DNA of 64,000 nt from Arthrobacter sp. zg-Y820 (GTDB taxonomy: Bacteria; Actinomycetota; Actinomycetes; Actinomycetales; Micrococcaceae): NCBI RefSeq assembly GCF_030142155.1, contig NZ_CP126247.1:2232001-2296000 (forward strand), written 5' to 3'. Shown here piece after piece: positions 1 to 64,000 of this stretch. Under the pieces are notes generated by a model. The model had not been told where the DNA came from and did not search any database. It was given only the letters and a program-made list of their open reading frames with translations. Every line of letters begins with the position of its first letter. The stretch's first letter is position 1. Both the position numbers and the translations under genes were made by a program.

Positions 1-799
1 GGGCACGCCGGCTGCGTGAGGCCGGCTCGCCGGCAGCACCAGCCTCGCCGGCAGCACCAGTCTCGCCGGCAGCACCAGTCTCGCCGGCAGTTCCAGCCTC
101 AACTGACGCCCCGTTCTCGGCTGACGTCCCGGCCCCGCCGGCAGCAATAATGTCCACGAGTTCCTTCATGGCCTGCAGCGAGAGCTGGGAACGGCCGGCC
201 AGACGGTGGGCGAAGGACGCAACATCGGTCCAGAAGTCGGCCTGCGGAATAACCCGTTCAACCAGCCCCAGGCGCAGCGCCTGTTCAGCCGGAACAAAAT
301 CCCCGCTGAACAGCAGATACTTCGCGACCCCGGGTCCGGCGAGACGGACCAGCCGTTCAATGCCGGACAGCGGATACACGATGCCGATCTTGGCCGGAGT
401 GATCCCGAAGACGGCGCGGTCGGAGGCGAGCCGGAAATCGCAGGCTCCGGCCACCTGCCAGGCGCCGCCCAGGCAATAACCGTCGACGGCGGCAACCACC
501 GGCTTGGGGAAGGCGGCAATCGCTTCCTCCCCGGCCGTGACGTGGCCGCCGTCGTGCAGTCCGTTGTCCGGATTGTGCAGGATGGCCCGCAAATCGCTGA
601 TGTCCGCCCCGGCGGAAAAGTCCTCGCCCTCTCCGCGGATGACGACCACCCTAACGCCGTCGTCGTGCTCCAGCGGAGCGAGGACGACGGCGAAGTCCCG
701 CCACATGTCAGCGGTCAGGGTGTTGCGCCGCGCGGGATTGGCCAGCCAAACCGTCGCCACCGGGCCGTCCCGTGTGACCCGCAGGGTCCCCTTGCTCAT
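1..799 (-). CDS. crotonase-fold protein lacking both hydratase glutamates (3' end outside window)
   Basis: Member of the enoyl-CoA hydratase/isomerase (crotonase) family, last gene of the valine-type degradation operon; the C-terminus runs off the window. The oxyanion-hole stretch FSAGADI (about residues 61-67) and the YCLGGAWQVAGACD segment are clear. At the two positions where classical hydratases carry catalytic Glu, this protein has Gln115 and a Pro/Ala (about 135-136), so simple enoyl-CoA hydration is doubtful; an isomerase, lyase or hydrolase role on a CoA ester is possible. Ends in a low-complexity tail of GAAGET-type hexapeptides coded by an 18-bp tandem repeat. The ATG lies 7 bp after the aldehyde dehydrogenase stop. 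Substrate unknown. Confidence 0.85.
   Translation of the reverse strand, partial: MSKGTLRVTRDGPVATVWLANPARRNTLTADMWRDFAVVLAPLEHDDGVRVVVIRGEGEDFSAGADISDLRAILHNPDNGLHDGGHVTAGEEAIAAFPKPVVAAVDGYCLGGAWQVAGACDFRLASDRAVFGITPAKIGIVYPLSGIERLVRLAGPGVAKYLLFSGDFVPAEQALRLGLVERVIPQADFWTDVASFAHRLAGRSQLSLQAMKELVDIIAAGGAGTSAENGASVEAGTAGETGAAGETGAAGEAGAAGEPASRSRRA
26..97. repeat. 18-bp tandem repeat (4 copies) in the crotonase C-terminus
   Basis: Unit ctcgccggcagcaccagt begins at 26, 44, 62 and 80; the two middle copies are identical, the first has one change at its last base and the last is slightly diverged. Being 18 bp, it keeps frame and adds Gly-Ala-Ala-Gly-Glu-Thr blocks to the protein. Confidence 0.9.
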
Positions 800-806
800 C
801 AGAACC

Positions 807-2339
807 TCAGCCGCGCAGCTTGACGTTGATTTGCTTCGTCTGGGTAAACCCGGCCAGCATGCCTTCCAGCGACACCTCGCGGCCAATGCCGCTTTGCTTG
901 TAGCCGCCGTAGGACTGGCCCACCATCTGGCCGCCGCCCTGATTAACCTGCACCCAGCCGGCCTCGACCCGGTGCGCGGTGTTCAGCGCGTTGTCCAGGT
1001 TGTGCGACCAGACGTAGGCGGCCAGTCCGTAGTGCGACTCGTTGGCCATGCGGATGACGTCCTCGGTGTCCCGCCACGGAATGGCGACCAGCACCGGGCC
1101 GAAAATTTCCTCCTGGGCCAGGCGGAAATCGTTGCGTCCGCCGCCGAAGACCGTGGGCAGGTGGAAGTAGCCCTCGGTAAGCGGGCCCTCGTCCGGAACG
1201 GAGCCGCCCAGGATGGTGGCCATGGAACCGCGGCCTTCCTCCAGGTAGCCGCTGATCGAGGAGAACTGGCTGTTGTTGATGACGGCACCCATGTCGGTGG
1301 CCTCATCCAGCGGATCCCCCACGGTCAGCGCGCCGAGTTTGGCCGACAGCCGTTCCAGGACCTCGTCGTAAATGTCTTCATGCAGGAACAGACGGGATCC
1401 GGCGGTGCAGCTCTGGCCCTGGCGGGTGAACCGGGAGGCGAGCAGCAGCCCGTCGATCAGGTCCTCGTCCACGGCATCCGGAAAAACGATGGAGGGGTTT
1501 TTGCCGCCCAGCTCCAGGGAGACATGGGCGAGCCGCTCCCCTGCGGTGCGGGCGACGCCGCGGCCCACTTCGGTGGATCCGGTGAAGGACACCTTGTCGA
1601 CGCCGGGGTGCTCGGCCAGCGCAGCACCGATGATGCTCCCCCGCCCGGTCAGGGCGTTGACCGTGCCCGGAGGCAGGTGCCGGGCACAGATTTCGGCCAG
1701 CAGCAGGATGGTCAGCGGCGCGTCGTCGGCCGCCTTCAGAATCACTGTGTTGCCCGCCGCCAGGGCTGCCGGGAGCTTGAATCCCGCAATCATCAGCGGG
1801 GAATTCCACGGCAGGATGCAGGCGACGACGCCGAGCGGCTCCAGCCGCGTGTACTGCAGCTGGCCCTCACCGGCGGGCAGTGTCACACCCTTGACTTCAC
1901 CGGCGATGCCGGCGAAGTAGCGGAACAAGGCGACCAGGGTGGTCACTTCCGGGCGGGCCTGGGTGCGCAGGGCGTTGCCGGTATCCAGGGCGGTGAGCCG
2001 CGCAAAGTCCTCGGCCCGGGCCTCAATGTCATCGGCGATGAGGGACAGTGCCCGGGAACGGACGGTGAAATGGGCGCTGCGCCAGCCCGGGAAGGCTTCC
2101 CGGGCAGCGGCGACAGCGCGGTCCACGTCTTCGGGACCGGCCGCCGGCACCCGGGCGATGACGGTTTCCCGTCGGGCCGGATTCAGCACCTCACGCCACT
2201 GCCCGGAGGCGGCCTCGACCGGTGCGCCGCCGATCCACATCGGCTGGTCGAAGCCGGACAGGAACGAGCTGTAGTCGGAGCTGTCCGAGGTGCCGGCGGT
2301 GCTGCGTCCGGAGTCCGACGGAAGGTTGAGCTGGGTCAT
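807..2339 (-). CDS. NAD(P)-dependent aldehyde dehydrogenase
   Basis: About 510 residues, usual for the aldehyde dehydrogenase superfamily. Visible are PWN (177-179), FTGSTEVG (252-259), the general base Glu276 in LELGGKNP, the catalytic Cys311 in RQGQSCTAG, and EIFGPVL near the C-terminus. In this operon it would most simply oxidise methylmalonate semialdehyde or a related branched aldehyde, but it is not clearly of the CoA-acylating MmsA type, so the substrate is inferred from context. ATG at 2339 chosen because GAGG precedes it by about 5 bp; the reading frame stays open further upstream only through repeat DNA. The N-terminal 25 residues are Ser-rich and probably disordered. Confidence 0.9.
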   Translation of the reverse strand: MTQLNLPSDSGRSTAGTSDSSDYSSFLSGFDQPMWIGGAPVEAASGQWREVLNPARRETVIARVPAAGPEDVDRAVAAAREAFPGWRSAHFTVRSRALSLIADDIEARAEDFARLTALDTGNALRTQARPEVTTLVALFRYFAGIAGEVKGVTLPAGEGQLQYTRLEPLGVVACILPWNSPLMIAGFKLPAALAAGNTVILKAADDAPLTILLLAEICARHLPPGTVNALTGRGSIIGAALAEHPGVDKVSFTGSTEVGRGVARTAGERLAHVSLELGGKNPSIVFPDAVDEDLIDGLLLASRFTRQGQSCTAGSRLFLHEDIYDEVLERLSAKLGALTVGDPLDEATDMGAVINNSQFSSISGYLEEGRGSMATILGGSVPDEGPLTEGYFHLPTVFGGGRNDFRLAQEEIFGPVLVAIPWRDTEDVIRMANESHYGLAAYVWSHNLDNALNTAHRVEAGWVQVNQGGGQMVGQSYGGYKQSGIGREVSLEGMLAGFTQTKQINVKLRG

Positions 2340-2354
2340 GATGCCTCGTTTTCT

Positions 2355-2452
2355 CGGGTCGTGCTGGGCCGGTGGTGCTGGGCGGGTAGTGCTGAGCTGG
2401 TCGTGCCGGGCTGGTCGTGCTGGGCTGGTCGTGCCGGGCTTCTCGTGCTGGA
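2355..2452. repeat. 14-bp minisatellite, about 7 copies, between echA-like gene and aldehyde dehydrogenase
   Basis: Unit ctggtcgtgcyggg starts at 2355, 2369, 2383, 2397, 2411, 2425 and 2439. Copies at 2397, 2411 and 2425 differ by at most one base; the outer ones are more diverged. It fills nearly the whole 124-bp intercistronic gap and ends about 15 bp before the aldehyde dehydrogenase start. Confidence 0.9.
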
Positions 2453-2463
2453 ACGGATGCTCC

Positions 2464-3240
2464 TCAGCGGTGCTGGAAATCCGGTTTCCGCTTCTCGATG
2501 AAGGCCGCCATGCCTTCCTTCTGGTCTTCCAGGCCGAAGACCGAATGGAACACCCGCCGCTCGAGCCGGATGCCCGAATCCAGGGTGGTCTCAAACGCAG
2601 CGTTGACCAGTTCCTTGCCGAGCATGGCGACGGGAGCCGACATCGACGCAATGGTCTCGGCGGTGGAACGGGCGTCGTCGAGCAGCTCGGCGGCGGGCAC
2701 CACACGGGCCACCATTCCGGACCGCTCGGCCTCGTCGGCGCCGATGGTCCGGCCGGTGAGGATCATTTCCATGGCCTTGGCCTTGCCCACTGCGCGGGTC
2801 AGGCGCTGCGAGCCGCCAATCCCGGGGATGACGCCCAGCTTGATTTCGGGCTGGCCAAACGTGGCGGTGTCAGCGGCGATGATGAAGTCGCACAGCAGTG
2901 CCAGTTCGCAGCCGCCTCCGAGGGCATGGCCGGCGACGGCGGCAATCACCGGGGTGCGGACGGCGGCAAGGGTGTCCCAGCCGCGGAACCAGTTCCCCAG
3001 GTACATGTCCATGTAGCTTTTTTCGGACATTTCCTTGATGTCGGCGCCGGCAGCGAAAGCCCGCTCGGATCCGGTGATGATGATGGCGCCGATGCCCGGG
3101 TCATCGTCGAGCTCCGTCGCCGCCGAGACCACATCCTGCATCAGCCCGTAGTTCAGGGCGTTCAGGGCCTTGGGTCGGTTCAGGGTAATGATGCCAACCC
3201 GCCCGTTGCGCTCCAGGAGGATGTTCTCGTACTCGCTCAT
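2464..3240 (-). CDS. enoyl-CoA hydratase
   Basis: Classical 258-residue crotonase, hydrating an enoyl-CoA to the 3-hydroxyacyl-CoA. Both catalytic glutamates are in place: Glu112 in [12 protein letters not shown] and Glu132 in FGQPEIKLG, with the oxyanion motif AFAAGADI around 61-68. In this operon it fits methacrylyl-CoA to 3-hydroxyisobutyryl-CoA in valine breakdown. Its ATG overlaps the stop of the 3-hydroxyisobutyrate dehydrogenase gene by 4 bp (ATGA), showing translational coupling. Contrast with the terminal crotonase of the operon, which has lost both glutamates. Confidence 0.93.
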
Positions 3241-4232
3241 ACTGCTCCGCTCTGTTCCGCCGGCGACTGTCCGGCCGCCGGTGTGTGCTGGTTCACTTCA
3301 GTATTGCTTTCCGCGCCGGATGAAGCGGCACGGATGACGTTGATGACGGCGGAAAAGTCCTGCCCACCGCCACCGGACGCCGCAAGATCCCGGTAGATTT
3401 CTCCGGCCCGCCGGCCCAGTTCGGCGCGCACTCCGGTGGAATCCAGCGCGTCGGCGGCCAGACCCAGGTCCTTGGCCATCAGGGCAGCGGCGAATCCGGG
3501 CTGGTAATCCCGGTTCGCGGGGCTGGCCGGCACCGGGCCGGGAACCGGACAGTTGGTGGTCAGCGCCCAGCACTGGCCGGAGGCGGCCGACGCGACGTCG
3601 AACAGCGCCTCATGCGTCAGGCCAAGTTCCTCCCCGAGGACAAAGGCCTCGCTGACGGCAATCATTGACACACCCAGGATCATGTTGTTGCAGATTTTTG
3701 CCGCCTGGCCGGCTCCGGGATCGCCGCAGTGCACGACGCGGCCGCCCATGACATTGAGCAGGGGAAGGGCTGCAGCGAAGTCGGCTGCCGCTCCGCCGAC
3801 CATGAAGGTCAGGGTTCCCGCCTCGGCGCCGACCACTCCGCCGGATACCGGTGCGTCGAGGCCGCGGTGGCCCATTTCCAACATCAGGGCGTGGGCGGTG
3901 TGGGCATCGTCCACTGAAATCGTGGAGCACTCCAGGAATAGGGCGTCGGCGGGGGCCGCTGCGAGCAGGCCCAGGCTGTCGCCGTCGCCGGACAGCGCGT
4001 TGAGCACATGCTGACCGGTGGGCAGCATCGTGATGACGACGTCGGCTCCGGCCGCTGCCTGATCAGCCGTGGCTGCCATTCGGATACCGTTCGCGACGGC
4101 GCGTTCCGCTGCGGCAGGCACCGGGTCGTAGCCGGTGACCGGGTAGCCAGCGGTTACCAGGTTGGCGGCCATGGGACCGCCCATGTTGCCCAGCCCGATG
4201 AATCCGATCCGGGTCTCGTGTTCTCCGGTCAT
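3237..4232 (-). CDS. mmsB: 3-hydroxyisobutyrate dehydrogenase
   Basis: NAD-dependent beta-hydroxyacid dehydrogenase, 331 residues. N-terminal Rossmann motif [12 protein letters not shown] (11-22), substrate loop [16 protein letters not shown] and the catalytic Lys179 in [11 protein letters not shown] are all present. It would oxidise 3-hydroxyisobutyrate to methylmalonate semialdehyde, the step after the 3-hydroxyisobutyryl-CoA hydrolase coded just upstream. Overlaps both neighbours by 4 bp. The C-terminal 25 residues after the normal family end are polar and Gln/Ala-rich, of no evident function. Confidence 0.93.
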
Positions 4233-5329
4233 TTCTGCTCCGAACTGGCAGTGAAGAGGCTCCCCTGGCCGGCCAGCGGCTCAAAGTAGGCATCCACGTC
4301 GGCCTGCCGAACCTCCTGCAGAGTGGCGGGCTGCCAGCGCGGCTCGCGGTCCTTGTCAATGACCTGCGCGCGGACGCCCTCGGCGAAGTCAGGCGCGGCA
4401 AGCGCATGAAGGGACACCCGGTACTCCTGCTCCAGTACGGTGGCCAGGTCGGGAAGCTCCCGTGCCCGGCGCAGCGACTGCAGCGTCACCTTCAGCGCGG
4501 ACGGGGACTTGGCGAGGACGACGGCGGCGGCACGGTTCGCGGCCTCATCCTCCGAACGGAGCAGGGCATCCACGATGGTCTCGACGTCGTCGTGCCCGTA
4601 GCAGGCGTCTATCCACTGCTGCTCGGCGGCGAGCGGTGCTTCCGGTGCCTGCTGTGCGAAATCCTGCAGGACCTCCTCGGCCGGCTTTTCCGCGAGCGCG
4701 GCCGTCAGGTCCTCCAGCCGGCTGCTGTCCATGTAGATGTCGGCCAGCCCCAGGAGCAGGGCATCCGGGCCGGTCATGGTCGCTGCGGTGAGGGCTGCAT
4801 GAGTGCCCAGCTCACCGGGCGCACGGGACAGCAGATAGGTGCCGCCGACGTCGGGAACAAAGCCGATGCCCGTTTCGGGCATGCCCACCTTGGTGCGCTC
4901 GGTGACCACCCGGTAACGGCCGTGGGCGGAGACGCCGACGCCGCCGCCCAGGACGATCCCGTCCATCAGCGCCACATAGGGTTTGGGATAGTTGCTGATC
5001 CGCGCGTTGAGTTCGTACTCCTCGGCCCAGAACCGGGCCGATTCCGCTCCGCCGTTGCCCGCGTCCCGGTAGATGGCCACGATGTCTCCCCCGGCACACA
5101 GCCCGCGCTCCCCCGCGCCGGACAGCAGGACGGTGGCCACGCCGTCGTCGTGCTCCCACTCGTCCAGGGCGCTGCGGATCAGGGAGACCATGGTGGCGGT
5201 CAGCGCGTTGATGGCCCGGGGCCGGTTCAGGATAATCCGGCCCAGGTGTCCGCTGCGTTCGATGCGGACCTCCGGCTCGGCAATTTCAGTGGGTACGGGG
5301 GTTTGGGCAGGTACGGGGGTTTCGGTCAT
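4229..5329 (-). CDS. 3-hydroxyisobutyryl-CoA hydrolase
   Basis: Crotonase-superfamily thioesterase of about 366 residues, the length of 3-hydroxyisobutyryl-CoA hydrolases rather than of hydratases (about 260). Motifs GLCAGGDI, LGGGVGVSAHGRYRV and MPETGIGFVPDVGGTY identify the group. It releases CoA from 3-hydroxyisobutyryl-CoA in the valine pathway. The ATG at 5329 sits 1 bp after the acyl-CoA dehydrogenase stop; a start further upstream would overlap that gene. The N-terminus has a short duplicated TPVP segment coded by a small repeat. Confidence 0.92.
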   Translation of the reverse strand: MTETPVPAQTPVPTEIAEPEVRIERSGHLGRIILNRPRAINALTATMVSLIRSALDEWEHDDGVATVLLSGAGERGLCAGGDIVAIYRDAGNGGAESARFWAEEYELNARISNYPKPYVALMDGIVLGGGVGVSAHGRYRVVTERTKVGMPETGIGFVPDVGGTYLLSRAPGELGTHAALTAATMTGPDALLLGLADIYMDSSRLEDLTAALAEKPAEEVLQDFAQQAPEAPLAAEQQWIDACYGHDDVETIVDALLRSEDEAANRAAAVVLAKSPSALKVTLQSLRRARELPDLATVLEQEYRVSLHALAAPDFAEGVRAQVIDKDREPRWQPATLQEVRQADVDAYFEPLAGQGSLFTASSEQK

Positions 5330-5330
5330 T

Positions 5331-6467
5331 TCAGGCCTCCGCCAGCGTCCGGCCAACAATTAGCTGCATGATTTCGTTGGAGCCTTCCAGTATTTGATGG
5401 ACCCGCAGGTCCCGGACAATCTTTTCCAGGCCGTATTCCGAGAGGTAGCCGTAGCCGCCGTGCAGCTGCAGCGCGTCATTGGCCACAGCGAACGCATTGT
5501 CGGTTGCCACCCGCTTGGCAATGGCGCAAAGCGTAACGACGTCGGGAGCGCCGCGGTCCAGCGCATCAGCGGCGCGCCACAGCATGGTGCGTGCGGTTTG
5601 GAGCTTCATTTCCATGTCCGCCAGCCGGAACAGCAGCGAGGACTGCTCGATGAGCGGCTTGCCGAAGGCACTGCGTTCCTTCAGGTACGCCACGGTCTTG
5701 TCCAGGGCTGTCTGCGCCCCGCCCAGGGAGCAGGCCCCCATGTTCAGGCGCCCGCCGTTCAGTCCCTTCATCGCGATGCCAAACCCGGCTCCCTCCTCGC
5801 CCAGCCGGTTGGCCACGGGAACCCGCAGGTCGGTGAAGATCACCTGGCCGGTGGGTTGCGCGTTCCAGCCCATTTTGCGTTCCGCGGGGCCGAAGGACAG
5901 GCCCGGGGTGTCGGCCGGAACAACTATGGCGCTGATGCCGCGCGGGCCGGTGCCGCTGGTGCGCGCCATTACGATGTAGTAGCTGGAGGCACCGGCTCCC
6001 GAGATGAACTGTTTGACGCCGTTGAGCACGTAGTGGTCGCCGTCGCGTTCCGCCCGGGTGGTCAGGGCCGCTGCATCGGAGCCCGCCCCCGGTTCCGTCA
6101 GGCAGTAGCTGCCCAGCGCCTGCATGGACGCGAGCTCCGGAACCCAGCGGGCGCGCTGTTCATCGTTGCCAAAGGTGTCGATCATCCAGGCCACCATGTT
6201 GTGGATGGAGATGTAGGCGGCAATGGAGGGATCAGCTTTGGAAAGCTCCTCGAAAATCACCACCGCATCGGTCCGCGAAAGACCCGATCCGCCGTGCTCC
6301 TCGGAGGCATAAATTCCACCCATGCCGAGCTCTCCGGCCTGGGCAAGGACGTCGACGGGAAAGTGCTTGGTCTCATCCCATTTGGCGGCGTTGGGGGCGA
6401 GGGCATCCGCGGCAAAATTCCGCACCATGTCCCTGATTGCCTGTTGATCCGCTGTGAGTTCGAACAT
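5331..6467 (-). CDS. acyl-CoA dehydrogenase (isobutyryl-CoA type)
   Basis: Flavoprotein of about 378 residues with YCLTEPGAGSDAAAL, NGGRLNMGACSLGGAQ and YGYLSEYGLEKIVRDLRVHQ, the last holding the family's C-terminal catalytic/FAD region. First gene of the operon; with the hydratase, hydrolase and dehydrogenase that follow it reads as isobutyryl-CoA to methacrylyl-CoA oxidation. Electrons would leave through ETF, which is not in the window. Start at ATG 6467 preceded by GAAGGGCAGGGC; an open extension to 6500 lacks a better ribosome site. A perfect palindrome lies 47 bp upstream. Confidence 0.92.
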   Translation of the reverse strand: MFELTADQQAIRDMVRNFAADALAPNAAKWDETKHFPVDVLAQAGELGMGGIYASEEHGGSGLSRTDAVVIFEELSKADPSIAAYISIHNMVAWMIDTFGNDEQRARWVPELASMQALGSYCLTEPGAGSDAAALTTRAERDGDHYVLNGVKQFISGAGASSYYIVMARTSGTGPRGISAIVVPADTPGLSFGPAERKMGWNAQPTGQVIFTDLRVPVANRLGEEGAGFGIAMKGLNGGRLNMGACSLGGAQTALDKTVAYLKERSAFGKPLIEQSSLLFRLADMEMKLQTARTMLWRAADALDRGAPDVVTLCAIAKRVATDNAFAVANDALQLHGGYGYLSEYGLEKIVRDLRVHQILEGSNEIMQLIVGRTLAEA

Positions 6468-6513
6468 GCCCTGCCCTTCATTGGTACCGTGGACGCCCAA
6501 TTTACTTGGACTA

Positions 6514-6529
6514 CCTAGTAATTACTAGG
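6514..6529. promoter_or_regulatory. perfect 16-bp palindrome, likely operator of the valine degradation operon
   Basis: CCTAGTAATTACTAGG reads identically on both strands. It lies 47 bp upstream of the acyl-CoA dehydrogenase start, in A/T-rich DNA unlike its surroundings, at the position expected for a promoter/operator. Such symmetry is typical of a TetR- or GntR-type dimer site; no matching regulator gene is adjacent. Confidence 0.6.
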
Positions 6530-6720
6530 GGCATGTTCGGAGAGATTTTATTCCCTCCGGGTCACGGGGCTTCACTGCTCTTCACGCGGCGCCACATTCT
6601 TTGCCGGGCTCCGGCCCGGGGCACTAGCGTTGATGGACTGCAGGCGCCTTCCACTTCCGCCTGCTGCGCCGCACCTTTCGTGCCCCACTTCTTCTCCCAC
6701 CCCGGAAGGGGAATACTGCC

Positions 6721-7785
6721 ATGCTTATTTCCGGCCTGTTCATCGGCATTGCCCTGGGCTTTGTGATGCAGCGCGGACGCTTTTGCGTCACCGGCGCCTT
6801 CCGCGACATCTGGGTCACGCGCAACACCCGCTGGCTGACCGCCTTCATGGTGGTCGTTGCAGTGCAGAGCATCGGCGTGTTCGCCCTCGATGCCGCCGGC
6901 GTCATCTCACTGGATTCCGGGCCCTTCCCGTGGCTTGCCACCATTGTGGGCGGCTTCATCTTCGGTTACGCCATCGTGCTGGCCGGCGGCTGCGCAACGG
7001 GTACGTATTACCGTGCCGGCGAAGGCCTGGTGGGCAGCTGGCTGGCCCTGATCACGTATGCCCTGTTTGCCGCCGTGATGAAGACGGGCCCGCTGGCAGG
7101 ATTCACGACCTCGATGCGGTCGGTCACCGTGGAGCAGAGCAACTTCTATTCCGTGCTGAATGTCTCCCCCTGGGTCTTGGTGGCCCTTCTCACGGGCGCC
7201 GTCGCCCTGGCCGTCCGCCATCACTTGAAAAAGCCGAAGTTCAAGATGGCAACCCCTCCGGCGTCGAAGAGCGGTCTGGCACACCTGCTGTTCGAGAAGC
7301 CGTGGAATGCCTTCGCCACGGCACTGGTCATCGGGCTGATCGCGATCGCCGCCTGGCCGCTGAGCTGGGCCACCGGCCGCGAAGCAGGCCTGGGCATCAC
7401 CACCCCGTCCTCGAACCTGGTCAATTACCTCGTGACCGGCGACCCCGAACTGGTGGACTGGGGCGTCTTCCTGGTTCTCGGAATCCTGGTGGGCTCCTTC
7501 ATCGCGGCCAAGGGCAGCGGTGAATTCCGGATCCGCGTTCCGGACGCCAACACCGTGCTCAAGAGCCTGGGCGGCGGCGCAATGATGGGTGTCGGCGCTG
7601 CACTGGCCGGCGGCTGCACCATCGGCAACGCGATGGTCGAGACCGCACAGTTCAGCTTCCAGGGCTGGACGGCCCTGGTCTGCATGATCCTGGGCACCGG
7701 CCTCGCTGCACGGCTCACCATCATGAAGCGCCGGCCGGCGGCCAATCGAACACCTTCTCCCGTTCCAACCACCGTTTCCTCCTGA
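6721..7785 (+). CDS. YeeE/YedE-family sulfur (thiosulfate-type) transporter
   Basis: Integral membrane protein of 354 residues with about nine hydrophobic segments. Carries the family's three conserved cysteines in GRFCVTG (Cys22), AGGCATGTYYR (Cys91) and AGGCTIGN (Cys299). Members of this family take up thiosulfate by relaying the sulfur anion past these cysteines. A TusA-like partner gene follows 16 bp downstream, the same pairing as described for TsuA-TsuB. Preceded by GGAAGGGG. A selenium-related role, proposed for some YedE proteins, is less likely because no selD/selenoprotein gene is nearby. Confidence 0.88.
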   Translation: MLISGLFIGIALGFVMQRGRFCVTGAFRDIWVTRNTRWLTAFMVVVAVQSIGVFALDAAGVISLDSGPFPWLATIVGGFIFGYAIVLAGGCATGTYYRAGEGLVGSWLALITYALFAAVMKTGPLAGFTTSMRSVTVEQSNFYSVLNVSPWVLVALLTGAVALAVRHHLKKPKFKMATPPASKSGLAHLLFEKPWNAFATALVIGLIAIAAWPLSWATGREAGLGITTPSSNLVNYLVTGDPELVDWGVFLVLGILVGSFIAAKGSGEFRIRVPDANTVLKSLGGGAMMGVGAALAGGCTIGNAMVETAQFSFQGWTALVCMILGTGLAARLTIMKRRPAANRTPSPVPTTVSS

Positions 7786-7801
7786 AAGGAAGAACATCAA
7801 C

Positions 7802-8029
7802 ATGGCACAAGTAACCCTCGAAACCAACGGTCAGGTCTGCCCCTTTCCCCTGGTCGAAGCCAAGGACGCAATGACCACCCTGGCCACCGGCGATGAGCTG
7901 GTCATCCACTTTGACTGCACGCAGGCCACTGACGCCATCCCGCGCTGGGCAGCCGAAAGCGGCTACCCGGTCACCGACTTCTCCAAGATCGGCCCGGCGG
8001 AGTGGTCCATCACGGTGCAGAAGGCCTAA
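7802..8029 (+). CDS. TusA/SirA-like sulfur carrier protein
   Basis: Small cytoplasmic protein of 75 residues with the CPFP motif (Cys13) that carries a persulfide in the TusA family. Preceded by GAAAGGAAGAAC. Its gene directly follows the YeeE/YedE transporter, so it probably accepts or processes the imported sulfur species. TusA roles in tRNA thiolation are less likely here because no other tus genes are present. Confidence 0.9.
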   Translation: MAQVTLETNGQVCPFPLVEAKDAMTTLATGDELVIHFDCTQATDAIPRWAAESGYPVTDFSKIGPAEWSITVQKA

Positions 8030-8153
8030 GGACCGCCAAAACGCACTCCGGCAGATCTTTTCCGGCGCCACCTCGGTGCGGCAGATTGTGGGCCAACAGG
8101 TCCGCAGCCGCACCGGGTGTGCGCAGCGGGAAGCATTCAACTCCGGGGGTCCA

Positions 8154-8370
8154 GTGTCAGCTTTTCCATTTCCATCGCCGCCAGCCCGCGAGTCCCGCAG
8201 CCTCCCTCGATGACCTGCCGCGGCGCACCGCACATCGTTTTCCGGACCGCACCCCCGTAGTGGACGGCGGCACCCGCCTCACCTTCGGCGAATTCGAACA
8301 GGCTGTCGCCGCAGCTGCCTCGGCGCTCTCCACTCACGGCGCCTCCCCCGGCGACCGGCTGGCCCTGCCA
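8154..8370 (+). pseudogene. remnant of an acyl-CoA/AMP-forming synthetase N-terminus
   Basis: After a possible GTG start at 8154 (VSAFPFPSPPARESRS) the frame shifts near 8205, and the next frame reads DDLPRRTAHRFPDRTP then VVDGGTRLTFGEFEQAV and [11 protein letters not shown], the characteristic first 70 residues of ANL-superfamily acyl-CoA ligases. Homology stops abruptly at about 8367, where the 3' end of the oppositely oriented Ada-AlkA gene begins. No ATP-binding or later motifs follow. Read as a truncated, frameshifted remnant. Confidence 0.7.
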
Positions 8371-10064
8371 GCGGCTGCCTGCCACAGGTGCATCGCCGCA
8401 TAGGAACGCCACGGAGCCCAGTCCGCGGCACGGGCGGCCAGCGCGCGGTGGGCCGCTGCCTTCGATCCGCCCGCATCGAGCAGGCCGGTGGCTTTCGCAC
8501 CGGCGATGAGAGCAACGTCCCCCACCAGCCACGCGTCGGGATCTCCGAGTACCCGCATGGCGATGTAGGCGGCAGTCCAGGGGCCGATTCCCGGACGGGA
8601 CACCAGTTGGGCACGCAGAACTTCCGGATCGGCCCCCACCTGCACGTCCAGCTCTCCGGCGGCCAGGGCACTCGCCGCTGCGAGGACGGCGCGAACGGCC
8701 CGCCCGGGAAGCCGCAGCGGACGGTCCGGGTCAAGGTCCGCTCCGGGAACAGGCTCGGGCACCGCTGCCGCAATTTCCGCCGGCGCGGGGAACAGCCGGA
8801 TCAGGTCCGGAATCGCAGAGCTGTAGGGCGACCCGGCCAATGCCGCAAGCCGGCTGAGGTGGGTGCGGGCGGCGGCCACCGAGATTTGCTGGCCGACGAG
8901 CGCCCGCACGACGAGCTCCTGCGGATCCACAGCCCCGGGGACTCTGATGCCCGGGGTGCTGGCAACCAGCGCGGCAAGCGCGGGGTCCCCCGCCAGTGCG
9001 GCGTCGACGGCGGCCGGGTCTGCGTCGAGGTCCAGCAAACGGCGCACCCGGGCCACCGCGGGTACGACGTCGGCGGGCGATGTGAGCTCCAGGCGCACCC
9101 GCAGCCTCCAGCCGGCAGCGGATGTCTTTATTGCGATGAGGTCAATGGCTCCGGGGCCCTGCGGAAGCGCGAGTGTCCGGGCATACCGCAACTGCCTGGG
9201 GTCCGTGAGGTCGGCCGTCTCCACCCCCTGAACCGCGCGCACCGCAAGGAACCGGAAAATCCCCGGCGCGTCAAACGGCTGGCGCACCGGCAGATCCAGG
9301 TCGAGGTGCACACGTTCACGAGGGCCGGCGTCCGGCTCCGGCCGGGTGCCCGGCGCCTGCTGGGTGCCCGGCGCCTGCCGGGTGCCCGGCGCCGTTCTGC
9401 GGGAACGGCGGAACCGGGTGCGCAGCTCACCCGGCCGTGCAGCAAACACGTTCTGCACGGTCTCATTAAACTGCCGCACCGAACCGAAGCCCGCTGCGAA
9501 CGCCACCTGTGACATCGGCAGTTCGCTGTCCACCAGCAGCGATCGGGCTGTTTGGGCCCGCCCTGCACGGGCCAGCGCCAGCGGTCCGGCACCAAGCTCC
9601 GCCACCAACAGCCGGTGGATGTGCCGGGGTGTGCAGCCAAGGCGTGCAGCCAAACCGGGAACACCTTCCCGGTCCACGACGCCGTCTGTTATCAGACGCA
9701 TGGCCCTGCCGGCCGCGTCGCGTCGGAGGTTCCACTCCGGAGAACCCGGAGCCGCGTCCGGCAGGCACCGCTTGCAGGCCCGGAACCCGGCCCCGTGCGC
9801 CGCCGCGGAGGTCAGATAGAACGTGACGTTTTTCGGTTTCGGAGTGCGCGCCGGGCACGAGGGCCTGCAATAGATGCCCGTGGAGGACACGGCGGTGAAG
9901 AACTGGCCGTCGAAGCGGGTATCGCGCGCATCGATGGCGCGGTAACGCTGGGCGAAGAGCGGATCGCCCGGGGTGCATGCTGGTCCGCCGAACGAGTCTG
10001 GTCCGGAACGCTTCGGCCTCAAGTCGGTGATCACAGCTCCAGTACAGCATCCCCGGGCCAACAT
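8334..10064 (-). CDS. Ada-AlkA fusion: methylphosphotriester sensor/AraC regulator with 3-methyladenine DNA glycosylase
   Basis: Bifunctional alkylation-repair protein, 576 residues from the ATG at 10064. The N-terminal Ada domain has the zinc/acceptor cysteines in [15 protein letters not shown] (Cys66, Cys70) and ACKRC (about 98-101); an AraC-type helix-turn-helix follows ([19 protein letters not shown]). After a Pro/Gly/Thr/Gln linker of repeated APGT blocks comes Alk[13 protein letters not shown], the helix-hairpin-helix [18 protein letters not shown] and the following GD with the likely catalytic Asp. The last about 14 residues are read from the antisense of the acyl-CoA synthetase remnant, so the tail is not native. 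The true start could lie inside (GTG at 10034). Confidence 0.9.
9335..9391. repeat. tandem repeat in the Ada-AlkA linker
   Basis: Three copies of a gggtgcccggcgcctg-type unit (18-bp spacing) code for the [18 protein letters not shown] linker between the AraC and AlkA domains. Length stays a multiple of three, so the reading frame survives copy-number change. Confidence 0.8.
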
Positions 10065-10215
10065 AACCGGCGGTTTTCGGACGTCACCCGTTTCCGCTTC
10101 CCCCGGTGATGCTCCGCCCCGTACGTGAACTCTCGCGGCAGGGCAGGTCGGCCCTCGCCGATTTGCCGACTAAGGTAAGTGATCTGCATTACATCCACTA
10201 CCTCTAGGAGAACCC

Positions 10216-10842
10216 ATGGCAGACGCAGCACGGCTATTTGACGGGCACCGCATCGTGTTCGCAGGCGACAGCGTCACCGACTGCGACCGGCTGGCTGGTG
10301 TCGGCGGAGGACTGGGTGACGGCTATGTCCGCCTGCTGGCCGAGAGTGCCTCCCTGGCCGGAGCCGCCGTCGTCAACCGGGGTGTCGGAGGAGACCGCAT
10401 CGAGGATCTCGCCCGGCGCTGGGATGCCGAGGTACTGGCTGAAACTCCGCAGGTGGTGTCGGTCATGATCGGCATTAACGACACCTGGCGCCGCTACGAT
10501 GCCGGCCAGAAGACAGATGAGGCGACTTTCCTGGCCAGGTACCGGGCTTTGCTGGAGCGGCTGGCGCCTGACGCCGTCGTCGTCCTCATGGAGCCGTTCC
10601 TGCTGCCGGTGACTGCTGAGCAGCAGACCTGGCGGCAGGATCTGGATCCCAAGATCGCGGCCGTCCGGCGTCTGGCCAAGGAGTTCGGGGCCGTCCTCGT
10701 CCGGACGGACGAGGTCCTGAACTCGCTTGTTGCAGCGGGTGCCGCACCCGAATCCCTGGCCGACGACGGCGTCCATCCCACGGCACAGGGCCATGCGGCC
10801 ATCGCTGAAGCATGGCTGGATGCGGTGTGCGTCAAACTCTAG
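10216..10842 (+). CDS. SGNH/GDSL-family hydrolase
   Basis: Cytoplasmic-looking esterase of 208 residues without signal peptide. Block I AGDSVTD holds nucleophile Ser19; block II Gly in NRGVGGDR, block III GIND and block V DDGVHPT (Asp184, His187) complete the SGNH catalytic set. Ribosome site AGGAG precedes the ATG. Similar proteins deacetylate sugars or cleave small esters; substrate cannot be told. It stands alone, divergent from Ada-AlkA, with a short-chain dehydrogenase following. Confidence 0.9.
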   Translation: MADAARLFDGHRIVFAGDSVTDCDRLAGVGGGLGDGYVRLLAESASLAGAAVVNRGVGGDRIEDLARRWDAEVLAETPQVVSVMIGINDTWRRYDAGQKTDEATFLARYRALLERLAPDAVVVLMEPFLLPVTAEQQTWRQDLDPKIAAVRRLAKEFGAVLVRTDEVLNSLVAAGAAPESLADDGVHPTAQGHAAIAEAWLDAVCVKL

Positions 10843-10906
10843 AAACCGCCGGCTATGCAGGTCCGCCGTTTTCACTTTTCCGTTCCGTTCCAGCCCTGAG
10901 GATCTC

Positions 10907-11716
10907 ATGAACATCGCGTTTCCGTTGGCCGGACGGACCGCCGTCATCACGGGCGTTAGCCGCCGGCAGGGCATCGGCTTTGCCGTCGCCTCCCGACTGG
11001 CACAGATGGGTGCAAACCTGTTCCTGGCACACTATTCCCCGCACGATGTTGAGCAGCCCTGGGGTGCCGACCCGATTGCCGACGTCGTCGGCGCCCTGCG
11101 GTCCCAGCTGACGGACGGTGCGCGGCTGGCTCACGAGAGCATCGATTTGGCGGAGGCCGACGGCGCCGGGCAGCTGATCGAAAAGGCTGTGTCCGAGCTG
11201 GGGCATCTGGACATTCTGATCTGCAACCATGCCCGCAGCGGCAGCGATGGACCGCTGGAGGAAATGACCGCGGAGAAGCTGGATGGCCATTGGCAGGTCA
11301 ATGCCCGCTCAACGCTCCTGGCCACGCGCGCTTTCGCCGAGCAGCACGACGGACGGATCGGCGGCCGAGTCATCTGGATGACCTCCGGGCAGGTCAACGG
11401 CGGGGTGATGGAAAACGAAATTGCCTATGCCACGTCGAAGGCCGCCCTTGCCGGGATCACGCCGTCAGTGGCAGCGGATCTTGTCCGCCGCGGCATCATC
11501 CTGAATACCGTGAACCCGGGTCCGGTGAATACCGGCTATCTGGACATTGATACTGCCGACCGTCCGCCTGAAGTTCTACAAGAGGTGCTTTCCCGCTTTC
11601 CGGGCGGCCGATTCGGAGAGCCCGATGATCCTGCCCGCCTGATCGCCTGGCTCGTCAGCGACGAGGGCCGCTGGATGATCGGACAGGTGCTGAGCACCGA
11701 TGGCGGGTTCCGCTGA
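10907..11716 (+). CDS. short-chain dehydrogenase/reductase
   Basis: NAD(P)-dependent oxidoreductase of about 269 residues. Cofactor motif TGVSRRQGIG (15-24), NHARSG replacing the usual NNAG, and the active-site Tyr174-x3-Lys178 in IAYATSKAAL. C-terminal IGQVLSTDGGFR is typical of 3-oxoacyl-ACP-reductase-like members. ATG 10907 chosen because GAGGATCTC precedes it and the family begins here; the longer open frame runs into the hydrolase gene. Substrate unknown. Confidence 0.88.
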   Translation: MNIAFPLAGRTAVITGVSRRQGIGFAVASRLAQMGANLFLAHYSPHDVEQPWGADPIADVVGALRSQLTDGARLAHESIDLAEADGAGQLIEKAVSELGHLDILICNHARSGSDGPLEEMTAEKLDGHWQVNARSTLLATRAFAEQHDGRIGGRVIWMTSGQVNGGVMENEIAYATSKAALAGITPSVAADLVRRGIILNTVNPGPVNTGYLDIDTADRPPEVLQEVLSRFPGGRFGEPDDPARLIAWLVSDEGRWMIGQVLSTDGGFR

Positions 11717-11801
11717 GCCGGCTGGCTGACTGAGGCGGGCTGCCTGAGGCGGGCAGGAGATTCCACCGATCGCAACGGCGGCGGGGCGGCGAGACTTACA
11801 G

Positions 11802-13492
11802 CTAGAAGGGTGGCGGGTTGTCTCCGTAGTCATCCGGATCGTCTGGGATGGACGGAGCTTTGTCGTCCGGATTCACCGTACTGTTGATCTGCTCGTCCTG
11901 AGGCCGCAAGCTGTCGTCGCCTGTAGTTGTCGATGCCAGGGTGAGGTCCGGTTCGGTCCGGTACCTTCGGCCACCGGGTGAGGTCCACTCAATCACCCCG
12001 GGGCTGGGTTGCCGGGCTTTCCAGAACCCTTCGGTTTTGAACATGTGATGCCGCCGGCACAAATGCTCCAGATTGTCATGATCCGTCGGCCCGCCCTGCG
12101 CCCACGGTTTGGTGTGGTCGATCTCGGAAATCACCGCATTGGTCCGGCACCCCGGGAAGCGGCACGTTCCGTCCCGCACCCGCAGAACCCGCTTCAATCC
12201 GTCGGGGACCTTCCGTCGTTTTCCGACCCGCAGGATCTCTTCGGTGTCCGGGTCGCGTTCCACCGGTGTCCATTTCGCCGCTTCCCGAGCCATCCCCCGG
12301 GCCGTTACGGGACTGATCGGTCCGTATCCGTTCAGTTCCGCCGGCTGGTCATCGGCTCCGAAGAGGGTTTCGGCGTTGATCAGCACCAGAATCTCCGTCC
12401 GAGCCCGGGGACCATGGCCAATACGGCAGGACCCGGACCCCTTCCCGGATCCGGCCCCGGTATCGGTATCGGATCCGGTGTCAGAGCCGGAACCCTCACC
12501 TTGGCTGCTGGCCTTGTTGCCGGAGCCGGAACCCTTGCGACGGCCCTTGCCCCTCTTTGCTCCCGCGCCTGCGCCAGTGCCGCCGCTGTCTCCGCCCTTC
12601 CGGCCACGGCCGCCTTTGCTGCCTTTGCCACGGCCGCCACCACTGTTGCAGTCGTTCCCGCATTCATGGTCGTGGCCGCCGAGTAAGTCCGTGAGAATGT
12701 CCGTGCGCAACTGATCCACCGACCGGGGATCCCCGGCGGCCTGCTCACCCCGGGCCGCAACACTAAGCTGAGTAAAAATCGCTTGGGCTTTCTCGGCCGG
12801 CAGTAACGCAGAGAGCCAGGACATCCCGTCCGGCTCCGGACGCACCCACACCGTCCGCTGCTCAAACGCCGTCAACTGCCGCTGAACGATGGTTTCCGGA
12901 TAGTACTGCTCCCGCAGCCGCTGCGCCTTCACCCGGAACTGGGTTCTGGTCTGGCCCGCAGCCATCCCCAGCAGCTCGGCTTCGAACCCGGGCAGCTCCG
13001 CCGGTACCACGCCCGCACACTGCTCCACCAAGGTCTCCGCGTGCCCGTAACTGATGTGCCCGGACTCCAACGCCTGCAGTGTGGCCGTGTTCCTGGTGCA
13101 GAGATCACCGGCCTGACTCATCAACGCCTTCCCGTACCGGTGGGCACTCCCAGAATGGTCGCGGCTTCCTCCGCGGCGAGACTGAACGCCATCTCCGCGT
13201 CCCGCAACCCGGTAACGGATAGGGTCTCGTCCTCGTAGACGGTCTGCAGCCGGGACAGGACCCGAGCCTGCTGCGCCTGCACCCACCGCGACAAATGATT
13301 GAGCCGGGCCAACACCGTCCCGGTTTGCTCCTCAGTCAACGACTCCACCCCCTGCAGGACCAGGGATCCGGTAAACCCATCACCCGGCTCACCTCCGGCC
13401 ACCCCAGGCTCGGCGACAAAGACGAACCGGCTGCAAGCTGCAGCCTCATCGCCGGTGCCGGGAGTCCCGGTCGAAGATCCGTTCTGATCCAT
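11802..13492 (-). pseudogene. DUF222/HNH endonuclease gene split by a frameshift
   Basis: Two overlapping frames together make one normal protein of this actinobacterial family. The first (from ATG 13492) codes for about 120 residues of DUF222 and stops at 13121; the second continues with ALMSQAGDLCTRNTATL and carries the rest. The shift lies near 13126-13135 and needs one added base (or loss of two) to restore PTGTG-KALMSQ. Downstream are a long Gly/Ser/Lys low-complexity insert (about 70 residues) and an intact HNH zinc-type nuclease: CRFPGC, EIDHTKPWAQGG, NLEHLCRRHH. Either a real 1-bp loss or a sequencing error; function of the family is unproved and copies are often degraded. Confidence 0.8.
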
Positions 13493-14129
13493 GACTAAAG
13501 CCTTTCACCCGGCACTGACATTTCCGTCTCGGAAAAGGCCCAAAACAACCCCAAACAGACCGATTTGGGGGCCCACAAATACCCGTCTTTTTCGACGGAC
13601 TACCTAGCCAGCTTTTTCGACGGACTACCTAGCCAGCGGATCTGGTCCGCACCAGCCAGTCAACTGCCAGCGCCGCCTCGTGCATAAATTGCACAGGGGC
13701 GCACGTCTATCGATCTGGAAGCCGACCGTTCGTGGGCAGCGGTAGGGCGGGATAGGGCGAACGGCAGGTCCCGTGCCCGCGGGCAGAGTGCTCCGGCAGT
13801 CAAGCACCGTGGCGGCGTGGCCGAGAGGCGACTTCAGACGTCACGATGAAGCCGAAGTGCCACTCTCCTCAACGAAAGTGGAACCCGACCTGACGGCCGG
13901 GTTCCGAGACCACAAAGGCCTCCGGGCAAAGGTAGTTGTCGATGCCGAGGTATTCCTGCCAAAGGGACAGGCTCGAAGCATCGCAATGATCGATCCCGCT
14001 TCGATGTAGTTGGACATCGCCACCGAGAATGGTGGCCTTCCAACCTTTGGTTTCCTTGCTGCCTATACGCACGCCGTTGTGTCGCCTGATCTTTGCGGTC
14101 CCCCGGTATTTCCGACCCGGGCGAAGTCT
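13493..14129. other. gene-poor 640-bp stretch
   Basis: No convincing coding sequence. It holds a 25-bp tandem duplication, a stem of 8 bp (GGAACCCG at 13880-13887 and CGGGTTCC at 13898-13905), and overlapping short open frames on both strands, about 60-100 codons, between 13773 and 14171 that match no family I recognise. Base composition is visibly less GC-rich around 14000-14160 than the flanking genes. Could be decayed DNA next to the broken HNH gene. Confidence 0.5.
13587..13636. repeat. perfect 25-bp tandem duplication
   Basis: Two identical 25-bp copies, 13587-13611 and 13612-13636, each containing ttttcgacggactacctag. It lies about 95 bp upstream of the HNH endonuclease start, so it may sit in that gene's promoter region. 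Confidence 0.95.
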
Positions 14130-14156
14130 TTGGAACGTTTCATAAAAACGATTCAA
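14130..14156. promoter_or_regulatory. candidate rhamnose regulator operator upstream of rhaM
   Basis: TTGGAACGT-TTCATAAAA-ACGATTCAA: an inverted repeat whose right arm and most of the spacer are identical to the symmetrical site 24001-24029 in front of the rhamnose isomerase and LacI genes. Two mismatches occur in the left arm. Lies about 75 bp before the mutarotase start. Confidence 0.75.
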
Positions 14157-14230
14157 TGTTAGACTCGACACGCATTACCACACCCCCGGCGGAAGCTAAA
14201 ACAGCGTCCGTCATGATTTTGGAGGTTCCC

Positions 14231-14551
14231 ATGCAGCGGGTTTGCTTTACACTTCAGGTCCGTCCCGAATGCATGGACGAGTACCGGAAGCGGCACTCCG
14301 AGGTCTGGCCCGAGATGCAACAGGCACTGCGGGAAACCGGCTGGCACAACTACAGCCTCTTCCTGAAGCCGGACGGCATGCTGATCGGCTACTTGGAAAC
14401 CGAGGACTTTGCCGCCGCCCAAGCCGCCATGGACAAGCGCGAGATCAACGCAACTTGGCAGGCCTCCATGGGAGACCTGTTTGCACCCCTGGACGGCCGG
14501 CGTCCCGATGAGGCAATGGTCGCCATCCCCGAGGTTTTCCACCTCGACTAA
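14231..14551 (+). CDS. rhaM: L-rhamnose mutarotase
   Basis: Small enzyme of 106 residues interconverting alpha and beta L-rhamnopyranose. Shows the family signature CFTLQVRPECMDEYRKRH with Tyr18 and His22 in the active-site positions, GWHNYSLFL and TWQASMGDLF. Start at ATG 14231 set by GGAGGT five bases before it. It is 4.6 kb from the kinase end of the rhamnose cluster and separated by unrelated genes, yet shares an operator with it. Confidence 0.93.
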   Translation: MQRVCFTLQVRPECMDEYRKRHSEVWPEMQQALRETGWHNYSLFLKPDGMLIGYLETEDFAAAQAAMDKREINATWQASMGDLFAPLDGRRPDEAMVAIPEVFHLD

Positions 14552-14871
14552 GCGGCGGGCACGGCCGACGACGACGGAGGCTGGCCCGCGACGGGGGACG
14601 GCCCACGACGGGGGACGGCCGACGACGACGGGGGCTGGCCCACGCGCCTGGCTGGCCCACAACGACGATTGGCTGGCCCAGGCACCGGGCTGACCTCCCA
14701 CAACGGCCGGCCGACCTCCGACGACGGGCACAGCCGACGACGCCAGCCGAGCCGCCCGGCGCGCCAACCCACCCCAACCCGCGACTTAACCAGCAGTGGA
14801 CCGGCTCCCCCGCAAAAGCGGAAGCCGGTCCACGCCCGCGACCAAACGCCGGGACATGAGTTGTTGCAGGA
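14552..14871. repeat. GC-rich degenerate repeats between rhaM and the MFS gene
   Basis: This 320-bp convergent gap has no gene. From about 14560 to 14745 it is made of imperfect copies built on acggccgacgacgacgg and ggctggcccacg blocks (for example starting near 14561 and 14611). No hairpin terminator with T-tract was spotted. Confidence 0.7.
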
Positions 14872-16356
14872 CTAGCCGACGTGCGGAACGGCCGGAACGT
14901 CCATGAGGTCCTTCTTGGACAGCCGGATCATGAAGTAGCTGATCGGAGCGGCCAGAAGGATGGCTGCACCGGCCCAGATGAAGGCCGACGAGTAGCCGCT
15001 GACCAGGGCTTCCAGCTGTGTGACGGGCAGGCGTTCGGCGCTGTTGCTGAGGTAGTCCGAAACAGCAGCGGTGTAGATCGCAGTGAAGAGCGCGGTACCA
15101 ATGGAACCGCCGATCTGCTGAGTGGCGGAGACAGCGGCACTGGCAACGCCGGCGTCGTGCTCGTCAATGCCCGCCAGCGCAACGTTCTGCAGCGGAACAA
15201 AGATCATCGCGAGTCCGAAGCCCAGGAGAACCAGTCCCGGCAGGACCTCCAGGGCGTAGTTGCCTTCAACCGTAATGAAGGACAGCCAGAAGAGGCCGAC
15301 GGCGCCGACCACCGGACCCAGCGTCATGGGCAGGCGAACGCCGGTGCGGGGCAGGAACTTGGACAGCACGCCGGCGCCGGCCGTGATGGCCAGCGTCATG
15401 GGCAGCGATGCCAGGCCGGACTTCAGCGGCGAGTAGCCCAGGACAATCTGGAAGTAGAAGACCAGGAACAGGATGCCGCCCAGCAGCGCGGCGCCGGTCA
15501 GGGTCGAGACCAGGAACGCTCCGCCGCGGACCCGGTTGGTGAGGACGCGCAGGGGCAGCAGCGGATTGGCCACCTTGGATTCCACGAACACAAAGAGGGC
15601 GAGGATGACGACGCCGGCGACGAGGAAACCGATGGTCTCCAGGCGGGCCCAGCCTTCTTCAGCCTGGGCGAATCCGTACACAAGCGAAGCCAGGCCGGCG
15701 ACCACGAGAATGGCACCGGGCAGGTCGTAGCGCGTATTGCCGTGGGCCTTGCTCTCGCGGATCAGCGGCAGGCCGGCGGCAATGGCGACGACGGCGATCG
15801 GCACGTTCACGAGCAGGCACCAGTTCCAGGACGCGTACTGCGTCAGGACGCCGCCGAGCAGCAGGCCGATTGCGGCGCCACCGCCGCCGATCGCACCGTA
15901 GACGGCAAACGCCTTGATGCGGTCCTTGCCCGAGGGGAAGGTGATGGTGAGGATGGCCAGGGAGGCCGGAGCCAGAAGCGCAGCGAAGGCGCCCTGCAGG
16001 CCGCGGGCGGCCAGGAGGACTTCGGTGCTTTCAGCAAAGCCACCCAACGCGGAGGCGACGGCAAAGCCGAGCATGCCCACCATGAAGGTGCGCTTGCGGC
16101 CCCAGTAGTCGGCGATGCGGCCACCAAGCAGCAGAAGCGAACCGAAGGCCAGGGCGTAAATGGTGACCACCCAGGTGCGGTCACCGTCGGACATGCCAAG
16201 CTCGCGCTGGGCATCCGGCAGGGCGATGTTGACGATGGTCCCGTCCAGGACCACCATCAACTGGGCCAGCGCCAGGACGGCAAGAAGCATCCATCGGTGC
16301 GGATGGGCGGAGTGGTCAACGGCCGGAGGCAGTCCGGCGGTGGTCGTGCGGTCCAT
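14872..16356 (-). CDS. MFS drug-efflux transporter, DHA2 (EmrB/QacA) family
   Basis: About 494 residues with some 14 hydrophobic segments, fitting the 14-helix DHA2 group. Motif LDGTIVNIALPDAQREL in the first helices and GGRIADYWGRKR between helices 2 and 3 are diagnostic. Expected to export toxic compounds using the proton gradient. Start ATG 16356 preferred over a TTG at 16377. Divergent from a TetR gene, the usual local repressor arrangement. Not a likely rhamnose permease despite its location. Confidence 0.9.
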   Translation of the reverse strand: MDRTTTAGLPPAVDHSAHPHRWMLLAVLALAQLMVVLDGTIVNIALPDAQRELGMSDGDRTWVVTIYALAFGSLLLLGGRIADYWGRKRTFMVGMLGFAVASALGGFAESTEVLLAARGLQGAFAALLAPASLAILTITFPSGKDRIKAFAVYGAIGGGGAAIGLLLGGVLTQYASWNWCLLVNVPIAVVAIAAGLPLIRESKAHGNTRYDLPGAILVVAGLASLVYGFAQAEEGWARLETIGFLVAGVVILALFVFVESKVANPLLPLRVLTNRVRGGAFLVSTLTGAALLGGILFLVFYFQIVLGYSPLKSGLASLPMTLAITAGAGVLSKFLPRTGVRLPMTLGPVVGAVGLFWLSFITVEGNYALEVLPGLVLLGFGLAMIFVPLQNVALAGIDEHDAGVASAAVSATQQIGGSIGTALFTAIYTAAVSDYLSNSAERLPVTQLEALVSGYSSAFIWAGAAILLAAPISYFMIRLSKKDLMDVPAVPHVG

Positions 16357-16380
16357 GTAGGGGAAATCCTCAATCAAACG

Positions 16381-16405
16381 AACTAGTTGGTTGGCTTAGC
16401 TAGAC
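16381..16405. promoter_or_regulatory. candidate TetR operator between MFS and TetR genes
   Basis: The 56-bp divergent gap has an imperfect inverted repeat, AACTAGTTGG-TTGG-CTTAGCTAGAC, where CTAGTT and AGCTAG form the core half-sites. Position fits control of both genes by the adjacent TetR protein. Confidence 0.45.
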
Positions 16406-16412
16406 TACAGGT

Positions 16413-16997
16413 ATGAGAACCGACGGCGAAGCTACCCGGGCCCGAATCCTTGCGGCAGCACGAACAGAGTTTGCCCGCTACGGATTGGCCGGTGCCCGCG
16501 TGGACCGGATTGCCGCTGAGGCCCGGGCGAGCAAGGAGCGCCTCTACGCCTATTTCGGTGACAAGCGCTCACTCTTCACCGCGGTGCTGGAGGTCAACAT
16601 GCAGGAGACGACGGAACGGATTCCCCGTGACGCCCACGACCTGCCCGGCTTTGTCAGCGCCATGTTTGACCACGCGACGGAGAACCCCGACCACCTGCGC
16701 ATGCTTGACTGGGCGCGATTGGAAAACGAACCCGGGCTGGCTCCCCAAACCCCCTGCGGCCGTCCCGGACCGACCACTGAGGACATCGTCAGTGCCCAGG
16801 AGCAGGGAATCATCGACCCGGGCTGGGATCCGGATGACCTGGTCGTCCTGCTCCTGTCGCTCGCGACAGCCTGGGCGCAGTCACCCCAGTCATTGTTCAC
16901 CGGCGAGCCGGAGGAGGCTTCCGGCTCCCCGCGCCGGCGCGACGCAGCCGTTGCGGCTGCCTGCAGGATCCTGAAACCGAAACCGCACGCCGGATAA
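16413..16997 (+). CDS. TetR-family transcriptional regulator
   Basis: 194 residues. N-terminal helix-turn-helix: ARILAAARTEFARYGLAGARVDRIA followed in sequence by ASKERLYAYFGDKRSLF, typical of TetR. The C-terminal ligand domain resembles the C-terminal TetR_C group with a hydrophobic DDLVVLLLSLATAWA helix. Probably represses the divergent DHA2 efflux gene in the absence of its drug ligand. Confidence 0.9.
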   Translation: MRTDGEATRARILAAARTEFARYGLAGARVDRIAAEARASKERLYAYFGDKRSLFTAVLEVNMQETTERIPRDAHDLPGFVSAMFDHATENPDHLRMLDWARLENEPGLAPQTPCGRPGPTTEDIVSAQEQGIIDPGWDPDDLVVLLLSLATAWAQSPQSLFTGEPEEASGSPRRRDAAVAAACRILKPKPHAG

Positions 16998-17047
16998 AAG
17001 GCAACCGGCCGAGCCCTTTCCTGAACGGAGCGCATCGGCCCCCGCGG

Positions 17048-18118
17048 TCAGGGCTTTTGCAGCAGCTGCAGGCGGCTCACCATCCGGAAGGCGTCCGGCC
17101 GCCTGTCCACGGTCAAGCGGAAGTCGTCGATCGACAGCGGCGAGGTGATGGTCATCCGGACATCGGCATCGCAGAGGACATCAACAACGTTGATCAGCCG
17201 CTGTTGAGCCTGCGCATCGGTGTCGGCAAAGGATGGAAGATCCAGAACCACCCAGGAGTCGAACTCCCGAGACCATTTCAGGTACTCGATCGTTGAGGTT
17301 GGGGTCCCGCACAGCTGGTCGAAGGTGATCCACAGTTCGTTGCCGCGCCGGGCAGCAACCGGAAACTGCCTGCTGCCGACCGTAAGTTCCGAAGCTTCCG
17401 AAGCTTGCGGCAATTGAAGACCGGCGGCGCCCGGCCGGGGGTCCTGTCGGAGGTCCGACTTCAGGCTAATCCAGTGTCCGGACCGGAATCCTGAAACGGA
17501 TTTCCGTGGCCGTTCCCGGTAGTCTTCCGTTCCCTCGAGCCTCAGGACTTCCATGTTGGCCAGAATCAGGTCAATGCCCGGTTCGAACATGTGATGCCAT
17601 TGCGGATCCGGCAGCAGCGACCGGGGTGCGTAATTGGAACTGGCCAGCAGGACGATGCCGGCGTCGAAAAGCGCACGCAGGAGTTTCGTCAGCAGGGTGG
17701 CGTCGGCCGGGTCATGCACATGGAACTCATCGAAGTACAGGAGCTTCAGTCCGGCGGTGAGCTCCCGGACGGCACGCTCGACGGCGTTCGGCTCTCCCCT
17801 GAGCTCATGGATCCGGCGGTGAAGCTGGTCCAGGAATCCATGGAAGTGGACACGGAGTTTCGCCTCGGTGGGAAGGGCCCGGAAATAGGCGTTCAGCAAC
17901 CAGGACTTGCCGCGGCCTGCCTCGCCCCAGACGTAGAGGCCCTGGACATCCAGGCGCGCGGCACTATCGCCCCGTGTCTTGGAACGTCTTATTCGGGGTG
18001 CAAACAGCTCGACGCCGAGGGCCAGGAGCCGGTCCCGGACCACCGTCTGTGCACTGTCCAACGTGAATCCCGCCAATGCGGCAGATTCATCGATAGCTGC
18101 TTCAAGCCGGTCCCTCAC
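17048..18118 (-). CDS. zapE: AFG1/ZapE-type AAA ATPase
   Basis: P-loop ATPase of about 356 residues. Walker A GEAGRGKSWLL, Walker B LLYFDEFHVHD, and sensor region LLASSNYAPRSLLPDP are clear and define the ZapE/AFG1 family, which acts in cell division or quality control of membrane proteins. Start uncertain: GTG at 18118 has GGAGA seven bases upstream; GTG at 18136 is an alternative, and the frame remains open to 18367 only through repetitive C/G-rich DNA. Confidence 0.85.
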   Translation of the reverse strand: MRDRLEAAIDESAALAGFTLDSAQTVVRDRLLALGVELFAPRIRRSKTRGDSAARLDVQGLYVWGEAGRGKSWLLNAYFRALPTEAKLRVHFHGFLDQLHRRIHELRGEPNAVERAVRELTAGLKLLYFDEFHVHDPADATLLTKLLRALFDAGIVLLASSNYAPRSLLPDPQWHHMFEPGIDLILANMEVLRLEGTEDYRERPRKSVSGFRSGHWISLKSDLRQDPRPGAAGLQLPQASEASELTVGSRQFPVAARRGNELWITFDQLCGTPTSTIEYLKWSREFDSWVVLDLPSFADTDAQAQQRLINVVDVLCDADVRMTITSPLSIDDFRLTVDRRPDAFRMVSRLQLLQKP

Positions 18119-18307
18119 GTCTGTTCTCCGCGCCACCCCTTGATTATGCCGCCTTGGGGACCGGCCGATTTCCACGGCGGCCAAGGCCCGCGGCGCTGAA
18201 ACGCCGGCCATTGGCCCCGGCAGGCGGAAATTCTCCGCCCAGCATCCGGAGCATCCCTTTCGTTGGCCAATCGCGCACGCGGGGCAATACTGGAAGCCGG
18301 GGTTCCT

Positions 18308-18380
18308 CCCGCTTCCCCGTCCCCCATCCCCGTCCCCCACCCCCGTCCCCCATCTCCGGTCCCCCATCCCCGTCCCGCAC
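18308..18380. repeat. C-rich 12-bp repeat in the zapE/SDR divergent gap
   Basis: Imperfect copies of a cccgtcccccat unit (about six) fill the DNA just before the short-chain dehydrogenase start at 18398. Strongly strand-asymmetric: nearly pure C/T on the plus strand. Confidence 0.8.
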
Positions 18381-18397
18381 CGCCCGAAAGGCCCTCC

Positions 18398-19231
18398 GTG
18401 TCAGAGCGAACCATTGTCATCACCGGCGCCAGTGACGGCATCGGTGCCGCCGCGGCCCGAAGCCTGCGCAGCCTCGGCAACCGCGTCGTCGTCGTCGGCC
18501 GGTCGCCGGAAAAAACCGCAGCGGTGGCCCGAGAGCTGGACAGCGATTACCTGCTGGCGGATTTTGCCCGGCTCGACGACGTCCGCGCCCTCGCTGAAAC
18601 CCTGCTCGAGCGGTATCCGCGGATCGACGTCCTGGCGAACAACGCCGGAGGCATCATGGGCAAGCGCGAAGAGACAGTCGACGGCCATGAGAAGACGCTG
18701 CAGGTGAACCACCTCGCACCGTTCCTGCTCACCAACCTGCTGCTGGACCGCCTGACGAAATCCGGCGCCAGCGTCATCAACACCTCGAGCGTGGCCAACA
18801 GCCTCTTCGCGCACTTCGACGTCGACGATCTGGAAGCCCGCCGCAAGTACAGCCCGAACCGCGCCTACGGCAATGCCAAGCTGGCGAACATCCTCTTCAC
18901 CCGAGAGCTGGACGCCAGATACCGCGGGCAGGGCATTTCAGCTGCGGCCTTCCATCCGGGCGGCGTGGCGTCGTCCTTCGCCGCAGGATCCACCAGCACC
19001 ATGCGCGTGATGTACCGGACCGCGCTGAACCGGTTCCTGATCTCGCCGGACCAGGGCGCCCAGACACTGGTGTGGCTGGCCACCTCGGTGCCCGGAGAGG
19101 ACTGGCAGTCCGGCAAGTACTACTACAAGCGCAAGATCTCCACTGCCAACAAGGACGCGTACGACGCCGCGCTCGCTACCCGGCTCTGGAACCAAAGCGC
19201 CGCAATGGTCGGGCTGCAGGCCGATAGGTAA
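18398..19231 (+). CDS. short-chain dehydrogenase/reductase (retinol dehydrogenase-like)
   Basis: 277 residues from GTG 18398 (GAAAGG upstream). TIVITGASDGIG (5-16), NNAGG and the active-site Tyr157-x3-Lys161 in RAYGNAKLAN. The LLLDRLTKSGASVINTSS block and long C-terminal tail resemble WW-domain/retinol dehydrogenase-like SDRs. Its last 56 bp overlap the 3' end of the rhamnulokinase gene on the opposite strand. Substrate unknown; linkage to rhamnose use is positional only. Confidence 0.88.
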   Translation: MSERTIVITGASDGIGAAAARSLRSLGNRVVVVGRSPEKTAAVARELDSDYLLADFARLDDVRALAETLLERYPRIDVLANNAGGIMGKREETVDGHEKTLQVNHLAPFLLTNLLLDRLTKSGASVINTSSVANSLFAHFDVDDLEARRKYSPNRAYGNAKLANILFTRELDARYRGQGISAAAFHPGGVASSFAAGSTSTMRVMYRTALNRFLISPDQGAQTLVWLATSVPGEDWQSGKYYYKRKISTANKDAYDAALATRLWNQSAAMVGLQADR

Positions 19232-20660
19232 CCGTCGGCGAACTCTCCGCGACGAGCCGGCGCAGATCGGCCAGGGAGCCTGACACGGCTCCGGCGGCCC
19301 GCGCCTGCACCAGCACGTTGCCCAGCGCTGTTGCTTCCACCGGACCGGCAATCACCGGCAGCCCGGTGGCGTCGGCCGTCAGCTGGCACAGCAGCGAGTT
19401 CTGCGAGCCGCCCCCGACAATGTGCACGACGTCGATGTCCTGGCCGGACAGTTCGGCCGCCCGGGAGAGGGTGCGGGCGTAGGCGGCCGCCAGGGAATCC
19501 AGGATGCAGCGGGTCACCGCCGCCGGATCCTCCGGCAGCACCCCGCCGGAGGCCGTCACCGCGGCGCGGATCCGGCCGGGCATCTGCCCTGGCGCAATGA
19601 ACTCGTCGGCGTCCACGTCAATCAGCGGCCCGCCGGGCGGCAGCTGGGCGGCAGCGGCCAGCAGGTCAGGCAGCTCCGGATCGACGCCGGCTTCGGCCCA
19701 GGTGCGCATTGATTCGCTCAGCAGCCACAGGCCGCCGACGTTGCGCAGATAGCGGATGGTGGCATCAACACCGCGTTCATTGGTGAAGTTGGCGCTGCGG
19801 CTGGCTTCAGTGAGGACCGGCTGCGCCAGTTCGATCCCGGCCAGTGACCAGGTTCCCGAGGAGATGTACGCGAATCCGGGCTGCAGCGCGGGCACCGCCG
19901 CCACTGCCGAGGCAGTGTCGTGCGAACCCACCGCCACCACGGGAGTGCCGGCGGGCAGGCCGGTGCGCTCGGCCACCGCCGGCAGCAGGACGCCCACCGT
20001 CTGCCCCGGCGCAATCAGCTCCGGAAATAGGTTTGCCGGCAGTCCCAGGGCGGAGAGGAACTCCGGGGCCCACTCCCCCGCCACGGCATCAAAGAGGCCG
20101 GTGGTGGAGGCATTGGTTTCCTCAGTGCGTCTTTTCCCGGTGAGCCAGAAGGCCAGCAGGTCAGGAATCAGGAGCGCCTGCCGCCCGGCCAGCTCGGACT
20201 CGCAGGCCAGCTGGTAGAGCGTGTTAAAGGGAAGATGCTGCAGGCCGGTCGTCGCGTACAGGGCCGCTTCCGCCAGCTTTTCGTGCACCAGCGGCACGAC
20301 GGCGGCGGTCCGGCCGTCGCGGTAGCTGTGCGGCAGGGTCGCCATGGCGCCGTCGGCGTCGATCAGTCCGTAGTCCACCGCCCAGGTGTCGATTCCGATG
20401 CTGACGATCCGCTCGCCGCCCTCCGCCGTCCGTGCGGCGGCCAGGGAGAGTCCGGTGAGGACCTCGTCAAAAATTCCACGCAGGTCCCAGCGCAGCGCCC
20501 CGTCGATTTCCCGGACACCGTTGGGAAACCGGTGCACGGTCTCCAGGGCGGGACCGCCGGGCCCCATCCGGCCGAGGATGACCCGGCCGGATGAGGCACC
20601 AATGTCGACGGCGGCAAACACGCCGGCCGCAGTCCGCGTGTCCGGCGTGTTCGCGTTCAT
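19176..20660 (-). CDS. rhaB: rhamnulokinase
   Basis: FGGY-family sugar kinase of 494 residues, phosphorylating L-rhamnulose at O1. AAVDIGASSGRVILG at the N-terminus is the phosphate-1 motif with the Ser-Ser-Gly-Arg typical of rhamnulokinase; GSHDTASAVAA and HIVGGGSQNSLLCQLTADA are the later FGGY blocks. Its ATG overlaps the stop of the aldolase fusion gene (ATGA), last gene of the operon. Its 3' end runs 56 bp into the convergent short-chain dehydrogenase. Confidence 0.93.
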   Translation of the reverse strand: MNANTPDTRTAAGVFAAVDIGASSGRVILGRMGPGGPALETVHRFPNGVREIDGALRWDLRGIFDEVLTGLSLAAARTAEGGERIVSIGIDTWAVDYGLIDADGAMATLPHSYRDGRTAAVVPLVHEKLAEAALYATTGLQHLPFNTLYQLACESELAGRQALLIPDLLAFWLTGKRRTEETNASTTGLFDAVAGEWAPEFLSALGLPANLFPELIAPGQTVGVLLPAVAERTGLPAGTPVVAVGSHDTASAVAAVPALQPGFAYISSGTWSLAGIELAQPVLTEASRSANFTNERGVDATIRYLRNVGGLWLLSESMRTWAEAGVDPELPDLLAAAAQLPPGGPLIDVDADEFIAPGQMPGRIRAAVTASGGVLPEDPAAVTRCILDSLAAAYARTLSRAAELSGQDIDVVHIVGGGSQNSLLCQLTADATGLPVIAGPVEATALGNVLVQARAAGAVSGSLADLRRLVAESSPTVTYRPAARPLRRFGSRAG

Positions 20661-22693
20661 CGCAGGAAGGCCGCCGCCACGCCGGCGTCAACCGGAATGT
20701 GCAGGCCGGTGGTGTGCGAGAGGTCCTCGCCGGTCAGCACCGCCACCGCGTTGGCGACGTTTTCCGGAAGCACCTCGCGCTTGAGCAGGGTGCGCTGGGC
20801 GTAGAACTTGCCCAGCTCTTCCTCGGGCACGCCGTAGACCGCAGCACGCTTGGCGCCCCAGCCGCCGGCGAAGATGCCGGAGCCGCGGACCACGCCGTCG
20901 GGGTTGATGCCGTTGACCTTGATGCCGTGCTCCCCCAGCTCGGCGGCCAGCAGGCGCACCTGGTGTGCCTGGTCGGCCTTGGTGGCGGAGTAGGCGATGT
21001 TGTTGGGCCCGGCGAAGACCGAGTTCTTGGAGGAGATGTAGATGATGTCCCCGCCCATGTCCTGGTCGATCAGCACCTTGGCCGCAGCCTTGGAGACAAA
21101 GAAGGAACCCTTGGCCATGACGTTGTGCTGCAGGTCCCAGTCTTTCTCGCTGGTTTCCAGCAGCGGCTTGGAGATGGACAGGCCGGCGTTGTTGACCACC
21201 AGGTCCAGGCCGCCGAAGGCGAGGACGGTGGCGTCGATGGCCGCCTGCACCTGCGCTTCATCGGTCACGTCCGCCTGCACGCCGACGGCGACGTCGGAGC
21301 CGCCCAGTTCGGCGGCCACCGCTTCGGCGTTCTCCAGGTTCAGGTCCGCGATGACCACGCAGGCGCCCTCGGCAGCCAGACGCGTGGCGATGGCCTTGCC
21401 GATGCCCGAGGCAGCACCCGTCACCAGGGCGATGCGCGTGGCGTGGGACTTCGGCTTCGGCAAACGCGCCAGCTTGGCTTCCTCCAGCGCCCAGTACTCG
21501 ATCCGGAACTTTTCGGATTCCTCGATCGGAGCGTAAGTGGAAATGGCTTCGGCGCCGCGCATGACGTTGATGGCATTGGTGTAGAACTCGCCGGCCACGC
21601 GAGCGGTCTGCTTGTTGGCACCGTAGGTGAACATGCCCACGCCGGGAACGAGGACGACGGCGGGGTCGGCGCCGCGCATCGCCGGCGAGTCTTCGCTGCG
21701 GTGGCGGTCATAGTACGCCCGGTAGTCGGCGCGGTACTGCTCGTGCAGCTCCTTCAGCCGGGCAATGCTGTCCTCGATGGAGGCGTTGGCCGGCAGGTCC
21801 AGGATCAGCGGCTTGACCTTGGTGCGCAGGAAGTGGTCCGGGCAGGAGGTGCCCAGGGCACCCAGGCGCGGGTGTTCGGCACGTGCCAGGAAGTCCAGGA
21901 CGACGGCGTCGTCGGTGAAGTGCCCCACCTGCGGCTTGTCGGTGGAGGCCAGGCCGCGGATGACCGGAGCCAGGGCGGCTGCCTTGGCGCGGCGTTCGGC
22001 TTCGCTCAGCGGCGAGTAGCCCGGCAGCACGGCGCCGAAGGGGTCCTCCCGGCCATTTCCGGCGATGAAGGCTTCAGCGGTTTCGATGATCCACAGCGAG
22101 TTGGCCTCGGCTTCCTCGGACGTGACGCCCCAGGCAGTGATGCCGTGGCCGCCGAGGATGGTGCCGATCGCCTGCGGGTTGGCTTCCTTGATGGCCGCAA
22201 TGTCCAGGCCGAGCTGGAAGCCCGGACGGCGCCAGGGCACCCAGACCACCTTGGAGCCGAAGATCTTCTGCGTCAGCGCTTCGCCGTCGGCTGCTGTGGC
22301 GATGGCGATCCCGGAGTCCGGATGCAGGTGGTCAACGTGCGCGGCGTCGACCAGGCCGTGCATGGCGGTGTCGATGGAGGGGGCGGCGCCGCCCTTGCCG
22401 TGGAGGCAGTAGTCGAAGGCCGCCACCATTTCGTCCTCGCGGTCCAGGCCCGGGTAGGTGCTGACCATGGCGCGCATGCGGTCCAGCCGCAGGACGGCCA
22501 GCCCGGACTCCTTCAGGGTGCCCAGGTCTCCGCCGGAGCCCTTGACCCAGAGCAGTTCGACGTCCTCCCCGGTGACCGGGTCGGTGGCGGTGCCCTTGGC
22601 GGAGGTGTTTCCGCCGGCGTAGTTGGTGTTGCGCTTGTCGGCGCCGAGACGGTTCGAACGGGCGATCAGCGCGCTGACGGTTTCGTTGGTCAT
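20657..22693 (-). CDS. bifunctional rhamnulose-1-phosphate aldolase / lactaldehyde dehydrogenase
   Basis: Fusion of 678 residues. The N-terminal class II aldolase half (about 1-400) has TNYAGGNTSAKG, WVKGSGGDLGTL and the metal site region HLHPDSGIAIATA. The C-terminal SDR half (from about 425) starts ALVTGAASGIGKAIATRLA with NNAG and the active-site AYSATKADQ. Such proteins (RhaEW/YuxG type) split rhamnulose-1-phosphate and then oxidise L-lactaldehyde. Second gene of the rhamnose operon, 4 bp after the isomerase. ATG at 22693 chosen because the upstream open frame overlaps the isomerase. Confidence 0.92.
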   Translation of the reverse strand: MTNETVSALIARSNRLGADKRNTNYAGGNTSAKGTATDPVTGEDVELLWVKGSGGDLGTLKESGLAVLRLDRMRAMVSTYPGLDREDEMVAAFDYCLHGKGGAAPSIDTAMHGLVDAAHVDHLHPDSGIAIATAADGEALTQKIFGSKVVWVPWRRPGFQLGLDIAAIKEANPQAIGTILGGHGITAWGVTSEEAEANSLWIIETAEAFIAGNGREDPFGAVLPGYSPLSEAERRAKAAALAPVIRGLASTDKPQVGHFTDDAVVLDFLARAEHPRLGALGTSCPDHFLRTKVKPLILDLPANASIEDSIARLKELHEQYRADYRAYYDRHRSEDSPAMRGADPAVVLVPGVGMFTYGANKQTARVAGEFYTNAINVMRGAEAISTYAPIEESEKFRIEYWALEEAKLARLPKPKSHATRIALVTGAASGIGKAIATRLAAEGACVVIADLNLENAEAVAAELGGSDVAVGVQADVTDEAQVQAAIDATVLAFGGLDLVVNNAGLSISKPLLETSEKDWDLQHNVMAKGSFFVSKAAAKVLIDQDMGGDIIYISSKNSVFAGPNNIAYSATKADQAHQVRLLAAELGEHGIKVNGINPDGVVRGSGIFAGGWGAKRAAVYGVPEEELGKFYAQRTLLKREVLPENVANAVAVLTGEDLSHTTGLHIPVDAGVAAAFLR

Positions 22694-22697
22694 GTTC

Positions 22698-23864
22698 TTA
22701 GGCTCCCCATCCGGCCTGCTGGCCGCCCTGGCGTTCGGTGTTGATCTTGTCCTGGTAGCCGCTGGCCGCGTAGGCGGCCATCGGATCCGCAGGCAGTCCG
22801 CGGGACTCGCGCCACTGCGCCAGGCCCGGACGGACATCGGTGTAGAAAGCGTCCATGAAGACGGCATTGGCGCCGAGCACGTCACCGGCGGTCTGTGCCG
22901 CATCCAGTGCGTCGGAATCGACCAGCAGGGCCCGGGCCATCATTTCCTGCACATTGAGCACGGAACGGATCTGGCCGGGGATCTTCTCTTCGAGGTTGTG
23001 GCACTGGTCCAGCATCAGGGAGACGCCGCTGTCCGGGCCGAAGCCGCCGCCGCGGACCACTTCGAAGAGGATCCGGAAGAGCTGGAACGGGTCGGCCGAG
23101 CCGACAATCAGGTCATCGTCAGCGTAGAAGCGGGAGTTGAAGTCGAACGAGCCGAGCTTGCCCAGTCGCAGCAGCTGGGCCACGATGAATTCAATGTTGG
23201 TGCCCGGCGCGTGGTGGCCGGTGTCGAGGCAGACCAGGGCCTTCTCGCCCAGGGCCAGGGTGTGCGCGTAGGACGTGCCCCAGTCGGGAACGTCGGTGTG
23301 GTAGAAAGCCGGCTCGAAGAACTTGTACTCGAGGACCAAACGCTGGTCGTCGCCGAGGCGGTCGTAGACCTTCCGCAGTGATTCCCCCAGCCAGTCCTGC
23401 CGCGAGCGCATGTTGCCCTGCCCGGGGTAGTTGGTGCCGTCCGCGAGCCAGATCTTCAGGTCCCGTGAGCCGGTCTGGTGCATGACGTCGATGCAGTCAT
23501 ACATGTGGTCAATGGCCTTCTGCCGCACTGCGGGGTTGCTGTGCGTGAGGCTGCCGAACTTGTACTCGTCGTCCTGGAACGTGTTGGAGTTCACCGTTCC
23601 CAGGGCGATGTTGTGTTCCTTGGCGTAGGCGCCCAGCTCCGCGTAGTCGTCAACCTTGTCCCAGGGAATGTGCAGGGCGACGGCGGGGGCCAACCCGGTC
23701 AGTTCGTTGACCTTGGCTGCATCGGCGATCTTCTCCCGGATGGTGCGCGGCGTGCCGGGGGTCGCGAAAACCTTGAAACGGGTGCCGGAATTTCCGTAGG
23801 CCCATGAGGGAACCTCGATTCCCAGGCCCTCCAGGGCGGGAAGGATGTCGGTCAGTGACGTCAT
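22698..23864 (-). CDS. rhaI: L-rhamnose isomerase
   Basis: TIM-barrel sugar isomerase of about 388 residues, of the actinobacterial/Pseudomonas RhaI type rather than enterobacterial RhaA. Stretches ALHIPWDKVDDY, LGTVNSNTFQDD, KIWLADGTNYPGQ, LEYKFFEPAFYHTD and ALVCLDTGHHAPGTN hold the metal and substrate residues. Converts L-rhamnose to L-rhamnulose. ATG 23864 has GGAG eight bases upstream. First gene of the rhaI-aldolase-rhaB operon, divergent from the LacI regulator across a symmetrical operator. Confidence 0.92.
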   Translation of the reverse strand: MTSLTDILPALEGLGIEVPSWAYGNSGTRFKVFATPGTPRTIREKIADAAKVNELTGLAPAVALHIPWDKVDDYAELGAYAKEHNIALGTVNSNTFQDDEYKFGSLTHSNPAVRQKAIDHMYDCIDVMHQTGSRDLKIWLADGTNYPGQGNMRSRQDWLGESLRKVYDRLGDDQRLVLEYKFFEPAFYHTDVPDWGTSYAHTLALGEKALVCLDTGHHAPGTNIEFIVAQLLRLGKLGSFDFNSRFYADDDLIVGSADPFQLFRILFEVVRGGGFGPDSGVSLMLDQCHNLEEKIPGQIRSVLNVQEMMARALLVDSDALDAAQTAGDVLGANAVFMDAFYTDVRPGLAQWRESRGLPADPMAAYAASGYQDKINTERQGGQQAGWGA

Positions 23865-24000
23865 TGGCTGTACTCCAAGCTGGGCGGGAAGGTGGAAAGC
23901 GATTCCTGCGGACGCCGTCACGCCCTGGCCGCTGCTGAACCGAAAGATGCGGAACAGCGGCGGACGCTGGGAGCTGAACGAACGGCGCGGCCCGCGAGGC

Positions 24001-24029
24001 TTTGAATCGTTTCATTAATACGATTCAAA
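24001..24029. promoter_or_regulatory. symmetrical operator between rhaI and its LacI regulator
   Basis: TTTGAATCGT-TTCATTAAT-ACGATTCAAA: perfect 10-bp inverted arms around a 9-bp spacer, 59 bp before the LacI start and about 140 bp before rhaI. A second copy precedes rhaM at 14130. Best explained as the binding site of the adjacent LacI-family protein. Confidence 0.8.
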
Positions 24030-24087
24030 CATAGGGTTTCCGCGATAGGCTGTCAAGACAGAGGCGGCACGAAATCAGGGGATCACT

Positions 24088-25092
24088 ATGGCAGCGAGCA
24101 TAAAAGAGGTGGCGGCGCGTGCCGGCGTGGCCGTGGGAACCGTATCGAACGTCCTGAACCATCCGGACCGGGTGTCTGCGCCCACCCTCGAACGGGTGAT
24201 GGACGCCGTCAACGCACTGGGTTTTGTCCGCAACGACGCGGCCCGCCAGCTGCGGGCCGGCCAGAGCCGCACCATCGGCCTGATCGTGCTTGACTCCTCC
24301 AACCCGTTTTTTGCCGCCGTCGCCCGTGCGGCCGAAAACGAGGCCACCCGCCACGGCGCAGACATCATCCTCGGCAACAGCGGCAATGATCCGGCGCGCG
24401 AAGCACGCTACGTCACCCTGTTCGAGGAGCAGCGGGTCCAGGGTGTGCTGATCTCGCCCGCCGGAGACATCAGCAGCCGCCTCGGCTCCCTGCGGGACCG
24501 CGGCGTTGCTGCCGTCCTGGTGGACCGTGAAGGCGATCCGTCGGTCCACAGTTCCGTCTCGGTGGACGACACCGCCGGAGGAACCATGGCCGCGGAGCAC
24601 CTGCTCGAGACCGGACGACGGCGACTGGCCTTCGTGGGCGGCTCCCCCGGCATCCGGCAGGTCGCCGACCGATTGGCCGGCGCCCGCAGCGCCGTCATCA
24701 AGGTTCCGGGAGCCACCCTTGAGGTACTGGAGGCCGCTGACATGACAGTCCTCGCCGGACGGGCCGTCGGCCAGGAGCTGGTGGAGCGGGGCAGGGATCA
24801 ACTGCCGGAGGCCATCTTCTGCGCCAACGACCTCCTGGCGGTGGGCGTGCTGCAGTCCCTGCTGCTGATCAACGGGCTGCGCGTGCCGCAGGACGTGGCA
24901 CTCATCGGCTACGACGACATCGATTTCGCCCAGTCCACCGTGGTTCCCCTCTCCTCGATCCGCCAGCCGGCCGAGGAGATCGGGCGGACCGCCGTCGCAC
25001 TCCTGCAGGAACAGCTGGGGGACTCTCCGGCTCCGCCCCGCCAGGTGCGTTTTACGCCCGAACTCGTGGCCAGGCAGAGCACCCGGACCTAG
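24088..25092 (+). CDS. LacI-family regulator of rhamnose catabolism
   Basis: 334 residues. N-terminal LacI helix-turn-helix IKEVAARAGVAVGTVSNVLN followed by the hinge region, then a periplasmic-binding-protein-like ligand domain starting RTIGLIVLDSSNPFF and containing FCANDLLAVGVLQ and ALIGYDDIDFA. Divergent from the rhaI operon with a perfect inverted-repeat operator between them. Probably represses rhaI, the aldolase fusion, rhaB and the distant rhaM until rhamnose or a phosphorylated derivative is present. Confidence 0.88.
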   Translation: MAASIKEVAARAGVAVGTVSNVLNHPDRVSAPTLERVMDAVNALGFVRNDAARQLRAGQSRTIGLIVLDSSNPFFAAVARAAENEATRHGADIILGNSGNDPAREARYVTLFEEQRVQGVLISPAGDISSRLGSLRDRGVAAVLVDREGDPSVHSSVSVDDTAGGTMAAEHLLETGRRRLAFVGGSPGIRQVADRLAGARSAVIKVPGATLEVLEAADMTVLAGRAVGQELVERGRDQLPEAIFCANDLLAVGVLQSLLLINGLRVPQDVALIGYDDIDFAQSTVVPLSSIRQPAEEIGRTAVALLQEQLGDSPAPPRQVRFTPELVARQSTRT

Positions 25093-25120
25093 CCCGGCAC
25101 CTTCCCGGTGCTGCCACCTC

Positions 25121-25178
25121 ACCGCTGCTTCTTAACGGCTCTTCCATAACCGCTGCTTCTTGACCGCTGCTTCTTAAC
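25121..25178. repeat. short accgctgcttctt repeats
   Basis: Three copies of accgctgcttcttaa/g start at 25121, 25149 and 25163 in the gap after the LacI stop; the last two are adjacent with a 14-bp period. Confidence 0.8.
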
Positions 25179-25260
25179 CGCCCGCCGGGTGTTACCGGCG
25201 CTTCCCGCTGGCTACCGTGGAAGGACCGGTGCGATCCGGGCGAGCAGAGAGGCGAAGTCC

Positions 25261-25611
25261 ATGCACGACTCATCAGGCATCAACGTTTCCGTTCCGCCTT
25301 CGGGGCCGGGCTGCGTGGAGTGCACGGCGGAGGGAAGCTGGTGGTTCCATTTGCGCCGCTGCGCCGAGTGCGGTCACATCGGCTGCTGCGACTCATCCCC
25401 GAACCGGCATGCCACGGCGCACGAAGCCTCGACCGGCCATCCGGTAATCCGGAGCTTTGAGCCGGGCGAAGACTGGTTCTGGGACTACCGGACCAGTTCG
25501 GCCTTCGAAGGCCCGGTCCTGGCGCCGCCGGAATCCCATCCGCCGAGCCAGAGCGTCCCCGGTCCCGCGGGCCTGGTTCCGCCGGACTGGGTCTCCAAGC
25601 TGGCCCGGTGA
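25261..25611 (+). CDS. UBP-type zinc-finger protein
   Basis: 116-residue protein dominated by a UBP-type zinc finger: CVECTAEGSWWFHLRRCAEC, then HIGCCDSSPNRHATAHEAST GHPV, giving the usual Cys/His ligands. Bacterial stand-alone members are common in actinobacteria and of unknown role; binding to a C-terminal diglycine is known for eukaryotic relatives only. The C-terminal 40 residues are Pro-rich. ATG 25261 set by the family start; GAGAGGCGAAG lies before it. Confidence 0.85.
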   Translation: MHDSSGINVSVPPSGPGCVECTAEGSWWFHLRRCAECGHIGCCDSSPNRHATAHEASTGHPVIRSFEPGEDWFWDYRTSSAFEGPVLAPPESHPPSQSVPGPAGLVPPDWVSKLAR

Positions 25612-25775
25612 CGCACGTCCCGGGATTCCAAGATCCCGACAACCAGACCCGAAACCCCAGACCCCAGACCCCCAGGCCCCGGACCCCAAACCCACAGAGC
25701 CCGGACGCGCCGACGCGCCGTCATGCAGCTCACAAAGATCCGCACACTCCCATGTTTACAGCGTAAGCTGGAGCT

Positions 25776-26588
25776 ATGACTCGTACATATATCGTTACTG
25801 GATCAGGATCGGGAATCGGCGCCGCTACTGCCGAGCTGCTGCGCGAACGCGGTTACACAGTGGTTGGCGTTGACCTGCGCGGCGCTGAGGTCGAAGCGGA
25901 CCTGAGCACTCCGGAGGGCCGGCGCGCAGCCGCCGACAAGGCACTCGAGCTGGCCGACGGCCGCGTCGATGCCGTGATCGCCTGCGCAGGCATCTCCGCG
26001 CCCGCGCCCATCACCGTCGCAGTGAACTTCTTCGGCGTCACGGAATTCCTCGAGCTGCTGGCACCGGTGCTGGCCAAGAGCGACGCTCCGCGCGCCGCCG
26101 TGGTCAGCTCCATGGCTTCCCTGCAGCAGAACTCCCCCGAGCTGGTGGAGGCCCTGCTGGCCGGGGATGAAGCCCGCGCCCTGGAAATCGGCGCCGCACT
26201 GGCCGAGCAGGGTCCGCGCGTCGGATACCTCAACTACCCGTCCTCCAAGCGCGCCCTCAGCCGCTGGGTGCGCCGCGCCGCCGTGACCGAGCAGTGGGCA
26301 GGCGCCGGCATCCCGCTGAACGCCGTCGCTCCCGGCACCGTCCTCTCCGCCATGACCAAGGACCTGCTGTCCACACCGGAAGGCCGCCAGATGGTGGACT
26401 CCTCGGTGCCCATGCCGCTGAACGGCCACTCCGAGCCCGTTGTCATTGCCCGGCTGCTGGCCTGGCTGACGAGCGAGGAAAACACGCACACCACCGGCCA
26501 GACCATCTACACCGACGGCGGCGCCGACGCCACCCTGCGCGGCGACGACATCTGGGGCGGGGCCGGCCAGAGCATCTCGGCCGGCTAA
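25776..26588 (+). CDS. short-chain dehydrogenase, 3-alpha-hydroxysteroid dehydrogenase-like
   Basis: 270 residues with YIVTGSGSGIGAATAELL at the N-terminus, ACAGIS in place of NNAG and the active-site YPSSKRALSRWVR. The short distance between cofactor and active-site blocks and the absence of the middle region resemble 3-alpha-hydroxysteroid/carveol-type SDRs. Substrate unknown. The stop codon lies within a 29-bp direct repeat that continues downstream. Confidence 0.85.
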   Translation: MTRTYIVTGSGSGIGAATAELLRERGYTVVGVDLRGAEVEADLSTPEGRRAAADKALELADGRVDAVIACAGISAPAPITVAVNFFGVTEFLELLAPVLAKSDAPRAAVVSSMASLQQNSPELVEALLAGDEARALEIGAALAEQGPRVGYLNYPSSKRALSRWVRRAAVTEQWAGAGIPLNAVAPGTVLSAMTKDLLSTPEGRQMVDSSVPMPLNGHSEPVVIARLLAWLTSEENTHTTGQTIYTDGGADATLRGDDIWGGAGQSISAG

Positions 26589-26637
26589 GCAGCACCTCCG
26601 GCCAAGCAGCATCTCGGCCGGCTAAGCAGCACCTCCG
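26572..26637. repeat. 29-bp direct repeat spanning the SDR stop codon
   Basis: Copies at 26572-26600 and 26609-26637 are identical (37-bp period); each includes ggccggctaagcagcacc, so the second is a duplicate of the last codons plus stop. Shorter partial copies (gccggctaaccagcac type) follow to about 26670, reaching the 3' end of the opposing gene. Confidence 0.9.
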
Positions 26638-26658
26638 CCGGCCAACCAGCACTGCCGG

Positions 26659-27756
26659 CTAACCAGCACGACGGCGGCTCCGGAACCGAGGTTCCCGGGC
26701 CGCCGTTCGCGTTTCCGGATGCCGGACTTCCTGCCGCATAATCCCCAGCCGCAGCGAAAAATAGGCCAAGCCCCCCACCGGAATCGGCAACCAGAACTGC
26801 ACCACCCGCCAGGACAGCACGCCCAGCACCGCCACATGGTCCGGTACCCCAAATCCCACGAGCATCGGCACCAGCACCCCCTCGACCAGGCCGAGGCCAC
26901 CCGGCGTCAGCGGCACGAGGGCCACCAATTTAGCCAGCGAATACGCCAGGAGCAGCTCGCCCGGCTGCAGGACATGCCCGAACGCGGCCAGAAAGACCCA
27001 GAGGGCAGCGGCATCCAGAACGTACCGCAACGCCGCCAGCAGCGCTGCCGCAGCCGGCCGCCGGGGATTCCCGCGGAACATATGCACTTCCGCTGCAATC
27101 GTCCGGACAAACTGCTCGGCTGACTCCGGATGGATCAGCCGGACGGTGCGCGCAATTCCCCGTGCTGCCCGAACGGCACCCTCCAAGTGCCGTTCAAGCA
27201 GCGCCAGGGCCACCAAGGCGAGTGCGAGCAGAACCAGCACGACCGCTCCGGCCGTGGCAAGCGACCGGCCGCCGGCGCTGCCGTCCCGGCCGAAAAGCAG
27301 GCCGGCCGCAAACAGCCCGGCCAGCACCAAGTTGCTTCCGAGCACTTGTATCGTGGCGGCGCTGAGCGCGTTGTCCGCTTGCACACCGCAGCGCGTCAGC
27401 AGGCGGAACCTGACCGCTGCCGCCGTCGCGCCCCCGCCGGGAACAGTATGGTTCACTGCCAAGTCACACAAGTCGATCCGGAACAGGGTGAAAAACCCTG
27501 GACTGTCGTCCCCAAGCAGCACCGCCCGCGTCAACAGGCTGTAGCTGGCCAGAGACGCCGCCTCAAGCAGCAGTGCAAACAGCACAAGAACCGGCGGAAG
27601 CCGCCGCAGTGCCGCGACGACGTTGTCCGACCCCACCAGCTGCGGCAGGACAACGTACTCAACCACCAGCACCACGGCCAGGATCGCCGCCATCCAGCGA
27701 AGCAGGCGGCTGCTTCGCACGCGGCGCCAATCCGCACTCAGGTGGTGCCGGGTCAT
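26659..27756 (-). CDS. UPF0104/lysylphosphatidylglycerol-synthase-type membrane protein
   Basis: Integral membrane protein of 365 residues with about eight hydrophobic helices and the family marks LAVNHTVPGGGATAAAVRF and LVPLTPGGLGLVEGVLV. Belongs to the flippase-like TM domain family (LPG_synthase_TM), here without the catalytic aminoacyl-transfer domain. Likely lipid-related; substrate unknown. ATG 27756 used. A basic tail RRRAG ends the protein within the repeat zone. Confidence 0.85.
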   Translation of the reverse strand: MTRHHLSADWRRVRSSRLLRWMAAILAVVLVVEYVVLPQLVGSDNVVAALRRLPPVLVLFALLLEAASLASYSLLTRAVLLGDDSPGFFTLFRIDLCDLAVNHTVPGGGATAAAVRFRLLTRCGVQADNALSAATIQVLGSNLVLAGLFAAGLLFGRDGSAGGRSLATAGAVVLVLLALALVALALLERHLEGAVRAARGIARTVRLIHPESAEQFVRTIAAEVHMFRGNPRRPAAAALLAALRYVLDAAALWVFLAAFGHVLQPGELLLAYSLAKLVALVPLTPGGLGLVEGVLVPMLVGFGVPDHVAVLGVLSWRVVQFWLPIPVGGLAYFSLRLGIMRQEVRHPETRTAAREPRFRSRRRAG

Positions 27757-27892
27757 CAATCAAGGACAGCAGACGCCCGGGGTTCAGGCTAGAGCAAGGA
27801 AGGCTGATCAGCGGGGCAGCGCTGAAGCAGATGCCAAGCCGAAGCAGATGCAAAGTTGCACCCCGCCGGCGCGGGGAACCGCGGAGCGGGGC

Positions 27893-27985
27893 GTTGCTAC
27901 AGTTATGGTGACGCACGATCACGACGGCCTGCGCCATTGCCACCGGGTAGTGGAGATGGTCGACGGACGGCTCATCAACCCGTAA
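27893..27985 (+). pseudogene. C-terminal remnant of an ABC transporter ATPase
   Basis: The frame ending at 27985 reads ATVMVTHDHDGLRHCHRVV then EMVDGRLINP and stop, matching the end of ABC ATPases (the His-switch MVTHD followed by a DR/HRVV..DGR tail). Nothing upstream codes for Walker motifs or the signature sequence. Lies 21 bp before the TetR start, so the TetR gene probably once followed an ABC transporter operon. Confidence 0.75.
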
Positions 27986-28006
27986 CCGCAGCAAACAGGA
28001 GGGCTT

Positions 28007-28612
28007 GTGCCCCGCATCACCGCCCCCACGGTCGCAGCACACCGCGCGGCCCAGCAACGGGCGCTTCTGGATGCGGCACGCACCCTGCTCGCCCAGACGG
28101 GCGAGGCCCCCAGCATGGCCGACGTGGCCGCGCTGGCCGGCCTCGCCCGCCCAAGCGCCTATCAGTATTACAAGTCACGCCAGGACCTGCTCCACGCCCT
28201 GGTCCTGGACGTCTTTCCGCGGTGGGCTCAGCGGGTCGAGGAGGCCATGCGTGCCGAGCCCGAACCGGCCGACCGGATCCTTGCCTACGTGCTGACGAAC
28301 ATCGCCCTGGTGGCCGAGGGCGAGCACGCCGTGGGAAACGCCCTCACGGCCGTCGCGCCCAGTGAGGAACTCAACACGCAGAGTGCCATGATGCACTCAA
28401 AGCTGCTGGATCCCTTGGTCAGCACACTCCAGGAGCTGGGCTCCCCGGATCCGGCCGCCACTGCCGAACTCATCAACGGGATTGTCCATACCGCGACCAA
28501 GCTGCTCGATGGCGACAGGACGCAGGAGGCCGTCACGGCACGCGTCACCGAACTATTGGAACCCTACGTACGGGAGCACCGCCGCAGCGCTCCCGGAGAG
28601 CAGCAGCCGTGA
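28007..28612 (+). CDS. TetR-family transcriptional regulator
   Basis: 201 residues from GTG 28007 (strong AGGAGGG). Helix-turn-helix region RALLDAARTLLAQTGEAPSM followed by ADVAALAGLARPSAYQYY. Immediately upstream is the tail of a lost ABC ATPase, so its former target transporter may be gone; it now forms a GTGA-overlapping pair with a DUF3054 membrane protein. Ligand and target unknown. Confidence 0.88.
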   Translation: MPRITAPTVAAHRAAQQRALLDAARTLLAQTGEAPSMADVAALAGLARPSAYQYYKSRQDLLHALVLDVFPRWAQRVEEAMRAEPEPADRILAYVLTNIALVAEGEHAVGNALTAVAPSEELNTQSAMMHSKLLDPLVSTLQELGSPDPAATAELINGIVHTATKLLDGDRTQEAVTARVTELLEPYVREHRRSAPGEQQP

Positions 28613-29070
28613 ACAACACTTTCCGCAGCACCCCTGGCCGCGCCGGACGCAGCCTTTACCTGCTCCTGGCCCTCGATGTCGTCCTCATCGTCCTGTTTGC
28701 CGCCCTCGGCCGGGACACGCATGAGCACGGGTTGGACCCGGCCGGCATCCTCGTCACCGCCTCCCCCTTCCTGGCCGCCTGCCTGGCCGGCTGGGCACTC
28801 CTGGGGCGGCGGCACTCCCCTGCTGCCCTCTGGCCTTCCGGGGTGGCCCTGTGGCTGCTCACCGTAGTTGCCGGACTGGGAATCCGCGCCCTGGCCGGCG
28901 GCGGCGTTGCCCCGAGCTTCGCAGTGGTGACCCTGTGCGTCCTCGGTGCTTTCCTGCTGCTCCCCCGCGCTGCGGCGGCCCTGGTGCTCCGCGGCCGATC
29001 CCCGGGTGCCGGCAGCAGCGCCACCAGCGCTTCGGGCGGCGCTTCAGATAGGCTCGAAGGCAGGGCATAA
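28609..29070 (+). CDS. DUF3054 membrane protein
   Basis: 153 residues with four hydrophobic segments. LALDVVLIVLFAALGRDTHEHG near the N-terminus is the DUF3054 signature. Starts at GTG overlapping the TetR stop by 4 bp, so co-transcribed and translationally coupled. The C-terminal 30 residues are Ser/Gly/Ala-rich. Function unknown. Confidence 0.75.
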   Translation: MNNTFRSTPGRAGRSLYLLLALDVVLIVLFAALGRDTHEHGLDPAGILVTASPFLAACLAGWALLGRRHSPAALWPSGVALWLLTVVAGLGIRALAGGGVAPSFAVVTLCVLGAFLLLPRAAAALVLRGRSPGAGSSATSASGGASDRLEGRA

Positions 29071-29108
29071 CGCCTCCGCCACACGGCAGCACCACGAAAG
29101 GGCTTCCC

Positions 29109-29390
29109 ATGATCACCGCTTTTGTACTCATCCAGACCGACTCAGCGCGCATCCCCGAATGTGCCGAAGAGATCTCTGAGATCGAAGGCATCAGCGAGGT
29201 CTACTCGGTGACCGGCGAGTGGGACCTCATTGCGATCGCCCGGGTGCGCCGCCATGAAGATTTGGCCGATGCCATTGCCAACCGGCTGTCGAAGGTGGAG
29301 GGCGTGATCGGAACCACCACGCAGATCGCGTTCCGCGCCTATTCCCAGCACGACCTCGACGCCGCGTTTTCCCTGGGGTTCGACAGCTGA
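29109..29390 (+). CDS. stand-alone Lrp/AsnC ligand-binding (RAM) domain protein
   Basis: 93 residues covering only the effector-binding alpha-beta fold of Lrp/AsnC proteins: MITAFVLIQTD, GEWDLIAIARVRR and VEGVIGTTTQIAFR. No helix-turn-helix. Such stand-alone RAM proteins bind amino acids or partner with full Lrp regulators. Converges on trpD with a shared bidirectional terminator, a position often seen next to trpD-ctaE-qcr in actinobacteria. Confidence 0.88.
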   Translation: MITAFVLIQTDSARIPECAEEISEIEGISEVYSVTGEWDLIAIARVRRHEDLADAIANRLSKVEGVIGTTTQIAFRAYSQHDLDAAFSLGFDS

Positions 29391-29544
29391 AACCAGCGGA
29401 TTCCGCGGGCTGAAACCGGCAGTTTTCGACCCGTAAATATTCCAATATCCGCACCGTGCCGGACACATTTGGATAACGTTTTTTGGATCCGGCCGTGCTG
29501 GGCCAGGTTGGCGTCGCCAGGTGAAAATTCCTGCTGTGGAAGAC

Positions 29545-29586
29545 AAAAATGAGGCCGTCCCGGGTGCGGGAAACGGCCTCATTTTT
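29545..29586. terminator. bidirectional terminator between the RAM-domain gene and trpD
   Basis: AAAAAT-GAGGCCGT at 29545-29558 pairs with ACGGCCTC-ATTTTT at 29573-29586, giving a stem with A/T tracts on both sides, so it can act on both converging genes. Confidence 0.85.
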
Positions 29587-29614
29587 CGTTCTTTTTGCCT
29601 GCTCCGGGGCCTGA

Positions 29615-30661
29615 TCAGCTCGTTATTTCGACCCAGCGCCCCAGCGCGGCCTGCGCATGGCCGCCGTCGATGGCAGCCTCGGCACGCCGGATTCCAGAGG
29701 CCAGGCGTTTTGTCAGGCTGCCGGCGGCGTCGGTGTCCAGGGCCACAAGGGCAGCCGCCGCGTTGAGGACAACTGCATCGCGCACCGGCCCCTTGTCGCC
29801 GGCCAGGACACTGCGAACCACTGCGGCGTTGACGGTGGCGTCTCCGCCCCTCAGATCGTCCAGCGTCGCCCGGGGTATCCCGAGGTCCAGAGGGTCCACC
29901 TTTGACGTCTCCACGGCCCCGTCACGGACCTCCCAGACGGTGGACACGCCGGTGGTGGTCATCTCGTCGAGTCCGTCTTCCCCGCGGAACACCAATGCGC
30001 GCACGCCGCGCGAGGCCAGGACACCGGCGATCAGCGGGGCCAGCCGGGCATCAGCCACGCCGATGGCCGAAGCGGCCGGTCGCGCGGGGTTGGTCAGCGG
30101 CCCCATGAAGTTGAACGCAGTGGGGACTCCCATTTCCCGGCGCGGCACGGCGGCGTAGCGCATGGACGGATGGAACACCTGGGCAAAGCAGAAGGTGATG
30201 CCCGCGGTGAGCGCCGCTTCGGCGACGCGGTCCACGCTCAGGTCCAGCCGCACGCCCAGCGCCTCGATGACATCCGCGGACCCCGACGACGACGACGACG
30301 CCCGGTTGCCGTGTTTGACGACCTTGGCACCGGCCCCCGCGCAGACGAGGGCAGCCATGGTGGAAATGTTGACGGTGTTGTGGCGGTCTCCTCCGGTGCC
30401 GACGATGTCCAATGTCTCACCGGGTATCTCGATCGGCCGGGCATTTTCCAGCATGGCCTCCACCAGGCCGGTCAGCTCCTCCACGGTTTCCCCCTTGGCC
30501 CGCAAGGCCACCAGGAAGCCCGCCACCTGGGCGTCCGAGGCTTCCCCCGCCATGATCGCGTTCATTGCCCAGCGGGTCTGGTCCGCGGGCAGGTCCTGCC
30601 GCGAAATCAGGGCGTTGAGCAGCAGCGGCCAGGTGTGTTCGGAGCTCGGATTCGTAGTCAC
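29615..30661 (-). CDS. trpD: anthranilate phosphoribosyltransferase
   Basis: 348-residue enzyme of tryptophan synthesis, joining anthranilate to [22 protein letters not shown] is the PRPP/glycine-rich loop, [16 protein letters not shown] the second substrate loop (the usual KHGNRAxSSxxGSAD with extra Ser from an AGC/GTC-rich run), and [11 protein letters not shown] the third. GTG start at 30661. Stands alone from other trp genes and divergent from ctaE, as in mycobacteria. Confidence 0.93.
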
Positions 30662-30820
30662 ATCCCCAAGGTTATCTACGAATCGTAGAAAATACTGATT
30701 TGTTTCTGGGGAGCCACTTCCGCGCCGTTACTGGGATCGGCGGGGTTTCGGCACTATTTAGACTCGCCGTACGTCTTTATCTGTTGGAGAACTGGGCAGT
30801 TTTACGTCCATAATGTCTAT

Positions 30821-31459
30821 GTGACAACAGCGACCCATGCCCCCAGTACCCCGGCTCACCCCACGCTGAACCGCCCCAACATGGTTTCCGTAGGAACCGT
30901 AGTGTGGCTGGCCAGCGAACTGATGTTTTTCGCCGCCCTTTTTGCCATGTACTTCACGCTTCGCTCGACCTCGAGCGATCTGTGGGCCATGGAGACGGAG
31001 AAGCTCAACGTTCCGTTTGCGTTTGCCAACACGGTGATCCTCGTTCTTAGTTCCGTTACCTGCCAGTTCGGCGTCTTCGCCGCAGAACGCCTCCAGCCGC
31101 GCCGCACCGGAGGACTGTTCCAAGTCTCCCGTTGGGGCATGGTCGAGTGGTTCCTCCTCACCTTCGTCATGGGCGCGGTGTTCGTGTCCGTCCAGGCCTA
31201 CGAGTACGCAATGCTCGTGACTGAAGGAGTCTCGCTTTCCTCGAACTCCTACGGTTCGGCGTTCTACCTGACGACCGGCTTCCATGGCCTTCACGTCACC
31301 GGTGGTCTGATCGCGTTCCTGTTCATCATTGGACGCGCCTACGCAGCAAAGCGATTCGGCCACTTCGAAGCCACCTCTGCGATCGTGACGTCTTACTACT
31401 GGCACTTCGTGGACGTAGTCTGGATTGCCCTGTTCGTCATCATCTACTTCCTCAAGTAA
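30821..31459 (+). CDS. ctaE: cytochrome c oxidase subunit III
   Basis: 212 residues with five transmembrane helices, the short actinobacterial form lacking the first two helices. [33 protein letters not shown] and the final [18 protein letters not shown] are family hallmarks. Starts at GTG 30821. First gene of ctaE-qcrC-qcrA-qcrB, so a subunit of the aa3 oxidase is co-transcribed with the bcc complex, consistent with a III-IV supercomplex. Confidence 0.93.
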
Positions 31460-31539
31460 CAACTGCTTGAGCCGGCAACCCTTAAGAAATCCACAGTGGC
31501 ACCAGCACACCAAAGACCACACAAGTTAGGAACCACCAA

Positions 31540-32331
31540 GTGAAGGCACTATCGCAAAGGCGACGTCATCCCCTAGCAGCAGTTGCGCTGCTGCTGCTGG
31601 GACTCCTCGTTACGGGTGGGCTCTACGCAGCCGTAAGCGGCGCCAACGAGGCCCAGGCTGCAAGCACCGCCTACACGGCTGATGACGAAAACCAGGGCGA
31701 GAAGCTCTTCATCGCCAACTGCGCCACCTGCCACGGCATGGAGGCATCGGGCTCCGAAAACGGACCGTCCCTCGTAGGTGTCGGCGCCGCGTCCGTCGAC
31801 TTCCAGGTCGGCACCGGCCGCATGCCGATGGCCATGCACGGTCCTCAGGCCCAGCAGAAGCCCGTTCAGTTCACCGAGGAACAGACGAGCCAGCTTGCTG
31901 CCTACGTCGCCAGCCTCGGGGCCGGCCCCACTGTTCCGGACGCCGAGTACACGGACGCCGCAGCCGGCGATGCAGCCGAAGGCGGCGAGCTCTTCCGCGT
32001 CAACTGCGCCATGTGCCACAACGCTGCCGGCGCCGGCGGCGCCCTGACCGAGGGCAAGTTTGCCCCGTCCCTGGACGGCGTCTCCGAGAAGCACATCTAC
32101 GAGGCCATGGTCACGGGCCCGCAGAACATGCCCGTCTTCAACGACGCCAACATTTCCCCTGAGGACAAGCAGAGCATCATCGCTTTCCTCAAGAACATCG
32201 AAGCCAACGGCTCCCCGGGCGGCGCCGAACTCGGCGCCCTGGGCCCCGTCTCGGAAGGCCTGTTCATCTGGACGGCCGGGCTTGGCCTCGTCATTGCTTT
32301 CACCATTTGGTTGACCGCCCGGTCTTCCTAG
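31540..32331 (+). CDS. qcrC: diheme cytochrome c subunit of the bcc complex
   Basis: 263 residues. N-terminal membrane anchor (about 11-32), then two class-I cytochrome c domains with heme sites CATCH (61-65) and CAMCH (156-160), and a C-terminal membrane helix (LFIWTAGLGLVIAFTIWL). Actinobacteria lack soluble cytochrome c, so this fused diheme protein passes electrons directly to the CuA centre of CtaC. GTG start 31540. Confidence 0.95.
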   Translation: MKALSQRRRHPLAAVALLLLGLLVTGGLYAAVSGANEAQAASTAYTADDENQGEKLFIANCATCHGMEASGSENGPSLVGVGAASVDFQVGTGRMPMAMHGPQAQQKPVQFTEEQTSQLAAYVASLGAGPTVPDAEYTDAAAGDAAEGGELFRVNCAMCHNAAGAGGALTEGKFAPSLDGVSEKHIYEAMVTGPQNMPVFNDANISPEDKQSIIAFLKNIEANGSPGGAELGALGPVSEGLFIWTAGLGLVIAFTIWLTARSS

Positions 32332-32417
32332 ACATCACCCGCGCTCACCTCTCGGGGTGACATCACAGTTACACATAGGTCTATAAATGCAGTTTCAAGA
32401 GAAGGATGAGGGGGATC

Positions 32418-33449
32418 ATGGGCGACCATAGTCACGGCAGTCCGAACACCTCGGGCACCGTCGCTACGGCTGGCCAGGGCGACGAAGAGAAGTTCCGGAA
32501 TCCGGGACTTCCTCCGCACCGCCCTCGCCTGGCTGATACGAATCCCCGCGCTGAAAAGCGTGCCGAGCGGCAGGTGGCGGCACTGTTCGTCATATCCATC
32601 ATCGGTACGCTCGTGTTTTTTGTCGGCTACTTCGGCATCAAGCTTGAAGGCGGCCACACCATTGCGGACCTCAGGGTGCAGAACCTGCTCCTGGGGCTGG
32701 GAACTGCCTTCGCGATGCTGGGCATCGGCGTCGGCATTGTCCACTGGGCCAAGACGCTCATGCCGGACCACGAAGTCATCGAGGAACGGCATGAAATCCG
32801 TCCCGAGGAAGACCGGGCAGTCGCCGAAAAGATGCTGGGCGACATCGTCGAAGAGACGGGCATCAAGCGCCGCCCGCTGATCCGCAACACCCTGCTGGGT
32901 GCCATGGTTCTTGCACCCCTTCCGGCGATCGCCGTGTTCCGCGACCTTGGTCCGCTTCCCGGCAACACCCTGCGCCACACCATGTGGGCCGACGGCGTGC
33001 ACCTGACCCGCGATCCCAGCGGAACCCGGATCAAGGCATCGGATGTGACGCTGGGCTCTGCCTTCCACGTCATTCCCGAGGGCCTGAACGAGTCCGAGCA
33101 CAAGCTGGAGGAGAAGGCCAAGGCCGTCGTCCTGCTGATGCGCCTGGATCCGAGCTCACTCAACCCCTCCCCCGGACGCGAAGACTGGAACGTCGACGGC
33201 ATCGTCGCCTACTCCAAGATCTGCACCCACGTGGGTTGCCCGGTTGCGCTGTACGAACAGCACACCCACCACCTGCTCTGCCCGTGCCACCAGTCCACCT
33301 TTGACCTGACGCAGGAATGCAAGGTCATCTTCGGACCGGCTGTCCACCCGCTTCCGCAGCTGCCCATCGCCGTTGACAGCGATGGCTACCTGATCGCGAC
33401 CAGCGATTTCCATGAACCTGTTGGACCGAGCTACTGGGAGCGTGGCTAA
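32418..33449 (+). CDS. qcrA: Rieske iron-sulfur subunit of the bcc complex
   Basis: About 343 residues. Polar N-terminus, three hydrophobic helices (two between about 60 and 115, one near 170), then a Rieske [2Fe-2S] domain with CTHVGCPV and CPCHQSTFD. The three-helix N-terminal form is typical of actinobacteria. ATG 32418 preferred over ATG 32406 because GAGGGGG lies directly before it. Two bases separate its stop from qcrB. Confidence 0.94.
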   Translation: MGDHSHGSPNTSGTVATAGQGDEEKFRNPGLPPHRPRLADTNPRAEKRAERQVAALFVISIIGTLVFFVGYFGIKLEGGHTIADLRVQNLLLGLGTAFAMLGIGVGIVHWAKTLMPDHEVIEERHEIRPEEDRAVAEKMLGDIVEETGIKRRPLIRNTLLGAMVLAPLPAIAVFRDLGPLPGNTLRHTMWADGVHLTRDPSGTRIKASDVTLGSAFHVIPEGLNESEHKLEEKAKAVVLLMRLDPSSLNPSPGREDWNVDGIVAYSKICTHVGCPVALYEQHTHHLLCPCHQSTFDLTQECKVIFGPAVHPLPQLPIAVDSDGYLIATSDFHEPVGPSYWERG

Positions 33450-33451
33450 CC

Positions 33452-35137
33452 ATGAGTGTTCCCTCTGCTACTCCCTACGAGCCCAAGACCCGTCTGGGCC
33501 GCGTCACCAACTTCGTCGATTCCCGCGTCGGCGGCTCTGCCATGGTCAAGGAATTCGGCCGCAAGGTCTTTCCCGACCACTGGACGTTCATGTTCGGCGA
33601 AGTTGCCCTGTACTGCTTCGTCATCCTGCTGCTGTCGGGAACCTTCCTGACGTTCTTCTTCGACCCGTCGATGGCAGAAACGCATTACAACGGCAGCTAC
33701 GTCCCGCTCAAGGGCGTGGAAATGTCAGTGGCCTACGAGTCCTCGCTGAATATCTCCTTTGATATCCGCGGCGGTCTCTTCATGCGCCAGGTGCACCACT
33801 GGTCAGCGCTGCTGTTTGTCGCTGCAGTTGCCGTGCACATGCTTCGCGTCTTCTTCACCGGTGCGTTCCGCAAGCCCCGCGAGCTGAACTGGGTGGTGGG
33901 CGGCGTGCTGCTCATCCTCTCCCTGGCAGCCGGTTTCACCGGTTACTCGCTTCCCGATGACCTGCTCTCCGGCAACGGCCTGCGGATCATCGACGGCGTC
34001 ATGAAGGCCATTCCGGTGGTTGGCACGTACCTCAGCTTCTTCCTGTTCGGCGGAGAATTCCCGGGCACCGACATCATCGGCCGCCTGTACATGCTGCACA
34101 TCCTGCTGGTGCCCGCCCTCATCCTGCTGATGATCGCCGTTCACCTCTTCATGGTGGTTGTGCACAAGCACACGCAGTTCCGCGGCCCCGGCCGCACGAA
34201 CAACAACGTTGTCGGTTACCCGGTTGGACCGGTTTATGCGGCAAAGGCCGGTGGATTCTTCTTCATCGTCTTCGGCATCATTGCCATCATTGCCGGTTTG
34301 TTCACGATCAACCCGATCTGGAACTACGGCCCGTACGACCCCTCCCCCGTGTCCGCCGGTACCCAGCCTGACTGGTACATCGGCTGGGTTGACGGCGCCC
34401 TGCGCCTGATGCCGGGCTGGATCGGCAACATCCCGATGGAATGGAATATTCCGTTCCCGTGGGGCACCAACACGCTCTCCCTGAACGTGCTGTTCCCGGC
34501 GCTGGTTCCGGCCGGAATCGTCTTCACCCTGCTGTTCGCCTGGCCCTGGATTGAAGCCTGGCTGACCAAGGACACGAAGGTCCACAACCTGCTGGACCGC
34601 CCGCGGAACGCCCCGTTCCGCACCGGCGTCGGCGTTGCCGGCGTTATCTTCTACTGCACCATGTGGGCCGCTGCCAGCTCCGACCTCATCGCCACGCACT
34701 TCATGGTCTCGCTGAACGATGTCACGTACTGGCTGCGCTTCCTGGTCATCTTCGGCCCGCTGATCGGCTTCGCCGTCGCCCGCCGGATCTGCCTTGCGCT
34801 GCAGCGCAAGGACCGCGAGATCGTGCTCCACGGCGTGGAAAGCGGACGCATTGTCCGTCTCCCGCACGGTGAGTACATCGAGGTTCATGAGCCCGTTGAC
34901 GAGTTCAAGCGCTACAAGCTGGTGGACTTCACCTCCCCCGAGGTGACTCCGGCCCAGCCGGACGCCCGCGGCAAGGTCTCCGGCAAGGAGAAACTGCGCG
35001 GCAGGCTTTCACGGTTCTTCTTCGAGGATCGGGTTGCCCCGGTTACTCCGCGGGAACTTGAAGCAGCGCATCACCACGAGTCCCCCGCTGAAGTTGAAGC
35101 GGATACGGAAGACCAGGCTTCGATCACGAACCGGTAG
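33452..35137 (+). CDS. qcrB: cytochrome b subunit of the bcc complex
   Basis: 561-residue membrane subunit carrying both b hemes and the menaquinol sites. Helix B HHWSALLFVAAVAVHMLRVFF and helix D ILLMIAVHLFMVVVHKHTQ hold the heme-ligand histidines; PYDPSPVSAGTQPDWYIGW is the Qo-site region (PDW in place of PEW). An actinobacterial C-terminal extension of over 120 residues is present. Last gene of the operon, followed by a very strong hairpin. Confidence 0.95.
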   Translation: MSVPSATPYEPKTRLGRVTNFVDSRVGGSAMVKEFGRKVFPDHWTFMFGEVALYCFVILLLSGTFLTFFFDPSMAETHYNGSYVPLKGVEMSVAYESSLNISFDIRGGLFMRQVHHWSALLFVAAVAVHMLRVFFTGAFRKPRELNWVVGGVLLILSLAAGFTGYSLPDDLLSGNGLRIIDGVMKAIPVVGTYLSFFLFGGEFPGTDIIGRLYMLHILLVPALILLMIAVHLFMVVVHKHTQFRGPGRTNNNVVGYPVGPVYAAKAGGFFFIVFGIIAIIAGLFTINPIWNYGPYDPSPVSAGTQPDWYIGWVDGALRLMPGWIGNIPMEWNIPFPWGTNTLSLNVLFPALVPAGIVFTLLFAWPWIEAWLTKDTKVHNLLDRPRNAPFRTGVGVAGVIFYCTMWAAASSDLIATHFMVSLNDVTYWLRFLVIFGPLIGFAVARRICLALQRKDREIVLHGVESGRIVRLPHGEYIEVHEPVDEFKRYKLVDFTSPEVTPAQPDARGKVSGKEKLRGRLSRFFFEDRVAPVTPRELEAAHHHESPAEVEADTEDQASITNR

Positions 35138-35160
35138 TCCTCCGCTCGGGACAGTTTGAC

Positions 35161-35216
35161 GGATAAACCAAAGGGAGCCGGTCAGCATTTGCTGACCGGC
35201 TCCCTTTGGTTTATCC
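35161..35216. terminator. perfect 27-bp hairpin after qcrB
   Basis: Arms 35161-35187 and 35190-35216 are perfectly complementary over 27 bp with only two bases between. Placed 24 bp after the qcrB stop and 42 bp before the stop of the opposing gene, so it probably ends transcription from both sides. Unusually long and perfect for a bacterial terminator. Confidence 0.85.
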
Positions 35217-35257
35217 ACCACAGTGATGTGCGGCATCGGCTTGTGGCTTACGGCGTC

Positions 35258-35818
35258 CTAGTCCAGGACGAACGGCTTCTTGGCCGGAAGCGGATGCCGC
35301 CGCTTCCAGTTGCCCGGCTCCGCGTACGGCGCCGACCCGATGCCCAGCTTCGTGAAGTCCAGATTGGCCTCGCGCAGGACAACGAGCATGCCCTTCACGG
35401 CCTTGGGAACGTCGGGCACCAGGCAGAAGATGTTCAGCTTGCCGGGTGCGAATTCGCTCTCCTCGACGGTCCCCAGGCCGCGCCAGGAGAAGTAAGAGGT
35501 GAGGGCGGTGCGTGCCTTGTACTCCAGGTAGCGGTCACGCTCCGTGCCCTCGGCAGACTTCAGGGCGTACTGGGCCACCACCCAGTACTGCTCCTCCGGC
35601 GGCAGCTCCGCATATCCCAGCTCGGCTGACTTGGCGGCGAAAGCAGCGAACTTTTTCTCCGCCGCGGCTTCATCGATTGAGGCAACCGCGCTGCTGGTTC
35701 CCATGTAGCCCACGGGGCCCTGGCTGATCATGAATTCCTGCGACTCGGCCTCATACATCGCCTCGCGGAAGTGCAGGACCCCCTTGTCGTCCCGGTGGTA
35801 CATCACGGTGATGCTCAT
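35258..35818 (-). CDS. hypothetical protein
   Basis: 186 residues from ATG 35818 (MSITVMYHRDDKG). I do not recognise the family. Soluble, without signal peptide or membrane segment; sequence is mixed alpha/beta with GLGTVEESEFAPGKLNIFCL and KGMLVVLREANLDFTKLG as its most conserved-looking blocks and a basic end. Converges on qcrB through the 27-bp hairpin; a GntR-type regulator lies 135 bp upstream on the same strand. Codon use is like its neighbours, so it is a real gene. Confidence 0.7.
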   Translation of the reverse strand: MSITVMYHRDDKGVLHFREAMYEAESQEFMISQGPVGYMGTSSAVASIDEAAAEKKFAAFAAKSAELGYAELPPEEQYWVVAQYALKSAEGTERDRYLEYKARTALTSYFSWRGLGTVEESEFAPGKLNIFCLVPDVPKAVKGMLVVLREANLDFTKLGIGSAPYAEPGNWKRRHPLPAKKPFVLD

Positions 35819-35952
35819 TTTTCGGTAGCCTCCCTGGCTGATGGTGCTGTGGGTGGTGTCTATCCACGCTGTTGGTCTTGTGAGTGCTGTCTTGTGGGTG
35901 CCTGCTGGACAGCGCTGAGCTGAACAGTGCCGCACGAGCCTCTTCCGCGGCT

Positions 35953-36747
35953 TCAGGAGCCCGGATGCCTGCCCGGGTGGTAGGAACGCGGCGTCCGCAT
36001 TCCGGGACGCTGCAGGGGCACCCAGAGCTTGTACCGGTCAGCGCGGTAGTACGAGACCGAGTAGTCCACCATCGACCGGGCGACGTAGGCGTGCCGCTGG
36101 ATCTTCAGCAGCGGAGCGCCGAGCTCCACGTTGAGCAGTCGAGCGATGGACGCGGAGGCGGCGGTCGCCTCGATGGTGTCCTCGCCCCACTCCATCACCA
36201 TGCCGTACCGTTCACTGAGCACCCGGTACAGCGAGGTGGGGGGCTCTTCATCGAGCATCCCCGGAACGTGGACGGCGGGAATGAAGTTCTCATCAACGCT
36301 CATTGGCTCGCCGTCCGCGAGCAGTTGGCGGCGGAACCGGATCACCGGCTGGCCGGGATCAATCTGCAGCTCCCTCGCCACCAGATGGGAAGCGCCGATC
36401 TGTTCGAAGCTGAGGACCCGGGCGTCCGGGACCATGCCGCGTCGATGCATTTCCTCGCTGTACGACGTCAGCTTGACCTGCAGGTCCATTTTGGGGCGGG
36501 CCACAAACGTGCCCAATCCAACCACGCGTTCGAGCACTTCGTCAGCGACGAGGGCATCGATGGCCTGCCGTACCGTCATCCTCGCCACACCGAAGTGGTC
36601 GGCCAGCACACGTTCGGAGGGAATGGCGGCGCCGGCAGGCGCATGCTGGTCCACGAAGCGGCGCAGTATGTTCTGCAGCTGCAGGTGCTTGGCGACGCCG
36701 GAGGCCGGGTCGAGCAGCTCCGGAAACCGCCTCAGGGCCTGGTGCAT
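35953..36747 (-). CDS. GntR-family regulator (HutC/UTRA type)
   Basis: 264 residues. Winged helix GAAIPSERVLADHFGVARMT followed by VRQAIDALVADEVLERV, then a UTRA ligand domain (FEQIGASHLVARELQIDPG, DENFIPAVHVPGML, YVARSMVDYSVSYYRADRYK). The HutC group responds to amino-sugars or small acids. Lies between the cta operon and the hypothetical gene; no sugar operon adjoins it, so target unknown. Confidence 0.88.
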   Translation of the reverse strand: MHQALRRFPELLDPASGVAKHLQLQNILRRFVDQHAPAGAAIPSERVLADHFGVARMTVRQAIDALVADEVLERVVGLGTFVARPKMDLQVKLTSYSEEMHRRGMVPDARVLSFEQIGASHLVARELQIDPGQPVIRFRRQLLADGEPMSVDENFIPAVHVPGMLDEEPPTSLYRVLSERYGMVMEWGEDTIEATAASASIARLLNVELGAPLLKIQRHAYVARSMVDYSVSYYRADRYKLWVPLQRPGMRTPRSYHPGRHPGS

Positions 36748-36920
36748 GACAGCCGCCGAATTCTGAGGTCCGTTCTGGTGCGCATCCGGTTCCTTCCCTC
36801 GGCGTAGGTGCTATTCAAGGATAACGGCCGGGAGCGCGGGCCAGGAACGCCGCCGCTCCGGAGCGGGCGACGGGCTGGGCAGCTCCGGTGGCCCCCGGAA
36901 GCAGGGCCGGGTATTAAACA

Positions 36921-36953
36921 GCAGAGGACCCGCAGTATTTGCGGGTCCTCTGC
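36921..36953. terminator. hairpin downstream of the ctaC-ctaD-ctaF operon
   Basis: GCAGAGGACCCGCA (36921-36934) and TGCGGGTCCTCTGC (36940-36953) form a perfect 14-bp stem with a 5-base loop, 51 bp after the ctaF stop on the minus strand. Confidence 0.8.
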
Positions 36954-37003
36954 CTAAACTTCACCGTCGGGTTTTCACCCTGGGTGTTTTGCTTGCCGGA
37001 GCC

Positions 37004-37405
37004 TTAGTGTGCGTGGGCTCCGCGGCTGTATTCGTACACCCAGCCGACCAGGGCGATCAGCGCCAGGCCGGCACTGATGTAAAGAATCCACCAGCCGATT
37101 GCCATGCCCAGGAATCCGCCTGCGGCGGCGAGGCCGAGCAGCAGGGGCCACCAGCTCCACGGGCTGAAGAAGCCCTGTTCGCCGGATCCTTCGTGGATTT
37201 CGGCGTCGAGCCGGTCCTCCGGACGTTCACCAATGCGCTTGCCGGTGAAGCCGATGTAGAAGGCGATCATGGCGGACATCGCGCCGGTGAGGAACAGTGC
37301 CAGGTAGCCCACCGGTTCCATCCACTCGACGAGGTAACCGTAGACAACGCCGACGACCACGAAGAAGGGCGCCAGGTATGCGAAGAGCTTAGTCTCTACT
37401 TTCAA
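37004..37405 (-). CDS. ctaF: actinobacterial cytochrome c oxidase subunit IV
   Basis: 133 residues with four hydrophobic helices; starts [49 protein letters not shown] and EYSRGAHAH at the end match the actinobacterial CtaF found in the bcc-aa3 supercomplex. TTG overlaps the ctaD stop by 4 bp, so translationally coupled. Last gene of ctaC-ctaD-ctaF. Confidence 0.92.
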
Positions 37406-39123
37406 TTGACCTTCTCCTTACGGTCGCCCGGTCCGAAGACCTTGCCGGCGGCCGACGTGTCGGTCACCGTCTGCTGCAGTTCAGGATGGTGCAGGTCCAG
37501 TGCCGGACGCTCAGAACGGATGCGCGGCAGCGACGTGAAGTTGTGGCGCGGAGGCGGGCAGGAGGTTGCCCACTCCAGCGAGCCGCCGAAGCCCCAGGGG
37601 TCATCAACTTCAACCTTCTTGCCGTGGCGCCAGGTGATGTACACGTTCCAGAAGAACGGAATCATCGAGGCACCCAGCAGGAACGAACCAAAGGTGGAGA
37701 ACTGGTTCATCAGGGTGAAGTTATCCTCCGGCAGGTAATCGGCGTAGCGGCGCGGCATGCCGAGCACGCCGAGCCAGTGCTGAACCAGGAAGGTGGCGTG
37801 GAAGCCGACGAACAGCATCCAGAAGTGGATCTTGCCAAGGCGCTCGTTGAGCATCTTGCCGGTCCACTTGGGCCACCAGAAGTAGAAGCCCGCGAACATT
37901 GCGAACACAACGGTTCCGAAGATCACGTAGTGGAAGTGTGCCACCACGAAGTAGGTGTCGGAAACGTGGAAGTCGAGCGGCGGCGAGGCCAGGATGATGC
38001 CGGTCAGACCACCGAAGAGGAAGGTGATCAGGAAGCCGATGCTCCAGAGCATGGGGGTTTCGAAGGTGATCGATCCCCGCCACATGGTGCCAATCCAGTT
38101 GAAGAACTTCACGCCGGTTGGCACCGCGATCAGCATTGTCATGAAGGAGAAGAACGGGAGCATTACCGCACCCGTAACGTACATGTGGTGGGCCCACACG
38201 GTCACGGACAGGGCTGCAATGGCGATCGTGGCGTAAACCAGGCCCTTGTAGCCGAAGATCGGCTTGCGGCTGAACACCGGCAGGATCTCGGAGATGATGC
38301 CGAAGAACGGCAGCGCGATGATGTACACCTCGGGGTGGCCGAAGAACCAGAACAGGTGCTGCCAAAGGATGGCTCCGCCGCGTTCGGGATCGAAGATGTG
38401 CGCCCCGAACCGTCGGTCAGCGCCGAGTGCGAACAGAGCTGCTGCCAGCGGCGGGAAGGCCATCATGACGAGGATGGCGGTGACCAGGGTGTTCCAGGTG
38501 AAGATCGGCATCCGCCACATGGTCATGCCCGGGGCACGCATGCAGATGATCGTGGTGATGAAGTTGACCGAACCAAGGATGGTACCGAAACCGGACAGTG
38601 CCAGCCCGAAGACCCAGAGATCTCCACCGACGCCGGGTGAGAACGTGGTGTTCGACAGCGGCGCATACGCGAACCAGCCGAAGGAAGCAGCACCCTGCGG
38701 AGTGATGAAGCCGGCAACGGCGATGGTGCTGCCGAAGAGGAAGAACCAGAAAGCCAGGGCGTTCAGGCGGGGGAACGCAACGTCGGGCGCACCGATCTGC
38801 AGCGGCATCATGACGTTGGCGAAACCGGAGAACAGCGGGGTTGCGAACATCAGCAGCATTACTGTGCCGTGCATGGTGAACAGCTGGTTGTACTGTTCCT
38901 TGGTCTGCAGGATCTGCATACCGGGTTCAAACAGCTCGGCACGGATGACCAGGGCCATCACGCCTGCGAGACAGAAGAAAATGAATGAGGCGATCAGGTA
39001 CATGTACCCGATGGTCTTGTGGTCAGTGGAGGTGATCCAACTGACGATGATGCGTCCCTTGGAGACGGGGACGACGCGCGGTGCAACTTGAGTATCTTCC
39101 GAAGTGTATTCGAGAGTAGTCAC
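37402..39123 (-). CDS. ctaD: cytochrome c oxidase subunit I
   Basis: 573 residues with twelve membrane helices, holding heme a, heme a3 and Cu[18 protein letters not shown] carries the cross-linked His-Tyr, [10 protein letters not shown] the two further CuB histidines, and [15 protein letters not shown] the heme a/a3 histidines. GTG start at 39123. The C-terminal [16 protein letters not shown] tail is typical of actinobacteria. Lies 9 bp after ctaC. Confidence 0.96.
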
Positions 39124-39132
39124 AGCTTCCTC

Positions 39133-39987
39133 CTACCTCCTTACTTCGCTTGATTCTGAGTTGTACACGCGGTCGTACTCGGAGCCGACCTGGCCGTCGG
39201 GCAGGGTGTCGAGGTACGCGTCGTACTCGGCTTCCGAAACCACCTTGACGTTGAAGAGCATTTCCGAGTGGTACTCGCCGCAGAGTTCTGCACACTTACC
39301 TTCGTAGGTGCCCTCGATGCCGGGAGTGATGTTGATGTAGTTCGTGCGTCCGGGGTAAAGGTCCATCTTCTGGAGGAAGGCCGGGACCCAGAACGAGTGC
39401 TGGACGTCGCGGGAGTTCAGCTGAAGCTCAACCGTCTGGTCGACCGGCAGGTAGAGGGTCGGCATTTCCGTCTCTGCCTTCTCCGTGCCGTCCAGGTTTA
39501 CCTGCACGTTGAGGTCGTACTTGTCCTCATTGACGTAGTTGAAGTCCCAGGACCACTGCTTGCCGCGGACGTCAACGACGACGTCTGGATCATCCACGCG
39601 CTCACTAATGGCCCGAATGTCCTGGTCGGTGAAGTAGAACAACACCAGCACCATGAACAGCGGGATCGCCGTGTAGAAAATCTCCAGGGGAAGGTTGTAG
39701 CTCAGCTGCCGCGGGTAGCCGGTCTCGTTCTTCCGGCGCCGGTAGGCGACGATGCACCAAATGATCAGTGCCCAGGTGAGCACCCCAACTGCCAATGCCG
39801 CGATCCATGAATTGACCCAAAGGTCCATGATTCGGCCGGTGTGGTTGGTGGTGTCGCGTTCCGTGGGCAACCAGCCTCTTTGGACTTCTGACGAACAACC
39901 CGATAAAAACAACGCGCCGGCCGACGTTACGGCTGAGATCTTTAAGATCCTGGCGCGTCGGCTGCTGGTTCGGTCCTGCGAACTCAC
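39133..39987 (-). CDS. ctaC: cytochrome c oxidase subunit II
   Basis: 284 residues. Lipoprotein-type signal with LSGC lipobox (about 28-31), two membrane helices (WIAALAVGVLTWALIIWCIV; IFYTAIPLFMVLVLFYF) and an outer cupredoxin domain with the CuA site GKCAELCGEYHSEM. GTG start 39987. First gene of the operon; receives electrons from the QcrC hemes. An acidic stretch in the CuA domain is typical of actinobacteria. Confidence 0.95.
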   Translation of the reverse strand: MSSQDRTSSRRARILKISAVTSAGALFLSGCSSEVQRGWLPTERDTTNHTGRIMDLWVNSWIAALAVGVLTWALIIWCIVAYRRRKNETGYPRQLSYNLPLEIFYTAIPLFMVLVLFYFTDQDIRAISERVDDPDVVVDVRGKQWSWDFNYVNEDKYDLNVQVNLDGTEKAETEMPTLYLPVDQTVELQLNSRDVQHSFWVPAFLQKMDLYPGRTNYINITPGIEGTYEGKCAELCGEYHSEMLFNVKVVSEAEYDAYLDTLPDGQVGSEYDRVYNSESSEVRR

Positions 39988-40165
39988 AGACGGCCCTTCC
40001 TCTTGTTACGTGCAAGTGCGGCACAGCAGGCAGACGAATCCCCCAACTGCGCACGATCAGTTTTACTACTACGTGTAGAGCTTACCCGCACGCGTGGCCA
40101 TCTAGTGACAGACCGCACCGCGTCCCGGCAAAATACCGTGTATTACGGCCGCCGGAGCGGCTGCG

Positions 40166-40192
40166 GGGTCCCCGTCAGTGAAACGGGGTACC
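40166..40192. terminator. hairpin downstream of the ErpA-like gene
   Basis: GGGT-CCCCGT at 40166-40175 pairs with ACGGGG-TACCC at 40183-40192 with one bulged base and a 7-base loop, 11 bp after the minus-strand stop. No clear T-tract, so efficiency is uncertain. Confidence 0.5.
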
Positions 40193-40203
40193 CGGGAGGA
40201 AGC

Positions 40204-40605
40204 CTAGTGGAATGAGTCGCCGCAGGCACATGACCCGCCGGCGTTGGGGTTGTCGATGGTGAACCCCTGCTTGGAGATGGTGTCTTCGAAGTCGATGGAC
40301 GCGCCGGACAGGTAGGGCACGCTCATCTTGTCCACGATGACCTCGACGCCGTCGAAATCCCGAACGGCATCGCCGTCAAGGACCCGCTCGTCGAAGTACA
40401 GCTGGTAGATCAAGCCAGAGCATCCGCCGGGCTGGACAGCCACGCGAAGCCGCAGGTCGGTCCGGCCTTCCTGCTCCAAGAGGCTGCGCACCTTGCCGGC
40501 GGCAACGTCGGAGAGGGCAACGTCGTGGGTCGGCAGCTCCGTTTCCGGGGCGGCAGCTGCTGCCATATCCACGCTGGTGCCGGTTTCGCTGGTGGAAGTA
40601 CTCAT
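40204..40605 (-). CDS. erpA: A-type iron-sulfur cluster insertion protein
   Basis: 133 residues of the HesB/IscA/ErpA family. Three conserved cysteines: Cys in PGGCSGLIYQL and the C-terminal pair in GGSCACGDSF, which hold or deliver an Fe-S cluster. N-terminal 25 residues are Ser/Thr/Ala-rich. Lies upstream of ctaC on the same strand (216 bp), where it is commonly found in actinobacteria; may serve the Rieske or other respiratory clusters. Confidence 0.9.
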   Translation of the reverse strand: MSTSTSETGTSVDMAAAAAPETELPTHDVALSDVAAGKVRSLLEQEGRTDLRLRVAVQPGGCSGLIYQLYFDERVLDGDAVRDFDGVEVIVDKMSVPYLSGASIDFEDTISKQGFTIDNPNAGGSCACGDSFH

Positions 40606-40775
40606 TACGTCTCTCTTTCTTCACGTGGTCCGTGCACGGGAGGGCAGTGGCGCTCCCCCGGGCTCCGGGCCAGTTCCTTCTCCATGGTACGTCGATGCAT
40701 ACACACAGATATACAGAGCCAACGCGGCCGGGCCCGAAAAGATTTCCGTGCCCGGCCGCGTGCTTTCCGCGCAGG

Positions 40776-42182
40776 CTACGAGCCGGCGCGCCCGAGGCTG
40801 GCCAGGAGCAGTGCTTCGGCCAGCACCGCGTTGCGGAAGTCACCCAGGTCCAGGGACTCGTTGGCGCTGTGGGCCCGGGAATCCGGATCCTCCACACCGG
40901 TGATCAGGATCTGTGCGGACGGGAACAGCTCGGTGAGGTCGGCGATAAACGGAATGGAACCGCCCATGCCGGACTCCACGGGCTCCACGCCGTCCCAGGC
41001 CTCGCGCAGGGCCCAGAGGGCAGTGCGTGCCGCAGCGGCGGACGTGTCGGTGGCAAAGGCCTGGCCCTGCTCCCCCGGGACGAAGGTCACCTTGGCGCCG
41101 AACGGCGCGTTGGCCTGCACGTGGCGCTCGACGGCGGCCATCGCTTCCGCGGGACTCTGCCCCGGGGCGAGGCGCAGGCTGAACTTGGCCCGCGCCCTGG
41201 GCTGGATCGTGTTCGAGGACATGGCCACCGTCGGCACGTCGATGCCGATGATGGACAGCGCGGGCTTGGTCCACAGCCGGGACGCGATCGAGCCCGTGCC
41301 GGCCAGCTGCACGCCGTCGAGCACTGAGGAGTCCCCGCGGAAGTCGGCTTCGTCGTATTCGACCGCGGCGCTGTCGGACGAGACGAGGCCGGCGATGGCG
41401 ACGTCTCCGGCGTCGTCGTGGAAGGTGGCGATCAGGCGCGCCAGCAGGGTGGGCGCATCCAGCACCGGTCCGCCGAACATTCCCGAATGCACCGCGTGGT
41501 CCAAGACCTGCACCTCAACGGTGCCGTCCACCAGGCCGCGCAGGCTGGTGGTCAGGGCCGGCACGCCGACCTTCCAGTTCCCGGAGTCCGCCACCACGAT
41601 CACGTCGGCCTCCAGCAGGCTGCGGTAGGTCTCGAGGAACTTCCGGAAGGTTGGTGAACCGGCTTCCTCCTCACCTTCAATGAAGAGGGTGATGCCGACG
41701 CCGGATTCTTCCCCGAGGACCTCGTCCAGGGCACGCAGGGCGCCGATGTGGGCCATGATCCCGGCCTTGTCATCCGCGGCGCCGCGCCCGTAAAGGCGGC
41801 CGTTGCGCTCGGTGGCGGTGAAGGGCTCCGACTCCCACAGCGCCAGGTCCCCCGGAGGCTGAACGTCATGGTGGGCGTACAGCAGGACGGTGGGCTTGCC
41901 TGCCTTTGCGGGCCGGCGGGCGACGACGGCGGGGCCTCCGGGCTTGCCGTTGTTGTCCACCCGCAGGATCTGCACCTCCGACAGTCCGGCTTCCCGGATC
42001 AGTGCCGCCACGGCTTCGGCGCTTTCGTTCAGCCGCTCCGGGTCAAAGGAATCCCAGGCAATGCCGGGAATGGAGACCAGGGACTTGAGCTGCTCAACCG
42101 TACGGGGGAAATCGGCCGCCACGGCGGACCGCAGGGCATCCACATCCACGGACGAAGAGGGAGATTCTGGATTCAAAGTCAT
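40776..42182 (-). CDS. M20-family metallopeptidase (dipeptidase)
   Basis: 468 residues. Di-zinc site: YAHHDVQPPGD (His/Asp), GRGAADDKAG (bridging Asp), EGEEEAGSP (catalytic Glu-Glu), VADSGN and a final HSANESLDL. The dimerisation domain lies between about 200 and 320. Acts on dipeptides or N-acyl amino acids in the cytoplasm. ATG 42182 (MTLNPESPS) chosen; divergent from the DUF3043 gene. Confidence 0.9.
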   Translation of the reverse strand: MTLNPESPSSSVDVDALRSAVAADFPRTVEQLKSLVSIPGIAWDSFDPERLNESAEAVAALIREAGLSEVQILRVDNNGKPGGPAVVARRPAKAGKPTVLLYAHHDVQPPGDLALWESEPFTATERNGRLYGRGAADDKAGIMAHIGALRALDEVLGEESGVGITLFIEGEEEAGSPTFRKFLETYRSLLEADVIVVADSGNWKVGVPALTTSLRGLVDGTVEVQVLDHAVHSGMFGGPVLDAPTLLARLIATFHDDAGDVAIAGLVSSDSAAVEYDEADFRGDSSVLDGVQLAGTGSIASRLWTKPALSIIGIDVPTVAMSSNTIQPRARAKFSLRLAPGQSPAEAMAAVERHVQANAPFGAKVTFVPGEQGQAFATDTSAAAARTALWALREAWDGVEPVESGMGGSIPFIADLTELFPSAQILITGVEDPDSRAHSANESLDLGDFRNAVLAEALLLASLGRAGS

Positions 42183-42265
42183 AACAAAACAGTACATGCG
42201 GGCCCCCGCGTCCGGGCAACGGAAATTCGGGACCGCTCGGGCCGCTGCCAAGGTATCCTAAAGGG

Positions 42266-42865
42266 GTGTTCGGACGAAAGAATGAAGCGCCCACCGCGCA
42301 GGAAACTGTGGACCAGGCTGCCGCGGCAGCCCAGACCAGCTCAGCGCGCACCGCCGCGGGGAAGGGAACCCCTACGCCCAAGCGCAAAGACCAGGTGGCT
42401 GCGCGGCAGCGGCCGCTGGTGCCGACCGACCGCAAGGCGGCGAAGAATGCCAGCCGTGATGCCATGCGCGAGGAACGGCTGAAGACCCGCGCCGCGCTGG
42501 ACACCGGCGACGAGCGCTACCTCCCCCTGCGTGACAAGGGACCGCAGCGCCGGTTCATCCGCGACGTGGTGGACTCCCGCTGGAACCTGGGCGAGTTTGT
42601 CATGATCGCCGCCCTGGTGTTCGTGGTGTTCAGCTTCATCCAGAACATCACTGTGCAGAGCATTGTCATGCTGGCGTTCTGGGTCCTGATCCTGGCCGTC
42701 ATCCTCGACTCGTTCATCCTGCGGTCGCTCCTGCGCCGCCGCCTGACTGACAAGTTCGGCGGGCCCAACTCAGGTGACGTCTGGTACGGCGTGTCCCGTG
42801 CGCTCCAGCTGCGCCGCTTCCGCCTGCCGAAGCCCCAGGTCAAGCGCGGCGAAAAGCCCGTCTAA
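42266..42865 (+). CDS. DUF3043 membrane protein
   Basis: 199 residues starting GTG-TTC (MFGRKNEAPTAQETVDQ) after AAGGG. Basic N-terminal half, KGPQRRFIRDVVDSRWNLGEF the DUF3043 core, two adjacent membrane helices (FVMIAALVFVVFSFI; IVMLAFWVLILAVILDSFIL), then a basic tail. Found only in actinobacteria; function unknown. Followed by a 16-bp minisatellite and a terminator. Confidence 0.88.
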   Translation: MFGRKNEAPTAQETVDQAAAAAQTSSARTAAGKGTPTPKRKDQVAARQRPLVPTDRKAAKNASRDAMREERLKTRAALDTGDERYLPLRDKGPQRRFIRDVVDSRWNLGEFVMIAALVFVVFSFIQNITVQSIVMLAFWVLILAVILDSFILRSLLRRRLTDKFGGPNSGDVWYGVSRALQLRRFRLPKPQVKRGEKPV

Positions 42866-42881
42866 CCCGCACGGGTTCCCG

Positions 42882-42970
42882 GCAAGACCCTGTTTCAGCA
42901 AGACCCTGTTTCAGCAAGACCCTGTTTCAGCAAGACCCTGTTTCAGCAAGACCCTGTTTCAGCAAGACCC
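42882..42970. repeat. 16-bp minisatellite, 5.6 perfect copies
   Basis: Unit gcaagaccctgtttca starts at 42882, 42898, 42914, 42930 and 42946, all identical, followed by a 9-bp partial copy at 42962-42970. Located between the DUF3043 stop and the terminator, ending at the first base of the terminator stem. Unit length is not a multiple of three and the array is untranslated. Confidence 0.97.
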
Positions 42971-43002
42971 AAAAAGGGCCGCTCCTTGGAGCGGCCCTTT
43001 TT
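42971..43002. terminator. bidirectional terminator between DUF3043 and pyrD
   Basis: AAAAAGGGCCGCTCC (42971-42985) and GGAGCGGCCCTTTTT (42988-43002) form a perfect 15-bp stem with a 2-base gap and T-tracts in both directions. Confidence 0.93.
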
Positions 43003-43038
43003 CTCGTCCTGCAACTGCTCCTGCAGTTACACCTGCAG

Positions 43039-44106
43039 CTACTTCAGCAGGCGGGCCAGCCGCCGGTTGATCCGCGCCGCCCAGAACGGACCCTCGTAGA
43101 GGAACGCCGTGTACCCCTGGACCAGGGTGGCGCCGGCGTCAAGGCGCTCCTTGACGTCGCGGGCCGATTCCACGCCGCCCACCGAAACGATGACCGGCCC
43201 GTCCTCGCCGAGGCGTGCCCGCAGCCGCTTCAGGATTTCCACTGACCGCCGCCGCAGCGGCGCTCCGCTGAGCCCGCCCACTCCGCACGCGATCACCTTC
43301 TGCGGATCGGTGACGAGACCCTCGCGTGCAATTGTTGTGTTGGTGGCGATCACGCCGTCGAGGCCCAGGTCCAGGGCCAGCCGGGCGACGTCGTCGACGT
43401 CGTCGTCCGTGAGGTCGGGGGCGATCTTCACCAGCAGCGGCACATGCCTTCCGGCCGCTGCGTCAGCAGCCTCGCCCACCGCGGTGAGCAGCGGACGCAG
43501 CGACTCAATGTTCTGCAGCTGACGCAGTCCCGGAGTGTTGGGCGAGGATACGTTCACCACCAGATAGTCGGCCTGGGGCGCCAGCTCCCGGGTGCTGATC
43601 AGGTAGTCATCGATGGCGTCGGCCAGGTCCACGGCCTTCGTCTTGCCGATGTTGATGCCGATGACCGGGCGGTTCGGGCCGGCTTTGGCCAGCGCCGCGC
43701 GGGCCTGCGCCACCCGGGGGGCCACGGCTGCCGCGCCGTCGTTGTTGAACCCCATCCGGTTGATCACGGCGCGGTCCTCCACCAGCCGGAAGAGCCGCGG
43801 TTTCGGATTGCCCGGCTGGGCCCGGCCCGTCACCGTTCCAACCTCCACATGGCCAAAACCCATGTTGGTCAGGGCCACAATGCCGGATCCCTCTTTGTCG
43901 AACCCGGCGGCCAACCCGAAGGGCGACGGGAAGTCCAGCCCGAGGGCGCGGACGCGCAGGTCCGGCGAGGGGCGCATGAGCCGTCGCATCACCGGTCCGG
44001 CGGGAGTCGAGGCGGCGAGCTTGATCAGGTCGAAGCCGATTCGATGTGCTTTTTCCGGGTCCATGCCGGCGAAGACGACACGGAAGAAGGCAGGGTAGAC
44101 GCGCAT
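43039..44106 (-). CDS. pyrD: dihydroorotate dehydrogenase (quinone), class 2
   Basis: 355 residues of pyrimidine synthesis, FMN enzyme passing electrons to quinone. N-terminal helical membrane-association segment (YPAFFRVVFAGMDPEKAHRIGFD) marks class 2; core motifs FGLAAGFDKEG, NRMGFNNDGA, NVSSPNTPGLRQLQ with the catalytic Ser, NTTIAREG and IVSVGGVESARDV. ATG 44106 used. Convergent with DUF3043. Confidence 0.94.
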   Translation of the reverse strand: MRVYPAFFRVVFAGMDPEKAHRIGFDLIKLAASTPAGPVMRRLMRPSPDLRVRALGLDFPSPFGLAAGFDKEGSGIVALTNMGFGHVEVGTVTGRAQPGNPKPRLFRLVEDRAVINRMGFNNDGAAAVAPRVAQARAALAKAGPNRPVIGINIGKTKAVDLADAIDDYLISTRELAPQADYLVVNVSSPNTPGLRQLQNIESLRPLLTAVGEAADAAAGRHVPLLVKIAPDLTDDDVDDVARLALDLGLDGVIATNTTIAREGLVTDPQKVIACGVGGLSGAPLRRRSVEILKRLRARLGEDGPVIVSVGGVESARDVKERLDAGATLVQGYTAFLYEGPFWAARINRRLARLLK

Positions 44107-44186
44107 GTTTTCATGCTTGCACTGACGACGGCGCTCCAGCAACTCCGGGCCGGTCCTGTCTCCGGCCGGCGGATCCTCCTGCGCGG

Positions 44187-44258
44187 CTGCACTATTCTCG
44201 ATTTATGGGCAGTACTCGATACATGGGCAGTACTCGATTTATGGGCAGTACTCAATAC
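44187..44258. repeat. 18-bp tandem array containing the start codon of the hydrolase gene
   Basis: Unit atgggcagtactcgatac starts at 44205, 44223 and 44241, with a degenerate partial copy upstream (44189-44204) and ATGGAC beginning the next period at 44259. Copies differ only at the tyr/phe and arg/gln codons. Each copy supplies an in-frame ATG. Confidence 0.92.
44193..44204 (+). promoter_or_regulatory. candidate -10 box for leaderless transcription of the hydrolase gene
   Basis: TATTCT at 44193-44198 lies six bases before ATG 44205, and there is no Shine-Dalgarno sequence, so the transcript could start at the A of the ATG, as is common in actinobacteria. No clear -35 box. Confidence 0.4.
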
Positions 44259-45332
44259 ATGGACAGTTTTGCGGGCGCCGACGGGAACGGCTCGGAGTGG
44301 AAGCCGGACATCCTGGGCGACGGCTACCAGTATCTGACCCTGGAGCTGGGCGAAGATGAGGAAGGGCCCGTCGTGGCCACGCTGGTGTCCTACTCTCCTG
44401 GGCCGCCGCCTCCTCCCACGCTTGGCGGCCGGGCCCGGCGCCTGCTGCACGGCCTGCGGGCTCCCGTGGCACCCGAACCCGTTCACGCAGTCCTCTACAT
44501 CCACGGCTGGAGCGACTACTTTTTCCAGACGGAGCTTGCGCAGTTCTGGAGCCGGCTCGGCGTCGCCTTCTATGCCTTGGACCTGCGCAAATACGGGCGG
44601 AGCCTGCGGCCCGGACAGTCCGAGGGGTTCACCCAAGACCTGCAGGATTATGACGCCGACATTGAAGCGGCGCTGGCAGCCCTGACCAGGCACGTCCGCG
44701 AACACCTTGGCGCCGACACCCCGGTGCGGGTCAGCATGATGGCCCACTCCACCGGCGGCCTGGTCGCCTCGCTCTGGGCCCACCGCCATCCCGGGCGCAT
44801 CGAAGCCCTGATCCTGAACAGTCCCTGGCTGGAGATGACCGGCTCCTGGGTGGTGCGCAACGCAACCGCCGGGCTGCTGGAACCGCTGGCACGGCTGCGG
44901 CCCAAAACGCGTCTGAAGGTTCCGGAAATGACCAATTACTGGCGCAGCATCAGCCGCGAGGGCGACGGCGAATGGGACCCGGACCCGGAGCTGAAACCGC
45001 GCAACAGCTGGCCGATTAGGGCCGGGTGGATCACCGCTGTGCTTGCCGGACACGCGCAGGTGGCCCACGGCCTGGACATTCGGGTGCCGATCCTGCTGAT
45101 GGCCTCGGCCACCTCCACGATGGCCGGCCCCTGGAACGAAGCCATGAAGACCTCCGACAGCATCCTGGACGTGCACCTGATGGTCCAGCGCGGGCTGCTG
45201 CTCGGTCCGCAGGTCACCGTCTGCCGGTTCGAGGACGCCCTGCACGATGTGCTGCTGTCGGCCGGTCCCGTGCGGCGCCGGGTCTACGGCAAACTTGAAC
45301 AGTGGGCGCGCGCCTTCATGCTGAAGGGCTAG
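44205..45332 (+). CDS. alpha/beta hydrolase (serine aminopeptidase/lysophospholipase type)
   Basis: Up to 375 residues. VLYIHGWSDYFFQ (oxyanion region), FYALDLRKYGRSLRPGQ, nucleophile Ser in MMAHSTGGLVASL and a C-terminal EDALHDVLLS with the likely catalytic His. A monoacylglycerol-lipase-like fold; substrate unknown. The N-terminus MGSTRY-MGSTRF-MGSTQY-MDSF is coded by an 18-bp array giving four possible starts (44205, 44223, 44241, 44259); none has a ribosome site. The family proper begins near EWKPDILGDGYQ. Confidence 0.82.
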   Translation: MGSTRYMGSTRFMGSTQYMDSFAGADGNGSEWKPDILGDGYQYLTLELGEDEEGPVVATLVSYSPGPPPPPTLGGRARRLLHGLRAPVAPEPVHAVLYIHGWSDYFFQTELAQFWSRLGVAFYALDLRKYGRSLRPGQSEGFTQDLQDYDADIEAALAALTRHVREHLGADTPVRVSMMAHSTGGLVASLWAHRHPGRIEALILNSPWLEMTGSWVVRNATAGLLEPLARLRPKTRLKVPEMTNYWRSISREGDGEWDPDPELKPRNSWPIRAGWITAVLAGHAQVAHGLDIRVPILLMASATSTMAGPWNEAMKTSDSILDVHLMVQRGLLLGPQVTVCRFEDALHDVLLSAGPVRRRVYGKLEQWARAFMLKG

Positions 45333-45355
45333 CCGGGATCAGCCTGCCGCACCGG

Positions 45356-46168
45356 TTATGCGGGCGATGCCTGATCCACTGCTCCCCCGTACCGGCGGTC
45401 CCGGCGGGCGTAAATCTCCACGGCTTCCCAGAGCGTGCGCCGATCCACATCGGGCCAAAGGGTGTTCATGAAGACCATCTCCGCATAGGCGGACTGCCAG
45501 AGCATGAAATTGGAGAGGCGCTGCTCGCCGGAGGTGCGCAGGAACAGGTCCACATCCGGAAGGTCCGGCTCGTCCAGGTATTTCTGGATGGTTTTTTCAG
45601 TGATGGATCCGGGGCGCAGTTTGCCCCGCGCCACGTCGGCGGCGATGGCCGACACGGCATCAGTGATCTCGGCCCGGCCGCCGTAGTTGACGCACATGTT
45701 CAGGGTGCAGACGGTGTTCTCCCGGGTCACCTCTTCGGCGGTTTCCAATTCCTTGATGACCGACTGCCACAGCCGCGGCCGGCGGCCGGACCAGCGGATC
45801 CGAACGCCCCACTCATTGAGCTGGTTCCGCTGCCGGCGCAGCACGTCCCGGCTGAAGCCCATCAGGAAGCGGACCTCCTCGGGCGAGCGTTTCCAGTTCT
45901 CGGTGGAAAACGCGTAGACGGAGACGTGCCGGATCCCCATCTCGACGGCGCCGGCCATGACATCCAGGAGGGCGGCTTCCCCGGCGCGGTGCCCTTCGGT
46001 GCGCGGCAGTCCGCGCTGGTTGGCCCAGCGCCCGTTGCCGTCCATCACGATGGCCACATGCTGCGGCACCAGCTCTGCGGGCACCGGAGGCGGAACCGCG
46101 CCGGAGGGGTGCGGTTCGGGCCGGACGGGAGGATGCGGCAGGACTGCCGGTTGGGGCTTTGAACGCAA
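45356..46168 (-). CDS. uppS: undecaprenyl (polyprenyl) diphosphate synthase
   Basis: cis-Prenyltransferase, about 270 residues, making the lipid carrier for peptidoglycan. [19 protein letters not shown] with the catalytic Asp, [13 protein letters not shown], and the final [20 protein letters not shown] are diagnostic. Starts most likely at TTG 46168 (LRSKPQPAV), two bases after the recO stop; no ATG is available without deep overlap. GGAG lies 11 bases upstream. recO-uppS is a common pair. Confidence 0.88.
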
Positions 46169-46170
46169 GC

Positions 46171-46926
46171 TTAGACACGCTCCACATGTTGAAGTGATTT
46201 GACGACCCGTTCCAGGTGCCATTGAAGATAACTGCCCACCAGGCCCGCCGACTCCCGCCGCGGCTGCTGCCCGGCGTCGTCGGCCGTGGCCCAGTCCCCC
46301 GAAAGCAGGGCGGCCAGCAGGACCATGGTTTCGGGAGAGGGCGACGCCGCCCCGGGCGGGCGGCACGACGAACAGACGGCGCCGCCCAACGCTGCGGCGA
46401 ACGCCGAATGCGGCCCCGGGGCGCCGCAGCGGGCGCAGACGGTGAAGCTCGGCGCCCAGCCGGCGGTGGCCAGCGCCCGCAGCAGGTAGGAGTCCAGGAT
46501 CAGCTCCGGGGCGTGGGCCCCGCGGTTCAGCGCCGCCAGGGCGCCGATGACCAGATGGTAGTGGGCATTGGCTGACTCGCCGTCGACGTCGGTCAGCCGC
46601 TCGGCGGTTTCAGCGATGGCTGCCGCCGCGGTGTACCGCGCATAGTCGGAGACGATGCCGTGCCCGTACGCGCCCAGGGTCGTGGCCTGCGTGACGATGT
46701 CCAGGTTGCGCCCGGAGTGCAGCTGCAGGTCCGCCACCATGAACGGTTCCAGGCGGGCTCCGAACTTGCTCGAGGTGCGGCGCACCCCCTTGGCAACGGC
46801 ACGGACCTGGCCGTGGTTGCGGGTCAGCAGCACCAGGATGCGGTCCGCCTCACCCAGCTTGTGGGTGCGCAGGATGACGCCCTCGTCCCGATACGTCCGG
46901 GAAGCTAATGATTTTCCTGCCACCAT
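46171..46926 (-). CDS. recO: DNA repair protein RecO
   Basis: 251 residues. N-terminal OB fold ([40 protein letters not shown]), helical C-terminal domain with a four-Cys zinc site CARCGAPG...CSSCRPP. Loads RecA with RecF/RecR in gap repair. ATG 46926; a GTG one codon earlier is possible. Pairs with uppS downstream and follows leuA by 99 bp. Confidence 0.93.
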
Positions 46927-47025
46927 GCTATTTTCCCACGTCCGGCCCCGGCTCCGGCGCACCCGGGAGCACTTGGCCCCCGGGCGCGCCTGCCGCGCGG
47001 CTTCCCGCGACCCGCCGGGTTCCGG

Positions 47026-48895
<1,870 letters not shown>

Positions 48896-48949
48896 GTGAC
48901 CACCCTAACAGCAGCCCGAGGGGCTACCCAATTGTGAATTGCGAATTTG

Positions 48950-50524
48950 TTAGTTTCCGAAAGCCGACTGGCACGTCACCTGAGCCGCGGTCTGGCCTGT
49001 GAGGCCGCCCACGTCTCCGGCGTCGGGCATGGTGTTTCCGGTGGTGAAGTCCTGCCCGACCTGCACGCTGACGCCGATGACCAGGTTGCTCGCCACGACC
49101 TGCACTGCGGGAATTCCCAGTGCCGCGGCCACCTGCTGCGCCATTTCAAGGTAGCCCGGGCCGTGGAACACCTGCGTTGCCGGGCTCGGTGCGCCGGTCT
49201 GCCCGCCGGAGGCCGCCAGGGCGAAACCCTCCGAGAGCAGGTAGGCGGCCAGGTCCTGGTCACGGGACTCGGTGCCGGCCTCGTCGGCGCTGCCGGTGGC
49301 ATCAAGGATGGTGACGGGAATCGTTGCCGGATCGAAGAGCGGAGCTTCCTCCGCCGGAGGCGGCGTTCCCTCCGCCGGAGCGGTGCCCGGAGCCGTTTCC
49401 GGTTCCGCCGGCTTGGTGATGTCGCGGTCTTCCACCAACGCGGTGAAGAGCGGCTCGGCTGCCGCTTCGTCCAGCACCAGCCGATTGTTGTCGTACTCGT
49501 ACGGGACAACCGGTGCGGTGACGAAGGCAACCCGGCCCAGGTCCACGTCCTTGAGCCGGCCGGCCAGGGCGATCAGCGAGGAGGCGCTGGTCAGGTCCTT
49601 GTCCACCGTCAGGTTCTGGGTCACGGTTTCGGCGATGGAGTACAGCTTGGGCAGATTCTTGAGCGTGCCTTCGTCCTGGACCTTGCGGACCATGGACGCC
49701 ATGAAGCTCTGCTGCGCGCGGATGCGGCCCTCGTCGCCGCCGTTGCCGAAGCCGTGGCGGGTCCGCAGGAAGGCCAGGGCCTGATCGCCCTGGACGCTGC
49801 TGACTCCGGCGGGGAGGCTCAGGCCGGACAGTTCGTCTTCCACGGGCTGGTTCACGCACACCTCAACACCGCCCAGGGTGTCGGACAGCTCCTTGACCGC
49901 GTCGAAGTCGGCCATCATGAAGTGGTCAATGTTCAGCCCGGTCAGCTCGTTGATGGCCGCCACTGTGCAGCCGGGTCCGCCGTTGCCCAGGGCACCGTTG
50001 AGCTGGCCCAGGTCCATGGCCGGATAGGTGTTGCCGGTGTCCGGATCCGAGCACTCCGGCAGCGGCACCAGCAGGTCGCGGGGGAAGCTGACCACCGTAA
50101 CGTGCGAGCGGTCTGCTGACATGTTCGCCAGCATCATGACGTCGGAGTTGTTGCTCTCCTGGCCCTCGCGGTTATCAGTGCCCAGGATCAGGATCTGCAG
50201 CGGATCGGTGTTGGTGTCCACCGGCACTGCCGCTTCCTGGCTGGCGCCCAGGTTCAGCGGTTTGGTATCCAGGTTGTTCTGCAGGCGGACAACCTGCACG
50301 CCGACAAATGCCAAGCCGGAGACCAGTGTCAGGGCCAGGATGACTGCCACTGCCCGCAGGACCGGGTGCGCGGCGCCGTGGCGGCCCAGGTGGCGGCCGC
50401 CGGGATTGCCGGCCGGAGCCGGACCGGAGGCTGAGTCTCCGGAGCCGGAGTTTCCGGAGGCTGAGTCTCCGGAGCCGGAGTTTCCGGAGGGACCGGCACC
50501 CGTTACGGCACGGCGAGATGACAT
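48950..50524 (-). CDS. LytR-CpsA-Psr (LCP) family cell-wall ligase with LytR_C domain
   Basis: 524 residues. Ser/Gly-rich cytoplasmic N-terminus, one membrane helix (about 56-78: LRAVAVILALTLVSGLAFVGVQ), LCP catalytic domain with ILILGTDNREGQ, VSFPRDLLVPLPE, and FLRTRHGFGNGGDEGRIRAQQ, then a Pro/Glu-rich linker and LytR_C domain (IPVTILDATGSADEA onwards). Links secondary polymers to peptidoglycan. Convergent/tandem to leuA leader region. The N-terminal decapeptide SGNSGSGDSA is duplicated by a 30-bp repeat. Confidence 0.9.
   Translation of the reverse strand: MSSRRAVTGAGPSGNSGSGDSASGNSGSGDSASGPAPAGNPGGRHLGRHGAAHPVLRAVAVILALTLVSGLAFVGVQVVRLQNNLDTKPLNLGASQEAAVPVDTNTDPLQILILGTDNREGQESNNSDVMMLANMSADRSHVTVVSFPRDLLVPLPECSDPDTGNTYPAMDLGQLNGALGNGGPGCTVAAINELTGLNIDHFMMADFDAVKELSDTLGGVEVCVNQPVEDELSGLSLPAGVSSVQGDQALAFLRTRHGFGNGGDEGRIRAQQSFMASMVRKVQDEGTLKNLPKLYSIAETVTQNLTVDKDLTSASSLIALAGRLKDVDLGRVAFVTAPVVPYEYDNNRLVLDEAAAEPLFTALVEDRDITKPAEPETAPGTAPAEGTPPPAEEAPLFDPATIPVTILDATGSADEAGTESRDQDLAAYLLSEGFALAASGGQTGAPSPATQVFHGPGYLEMAQQVAAALGIPAVQVVASNLVIGVSVQVGQDFTTGNTMPDAGDVGGLTGQTAAQVTCQSAFGN
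50431..50490. repeat. perfect 30-bp tandem duplication in the LCP gene
   Basis: Positions 50431-50460 and 50461-50490 are identical; each begins ctgagtctccggagccg. Adds ten residues in frame to the cytoplasmic N-terminus of the LCP protein. Confidence 0.95.
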
Positions 50525-50662
50525 GAGCCGGTCCCCTTCAGTAATTCGTGTTCAACGGTGGCGATTCGCAAGTGAACGTTCGGTAGTGATTCGCGAGTGA
50601 ATGTTCAAAGTGTACGCGGCGACCCTGAAAAGAATATTCAGGGCCGCTGCATTCCTTCGGGG

Positions 50663-51592
50663 CTAGAAGCCGAGTTTGACCAGCTGCTTGGGGTCGCGCT
50701 GCCAGTCCTTGGCGATTTTCACGTGCAGGTCGAGGTAGATGCGCGTGCCGAGGAGCGCTTCGATGGCCAGGCGGGCGTTGGTGCCGACTTCCCGCAGGCG
50801 GGCACCGCCCTTGCCGATGATGATTGCCTTCTGCGAGGACCGCTCCACATAGAGGTTTACGCGGATGTCCAGCAGCTGGTTGTCTTCGGAGCGCCCTTCG
50901 CGGGGAACAATCTCATCCACCACCACTGCCAAGGAGTGGGGAAGCTCATCCCTGACGCCTTCAAGGGCAGCTTCGCGGATAAGTTCGGCCACCATGACGG
51001 CTTCGGGCTCGTCGGTCAGTTCGCCGTCCGGGTACAGGGGCGGGGAAGACGGCATGTATCCGGAGAGGACCTCGGCCACGGTGTCCACCTGGAAACCGTC
51101 GGCAGCGGAGACCGGCACCACGTCGGCCCAGCCGGCCTCGCCCAGGACTTCATTGCCCAGGGCCGTCACCGACATCAGCTGCTTGGCCAGGGCGGCGCGG
51201 TCCACCAGGTCGGTCTTGGTCACCAGCGCCACCACCGGCTTGCCCTTCAGCGCGGCGAGCTGCTTGGCAATATAACGGTCGCCCGGGCCCACTGCCTCGT
51301 TGGCAGGCAGGCAGAAACCGATGGCGTCCACCTCGGACAGCGTGTCGGCGACCAGGTCGTTCAGGCGCTTGCCCAGCAGGGTCCGGGGCCGGTGCAGGCC
51401 CGGAGTGTCCACGAGGATCAGCTGGGAGTCTTCGCGGTGCACGATCCCGCGGATGGTGTGGCGGGTGGTCTGGGGTTTGCTGGAGGTGATCGCCACCTTC
51501 TGGCCGACCAGGGCGTTGGTCAGCGTCGATTTGCCGGCGTTGGGCCGGCCCACCAGCGAGACAAAGCCGGCGCGGAACTGTGGATCAGTCAT
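50663..51592 (-). CDS. era: GTPase Era
   Basis: 309 residues. GRPNAGKST (G1), TTRHT (G2), DTPG (G3), TKTD (G4), followed by a KH domain with IIGKGGARLREVG. Acts in 16S rRNA maturation and 30S assembly. ATG 51592 overlaps the end of the upstream CNNM gene by 8 bp. Last of the phoH-ybeY-CNNM-era run. Confidence 0.95.
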   Translation of the reverse strand: MTDPQFRAGFVSLVGRPNAGKSTLTNALVGQKVAITSSKPQTTRHTIRGIVHREDSQLILVDTPGLHRPRTLLGKRLNDLVADTLSEVDAIGFCLPANEAVGPGDRYIAKQLAALKGKPVVALVTKTDLVDRAALAKQLMSVTALGNEVLGEAGWADVVPVSAADGFQVDTVAEVLSGYMPSSPPLYPDGELTDEPEAVMVAELIREAALEGVRDELPHSLAVVVDEIVPREGRSEDNQLLDIRVNLYVERSSQKAIIIGKGGARLREVGTNARLAIEALLGTRIYLDLHVKIAKDWQRDPKQLVKLGF

Positions 51593-52922
51593 TACGGGGT
51601 ACCAATTCTGTTGAGTGGACGCGGGAGGATTCCCTGCCGTCGTCGTGTTGAGCGTCTGTTTCCGCTTCGCGGTGCTGTTTCCAGGCGATGATGTGCGAGA
51701 CCCGGTTGCGGCGGCCCTCGAGGCGCTCGGCGTGCAGCACGACGCCGTCGACCACCACTTCGCTGCCGACAATCGGCACGCGGCCCAAGGCCTTGGCCAG
51801 CAGGCCGCCCACGGTGTCGACCTCGTCATCGTCGAGGTCGACGTCGAACAGCTCACCGAGGTCGTTGATGCCGGCGCGGGAGCTGATCCGGTAGCGGCCG
51901 CCGCCGAGGTTCTCGATTTCGGGGCGCTCGGAATCGTATTCATCCACGATCTCGCCCACGATCTCTTCGATCAGGTCCTCCAGCGTGACCAGTCCCGCGG
52001 TGCCGCCGTATTCGTCAATCACCACGGCCACGTGGGTGGATTCGCGCTGCAGTTCCTGGAGCAGTTCGCTGACGGCCTTGGATTCCGGTACGTAGCGCAC
52101 GCCGCGGGCGAATTCCTCCACGCGCCGGACCGTGGCTTCGGCCGGGTTGGAGTGCATCTGCGCGGCAACATCCTTGAGGTAGAGGATGCCCACGATCTGG
52201 TCGGCGCTGTCCTCGATCACCGGTACCCGGGAGTAGCCCGAGCGCAGGAACAGGGACATGGCCTGGCGCAGGTTGGAACCGGACTCGATGCAGACCATGT
52301 CGGTGCGGGGCACCATCACTGACCGGACCTTCGTGTCGCCGAGTTCGAAAACCGAGTGGATGAGCTCAGCCTCGGTGTTTTCGATCATGTCTGCCTCGGA
52401 GGCACGGTCCAGCAGTTCGCGGAACTCCTCCTCCGTGAAGAAGGCGGCATCGGGGCCCTGGGTGCCCGGCGCGACGGCGGTGCCCAGCCGCACGAGCCAG
52501 CCGGGAACGGGTCCCAGCACCACGCGGAGGAACCGCACCAGGCCGGCGGTCAGGACGACGACGGCGGTCACGTGCTTCCGGCCGATCTGGCGGGGCGAAA
52601 CACCCACCAGGACAAAACCGATGCCGGCCATCACCACGGTGGCCAGCAGCCCGGCCAGCCAGATGTTCTCCAGGAGCATCTGGAATACGGTGGCAACGGT
52701 GACTGCTGTCGCCATTTCGAACCAGACGCGCCAGAACCGCAGCGCGTGCATGTGTGCCACGGGATGCTGCAGGATCCGGCGGAGGGGTTTGCCCGCCTTG
52801 CCCTGCAGCAGGGCTTCGGCCTCATGCCGGGGCAAGTAGCCGTATGCGGATTCAGCGGCCGTGAGCAACCCGGCCAGGACCATGAAGGCCACGGCCATGA
52901 GGATCAGCAGGGCAACGCTCAA
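51585..52922 (-). CDS. CNNM/HlyC-CorC family transporter
   Basis: 445 residues. N-terminal DUF21/CNNM domain with about four membrane helices, two CBS domains ([37 protein letters not shown]), then a CorC_HlyC domain ([19 protein letters not shown]). Family members transport or sense magnesium/cobalt. TTG start overlaps the ybeY stop by 4 bp. Confidence 0.92.
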
Positions 52923-53392
52923 CTGCGCGTCTCCTTCGGGGCATCCCGGCCCAGGTAGGCGGACAGGAGCTCGCGCTGCAGGCCGAACATTTCCTTTTCC
53001 TCTTCGGGTTCGGCATGGTCATAACCCAGCAGGTGCAGCACGCCGTGCGTGGTCAGCAGCAACAGTTCCTCCTGCATGCTGTGGCCGGCCGTTTCCGCCT
53101 GCTCGGCGGCCACCTGGGGGCAGAGGACAATGTCGCCGAGCACGCCGGCGGGGGTCGGACGTCCGGGGACTCCGGGCCGCAGCTCGTCCATCGGGAAGGA
53201 GAGCACATCGGTGGCGCCGGGGATGTCCATCCATTCGATGTGCAGCTTCTCCATGGCTTCCTCGTCCACCAGGATGATGGACAGTTCCGCTTCCGGATGC
53301 ACGTACAGGCTTTCCAGCAGATAGCGCCCCAGCCGGGACAGTTCTTCCTCGTCCACGGCAACCGCGGATTCATTGTTCACTTCGATGCTCAT
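52919..53392 (-). CDS. ybeY: endoribonuclease YbeY
   Basis: 157 residues with the metal site [11 protein letters not shown] and [10 protein letters not shown]. Processes 16S rRNA 3' ends and supports ribosome quality control. ATG overlaps the phoH stop (ATGA). Operates with era, encoded in the same operon. Confidence 0.95.
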
Positions 53393-54432
53393 TTGGCAGT
53401 CCCCCGTCCTGTCCGGCGGCCGCCGGCGGCCGGATCGCTGTTGCGGCGGGACTCGTCCCATTCGCTGTACGCCGTCACGATGCTGCTGACCAGCGAATGC
53501 CGGACCACGTCAGTGGCGGAAAGCTCGGAGAAGGACACGTCGTCAAGATCGCCGAGGATGTCATGCACGATGCGCAGGCCGGAGGCCGTGCCGCCGGGCA
53601 AGTCGACCTGCGTGACGTCGCCGGTCACCACCATCTTGGAGCCGAAGCCCAGCCGGGTCAGGAACATCTTCATCTGTTCCGGCGTGGTGTTCTGCGCCTC
53701 ATCCAGGATGATGAACGCATCGTTCAGGGTGCGCCCGCGCATATACGCCAGCGGCGCCACTTCGATGGTCCCGGCCGCCATGAGCCGGGGAATCGAATCC
53801 GGGTCCATCATGTCGTGCAGCGCATCGTAGAGGGGGCGCAGGTACGGGTCGATCTTGTCGCTCAGCGTCCCGGGCAGGAACCCCAGGCGTTCTCCGGCCT
53901 CGACCGCGGGGCGGGTGAGGATGATCCGGGAAACTTCCTTCTGCTGCAGCGCCTGCACTGCCTTCGCCATGGCGAGGTAGGTCTTGCCGGTGCCGGCCGG
54001 TCCGATCCCGAACACGATGGTGTTTTCGTCGATCGCGTCGACGTAGTTTTTCTGGTTCAGCGTCTTGGGCCGGATGGTCCGCCCGCGCGAAGACAGGATG
54101 TTCTGCGTGAGGACCTCCGCCGGGCGCTGCGCCGTCTGGTCCCGGAGCATGGTGATCAGCTGCTCCAGGAGCTGGGGCGTGACCTTGGTCTGGCTGCGGG
54201 CCAAAATCCGGACCTCGCTCACCAGCCGGTGCGTGAGTTCCACTACGGGCGCCGGGCCGGTGATCGAAAGCTCGTTCCCGCGCACATGCAGGTTGGCTTC
54301 CGGATAAGCGGCCTCAATGATCTTGAGTGCCTCGTCGTTGGCACCCAGTGACTGGACCATGTGTTCAGTGGAATCAAAGACAATGGTCTGCCGATCCAGT
54401 CCGATGGTGCCAATTCCTGAGGATTCAGTCAT
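53389..54432 (-). CDS. phoH: PhoH-family ATPase
   Basis: 347 residues. Short N-terminal KH-like part ([13 protein letters not shown]), then the PhoH ATPase: Walker [25 protein letters not shown], Walker [29 protein letters not shown]. Linked to RNA metabolism by its partnership with YbeY. First gene of the operon phoH-ybeY-CNNM-era; ATG 54432. Confidence 0.94.
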
Positions 54433-54774
54433 ATATTCGGCCTTCCCAGGCCTTTCATCGCCCCTTTGAAGAGTTTCTCGGTCGTGCCGTGTGTGGTGTT
54501 CGTGTGGTGTTCGTGTGCTGATCGTGCGCTGTTCGCGCCCCGTTCTGGCAGGAAACGCAGTGCCTGCCTTAAGACAGACACTTCAATATTACTTGATGCC
54601 CCCCGCACCCGTCTTCTCCTGTTTTGCGGGCCGGCAGGGATTTGCCGGACTGATCGGTCAGCGCCTGCGGGTCTCAATCGGGTCTCAGTCCGGTAGCAGG
54701 AAGGTCAAGACAGCGGATCCGGCGTTTGGCATGTGCCAAGCTTGAAAGCGACCGTTCAGCGAAGGGAGGACAGA
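54433..54774. other. 342-bp divergent promoter region of phoH and the GerMN lipoprotein
   Basis: No gene. From about 54485 to 54540 it holds short repeats of the gtggtgttcgtgtg type. CAGACACTTCAATATTACTT (54575-54594) is an A/T-rich patch that could hold a promoter. A good ribosome site, GGGAGGA, precedes the lipoprotein start. Confidence 0.5.
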
Positions 54775-55713
54775 ATGGGCACATCGCGCCAAACGACACT
54801 GCGCAGCCGCCGGGGATTCCTCGGCTTGCTGGCTGCCTCATCGCTCCTCCTCAGCGGCTGCGGAGTGGTGGCAGTTACCCCGACCACCACCATGCCCATC
54901 TCTTTCGGCGCGGCGGGCGGTTCCGTGGCGTCCCCCCTGAGCGGTGCGGCTCCTTCGGAGGGAAAGCCCGCCCCGGGCCGCATACCCGTCTACTGGCTGG
55001 GCCTGAACGGCTCCGATGTCCAGCTCTACCGGGAATTCCAGCCGGCCGAGAGCGGCGGCGACCCCATCGGTGAAGCAGTGCTCGCCATGACCTCCGGCAA
55101 GCCGGCGGATCCGGACTACTTTAATCCGTGGCACAAGGCCAGCCGCGTCACCGCCTCGATCTCCGGCAAGAACGTCATTACCGTCGACATTTCCGAGGAT
55201 GCCTTCACAACCTCAATGGACGAGGGAATGGCCCACCGTGCCGTTCAGCAGCTGGTCTACACGGCCACCGCGGCGGCATCGAATGCCGGTCTGACCACCG
55301 TGGGCCACGAGGCGTCGGTGGTGCTGCTGGTGGACGGCAAGGCGGATTACACCGCCTTTGGGCACGAGGTCCTGGAAGGCCCGCTGCAGCGCGACGCGGC
55401 GCTCATGGCGCCCATTTGGATCATCGACCCGCAGGAGGGATCCGGCTCGCAATCCTCCCTCACCGTGCACGGCACGGCAGTCTCCGAAGGCGGCCAGCTC
55501 TCCTGGCGGGTGGAACCCATTGTGGACGGCCGGCCGGCGGAGACCGCCATCGAGACCGGTTATGCCGAACTCGAGGCACCCACCGGAGGCAGCTCGCTTT
55601 TCGGCTTTACCGTGGAGCTGCCCCCGGGTGAATACAACGTCAGCGTCTTTCACGGCGAGGACCGGGAGAACGAGGATTCCAAGCGCGTGAGCGTCAGCTC
55701 CGTGCCGCAGTAG
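54775..55713 (+). CDS. GerMN/Gmad2-domain lipoprotein
   Basis: 312 residues. N-terminal SRRGFLGLLAASSLLLSGC signal with a twin-Arg-like start and an LSGC lipobox, so probably a membrane-anchored exported lipoprotein. A GerMN domain follows (about 75-200: IPVYWLGLNGSDVQLYREF... ITVDISEDAF), then a beta-rich Gmad2 domain (about 210-310: LTVHGTAVSEGGQLSWRVE; PPGEYNVSVFHGE). These domains occur in spore germination proteins but also in non-sporing actinobacteria; exact role unknown. ATG 54775 set by GGGAGGA. Confidence 0.85.
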   Translation: MGTSRQTTLRSRRGFLGLLAASSLLLSGCGVVAVTPTTTMPISFGAAGGSVASPLSGAAPSEGKPAPGRIPVYWLGLNGSDVQLYREFQPAESGGDPIGEAVLAMTSGKPADPDYFNPWHKASRVTASISGKNVITVDISEDAFTTSMDEGMAHRAVQQLVYTATAAASNAGLTTVGHEASVVLLVDGKADYTAFGHEVLEGPLQRDAALMAPIWIIDPQEGSGSQSSLTVHGTAVSEGGQLSWRVEPIVDGRPAETAIETGYAELEAPTGGSSLFGFTVELPPGEYNVSVFHGEDRENEDSKRVSVSSVPQ

Positions 55714-55716
55714 TTC

Positions 55717-56481
55717 CTACCAGCGGCCCAGCAGGGAGTTGAGGACTGCCAGCGCAGCCGGCCCCGCAGTCGAGGACCGCAGGACGTGTCCGCCCAGCCG
55801 GACCGCCACGGCCCCGCCGGACCGCAGAAGGTCCACTTCCGCGGCGCTGATGCCGCCTTCCGGGCCCACAACCACCGCGATGCTCAGTGGCCGGTTCCCG
55901 GCCCGCCGGCGCGCTTCCGCGACGGCCGGGGCGAGTCCGCCGTCGGCCTCCTCGTGCAGCACCACCACCAGATCCACATCAGCCAGCCGCAGCGCCAGTG
56001 CCTTTGACTCCACGACCTCTTCGACCAGCGGAACCGCTGAACGGCGGGACTGTTTGGCCGCAGCAGTGACAATCCCCTGCCATTTGGCCTGTCCCTTGGC
56101 CGCCTTGTCGGCGCGCCAGCGCACGATGCTGCGCTCGGACTGCCACGGAAGAACCACATGCACGCCGAGTTCTGTTGCCGCTTCGATCGCCTGCTCGTCG
56201 CGGCCGCCCTTGGCAAGGGCCTGGACCAGGATCAGCTTTTCGGCTGCCTCGTTTTCTTCGGTGACGGCTTCCACGGATACTTCCAGCCGGGACGGAGCCG
56301 CTGCCGACACGGTGCCGGTCAGCCGCAGTCCGGCACCGTCCACAATGTCCACCGGTTCGCCGGGGGCAAGCCGCTTCACGGCTACGGCGTGGTGGGCCTC
56401 CGGTCCCTCGAGGACAAACACTGACCCGGGCACGGCGGCGCGGACGGCGCCCGGGTCACCGAAGAAAATGGGGTTGGTCAT
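55717..56481 (-). CDS. rsmE: 16S rRNA (uracil-1498-N3)-methyltransferase
   Basis: 254 residues. N-terminal PUA-like part, SPOUT domain with the knotted SAM motif IAVVVGPEGGISAAEVDLL and a C-terminal VRLGGHVLRSSTAGPAALAVL. Third gene of hrcA-dnaJ-rsmE; ends 3 bp from the convergent lipoprotein gene stop. Confidence 0.94.
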   Translation of the reverse strand: MTNPIFFGDPGAVRAAVPGSVFVLEGPEAHHAVAVKRLAPGEPVDIVDGAGLRLTGTVSAAAPSRLEVSVEAVTEENEAAEKLILVQALAKGGRDEQAIEAATELGVHVVLPWQSERSIVRWRADKAAKGQAKWQGIVTAAAKQSRRSAVPLVEEVVESKALALRLADVDLVVVLHEEADGGLAPAVAEARRRAGNRPLSIAVVVGPEGGISAAEVDLLRSGGAVAVRLGGHVLRSSTAGPAALAVLNSLLGRW

Positions 56482-56483
56482 GG

Positions 56484-57626
56484 TCAGAGATTGCCCAGGC
56501 GGTCCCGCAGCCGGGCGAAGACGCCGGATCCGCTGCCGGCCAGGCGGCCCTCGGCGTATTCCTCACCGCGGAGCTTTGCCAGTTTGCGCAGCAGCTCCTC
56601 CTGCTCCGCGTCCAGCTTCTGCGGAGTCTCCACATGCAGGTGGACCAGGAGGTCTCCGCGGCCGTAACCGCGCAGATGAGTGACGCCCAGTCCCTTGAGG
56701 GTGGTGATTTCGCCGGACTGCGTGCCGGCCTTGACCGTAATTTCACGGTCGCCGTCGAACGTTTCGAAGTTGATCGAGGAGCCCAGTGCGGCGGCCGTCA
56801 TCGGCACCGTCAGGGTGGCGTGCAAGTCGTCGCCCTCGCGCACGAACGTGGGATCGGCGTTAACCCGGATCTCCACGTAGAGGTCACCCTGCGGTCCGCC
56901 GGCGGTGCCGGCTTCGCCCTGGCCGCCGAGCTGGATGCGGGTGCCGGTGGCAACGCCGGCCGGGATCTTGATGTTCAGCGTTCGGCGGCTGCGGACCCGG
57001 CCCTCGCCGGCGCACTCGTGGCAGGGATCGGGAATGACCGAGCCGTACCCCTGGCACGATCCGCAGGGGGCGCTGGTCATGACCTGGCCCAGGATGGAGC
57101 GGACAGCGCGCTGCACCTGGCCGGTGCCGTGGCAGATGTCGCAGGTCCGCGGCGAGGTGCCGGGCTGGCAGCAGCTGCCGTCGCAGGTCGGGCAGGTTAC
57201 AGCGGTGTCGACGTCGATCTTCTTGTTGATGCCGAACACGGCGTCCTTGAGATCGATGCGCACATTGATCAGCGCGTCCTGGCCGCGGCGCGTGCGGGAG
57301 GCCGGGCCCCGGCCGCCGCCCGCTCCGGCTCCGCCGAAGAAGGTGTCGAAAATGTCCTGGAAGCCAAAGCTCTGGCCGCCGAAGCCGGCGCCGCCGCCGA
57401 AACCGTTGTCGTTGCCGTTCTCGTTGCCGGTGGTGTCGTAGATCCGGCGCTTCTGCGGATCCGCCAGCACCTCGTAGGCGTGGGTCACGGCCTTGAACTC
57501 GTCCTGCGCTCCGGGAGCAGAGTTAACATCCGGGTGCAGCTTGCGGGCAAGCTTCCGGTACGCCTTCTTGATTTCTTCGCCCGTTGCGTCGCGTCCGACA
57601 CCCAGGACCTGGTAGTGATCGCTCAC
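56484..57626 (-). CDS. dnaJ: chaperone DnaJ
   Basis: 380 residues from GTG 57626. J domain with HPD ([10 protein letters not shown]), Gly/Phe-rich linker ([17 protein letters not shown]), four zinc repeats [24 protein letters not shown] and CHECAGEG, then the substrate-binding domains. The first repeat has Cys for the usual final Gly. Coupled to hrcA upstream, so it is the second actinobacterial DnaJ (DnaJ2) rather than the dnaK-grpE-linked copy. Confidence 0.94.
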
Positions 57627-57759
57627 TCGTGCACATCGCTTCCTGTAATTTGCAGTAACCGTGTTGCGGTTTCGCCTTCTCTTGCGAAGACTTCCGCCGG
57701 CTCCGGCCGCCTTGGACGGCCGGGAACCGGCGCACTGCTGCTGTATTGTCTAACGTTTT

Positions 57760-58773
57760 CTAGTTGTTCAGTATCCGGGAAAGGTAGCGGGCCACGGCCC
57801 GCACCGTCGCCATGGTGTTGGGATAATCCATGCGGGTTGGTCCGAGCACCCCCACCTTCGCCGAGGCGTCCGGGCCGTAGCCGGTGGCCACGACCGATGC
57901 CTCCGACAGCGAACCGTGCGGGTTCTCCCGTCCGATCCGGACCGAAACGCCCCGGGCGTCCTGCTCCATTTCGGACAACAACCGAAGCATGACCACTTGT
58001 TCCTCCAGCGCCTCGAGGATCGGGCCAATGGTCAGGGGAAAGTCTACGGTGGACCGTGCGAGGTTGGCTGTTCCGGCCATGACCAAGCGGTCTTCGCGGT
58101 TGATTCCGGCCAGTTGTTCCAGGCACCGGGCCAGGGCGGCGGCACTGCGCCGCCTGCGGGCCGGCACCGTGGCCAGGCATTCGGCCAGGTGGCCGGTGAT
58201 CCGGGTCAGCGGTGTGCCGCTGAGCGAGACGAGGAAGTGCTGCCGCAAATCCAGCAGGTCCGGCTCCGTGACCTGGTCCGGAATGGTGATGACGCGCTGC
58301 TCCACCCGGCCGGTCGTCGAAATCAGGACAACCAGCACCTGGGCGGGTGCGAGCAGGACAAACTCGATGTGCCGCACCTTGGCGTTGCCCAAATGCGGAT
58401 ACTGCACCACGGCCACCTGGTTAGTCAGCTGCGACAGCAGCCGGACCGTCCGCTCCATGACGTCGTCGAGGTCGTCGGCGCCCTCCAGCAGGGAGGAGAT
58501 GGCCTTGCGTTCGGCGGCGGACAGGGGCTTTACATCGGAGATCCTGTCCACAAACAAGCGGTAGCCCTTGTCGGTGGGGATGCGCCCGGCAGAAGTATGA
58601 GGCGCAACGATCAGGCCCTCTTCTTCAAGGGCAGCCATATCGTTGCGGATGGTTGCGCTGGAGACCCCGAGCTGGTGGCGTTCCACCAGGGCCTTGGAGC
58701 CGACCGGCTCGCGCGAATGCACATAGTCTTCAACAATGGCCCGGAGCACCTCGAGTCTGCGTGGTTCACTCAT
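57760..58773 (-). CDS. hrcA: heat-inducible repressor HrcA
   Basis: 337 residues. N-terminal winged helix ([37 protein letters not shown]), GAF-like middle and the C-terminal [19 protein letters not shown]. Represses heat-shock genes at CIRCE sites. A CIRCE element precedes its own start, so hrcA-dnaJ-rsmE is autoregulated. Confidence 0.95.
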
Positions 58774-58839
58774 GGTTTTCCCTCCCTTGCTGACGGTGGA
58801 CCGGCGGTCAACCGGCGTTGGCCGTTGAGCGGCTGACGG

Positions 58840-58866
58840 TTAGCACTCACCATGCCTAAGTGCTAA
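58840..58866. promoter_or_regulatory. CIRCE operator
   Basis: TTAGCACTC-N9-AAGTGCTAA: one mismatch from the consensus TTAGCACTC-N9-GAGTGCTAA. Located 67 bp upstream of hrcA on the minus strand and 110 bp upstream of DUF3097 on the plus strand. Confidence 0.92.
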
Positions 58867-58975
58867 GTCTAATACGGATCAGGGTCGTTGCTAGCATTGA
58901 GTGGCCCGAGCCGCGCACGCCTGCGGCGTGCACTTGCCAGCTGCATGCGAACCAACCAAAGCGAGGAAAACACCC

Positions 58976-59818
58976 GTGTCCAACTTTTCGTGGGGACCGC
59001 AGGACATCAGTGCTCCGGCCCGGAAAACCCTCCCCAAGGTCGGGGCAGAGGCCGGTCTGGTGCTCGAGGATGTGCAGAGCGGCTGGGTCGGAGCCGTGGT
59101 CCGGGTGGAGAAGTCCGGCGGACTGCGTCTGATGGTGCTGGAGGACCGGCGGGGAAAAACCAAGTCGTTTGAACTGGGTTTCGGCTTCCTGCTCGACGGC
59201 GAGCCGGTGGAAGTGATCCCGGCGGTCAAGGCGGCGGCACCCGTGTCCCGGCGGACGGCGTCGGGCTCCGTCCGGGTGGACAATGTGCGGGCGCGCACCG
59301 CCAGGGCCAGCCGCATCTGGGTGGAAGGAAAGCACGACGCCGAACTGGTGGAGAAGGTGTGGGGCGACGACCTCCGCGTGGAAGGCATCGTCGTCGAGCC
59401 CCTGCACGGAGTGGATGATCTGCATGCCGCGGTTCGGGACTTCAGCCCGGGCCCCGGCCGCCGGCTGGGCATCCTGGTGGACCACCTGGTGTCCGGCTCC
59501 AAGGAGTCCCGCATCGCCGCCGAAGCCATGGCGGTCCCCGGGGCGCGCGGAAACGTGCTGATTGTGGGGCATCCGTACGTTGATGTCTGGCAGGCCATCA
59601 AGCCGCAGACCATCGGCCTGGCCGCCTGGCCGGTGGTCCCGCGGCACGAAGACTGGAAGACGGGCATCCTCAAGGGCCTGGGCTGGCCGCACCGGGACCA
59701 CACGGACGTGGCGATGGGGTGGAAGAAACTGCTGGGCAGCGTCAACTCGTACGCCGATCTGGAGCCCTCGCTGTTGGGGCGGGTGGAGGAAGTAATCGAC
59801 TTCCTGACCGTTCCCTAG
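58976..59818 (+). CDS. DUF3097 protein
   Basis: 280 residues from GTG 58976 (VSNFSWGPQD). Contains a toprim-like stretch: RIWVEGKHDAELVEKVWG, ILVDHLVSGSKESRIAAEA and GHPYVDVWQAIKP, suggesting a nucleotidyl-transfer fold, but no function is known. Restricted to actinobacteria and commonly next to hrcA. Shares its upstream region with the CIRCE site. Confidence 0.88.
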   Translation: MSNFSWGPQDISAPARKTLPKVGAEAGLVLEDVQSGWVGAVVRVEKSGGLRLMVLEDRRGKTKSFELGFGFLLDGEPVEVIPAVKAAAPVSRRTASGSVRVDNVRARTARASRIWVEGKHDAELVEKVWGDDLRVEGIVVEPLHGVDDLHAAVRDFSPGPGRRLGILVDHLVSGSKESRIAAEAMAVPGARGNVLIVGHPYVDVWQAIKPQTIGLAAWPVVPRHEDWKTGILKGLGWPHRDHTDVAMGWKKLLGSVNSYADLEPSLLGRVEEVIDFLTVP

Positions 59819-59916
59819 CGAACCGCGCGCCGCGTCGGGTACCGGAGACGGGACCCGTTGCCAGTAACCTAGTTGAGGTACAGGGCAGTAAACCGATCCG
59901 ATCCGATCTGCACAGT

Positions 59917-59962
59917 TTTATCTGCACAGTCTCACCGGGTTTATCTGCACAGTCTCACCGGG
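59917..59962. repeat. perfect 23-bp tandem duplication
   Basis: Copies 59917-59939 and 59940-59962 are identical and include atctgcacagtctcaccggg; a partial copy (atctgcacagt) and three ccgat units stand just before. It fills the gap between DUF3097 and DUF4870. Confidence 0.95.
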
Positions 59963-60030
59963 TACCGCGAGTCCAAGCATTGGCCCCAGGGCATAAGACC
60001 AAGGCGTCCAGAGTCACAAAGGAAACAGCA

Positions 60031-60459
60031 GTGTCGAACATCCGTCAGAACCACCACCCGCAGCCCGATGACCGGGGTTCCGGCGCTCGTCCCGCCTACC
60101 AGGGAGCGCCTGCCAATGCGCTGCCCCTGACGGCCTCGGAGGACCGGCAGTGGGCAACCATGGCGCACTTCGGCGGCATCCTGGGTTTCATCCCGGCCCT
60201 GGTCATCTTTCTGGTTTTCCGCGACCGCGGCCCCTTCACCGCCCAGGAGTCCAAGGAAGCGCTGAACTTCACGCTGCCTCCCACCATCGTTGCCCTGGTG
60301 GCTTGGCTGCTGTCCTTCATTCCGGTAATCGGCTGGGTCTTCGCCATCCTTAACGCCCTGCTCTGGGTCATCATCGCCGTTTCCTCGGTGGTGGCCGGCA
60401 TCGAGGTCAACCGCGGGCGCCCTTACCGGTACCGCCTGAACCTGCGCCGCATCCCGTAA
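60031..60459 (+). CDS. DUF4870 membrane protein
   Basis: 142 residues from GTG 60031 (AAGGAAA seven bases upstream). Polar N-terminus, then WATMAHFGGILGFIPALVIFLVF, QESKEALNFTLPPTIVALVAW and a third hydrophobic segment: the DUF4870/Tic20-like three-helix pattern with the conserved QxxxALNF. Function unknown. Confidence 0.88.
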   Translation: MSNIRQNHHPQPDDRGSGARPAYQGAPANALPLTASEDRQWATMAHFGGILGFIPALVIFLVFRDRGPFTAQESKEALNFTLPPTIVALVAWLLSFIPVIGWVFAILNALLWVIIAVSSVVAGIEVNRGRPYRYRLNLRRIP

Positions 60460-60487
60460 CGGGCATTCACCCTCAGACAGGCCAAAA

Positions 60488-60529
60488 AGAAGGACCCCGG
60501 CCGGCATCGCTGCCGTCCGTGGTCCTTCT
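60488..60529. terminator. bidirectional terminator between DUF4870 and hemW
   Basis: AGAAGGACC (60488-60496) pairs with GGTCCTTCT (60521-60529); an inner short stem lies in the loop. On the minus strand TTCTTTTT follows the stem, giving a good terminator for hemW. Confidence 0.75.
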
Positions 60530-60543
60530 CTTGTTGGATGCCT

Positions 60544-60597
60544 CTTGTCCCGGTCCGGCAGCTTGTCCCGGTCCGGCAGCCTGTCCTAGTCCGGCAG
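60544..60597. repeat. 18-bp repeat including the hemW stop codon
   Basis: Two identical copies of cttgtcccggtccggcag (60544-60561, 60562-60579) follow a diverged third (60580-60597) that contains the last codons and TAG of hemW. The downstream copies read as an open continuation of KLPDRD had the stop not been there. Confidence 0.9.
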
Positions 60598-61818
60598 CAG
60601 GCGGCGGACGACGGCGTCGGCGAGCAGGCGGCCCTTGGTCGTGAGCAGCACGCGGCCGGTCAGGGCAGCCCTCGGGTCCACCAGGCCGTCGGCCATCAGG
60701 CCCGCGACGGCGAGCCGGCCGGAATCCTTCAGCCGGGACAGCTCCAGGCCCTCCGCAAGCCGGGTGCGCAGCATGACGTCTTCCACGTACCGGGTGTCGG
60801 CGTCGAGGGTTTCGCGCCCCACCGCCGGCGACTCCCCCGCCGCAAGCCGCTGCGCGTAGGCGGTGGGGTGCTTCGCGTTCCACCAGCGCACGCCGCCGGC
60901 GTGGGAGTGCGCGCCGGGACCGATCCCCCACCAGTCGTCGCTGCGCCAGTACGCCAGGTTGTGGCGGCACTGATCAGCGGGTGTCCGGGCCCAGTTGCTC
61001 ACCTCGTACCAGGACAGTCCGGCCGCCGTCATCATTTCGTCGGCCATGAGGTATTTGTCCGCGTGGTCGTCGTCGTCGATCGGCGGCACCTCGCCGCGCC
61101 GCATCCGCGCGGCCAGCTTGGTGCCGTCCTCGATGATCAGCGCGTAGGCCGAGATGTGGTCCGGCTCGTAGCTGAGCGCCTCCTTGACGGAGACTTCCCA
61201 GTCCGCGAGGGACTCTCCCGGCGTGCCGTAGATCAGGTCGACGCTCACGTTCAGGCCGGCGTCGCGCGCCCACTTCACTGCCTGGGGAACCCGCGACGGC
61301 GTGTGCGTGCGGTCCAGGACCGCCAGGACGTGCGGGACCGCTGACTGCATGCCGAAGGAGACCCGGGTGAAACCGGCGTCGGCGAGCAGCTGCAGGGACG
61401 CGGGGGTGACCGAGTCCGGGTTGGCTTCGGTGGTGACCTCGGCGCCCGGTTCCAGGCCCCAGGCGTCAACGGCTGTCTTCAGGATCCCGGCCAGGTCCTC
61501 GGCGGGCAGCAGGGTGGGTGTTCCGCCGCCGAAAAAGACGGTGCCGAGCTTCCGGTCCGGCAAGCCCGAGGCCTTCAGCGCACGGGCGGCAAAGCGGACT
61601 TCCTGTTCCGCGGTGCCGCCGTAGGCGGCCTGCGAGGCGCCGCCGCCGAGCTCGGTGGCGGTGTAGGTGTTGAAGTCGCAGTAGCCGCAGCGGACGGCGC
61701 AGAACGGGATATGGACGTAAAGCCCGAAGTTCCGTTCGGCTGCGCCGGCCGCGGCCTGTGCTGGCAGGAGTCCGTCGGCGGGTGCCGGGTCTCCGAGGGG
61801 CAGTGCGCTGGGTGTCAC
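60586..61818 (-). CDS. hemW: HemW-type radical SAM heme chaperone
   Basis: 410 residues. Radical SAM cluster motif [13 protein letters not shown] with Cys40, Cys44 and Cys47; [21 protein letters not shown] and [12 protein letters not shown] follow the HemW pattern. Lacks the extra conserved Cys (HNxxY type instead: CRHNLAYW) that marks true coproporphyrinogen dehydrogenase, so heme trafficking is the likely role. GTG start overlaps the lepA stop by 4 bp. Confidence 0.92.
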
Positions 61819-63668
61819 TTCTTGGATTTGTCCTTGGATTCGTCGGAGGAAAGCGCTGCCACGAAGGCTTCCTGGGGAACTTCGACGCGGCCCACCATCT
61901 TCATGCGCTTCTTGCCTTCCTTCTGCTTTTCCAGCAGCTTGCGCTTACGGCTGATGTCGCCGCCGTAGCACTTGGCCAGCACGTCCTTGCGGATGGCGCG
62001 GATGGATTCGCGGGCGATGATCCGGGAGCCGATGGCCGCCTGGATGGGCACCTCGAACTGCTGGCGCGGGATCAGTTCGCGCAGCTTGCCGGTCATCATG
62101 ACGCCGTAGGAGTAGGCCTTGTCCCTGTGCGTGATGGAGCTGAACGCATCCACCTGTTCGCCCTGGAGCAGGATGTCCACCTTGACCAGGTCGGCGACCT
62201 GTTCGCCGTCGGCCTTCCAGTCCAGCGACGCGTAGCCGCGGGTCTTGGATTTCAGGATGTCGAAGAAGTCGAAAACGATCTCGGCCAGCGGGAGGCGGTA
62301 CCGGATTTCCACCCGGTCCTCGGAGAGGTAGTCCATGCCGCCCAGGACGCCGCGGCGGGACTGGCACAGCTCCATGATGGCGCCGACAAATTCGTTCGGC
62401 GCCAGGATCGTGGCCGAGACCATCGGCTCGCGGACCTCTTTGATTTTGCCTTCGGGGTACTCGCTGGGGTTGGTCACCGTGACCACCTTCTTGTCCTCCA
62501 GCGTCACTTCGTACTCCACGTTGGGTGCGGTGGAGATCAGGTCCAGGTTGTACTCGCGCTCGAGCCGTTCACGGGTGATTTCCAGGTGCAGCAGGCCCAG
62601 GAATCCCACCCGGAAGCCGAAGCCCAGCGCCGCGGACGTCTCGGGTTCGTATACCAGCGCGGCATCGTTGAGCATCAGCTTTTCCAGTGCGTCGCGCAGC
62701 ACCGGGTAGTCGGCGCCGTCGATGGGGTACAGCCCGGAGAACACCATGGGCTTGGGATCGGCGTAGCCTTCGAGGGACTTCTCGGCCGGCTTGGCCAGGT
62801 TGGTGACGGTGTCGCCGACCTTGGACAGCCGGACATCCTTCACGCCGGTGATGAGGTAGCCGACCTCACCGACGCCCAGGCCCTTGGACGGGGTGGGCTC
62901 CGGGGAACTGACGCCGATTTCCAGCAGTTCGTGGCTGGCGCGGGTGGACATCATCTGGATCCGCTCGCGCGGGGACAGCGAACCGTCGATGACGCGGACG
63001 TAGGTGACGACGCCGCGGTAGGTGTCATACACGGAGTCGAAGATCATGGCCCGGGCGGGAGCGTTGGGGTCGCCCACCGGTGCCGGAATCTCGCGGACAA
63101 TCTGGTCCAGCAGGGCTTCGACGCCAACACCGGTCTTGCCGGAGACCCTCAATACGTCAGCCGGATCGCCGCCGATCAGCTTCGCCAGTTCCTCGGCGTA
63201 CTTCTCGGGCTGCGCGGCCGGGAGGTCGATCTTGTTCAGGACCGGAATGATCGTCAGATCGTTTTCCATCGCCAGGTACAGGTTCGCCAGGGTCTGGGCC
63301 TCGATGCCCTGGGCCGCGTCCACCAGCAGCACGGCGCCTTCGCACGCTGCCAGGGAGCGGGAAACCTCGTAGGTGAAGTCCACGTGGCCCGGGGTATCGA
63401 TCATGTTCAGGGCGTAGGACTCGCCGTCCACTTCCCAGGGCATGCGCACGGCCTGGGACTTGATGGTGATGCCGCGCTCACGCTCGATATCCATCCGGTC
63501 CAGGTACTGGGCCTTCATGTTCCGATGCTCCACAACTCCGGTGGACTGGAGCATGCGGTCGGCCAGGGTGGACTTGCCGTGGTCGATGTGGGCGATGATG
63601 CAGAAGTTTCTGATGATCGCCGGATCCGTCGCGGCAGGCACCGGTGAGAAGCGGGCCATGGGTGACAC
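61815..63668 (-). CDS. lepA: elongation factor 4 (LepA)
   Basis: About 617 residues. [19 protein letters not shown] (G1), [13 protein letters not shown] (G2), [12 protein letters not shown] (G3), NKIDLPAA (G4), and the LepA-specific C-terminal [17 protein letters not shown]. Back-translocating ribosomal GTPase. GTG 63668 ([10 protein letters not shown]) chosen; AAAGGAA stands upstream, and a start at 63692 is possible. Confidence 0.95.
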
Positions 63669-63844
63669 TGTGGCGGTTCCTTTACTGTTCACAGGACTTC
63701 ACGCGGCCGCGGCGGCGGGGCCGCGTGCGGGAACCGGCTTCGGCGCGGTTCGTCGGTTTTTCCTGGTGGTTTTAACTGCTGAATTAACAGTCTCCCACGT
63801 TTGCCTGTCCGTGCTGGAACCGCAGAAGGTAATAGCGTGGGGTG

Positions 63845-64000
63845 ATGTCCTTCTCCAACCGTTCTCTTCTTTCCCTTGCCCGCGCAGCCCTTCGCCTGCT
63901 CACCCGTTCCGGCACCGCCTCTCCGACGCAGAGCCGGACCCAGCCCAAGGCACAGCCCAAATCCGCCGGCCGGACGTCGTCGCCGCAGAAACCGCAGTCC
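63845..64000 (+). CDS. unidentified protein, start of gene (3' end outside window)
   Basis: Open frame from ATG 63845: MSFSNRSLLSLARAALRLLT, then a Ser/Pro/Gln/Lys-rich stretch to the window end. Basic, amphipathic N-terminus followed by disorder. In related actinobacteria a PemK/MazF-like protein with a similar N-terminus lies beside lepA; only the visible 52 residues support this and no catalytic part is present, so identity is open. Confidence 0.5.
   Translation, partial: MSFSNRSLLSLARAALRLLTRSGTASPTQSRTQPKAQPKSAGRTSSPQKPQS

Follow-up and report, generated by a model that had tools for sequence, protein, structure and literature searches.

The tandem arrays in the window, by which we mean the whole stretch of 64,000 nucleotides analysed here from within the genome of Arthrobacter sp. 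zg-Y820 (66% GC, 3.79 Mb), are most probably young minisatellites, formed by local duplication, kept where they do least harm, expanded in some cases and later lost to decay. Their units are unrelated, the multi-copy state is missing from the judgeable gaps of relatives, their placement is biased towards gene 3' ends, and those within genes have passed an in-frame filter. Minisatellite birth of this ordinary kind is a known process. In the sequence of events that we propose, short stretches (mostly ~11-40 bp) would duplicate in place at scattered sites, and the duplicates would be retained where least harmful, that is, past stops, in convergent gaps, or in frame in dispensable protein segments; some would then grow via slippage or unequal exchange before decaying.

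Arrays were detected with Tandem Repeats Finder (TRF) at a score of at least 50, and densities were measured in a 464-kb sample of the zg-Y820 genome. Distances to gene ends and the intergenic mask were taken from codon-bias gene predictions, so part of the DNA counted as intergenic may be coding. The claim of the earlier note that the window holds at least a dozen short arrays stood, since TRF recovered 13/13 of those listed, together with eight further sites (11720, 14688, 25643, 27285, 34099, 49337, 50556, and 54491); two of its unit lengths were wrong, the array at 18308 having a unit of 13 rather than 12 bp and the one placed at 26572 being a composite of 17-20/37 bp rather than a 29-bp repeat (Table 1). 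Array density was neither equal inside and outside genes (0.12 per kb within genes vs 0.86 per kb between them) nor the same in randomized sequence: 56 intergenic arrays were found in the 464 kb against a mean of 0.5 and a maximum of 2 in 20 dinucleotide shuffles of that intergenic DNA, and 47 coding arrays against a mean of 27.9 and a maximum of 36 when synonymous codons were permuted.

Table 1. Tandem arrays of the window, with their setting and what was seen at the corresponding sites of relatives (added, additional to the 13 arrays listed earlier)
Position	Strand	Unit and copies	Setting	Relatives and remarks
26..100		18 bp x 4.2	in minus-strand gene called to 799, cut by the window's left edge	TRF; distance to gene end not judgeable, because the gene leaves the window (stop outside)
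2357..2451		14 bp x 6.8	between aldehyde dehydrogenase start (2339) and neighbour's stop (2464)	gap of 103-111 bp in window vs 38-82 bp in the four anchored relatives; different small arrays in two of these
9332..9421		18 bp x 3.4, overlapping 36 bp	deep in gene 8334-10034, no boundary	comparable with only one relative
11720..11754		14 bp x 2.5	directly past stop 11716	added; arrays with other units in G013 and G001
13587..13637		perfect 25 bp x 2, 1 bp end homology	long gap upstream of DUF222-HNH gene	related degenerate 22 bp x 2 repeat in G013 (TRF)
14557..14727		degenerate 17/54 bp and 21 bp arrays	convergent gap past stop 14551	
18308..18376		13 bp x 4.8	divergent gap, 22 bp ahead of start 18398	relatives lack the neighbouring gene too
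25121..25181		14 bp x 4.4	29 bp past stop 25092	comparable with only two relatives
25643..25706		degenerate 7/15/22 bp	between ORF end 25611 and start 25776	added; G006 gap of the same length
26562..26669		composite 17-20/37 bp	fills convergent gap, overlaps stops 26588 and 26659	G006 gap nearly as long, with degenerate repeat of similar look (by eye)
42882..42970		perfect 16 bp x 5.6	between stop 42865 and terminator-like hairpin with T-run; gap convergent with pyrD (stop 43039)	unit absent in 5/5 relatives, hairpin kept there
44197..44267	+	18 bp x 3.9	over start region of gene 44259-45332	yields several in-frame ATGs; single unit copy in G006 and G019
50424..50490	-	in-frame 30 bp x 2.2	N-terminus of LytR-CpsA-Psr protein	
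50556..50606		25 bp x 2.0 (84%)	upstream of LytR-CpsA-Psr gene	added; gap 3-23 bp longer than in relatives, no more
54491..54535		11 bp x 4.1	upstream of gene 53389-54432	added
59917..59963		perfect 23 bp x 2, 1 bp end homology	gap past stop 59818	offset partial copy immediately upstream; one copy in G006 and G003
60544..60598		18 bp x 3.1	overlaps stop (60586) of gene 60586-61818	

The units of different arrays proved to be as unrelated as had been claimed, with 22 pairs sharing an 8-mer among 38 units against a mean of 18.2 and a maximum of 28 in 100 shuffled sets. That a mobile or dispersed family of repeats has spread, which would have to place the same sequence at several loci, has a negligible probability: nothing was found in its favour, 8-mer sharing across these 38 arrays (464 kb) was no higher than in shuffles, and zero Rfam families reached the gathering score in the window. 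On the unrelated units, the spread of one element was rejected. Unit lengths divisible by three, previously described as the rule inside genes and not between them, made up 41/47 of coding but 11/38 of intergenic units (gaps up to 600 bp), with ~1/3 expected by chance; among the arrays listed earlier the rule has exceptions, the gene-end arrays at 44197 and 60544 having a unit of 18 bp. Within coding DNA, the array in the LytR-CpsA-Psr protein forms a 15-residue insertion that is missing in 10/10 aligned homologues (an alignment of 11 sequences from the 120 listed among 812 found). The closest aligned homologue also lacks it, and clustering at 90% may have merged variants of the same species.

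Among the 12 listed arrays that could be judged, 10 have a start or stop no more than 100 bp away, the exceptions being 9332 (613 bp, deep in a gene) and 13587 (466 bp, taking the start as called), and the statement that three arrays include a start or stop was borne out (26562, 44197, and 60544). Such closeness is mostly trivial, because 76% of intergenic bases in gaps of up to 600 bp also have a gene end at most 100 bp away, as did 33/38 short-gap arrays. Attraction to gene boundaries as such was consequently rejected, the arrays being barely closer to gene ends (mean 32 bp) than random placements in the same gaps (43 bp).

Arrays are genuinely biased towards the 3' ends of genes, past stops and away from promoters. 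In gaps of 30-600 bp, array densities in convergent, co-directional, and divergent gaps were 2.61, 0.99, and 0.39 per kb in zg-Y820, 1.29, 0.50, and 0.18 in five relatives, and 0.78, 0.21, and 0.17 in 78 other pyrD-region loci (chi-square p<=1.4e-4 in each of the three sets). The last 400 kb sampled, taken alone, gave a weaker trend (6 arrays in 5.2 kb, 11 in 19.6 kb, and 4 in 10.2 kb, in the same order). Moreover, arrays in co-directional gaps were skewed to the stop side, with mean relative positions of 0.36, 0.33, and 0.32 in the three sets (Kolmogorov-Smirnov p of 0.057, 0.009, and 0.022). We infer that this bias is due to selection rather than to mutational preference.

Terminator hairpins might alternatively stimulate duplication and thereby produce the excess in convergent gaps, where array density is highest and where the 42882 array adjoins a terminator-like hairpin. 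We consider this quite improbable. In gaps of 40-600 bp, stems of at least 8 were slightly more frequent in co-directional gaps with arrays (12/30 vs 74/228), but stems outside the array were no more frequent in convergent gaps with arrays (7/16 vs 30/51) or in divergent ones (1/9 vs 30/104), counts obtained with the array masked, which also deletes potential stem sequence. No clear hairpin association thus emerged from the stem counts.

Selection could alternatively maintain the arrays for a function, as regulatory or phase-variable switches, and those at 44197 (start codon region), 18308, and 50556 are placed where, judging from position, they might alter expression. Nevertheless, divergent gaps, the expected sites of promoters, are where arrays are rarest, the array units are unrelated, and the judgeable gaps of relatives lack the multi-copy state, all of which makes this explanation very improbable.

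The comparison with relatives drew on five genomes, one per species, with 83-86% DNA identity over the aligned parts. Sixteen arrays searched in the five relatives gave 80 pairs, of which 68 were judgeable, in a unit search that misses degenerate copies; the relative's gap contained at least two recognisable copies of the window unit in 0/68 and a single copy in 12/68. The length difference between the window's gap and the relative's had a median of +29.5 bp where the window has an array (44 pairs) and -1 bp where it has none (94 pairs; p=5.5e-6), pairs that share just 32 distinct gaps (11 array-bearing) and so are not independent. Together with the unrelated units, the absence of multi-copy counterparts upheld the proposal of independent local duplication, with caveats at 13587 and 26562: the repeats at these sites in G013 and G006, respectively, mean that both sites may be shared or have been hit twice, although the general interpretation does not depend on either.

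By contrast, the restriction of this process to "one lineage", as the earlier note had it, did not survive. Other Arthrobacter species have arrays of their own with the same placement bias, so the relatives undergo the same process, and outside the window array density did not differ significantly from that of four close relatives (p 0.13-0.37), which leaves a lineage-specific burst unsupported; it did exceed that of 66 other pyrD-region loci (p 0.0016). Across 138 orthologous gap pairs, arrays were present in both gaps in 6, in the window alone in 38, in the relative alone in 5, and in neither in 89. Recurrent hot gaps are suggestive at best, because gap length confounds this comparison.

The origin of the first duplicate was approached through end homology, in three pooled sets from which 10 N-containing perfect arrays (all in pyrD loci) and 11 with a period below 10 bp had been dropped. 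Among perfect two-copy intergenic duplications with a unit of at least 14 bp, 19/32 had 0-3 bp of end homology, split 9/7/2/1 within this class against ~10/6/2/1 expected by chance, and end homology of at least 4 bp was found in 13/32 intergenic and 16/19 coding two-copy duplications; without the filter, the 0-3 bp counts became 19/34 and 3/19, respectively. The flanks of the 19 low-homology cases matched the repeat at 120/380 positions, slightly above chance (31.6% vs 28%, p=0.12), and in three of them (60544, L006, and G013) the flank on one side matched at 8-9 of 10 positions. Shuffled pyrD loci yielded 7 perfect arrays, ascribed to N runs, which six loci contain.

The strongest rival holds that classical replication slippage at pre-existing short direct repeats makes, and then expands, every array, and we give it somewhat less than an even chance. 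Consistent with slippage are the duplications with at least 4 bp of end homology, the multi-copy arrays, such as the one at 42882 (16 bp x 5.6), which require an expansion step, and short CTC-type repeats noticed by eye beside the single copy of the 44197 unit in G006. Furthermore, a MutS match was found in 0/10 genomes checked, zg-Y820 among them. NucS is not known to repair indels. However, with 19/32 young intergenic duplications at chance-level homology, slippage at pre-existing short repeats does not readily account for many first steps. Simple slippage, put forward in the earlier note, is accordingly doubtful as the origin of many arrays, but it may drive their later expansion, the step to which we would assign it. 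A literature search turned up no bacterial end-homology census recognisable by title, with subscription papers mostly outside its reach, and we claim no priority; among the papers listed by a search naming Arthrobacter, none was by its title a study of Arthrobacter repeats.

In the reading that we prefer, young minisatellites filtered by gene ends, the first step would in many cases be independent of homology, perhaps through staggered breaks or nicks that are filled in and rejoined, and break repair is a possible route of duplication. Homology-free short tandem insertions have reportedly been described before in eukaryotes. The most obvious bacterial agent would be Ku/LigD end joining of filled-in staggered breaks, in keeping with the homology-free junctions, a Ku match in 25/25 genomes of the genus, zg-Y820 among them, and a 951-residue zg-Y820 ORF ~6 kb from Ku that contains an ATP-dependent ligase domain (putative LigD). 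Among the 14 control genomes, E. coli K-12, which has no Ku match, gave zero perfect arrays in 400 kb, a rough comparison because its coding mask was the longest ORF rather than the codon model; its GC content is different as well, and it possesses MutS. Against this agent, the relative G026 lacks both Ku and the PF01068 ligase family (ATP-dependent ligases) and still carries 10 intergenic arrays in 15 kb, so Ku is apparently not required; its sole two-copy duplication has no end homology. Densities were low in G027 and G032, which also lack Ku and the PF01068 ligase (2 arrays in 23 kb and 1 in 9 kb), but equally low in the Ku-positive G034 (3 in 14 kb). In this small sample array density did not track the presence of Ku and ligase (G026 vs G034), and Ku/LigD end joining appears an improbable source of the duplications.

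A wider proposal, which we regard as unlikely but worth stating, is that in these MutS-less, NucS-bearing actinobacteria much new intergenic DNA would arise from homology-independent, Ku-free short tandem duplication by break repair or fill-in, with selection clearing promoters and out-of-frame coding sites, so that turnover would proceed by duplication and not by slippage at pre-existing repeats.

Bacterial minisatellites, or VNTRs, are a general class of short head-to-tail repeats with a different unit at each locus. The zg-Y820 arrays resemble them in being both intergenic and in-frame genic, in their head-to-tail units of ~10-60 bp in excess of chance, and in units that are locus-specific and unrelated (38 arrays, 464 kb), a likeness judged with one genome per species. 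Mycobacterial MIRUs are intergenic tandem repeats near start and stop codons that belong to one dispersed family. Our arrays are likewise intergenic actinobacterial tandem repeats beside starts and stops, but their units are unrelated, and no unit of the MIRU/REP kind recurred at several loci among the 38 arrays compared in 464 kb.

The tandem repeats of archaeal Borgs are recent, independent, and fast-evolving, with genic units that are multiples of three and intergenic ones that mostly are not (14-38%) (PMC9879509). The zg-Y820 arrays share these traits, including a comparable intergenic proportion (11/38). Borg arrays consist of perfect, A-rich repeats, frequently with partial copies at their flanks (PMC9879509), whereas those of zg-Y820 are chromosomal, mostly GC-rich, and often degenerate, and 19/32 young two-copy intergenic arrays in the pooled sets have no partial flanks of more than 3 bp; perfect A-enriched units were not found, composition being read off consensus units. 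In animals, small tandem duplications have been ascribed to double-strand breaks and the Pol alpha-primase pathway (PMC8355091). These are short duplications like ours, the Pol alpha-primase pathway being the point of difference.

The data trace, in measured terms, the emergence of intergenic sequence and of short stretches of protein in a GC-rich bacterium, where local duplication is frequent and gene ends act as the filter. With end homology counted, the common assumption that bacterial minisatellites originate by slippage can be tested directly, and the density of arrays in a Ku-less relative is evidence against the most obvious alternative to slippage. As a side observation on a window that was picked for its arrays, its short gaps (up to 600 bp) carried 12 arrays in 6.2 kb, against 26 in 35.4 kb in the first 400 kb sampled elsewhere (p=0.009).

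TRF run on the window found 13/13 of the tandem arrays listed in the earlier note, confirming that they are real. In 464 kb of the Arthrobacter sp. zg-Y820 genome (two contigs, 3.79 Mb, 66% GC, with the window at bases 2,232,001-2,296,000 of contig 1), 56 intergenic and 47 coding arrays were counted at a TRF score of at least 50, against a mean of 0.5 in dinucleotide shuffles and 27.9 after permuting synonymous codons, respectively; consequently, the intergenic excess is large and the coding excess modest, with 10 strong coding arrays (score of at least 90) observed vs 2.7 expected. Sampling outside the window covered a first 400 kb and then 800 kb in all. Intergenic density was 0.74/kb over 864 kb (84 arrays, 113 kb) and, taking just the last 400 kb, 0.59/kb (28 arrays, 48 kb); E. 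coli K-12, under a rougher mask than that used for Arthrobacter, had 2 arrays in 43 kb of intergenic sequence. Genes in the window and samples were called by codon bias, and ten window proteins were checked against Pfam; the closest named records to the window pyrD protein were Arthrobacter sp. ATA002 (90%) and APC 3897 (87%).

The observation is correct, the arrays are the product of an ordinary process, and as a class they most resemble bacterial minisatellites. Among the published descriptions considered, the closest is that of Borg tandem repeats (PMC9879509), which likewise arise independently and recently and have genic units divisible by three; they differ from these arrays in how perfect the units are, in base composition, and in often being flanked by partial repeats.

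Regarding placement, the proposed closeness to gene ends holds in number, since 33/38 short-gap intergenic arrays lie within 100 bp, but so do 76% of the bases there. The informative pattern is gap orientation. Arrays per kb in convergent, co-directional, and divergent gaps were 2.61, 0.99, and 0.39 in this genome (1.84, 0.79, and 0.39 over 864 kb), 1.29, 0.50, and 0.18 in five close relatives, and 0.78, 0.21, and 0.17 for the 78 other pyrD-region loci. Taken by itself, the last 400 kb of this genome kept the ranking on smaller counts (6, 11, and 4 arrays, respectively). In all three sets, arrays in co-directional gaps were skewed towards the upstream stop. This pattern is consistent with duplications being purged from promoter regions and gene starts, and mutational causes could also lie behind it. 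A stop-spanning duplication can leave a stop inside its first copy; in relative G013, a 20 bp duplication at a gene end matching window 60459 has a stop at the junction (frame read from the alignment).

About 48-58 kb of the window could be aligned to each of the five relatives, at 83-86% identity. Among 80 array-relative pairs (16 arrays x 5 relatives), 68 had usable anchors, and the relative's gap held at least two recognisable copies of the window unit in 0/68 and one copy in 12/68, with other arrays occupying several of the corresponding gaps. The median length difference, window gap minus relative's gap, was 29.5 bp where the window gap holds an array (44 pairs) vs -1 bp for array-free gaps (94 pairs; p=5.5e-6), these pairs being non-independent (32 distinct gaps, 11 with arrays). 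Moreover, the in-gene array at 50424, which adds 15 residues to a LytR-CpsA-Psr protein, was found in 0/10 aligned homologues. Independent duplication is therefore supported at most loci, except that G013 carries a related, though degenerate, 22 bp x 2 repeat (TRF) at the 13587 site, and G006 a degenerate repeat of similar look in a gap nearly as long at 26562, so arrays at these two sites may be shared or may have arisen repeatedly. Around 13587, 14557, and 18308, about 1 kb of adjoining sequence is likewise missing from several relatives, making array absence there part of a larger difference. The restriction to one lineage suggested in the earlier note was not supported.

Slippage between pre-existing repeats should leave a few extra matching bases after the two copies. 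Among perfect duplications (unit of at least 14 bp, fewer than 3 copies, N runs and short-period arrays removed), 13/32 intergenic cases had at least 4 bases of such end homology and 19/32 had 0-3 (this genome 7/11, five relatives 8/13, 78 loci 4/8), compared with only 3/19 coding cases in the 0-3 class. The split within the intergenic 0-3 class agrees with chance. Beyond the junctions, the ten flanking bases on either side matched at 31.6% (120/380) vs ~28% expected, hence hidden imperfect homology accounts for few cases, not most. Slippage is only part of the story; judged from these junctions, many first duplication steps look homology-independent. In animals, small tandem duplications have been linked to DNA breaks (PMC8355091).

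Among repair genes, this genome matched Ku, NucS, and, in a 951-residue ORF ~6 kb from Ku, an ATP-dependent ligase domain; MutS gave no match. A Ku/LigD origin would predict few arrays in genomes without Ku, as in G027 (2 arrays in 23 kb) and G032 (1 array in 9 kb; both also lacking the ligase), but the equally deficient G026 had 10 intergenic arrays in 15 kb and four Ku-positive relatives of the same order ranged from 0.21 to 1.13 per kb, so that array density did not follow Ku in these small samples.

Individual sites, in window coordinates unless another sequence is named (G001, G003, G006, G013, and G019, the five relatives; L009, a sampled stretch of this genome)
Position	Feature	Observation
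13560-13640	Upstream of DUF222-HNH gene	Core ATACCCG..CTTTT..ACTACCT-like still discernible in G013, G001, G003; the 25 bp duplicated unit thus overlaps a conserved element
16997-18398	Region of gene ~17048-18118, ZapE/AFG1-like by eye	Just 113-218 bp between anchors in five relatives; G013 anchor begins further left
19231-25092	Rhamnose-type region (bifunctional aldolase/dehydrogenase)	Aligns in G013, G006; mostly not in G001, G003, G019
42971-43010	Terminator-like hairpin between 42865 stop and pyrD	In 5/5 relatives despite unconserved flanks
44197-44300	18 bp array copying start-codon region	Several in-frame ATGs upstream of 44259; first ATG ~6 bp after TATTCT box in window and G006, looks leaderless (motif by eye)
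G013 contig 1, 174162-174590	Ku match	Covers profile positions 2-154 of 190, in an open frame of 161 residues; shorter than in other same-genus genomes, perhaps a broken or short Ku
L009 12733-13676	Array cluster	Eight arrays in 1 kb, periods 15-57 bp
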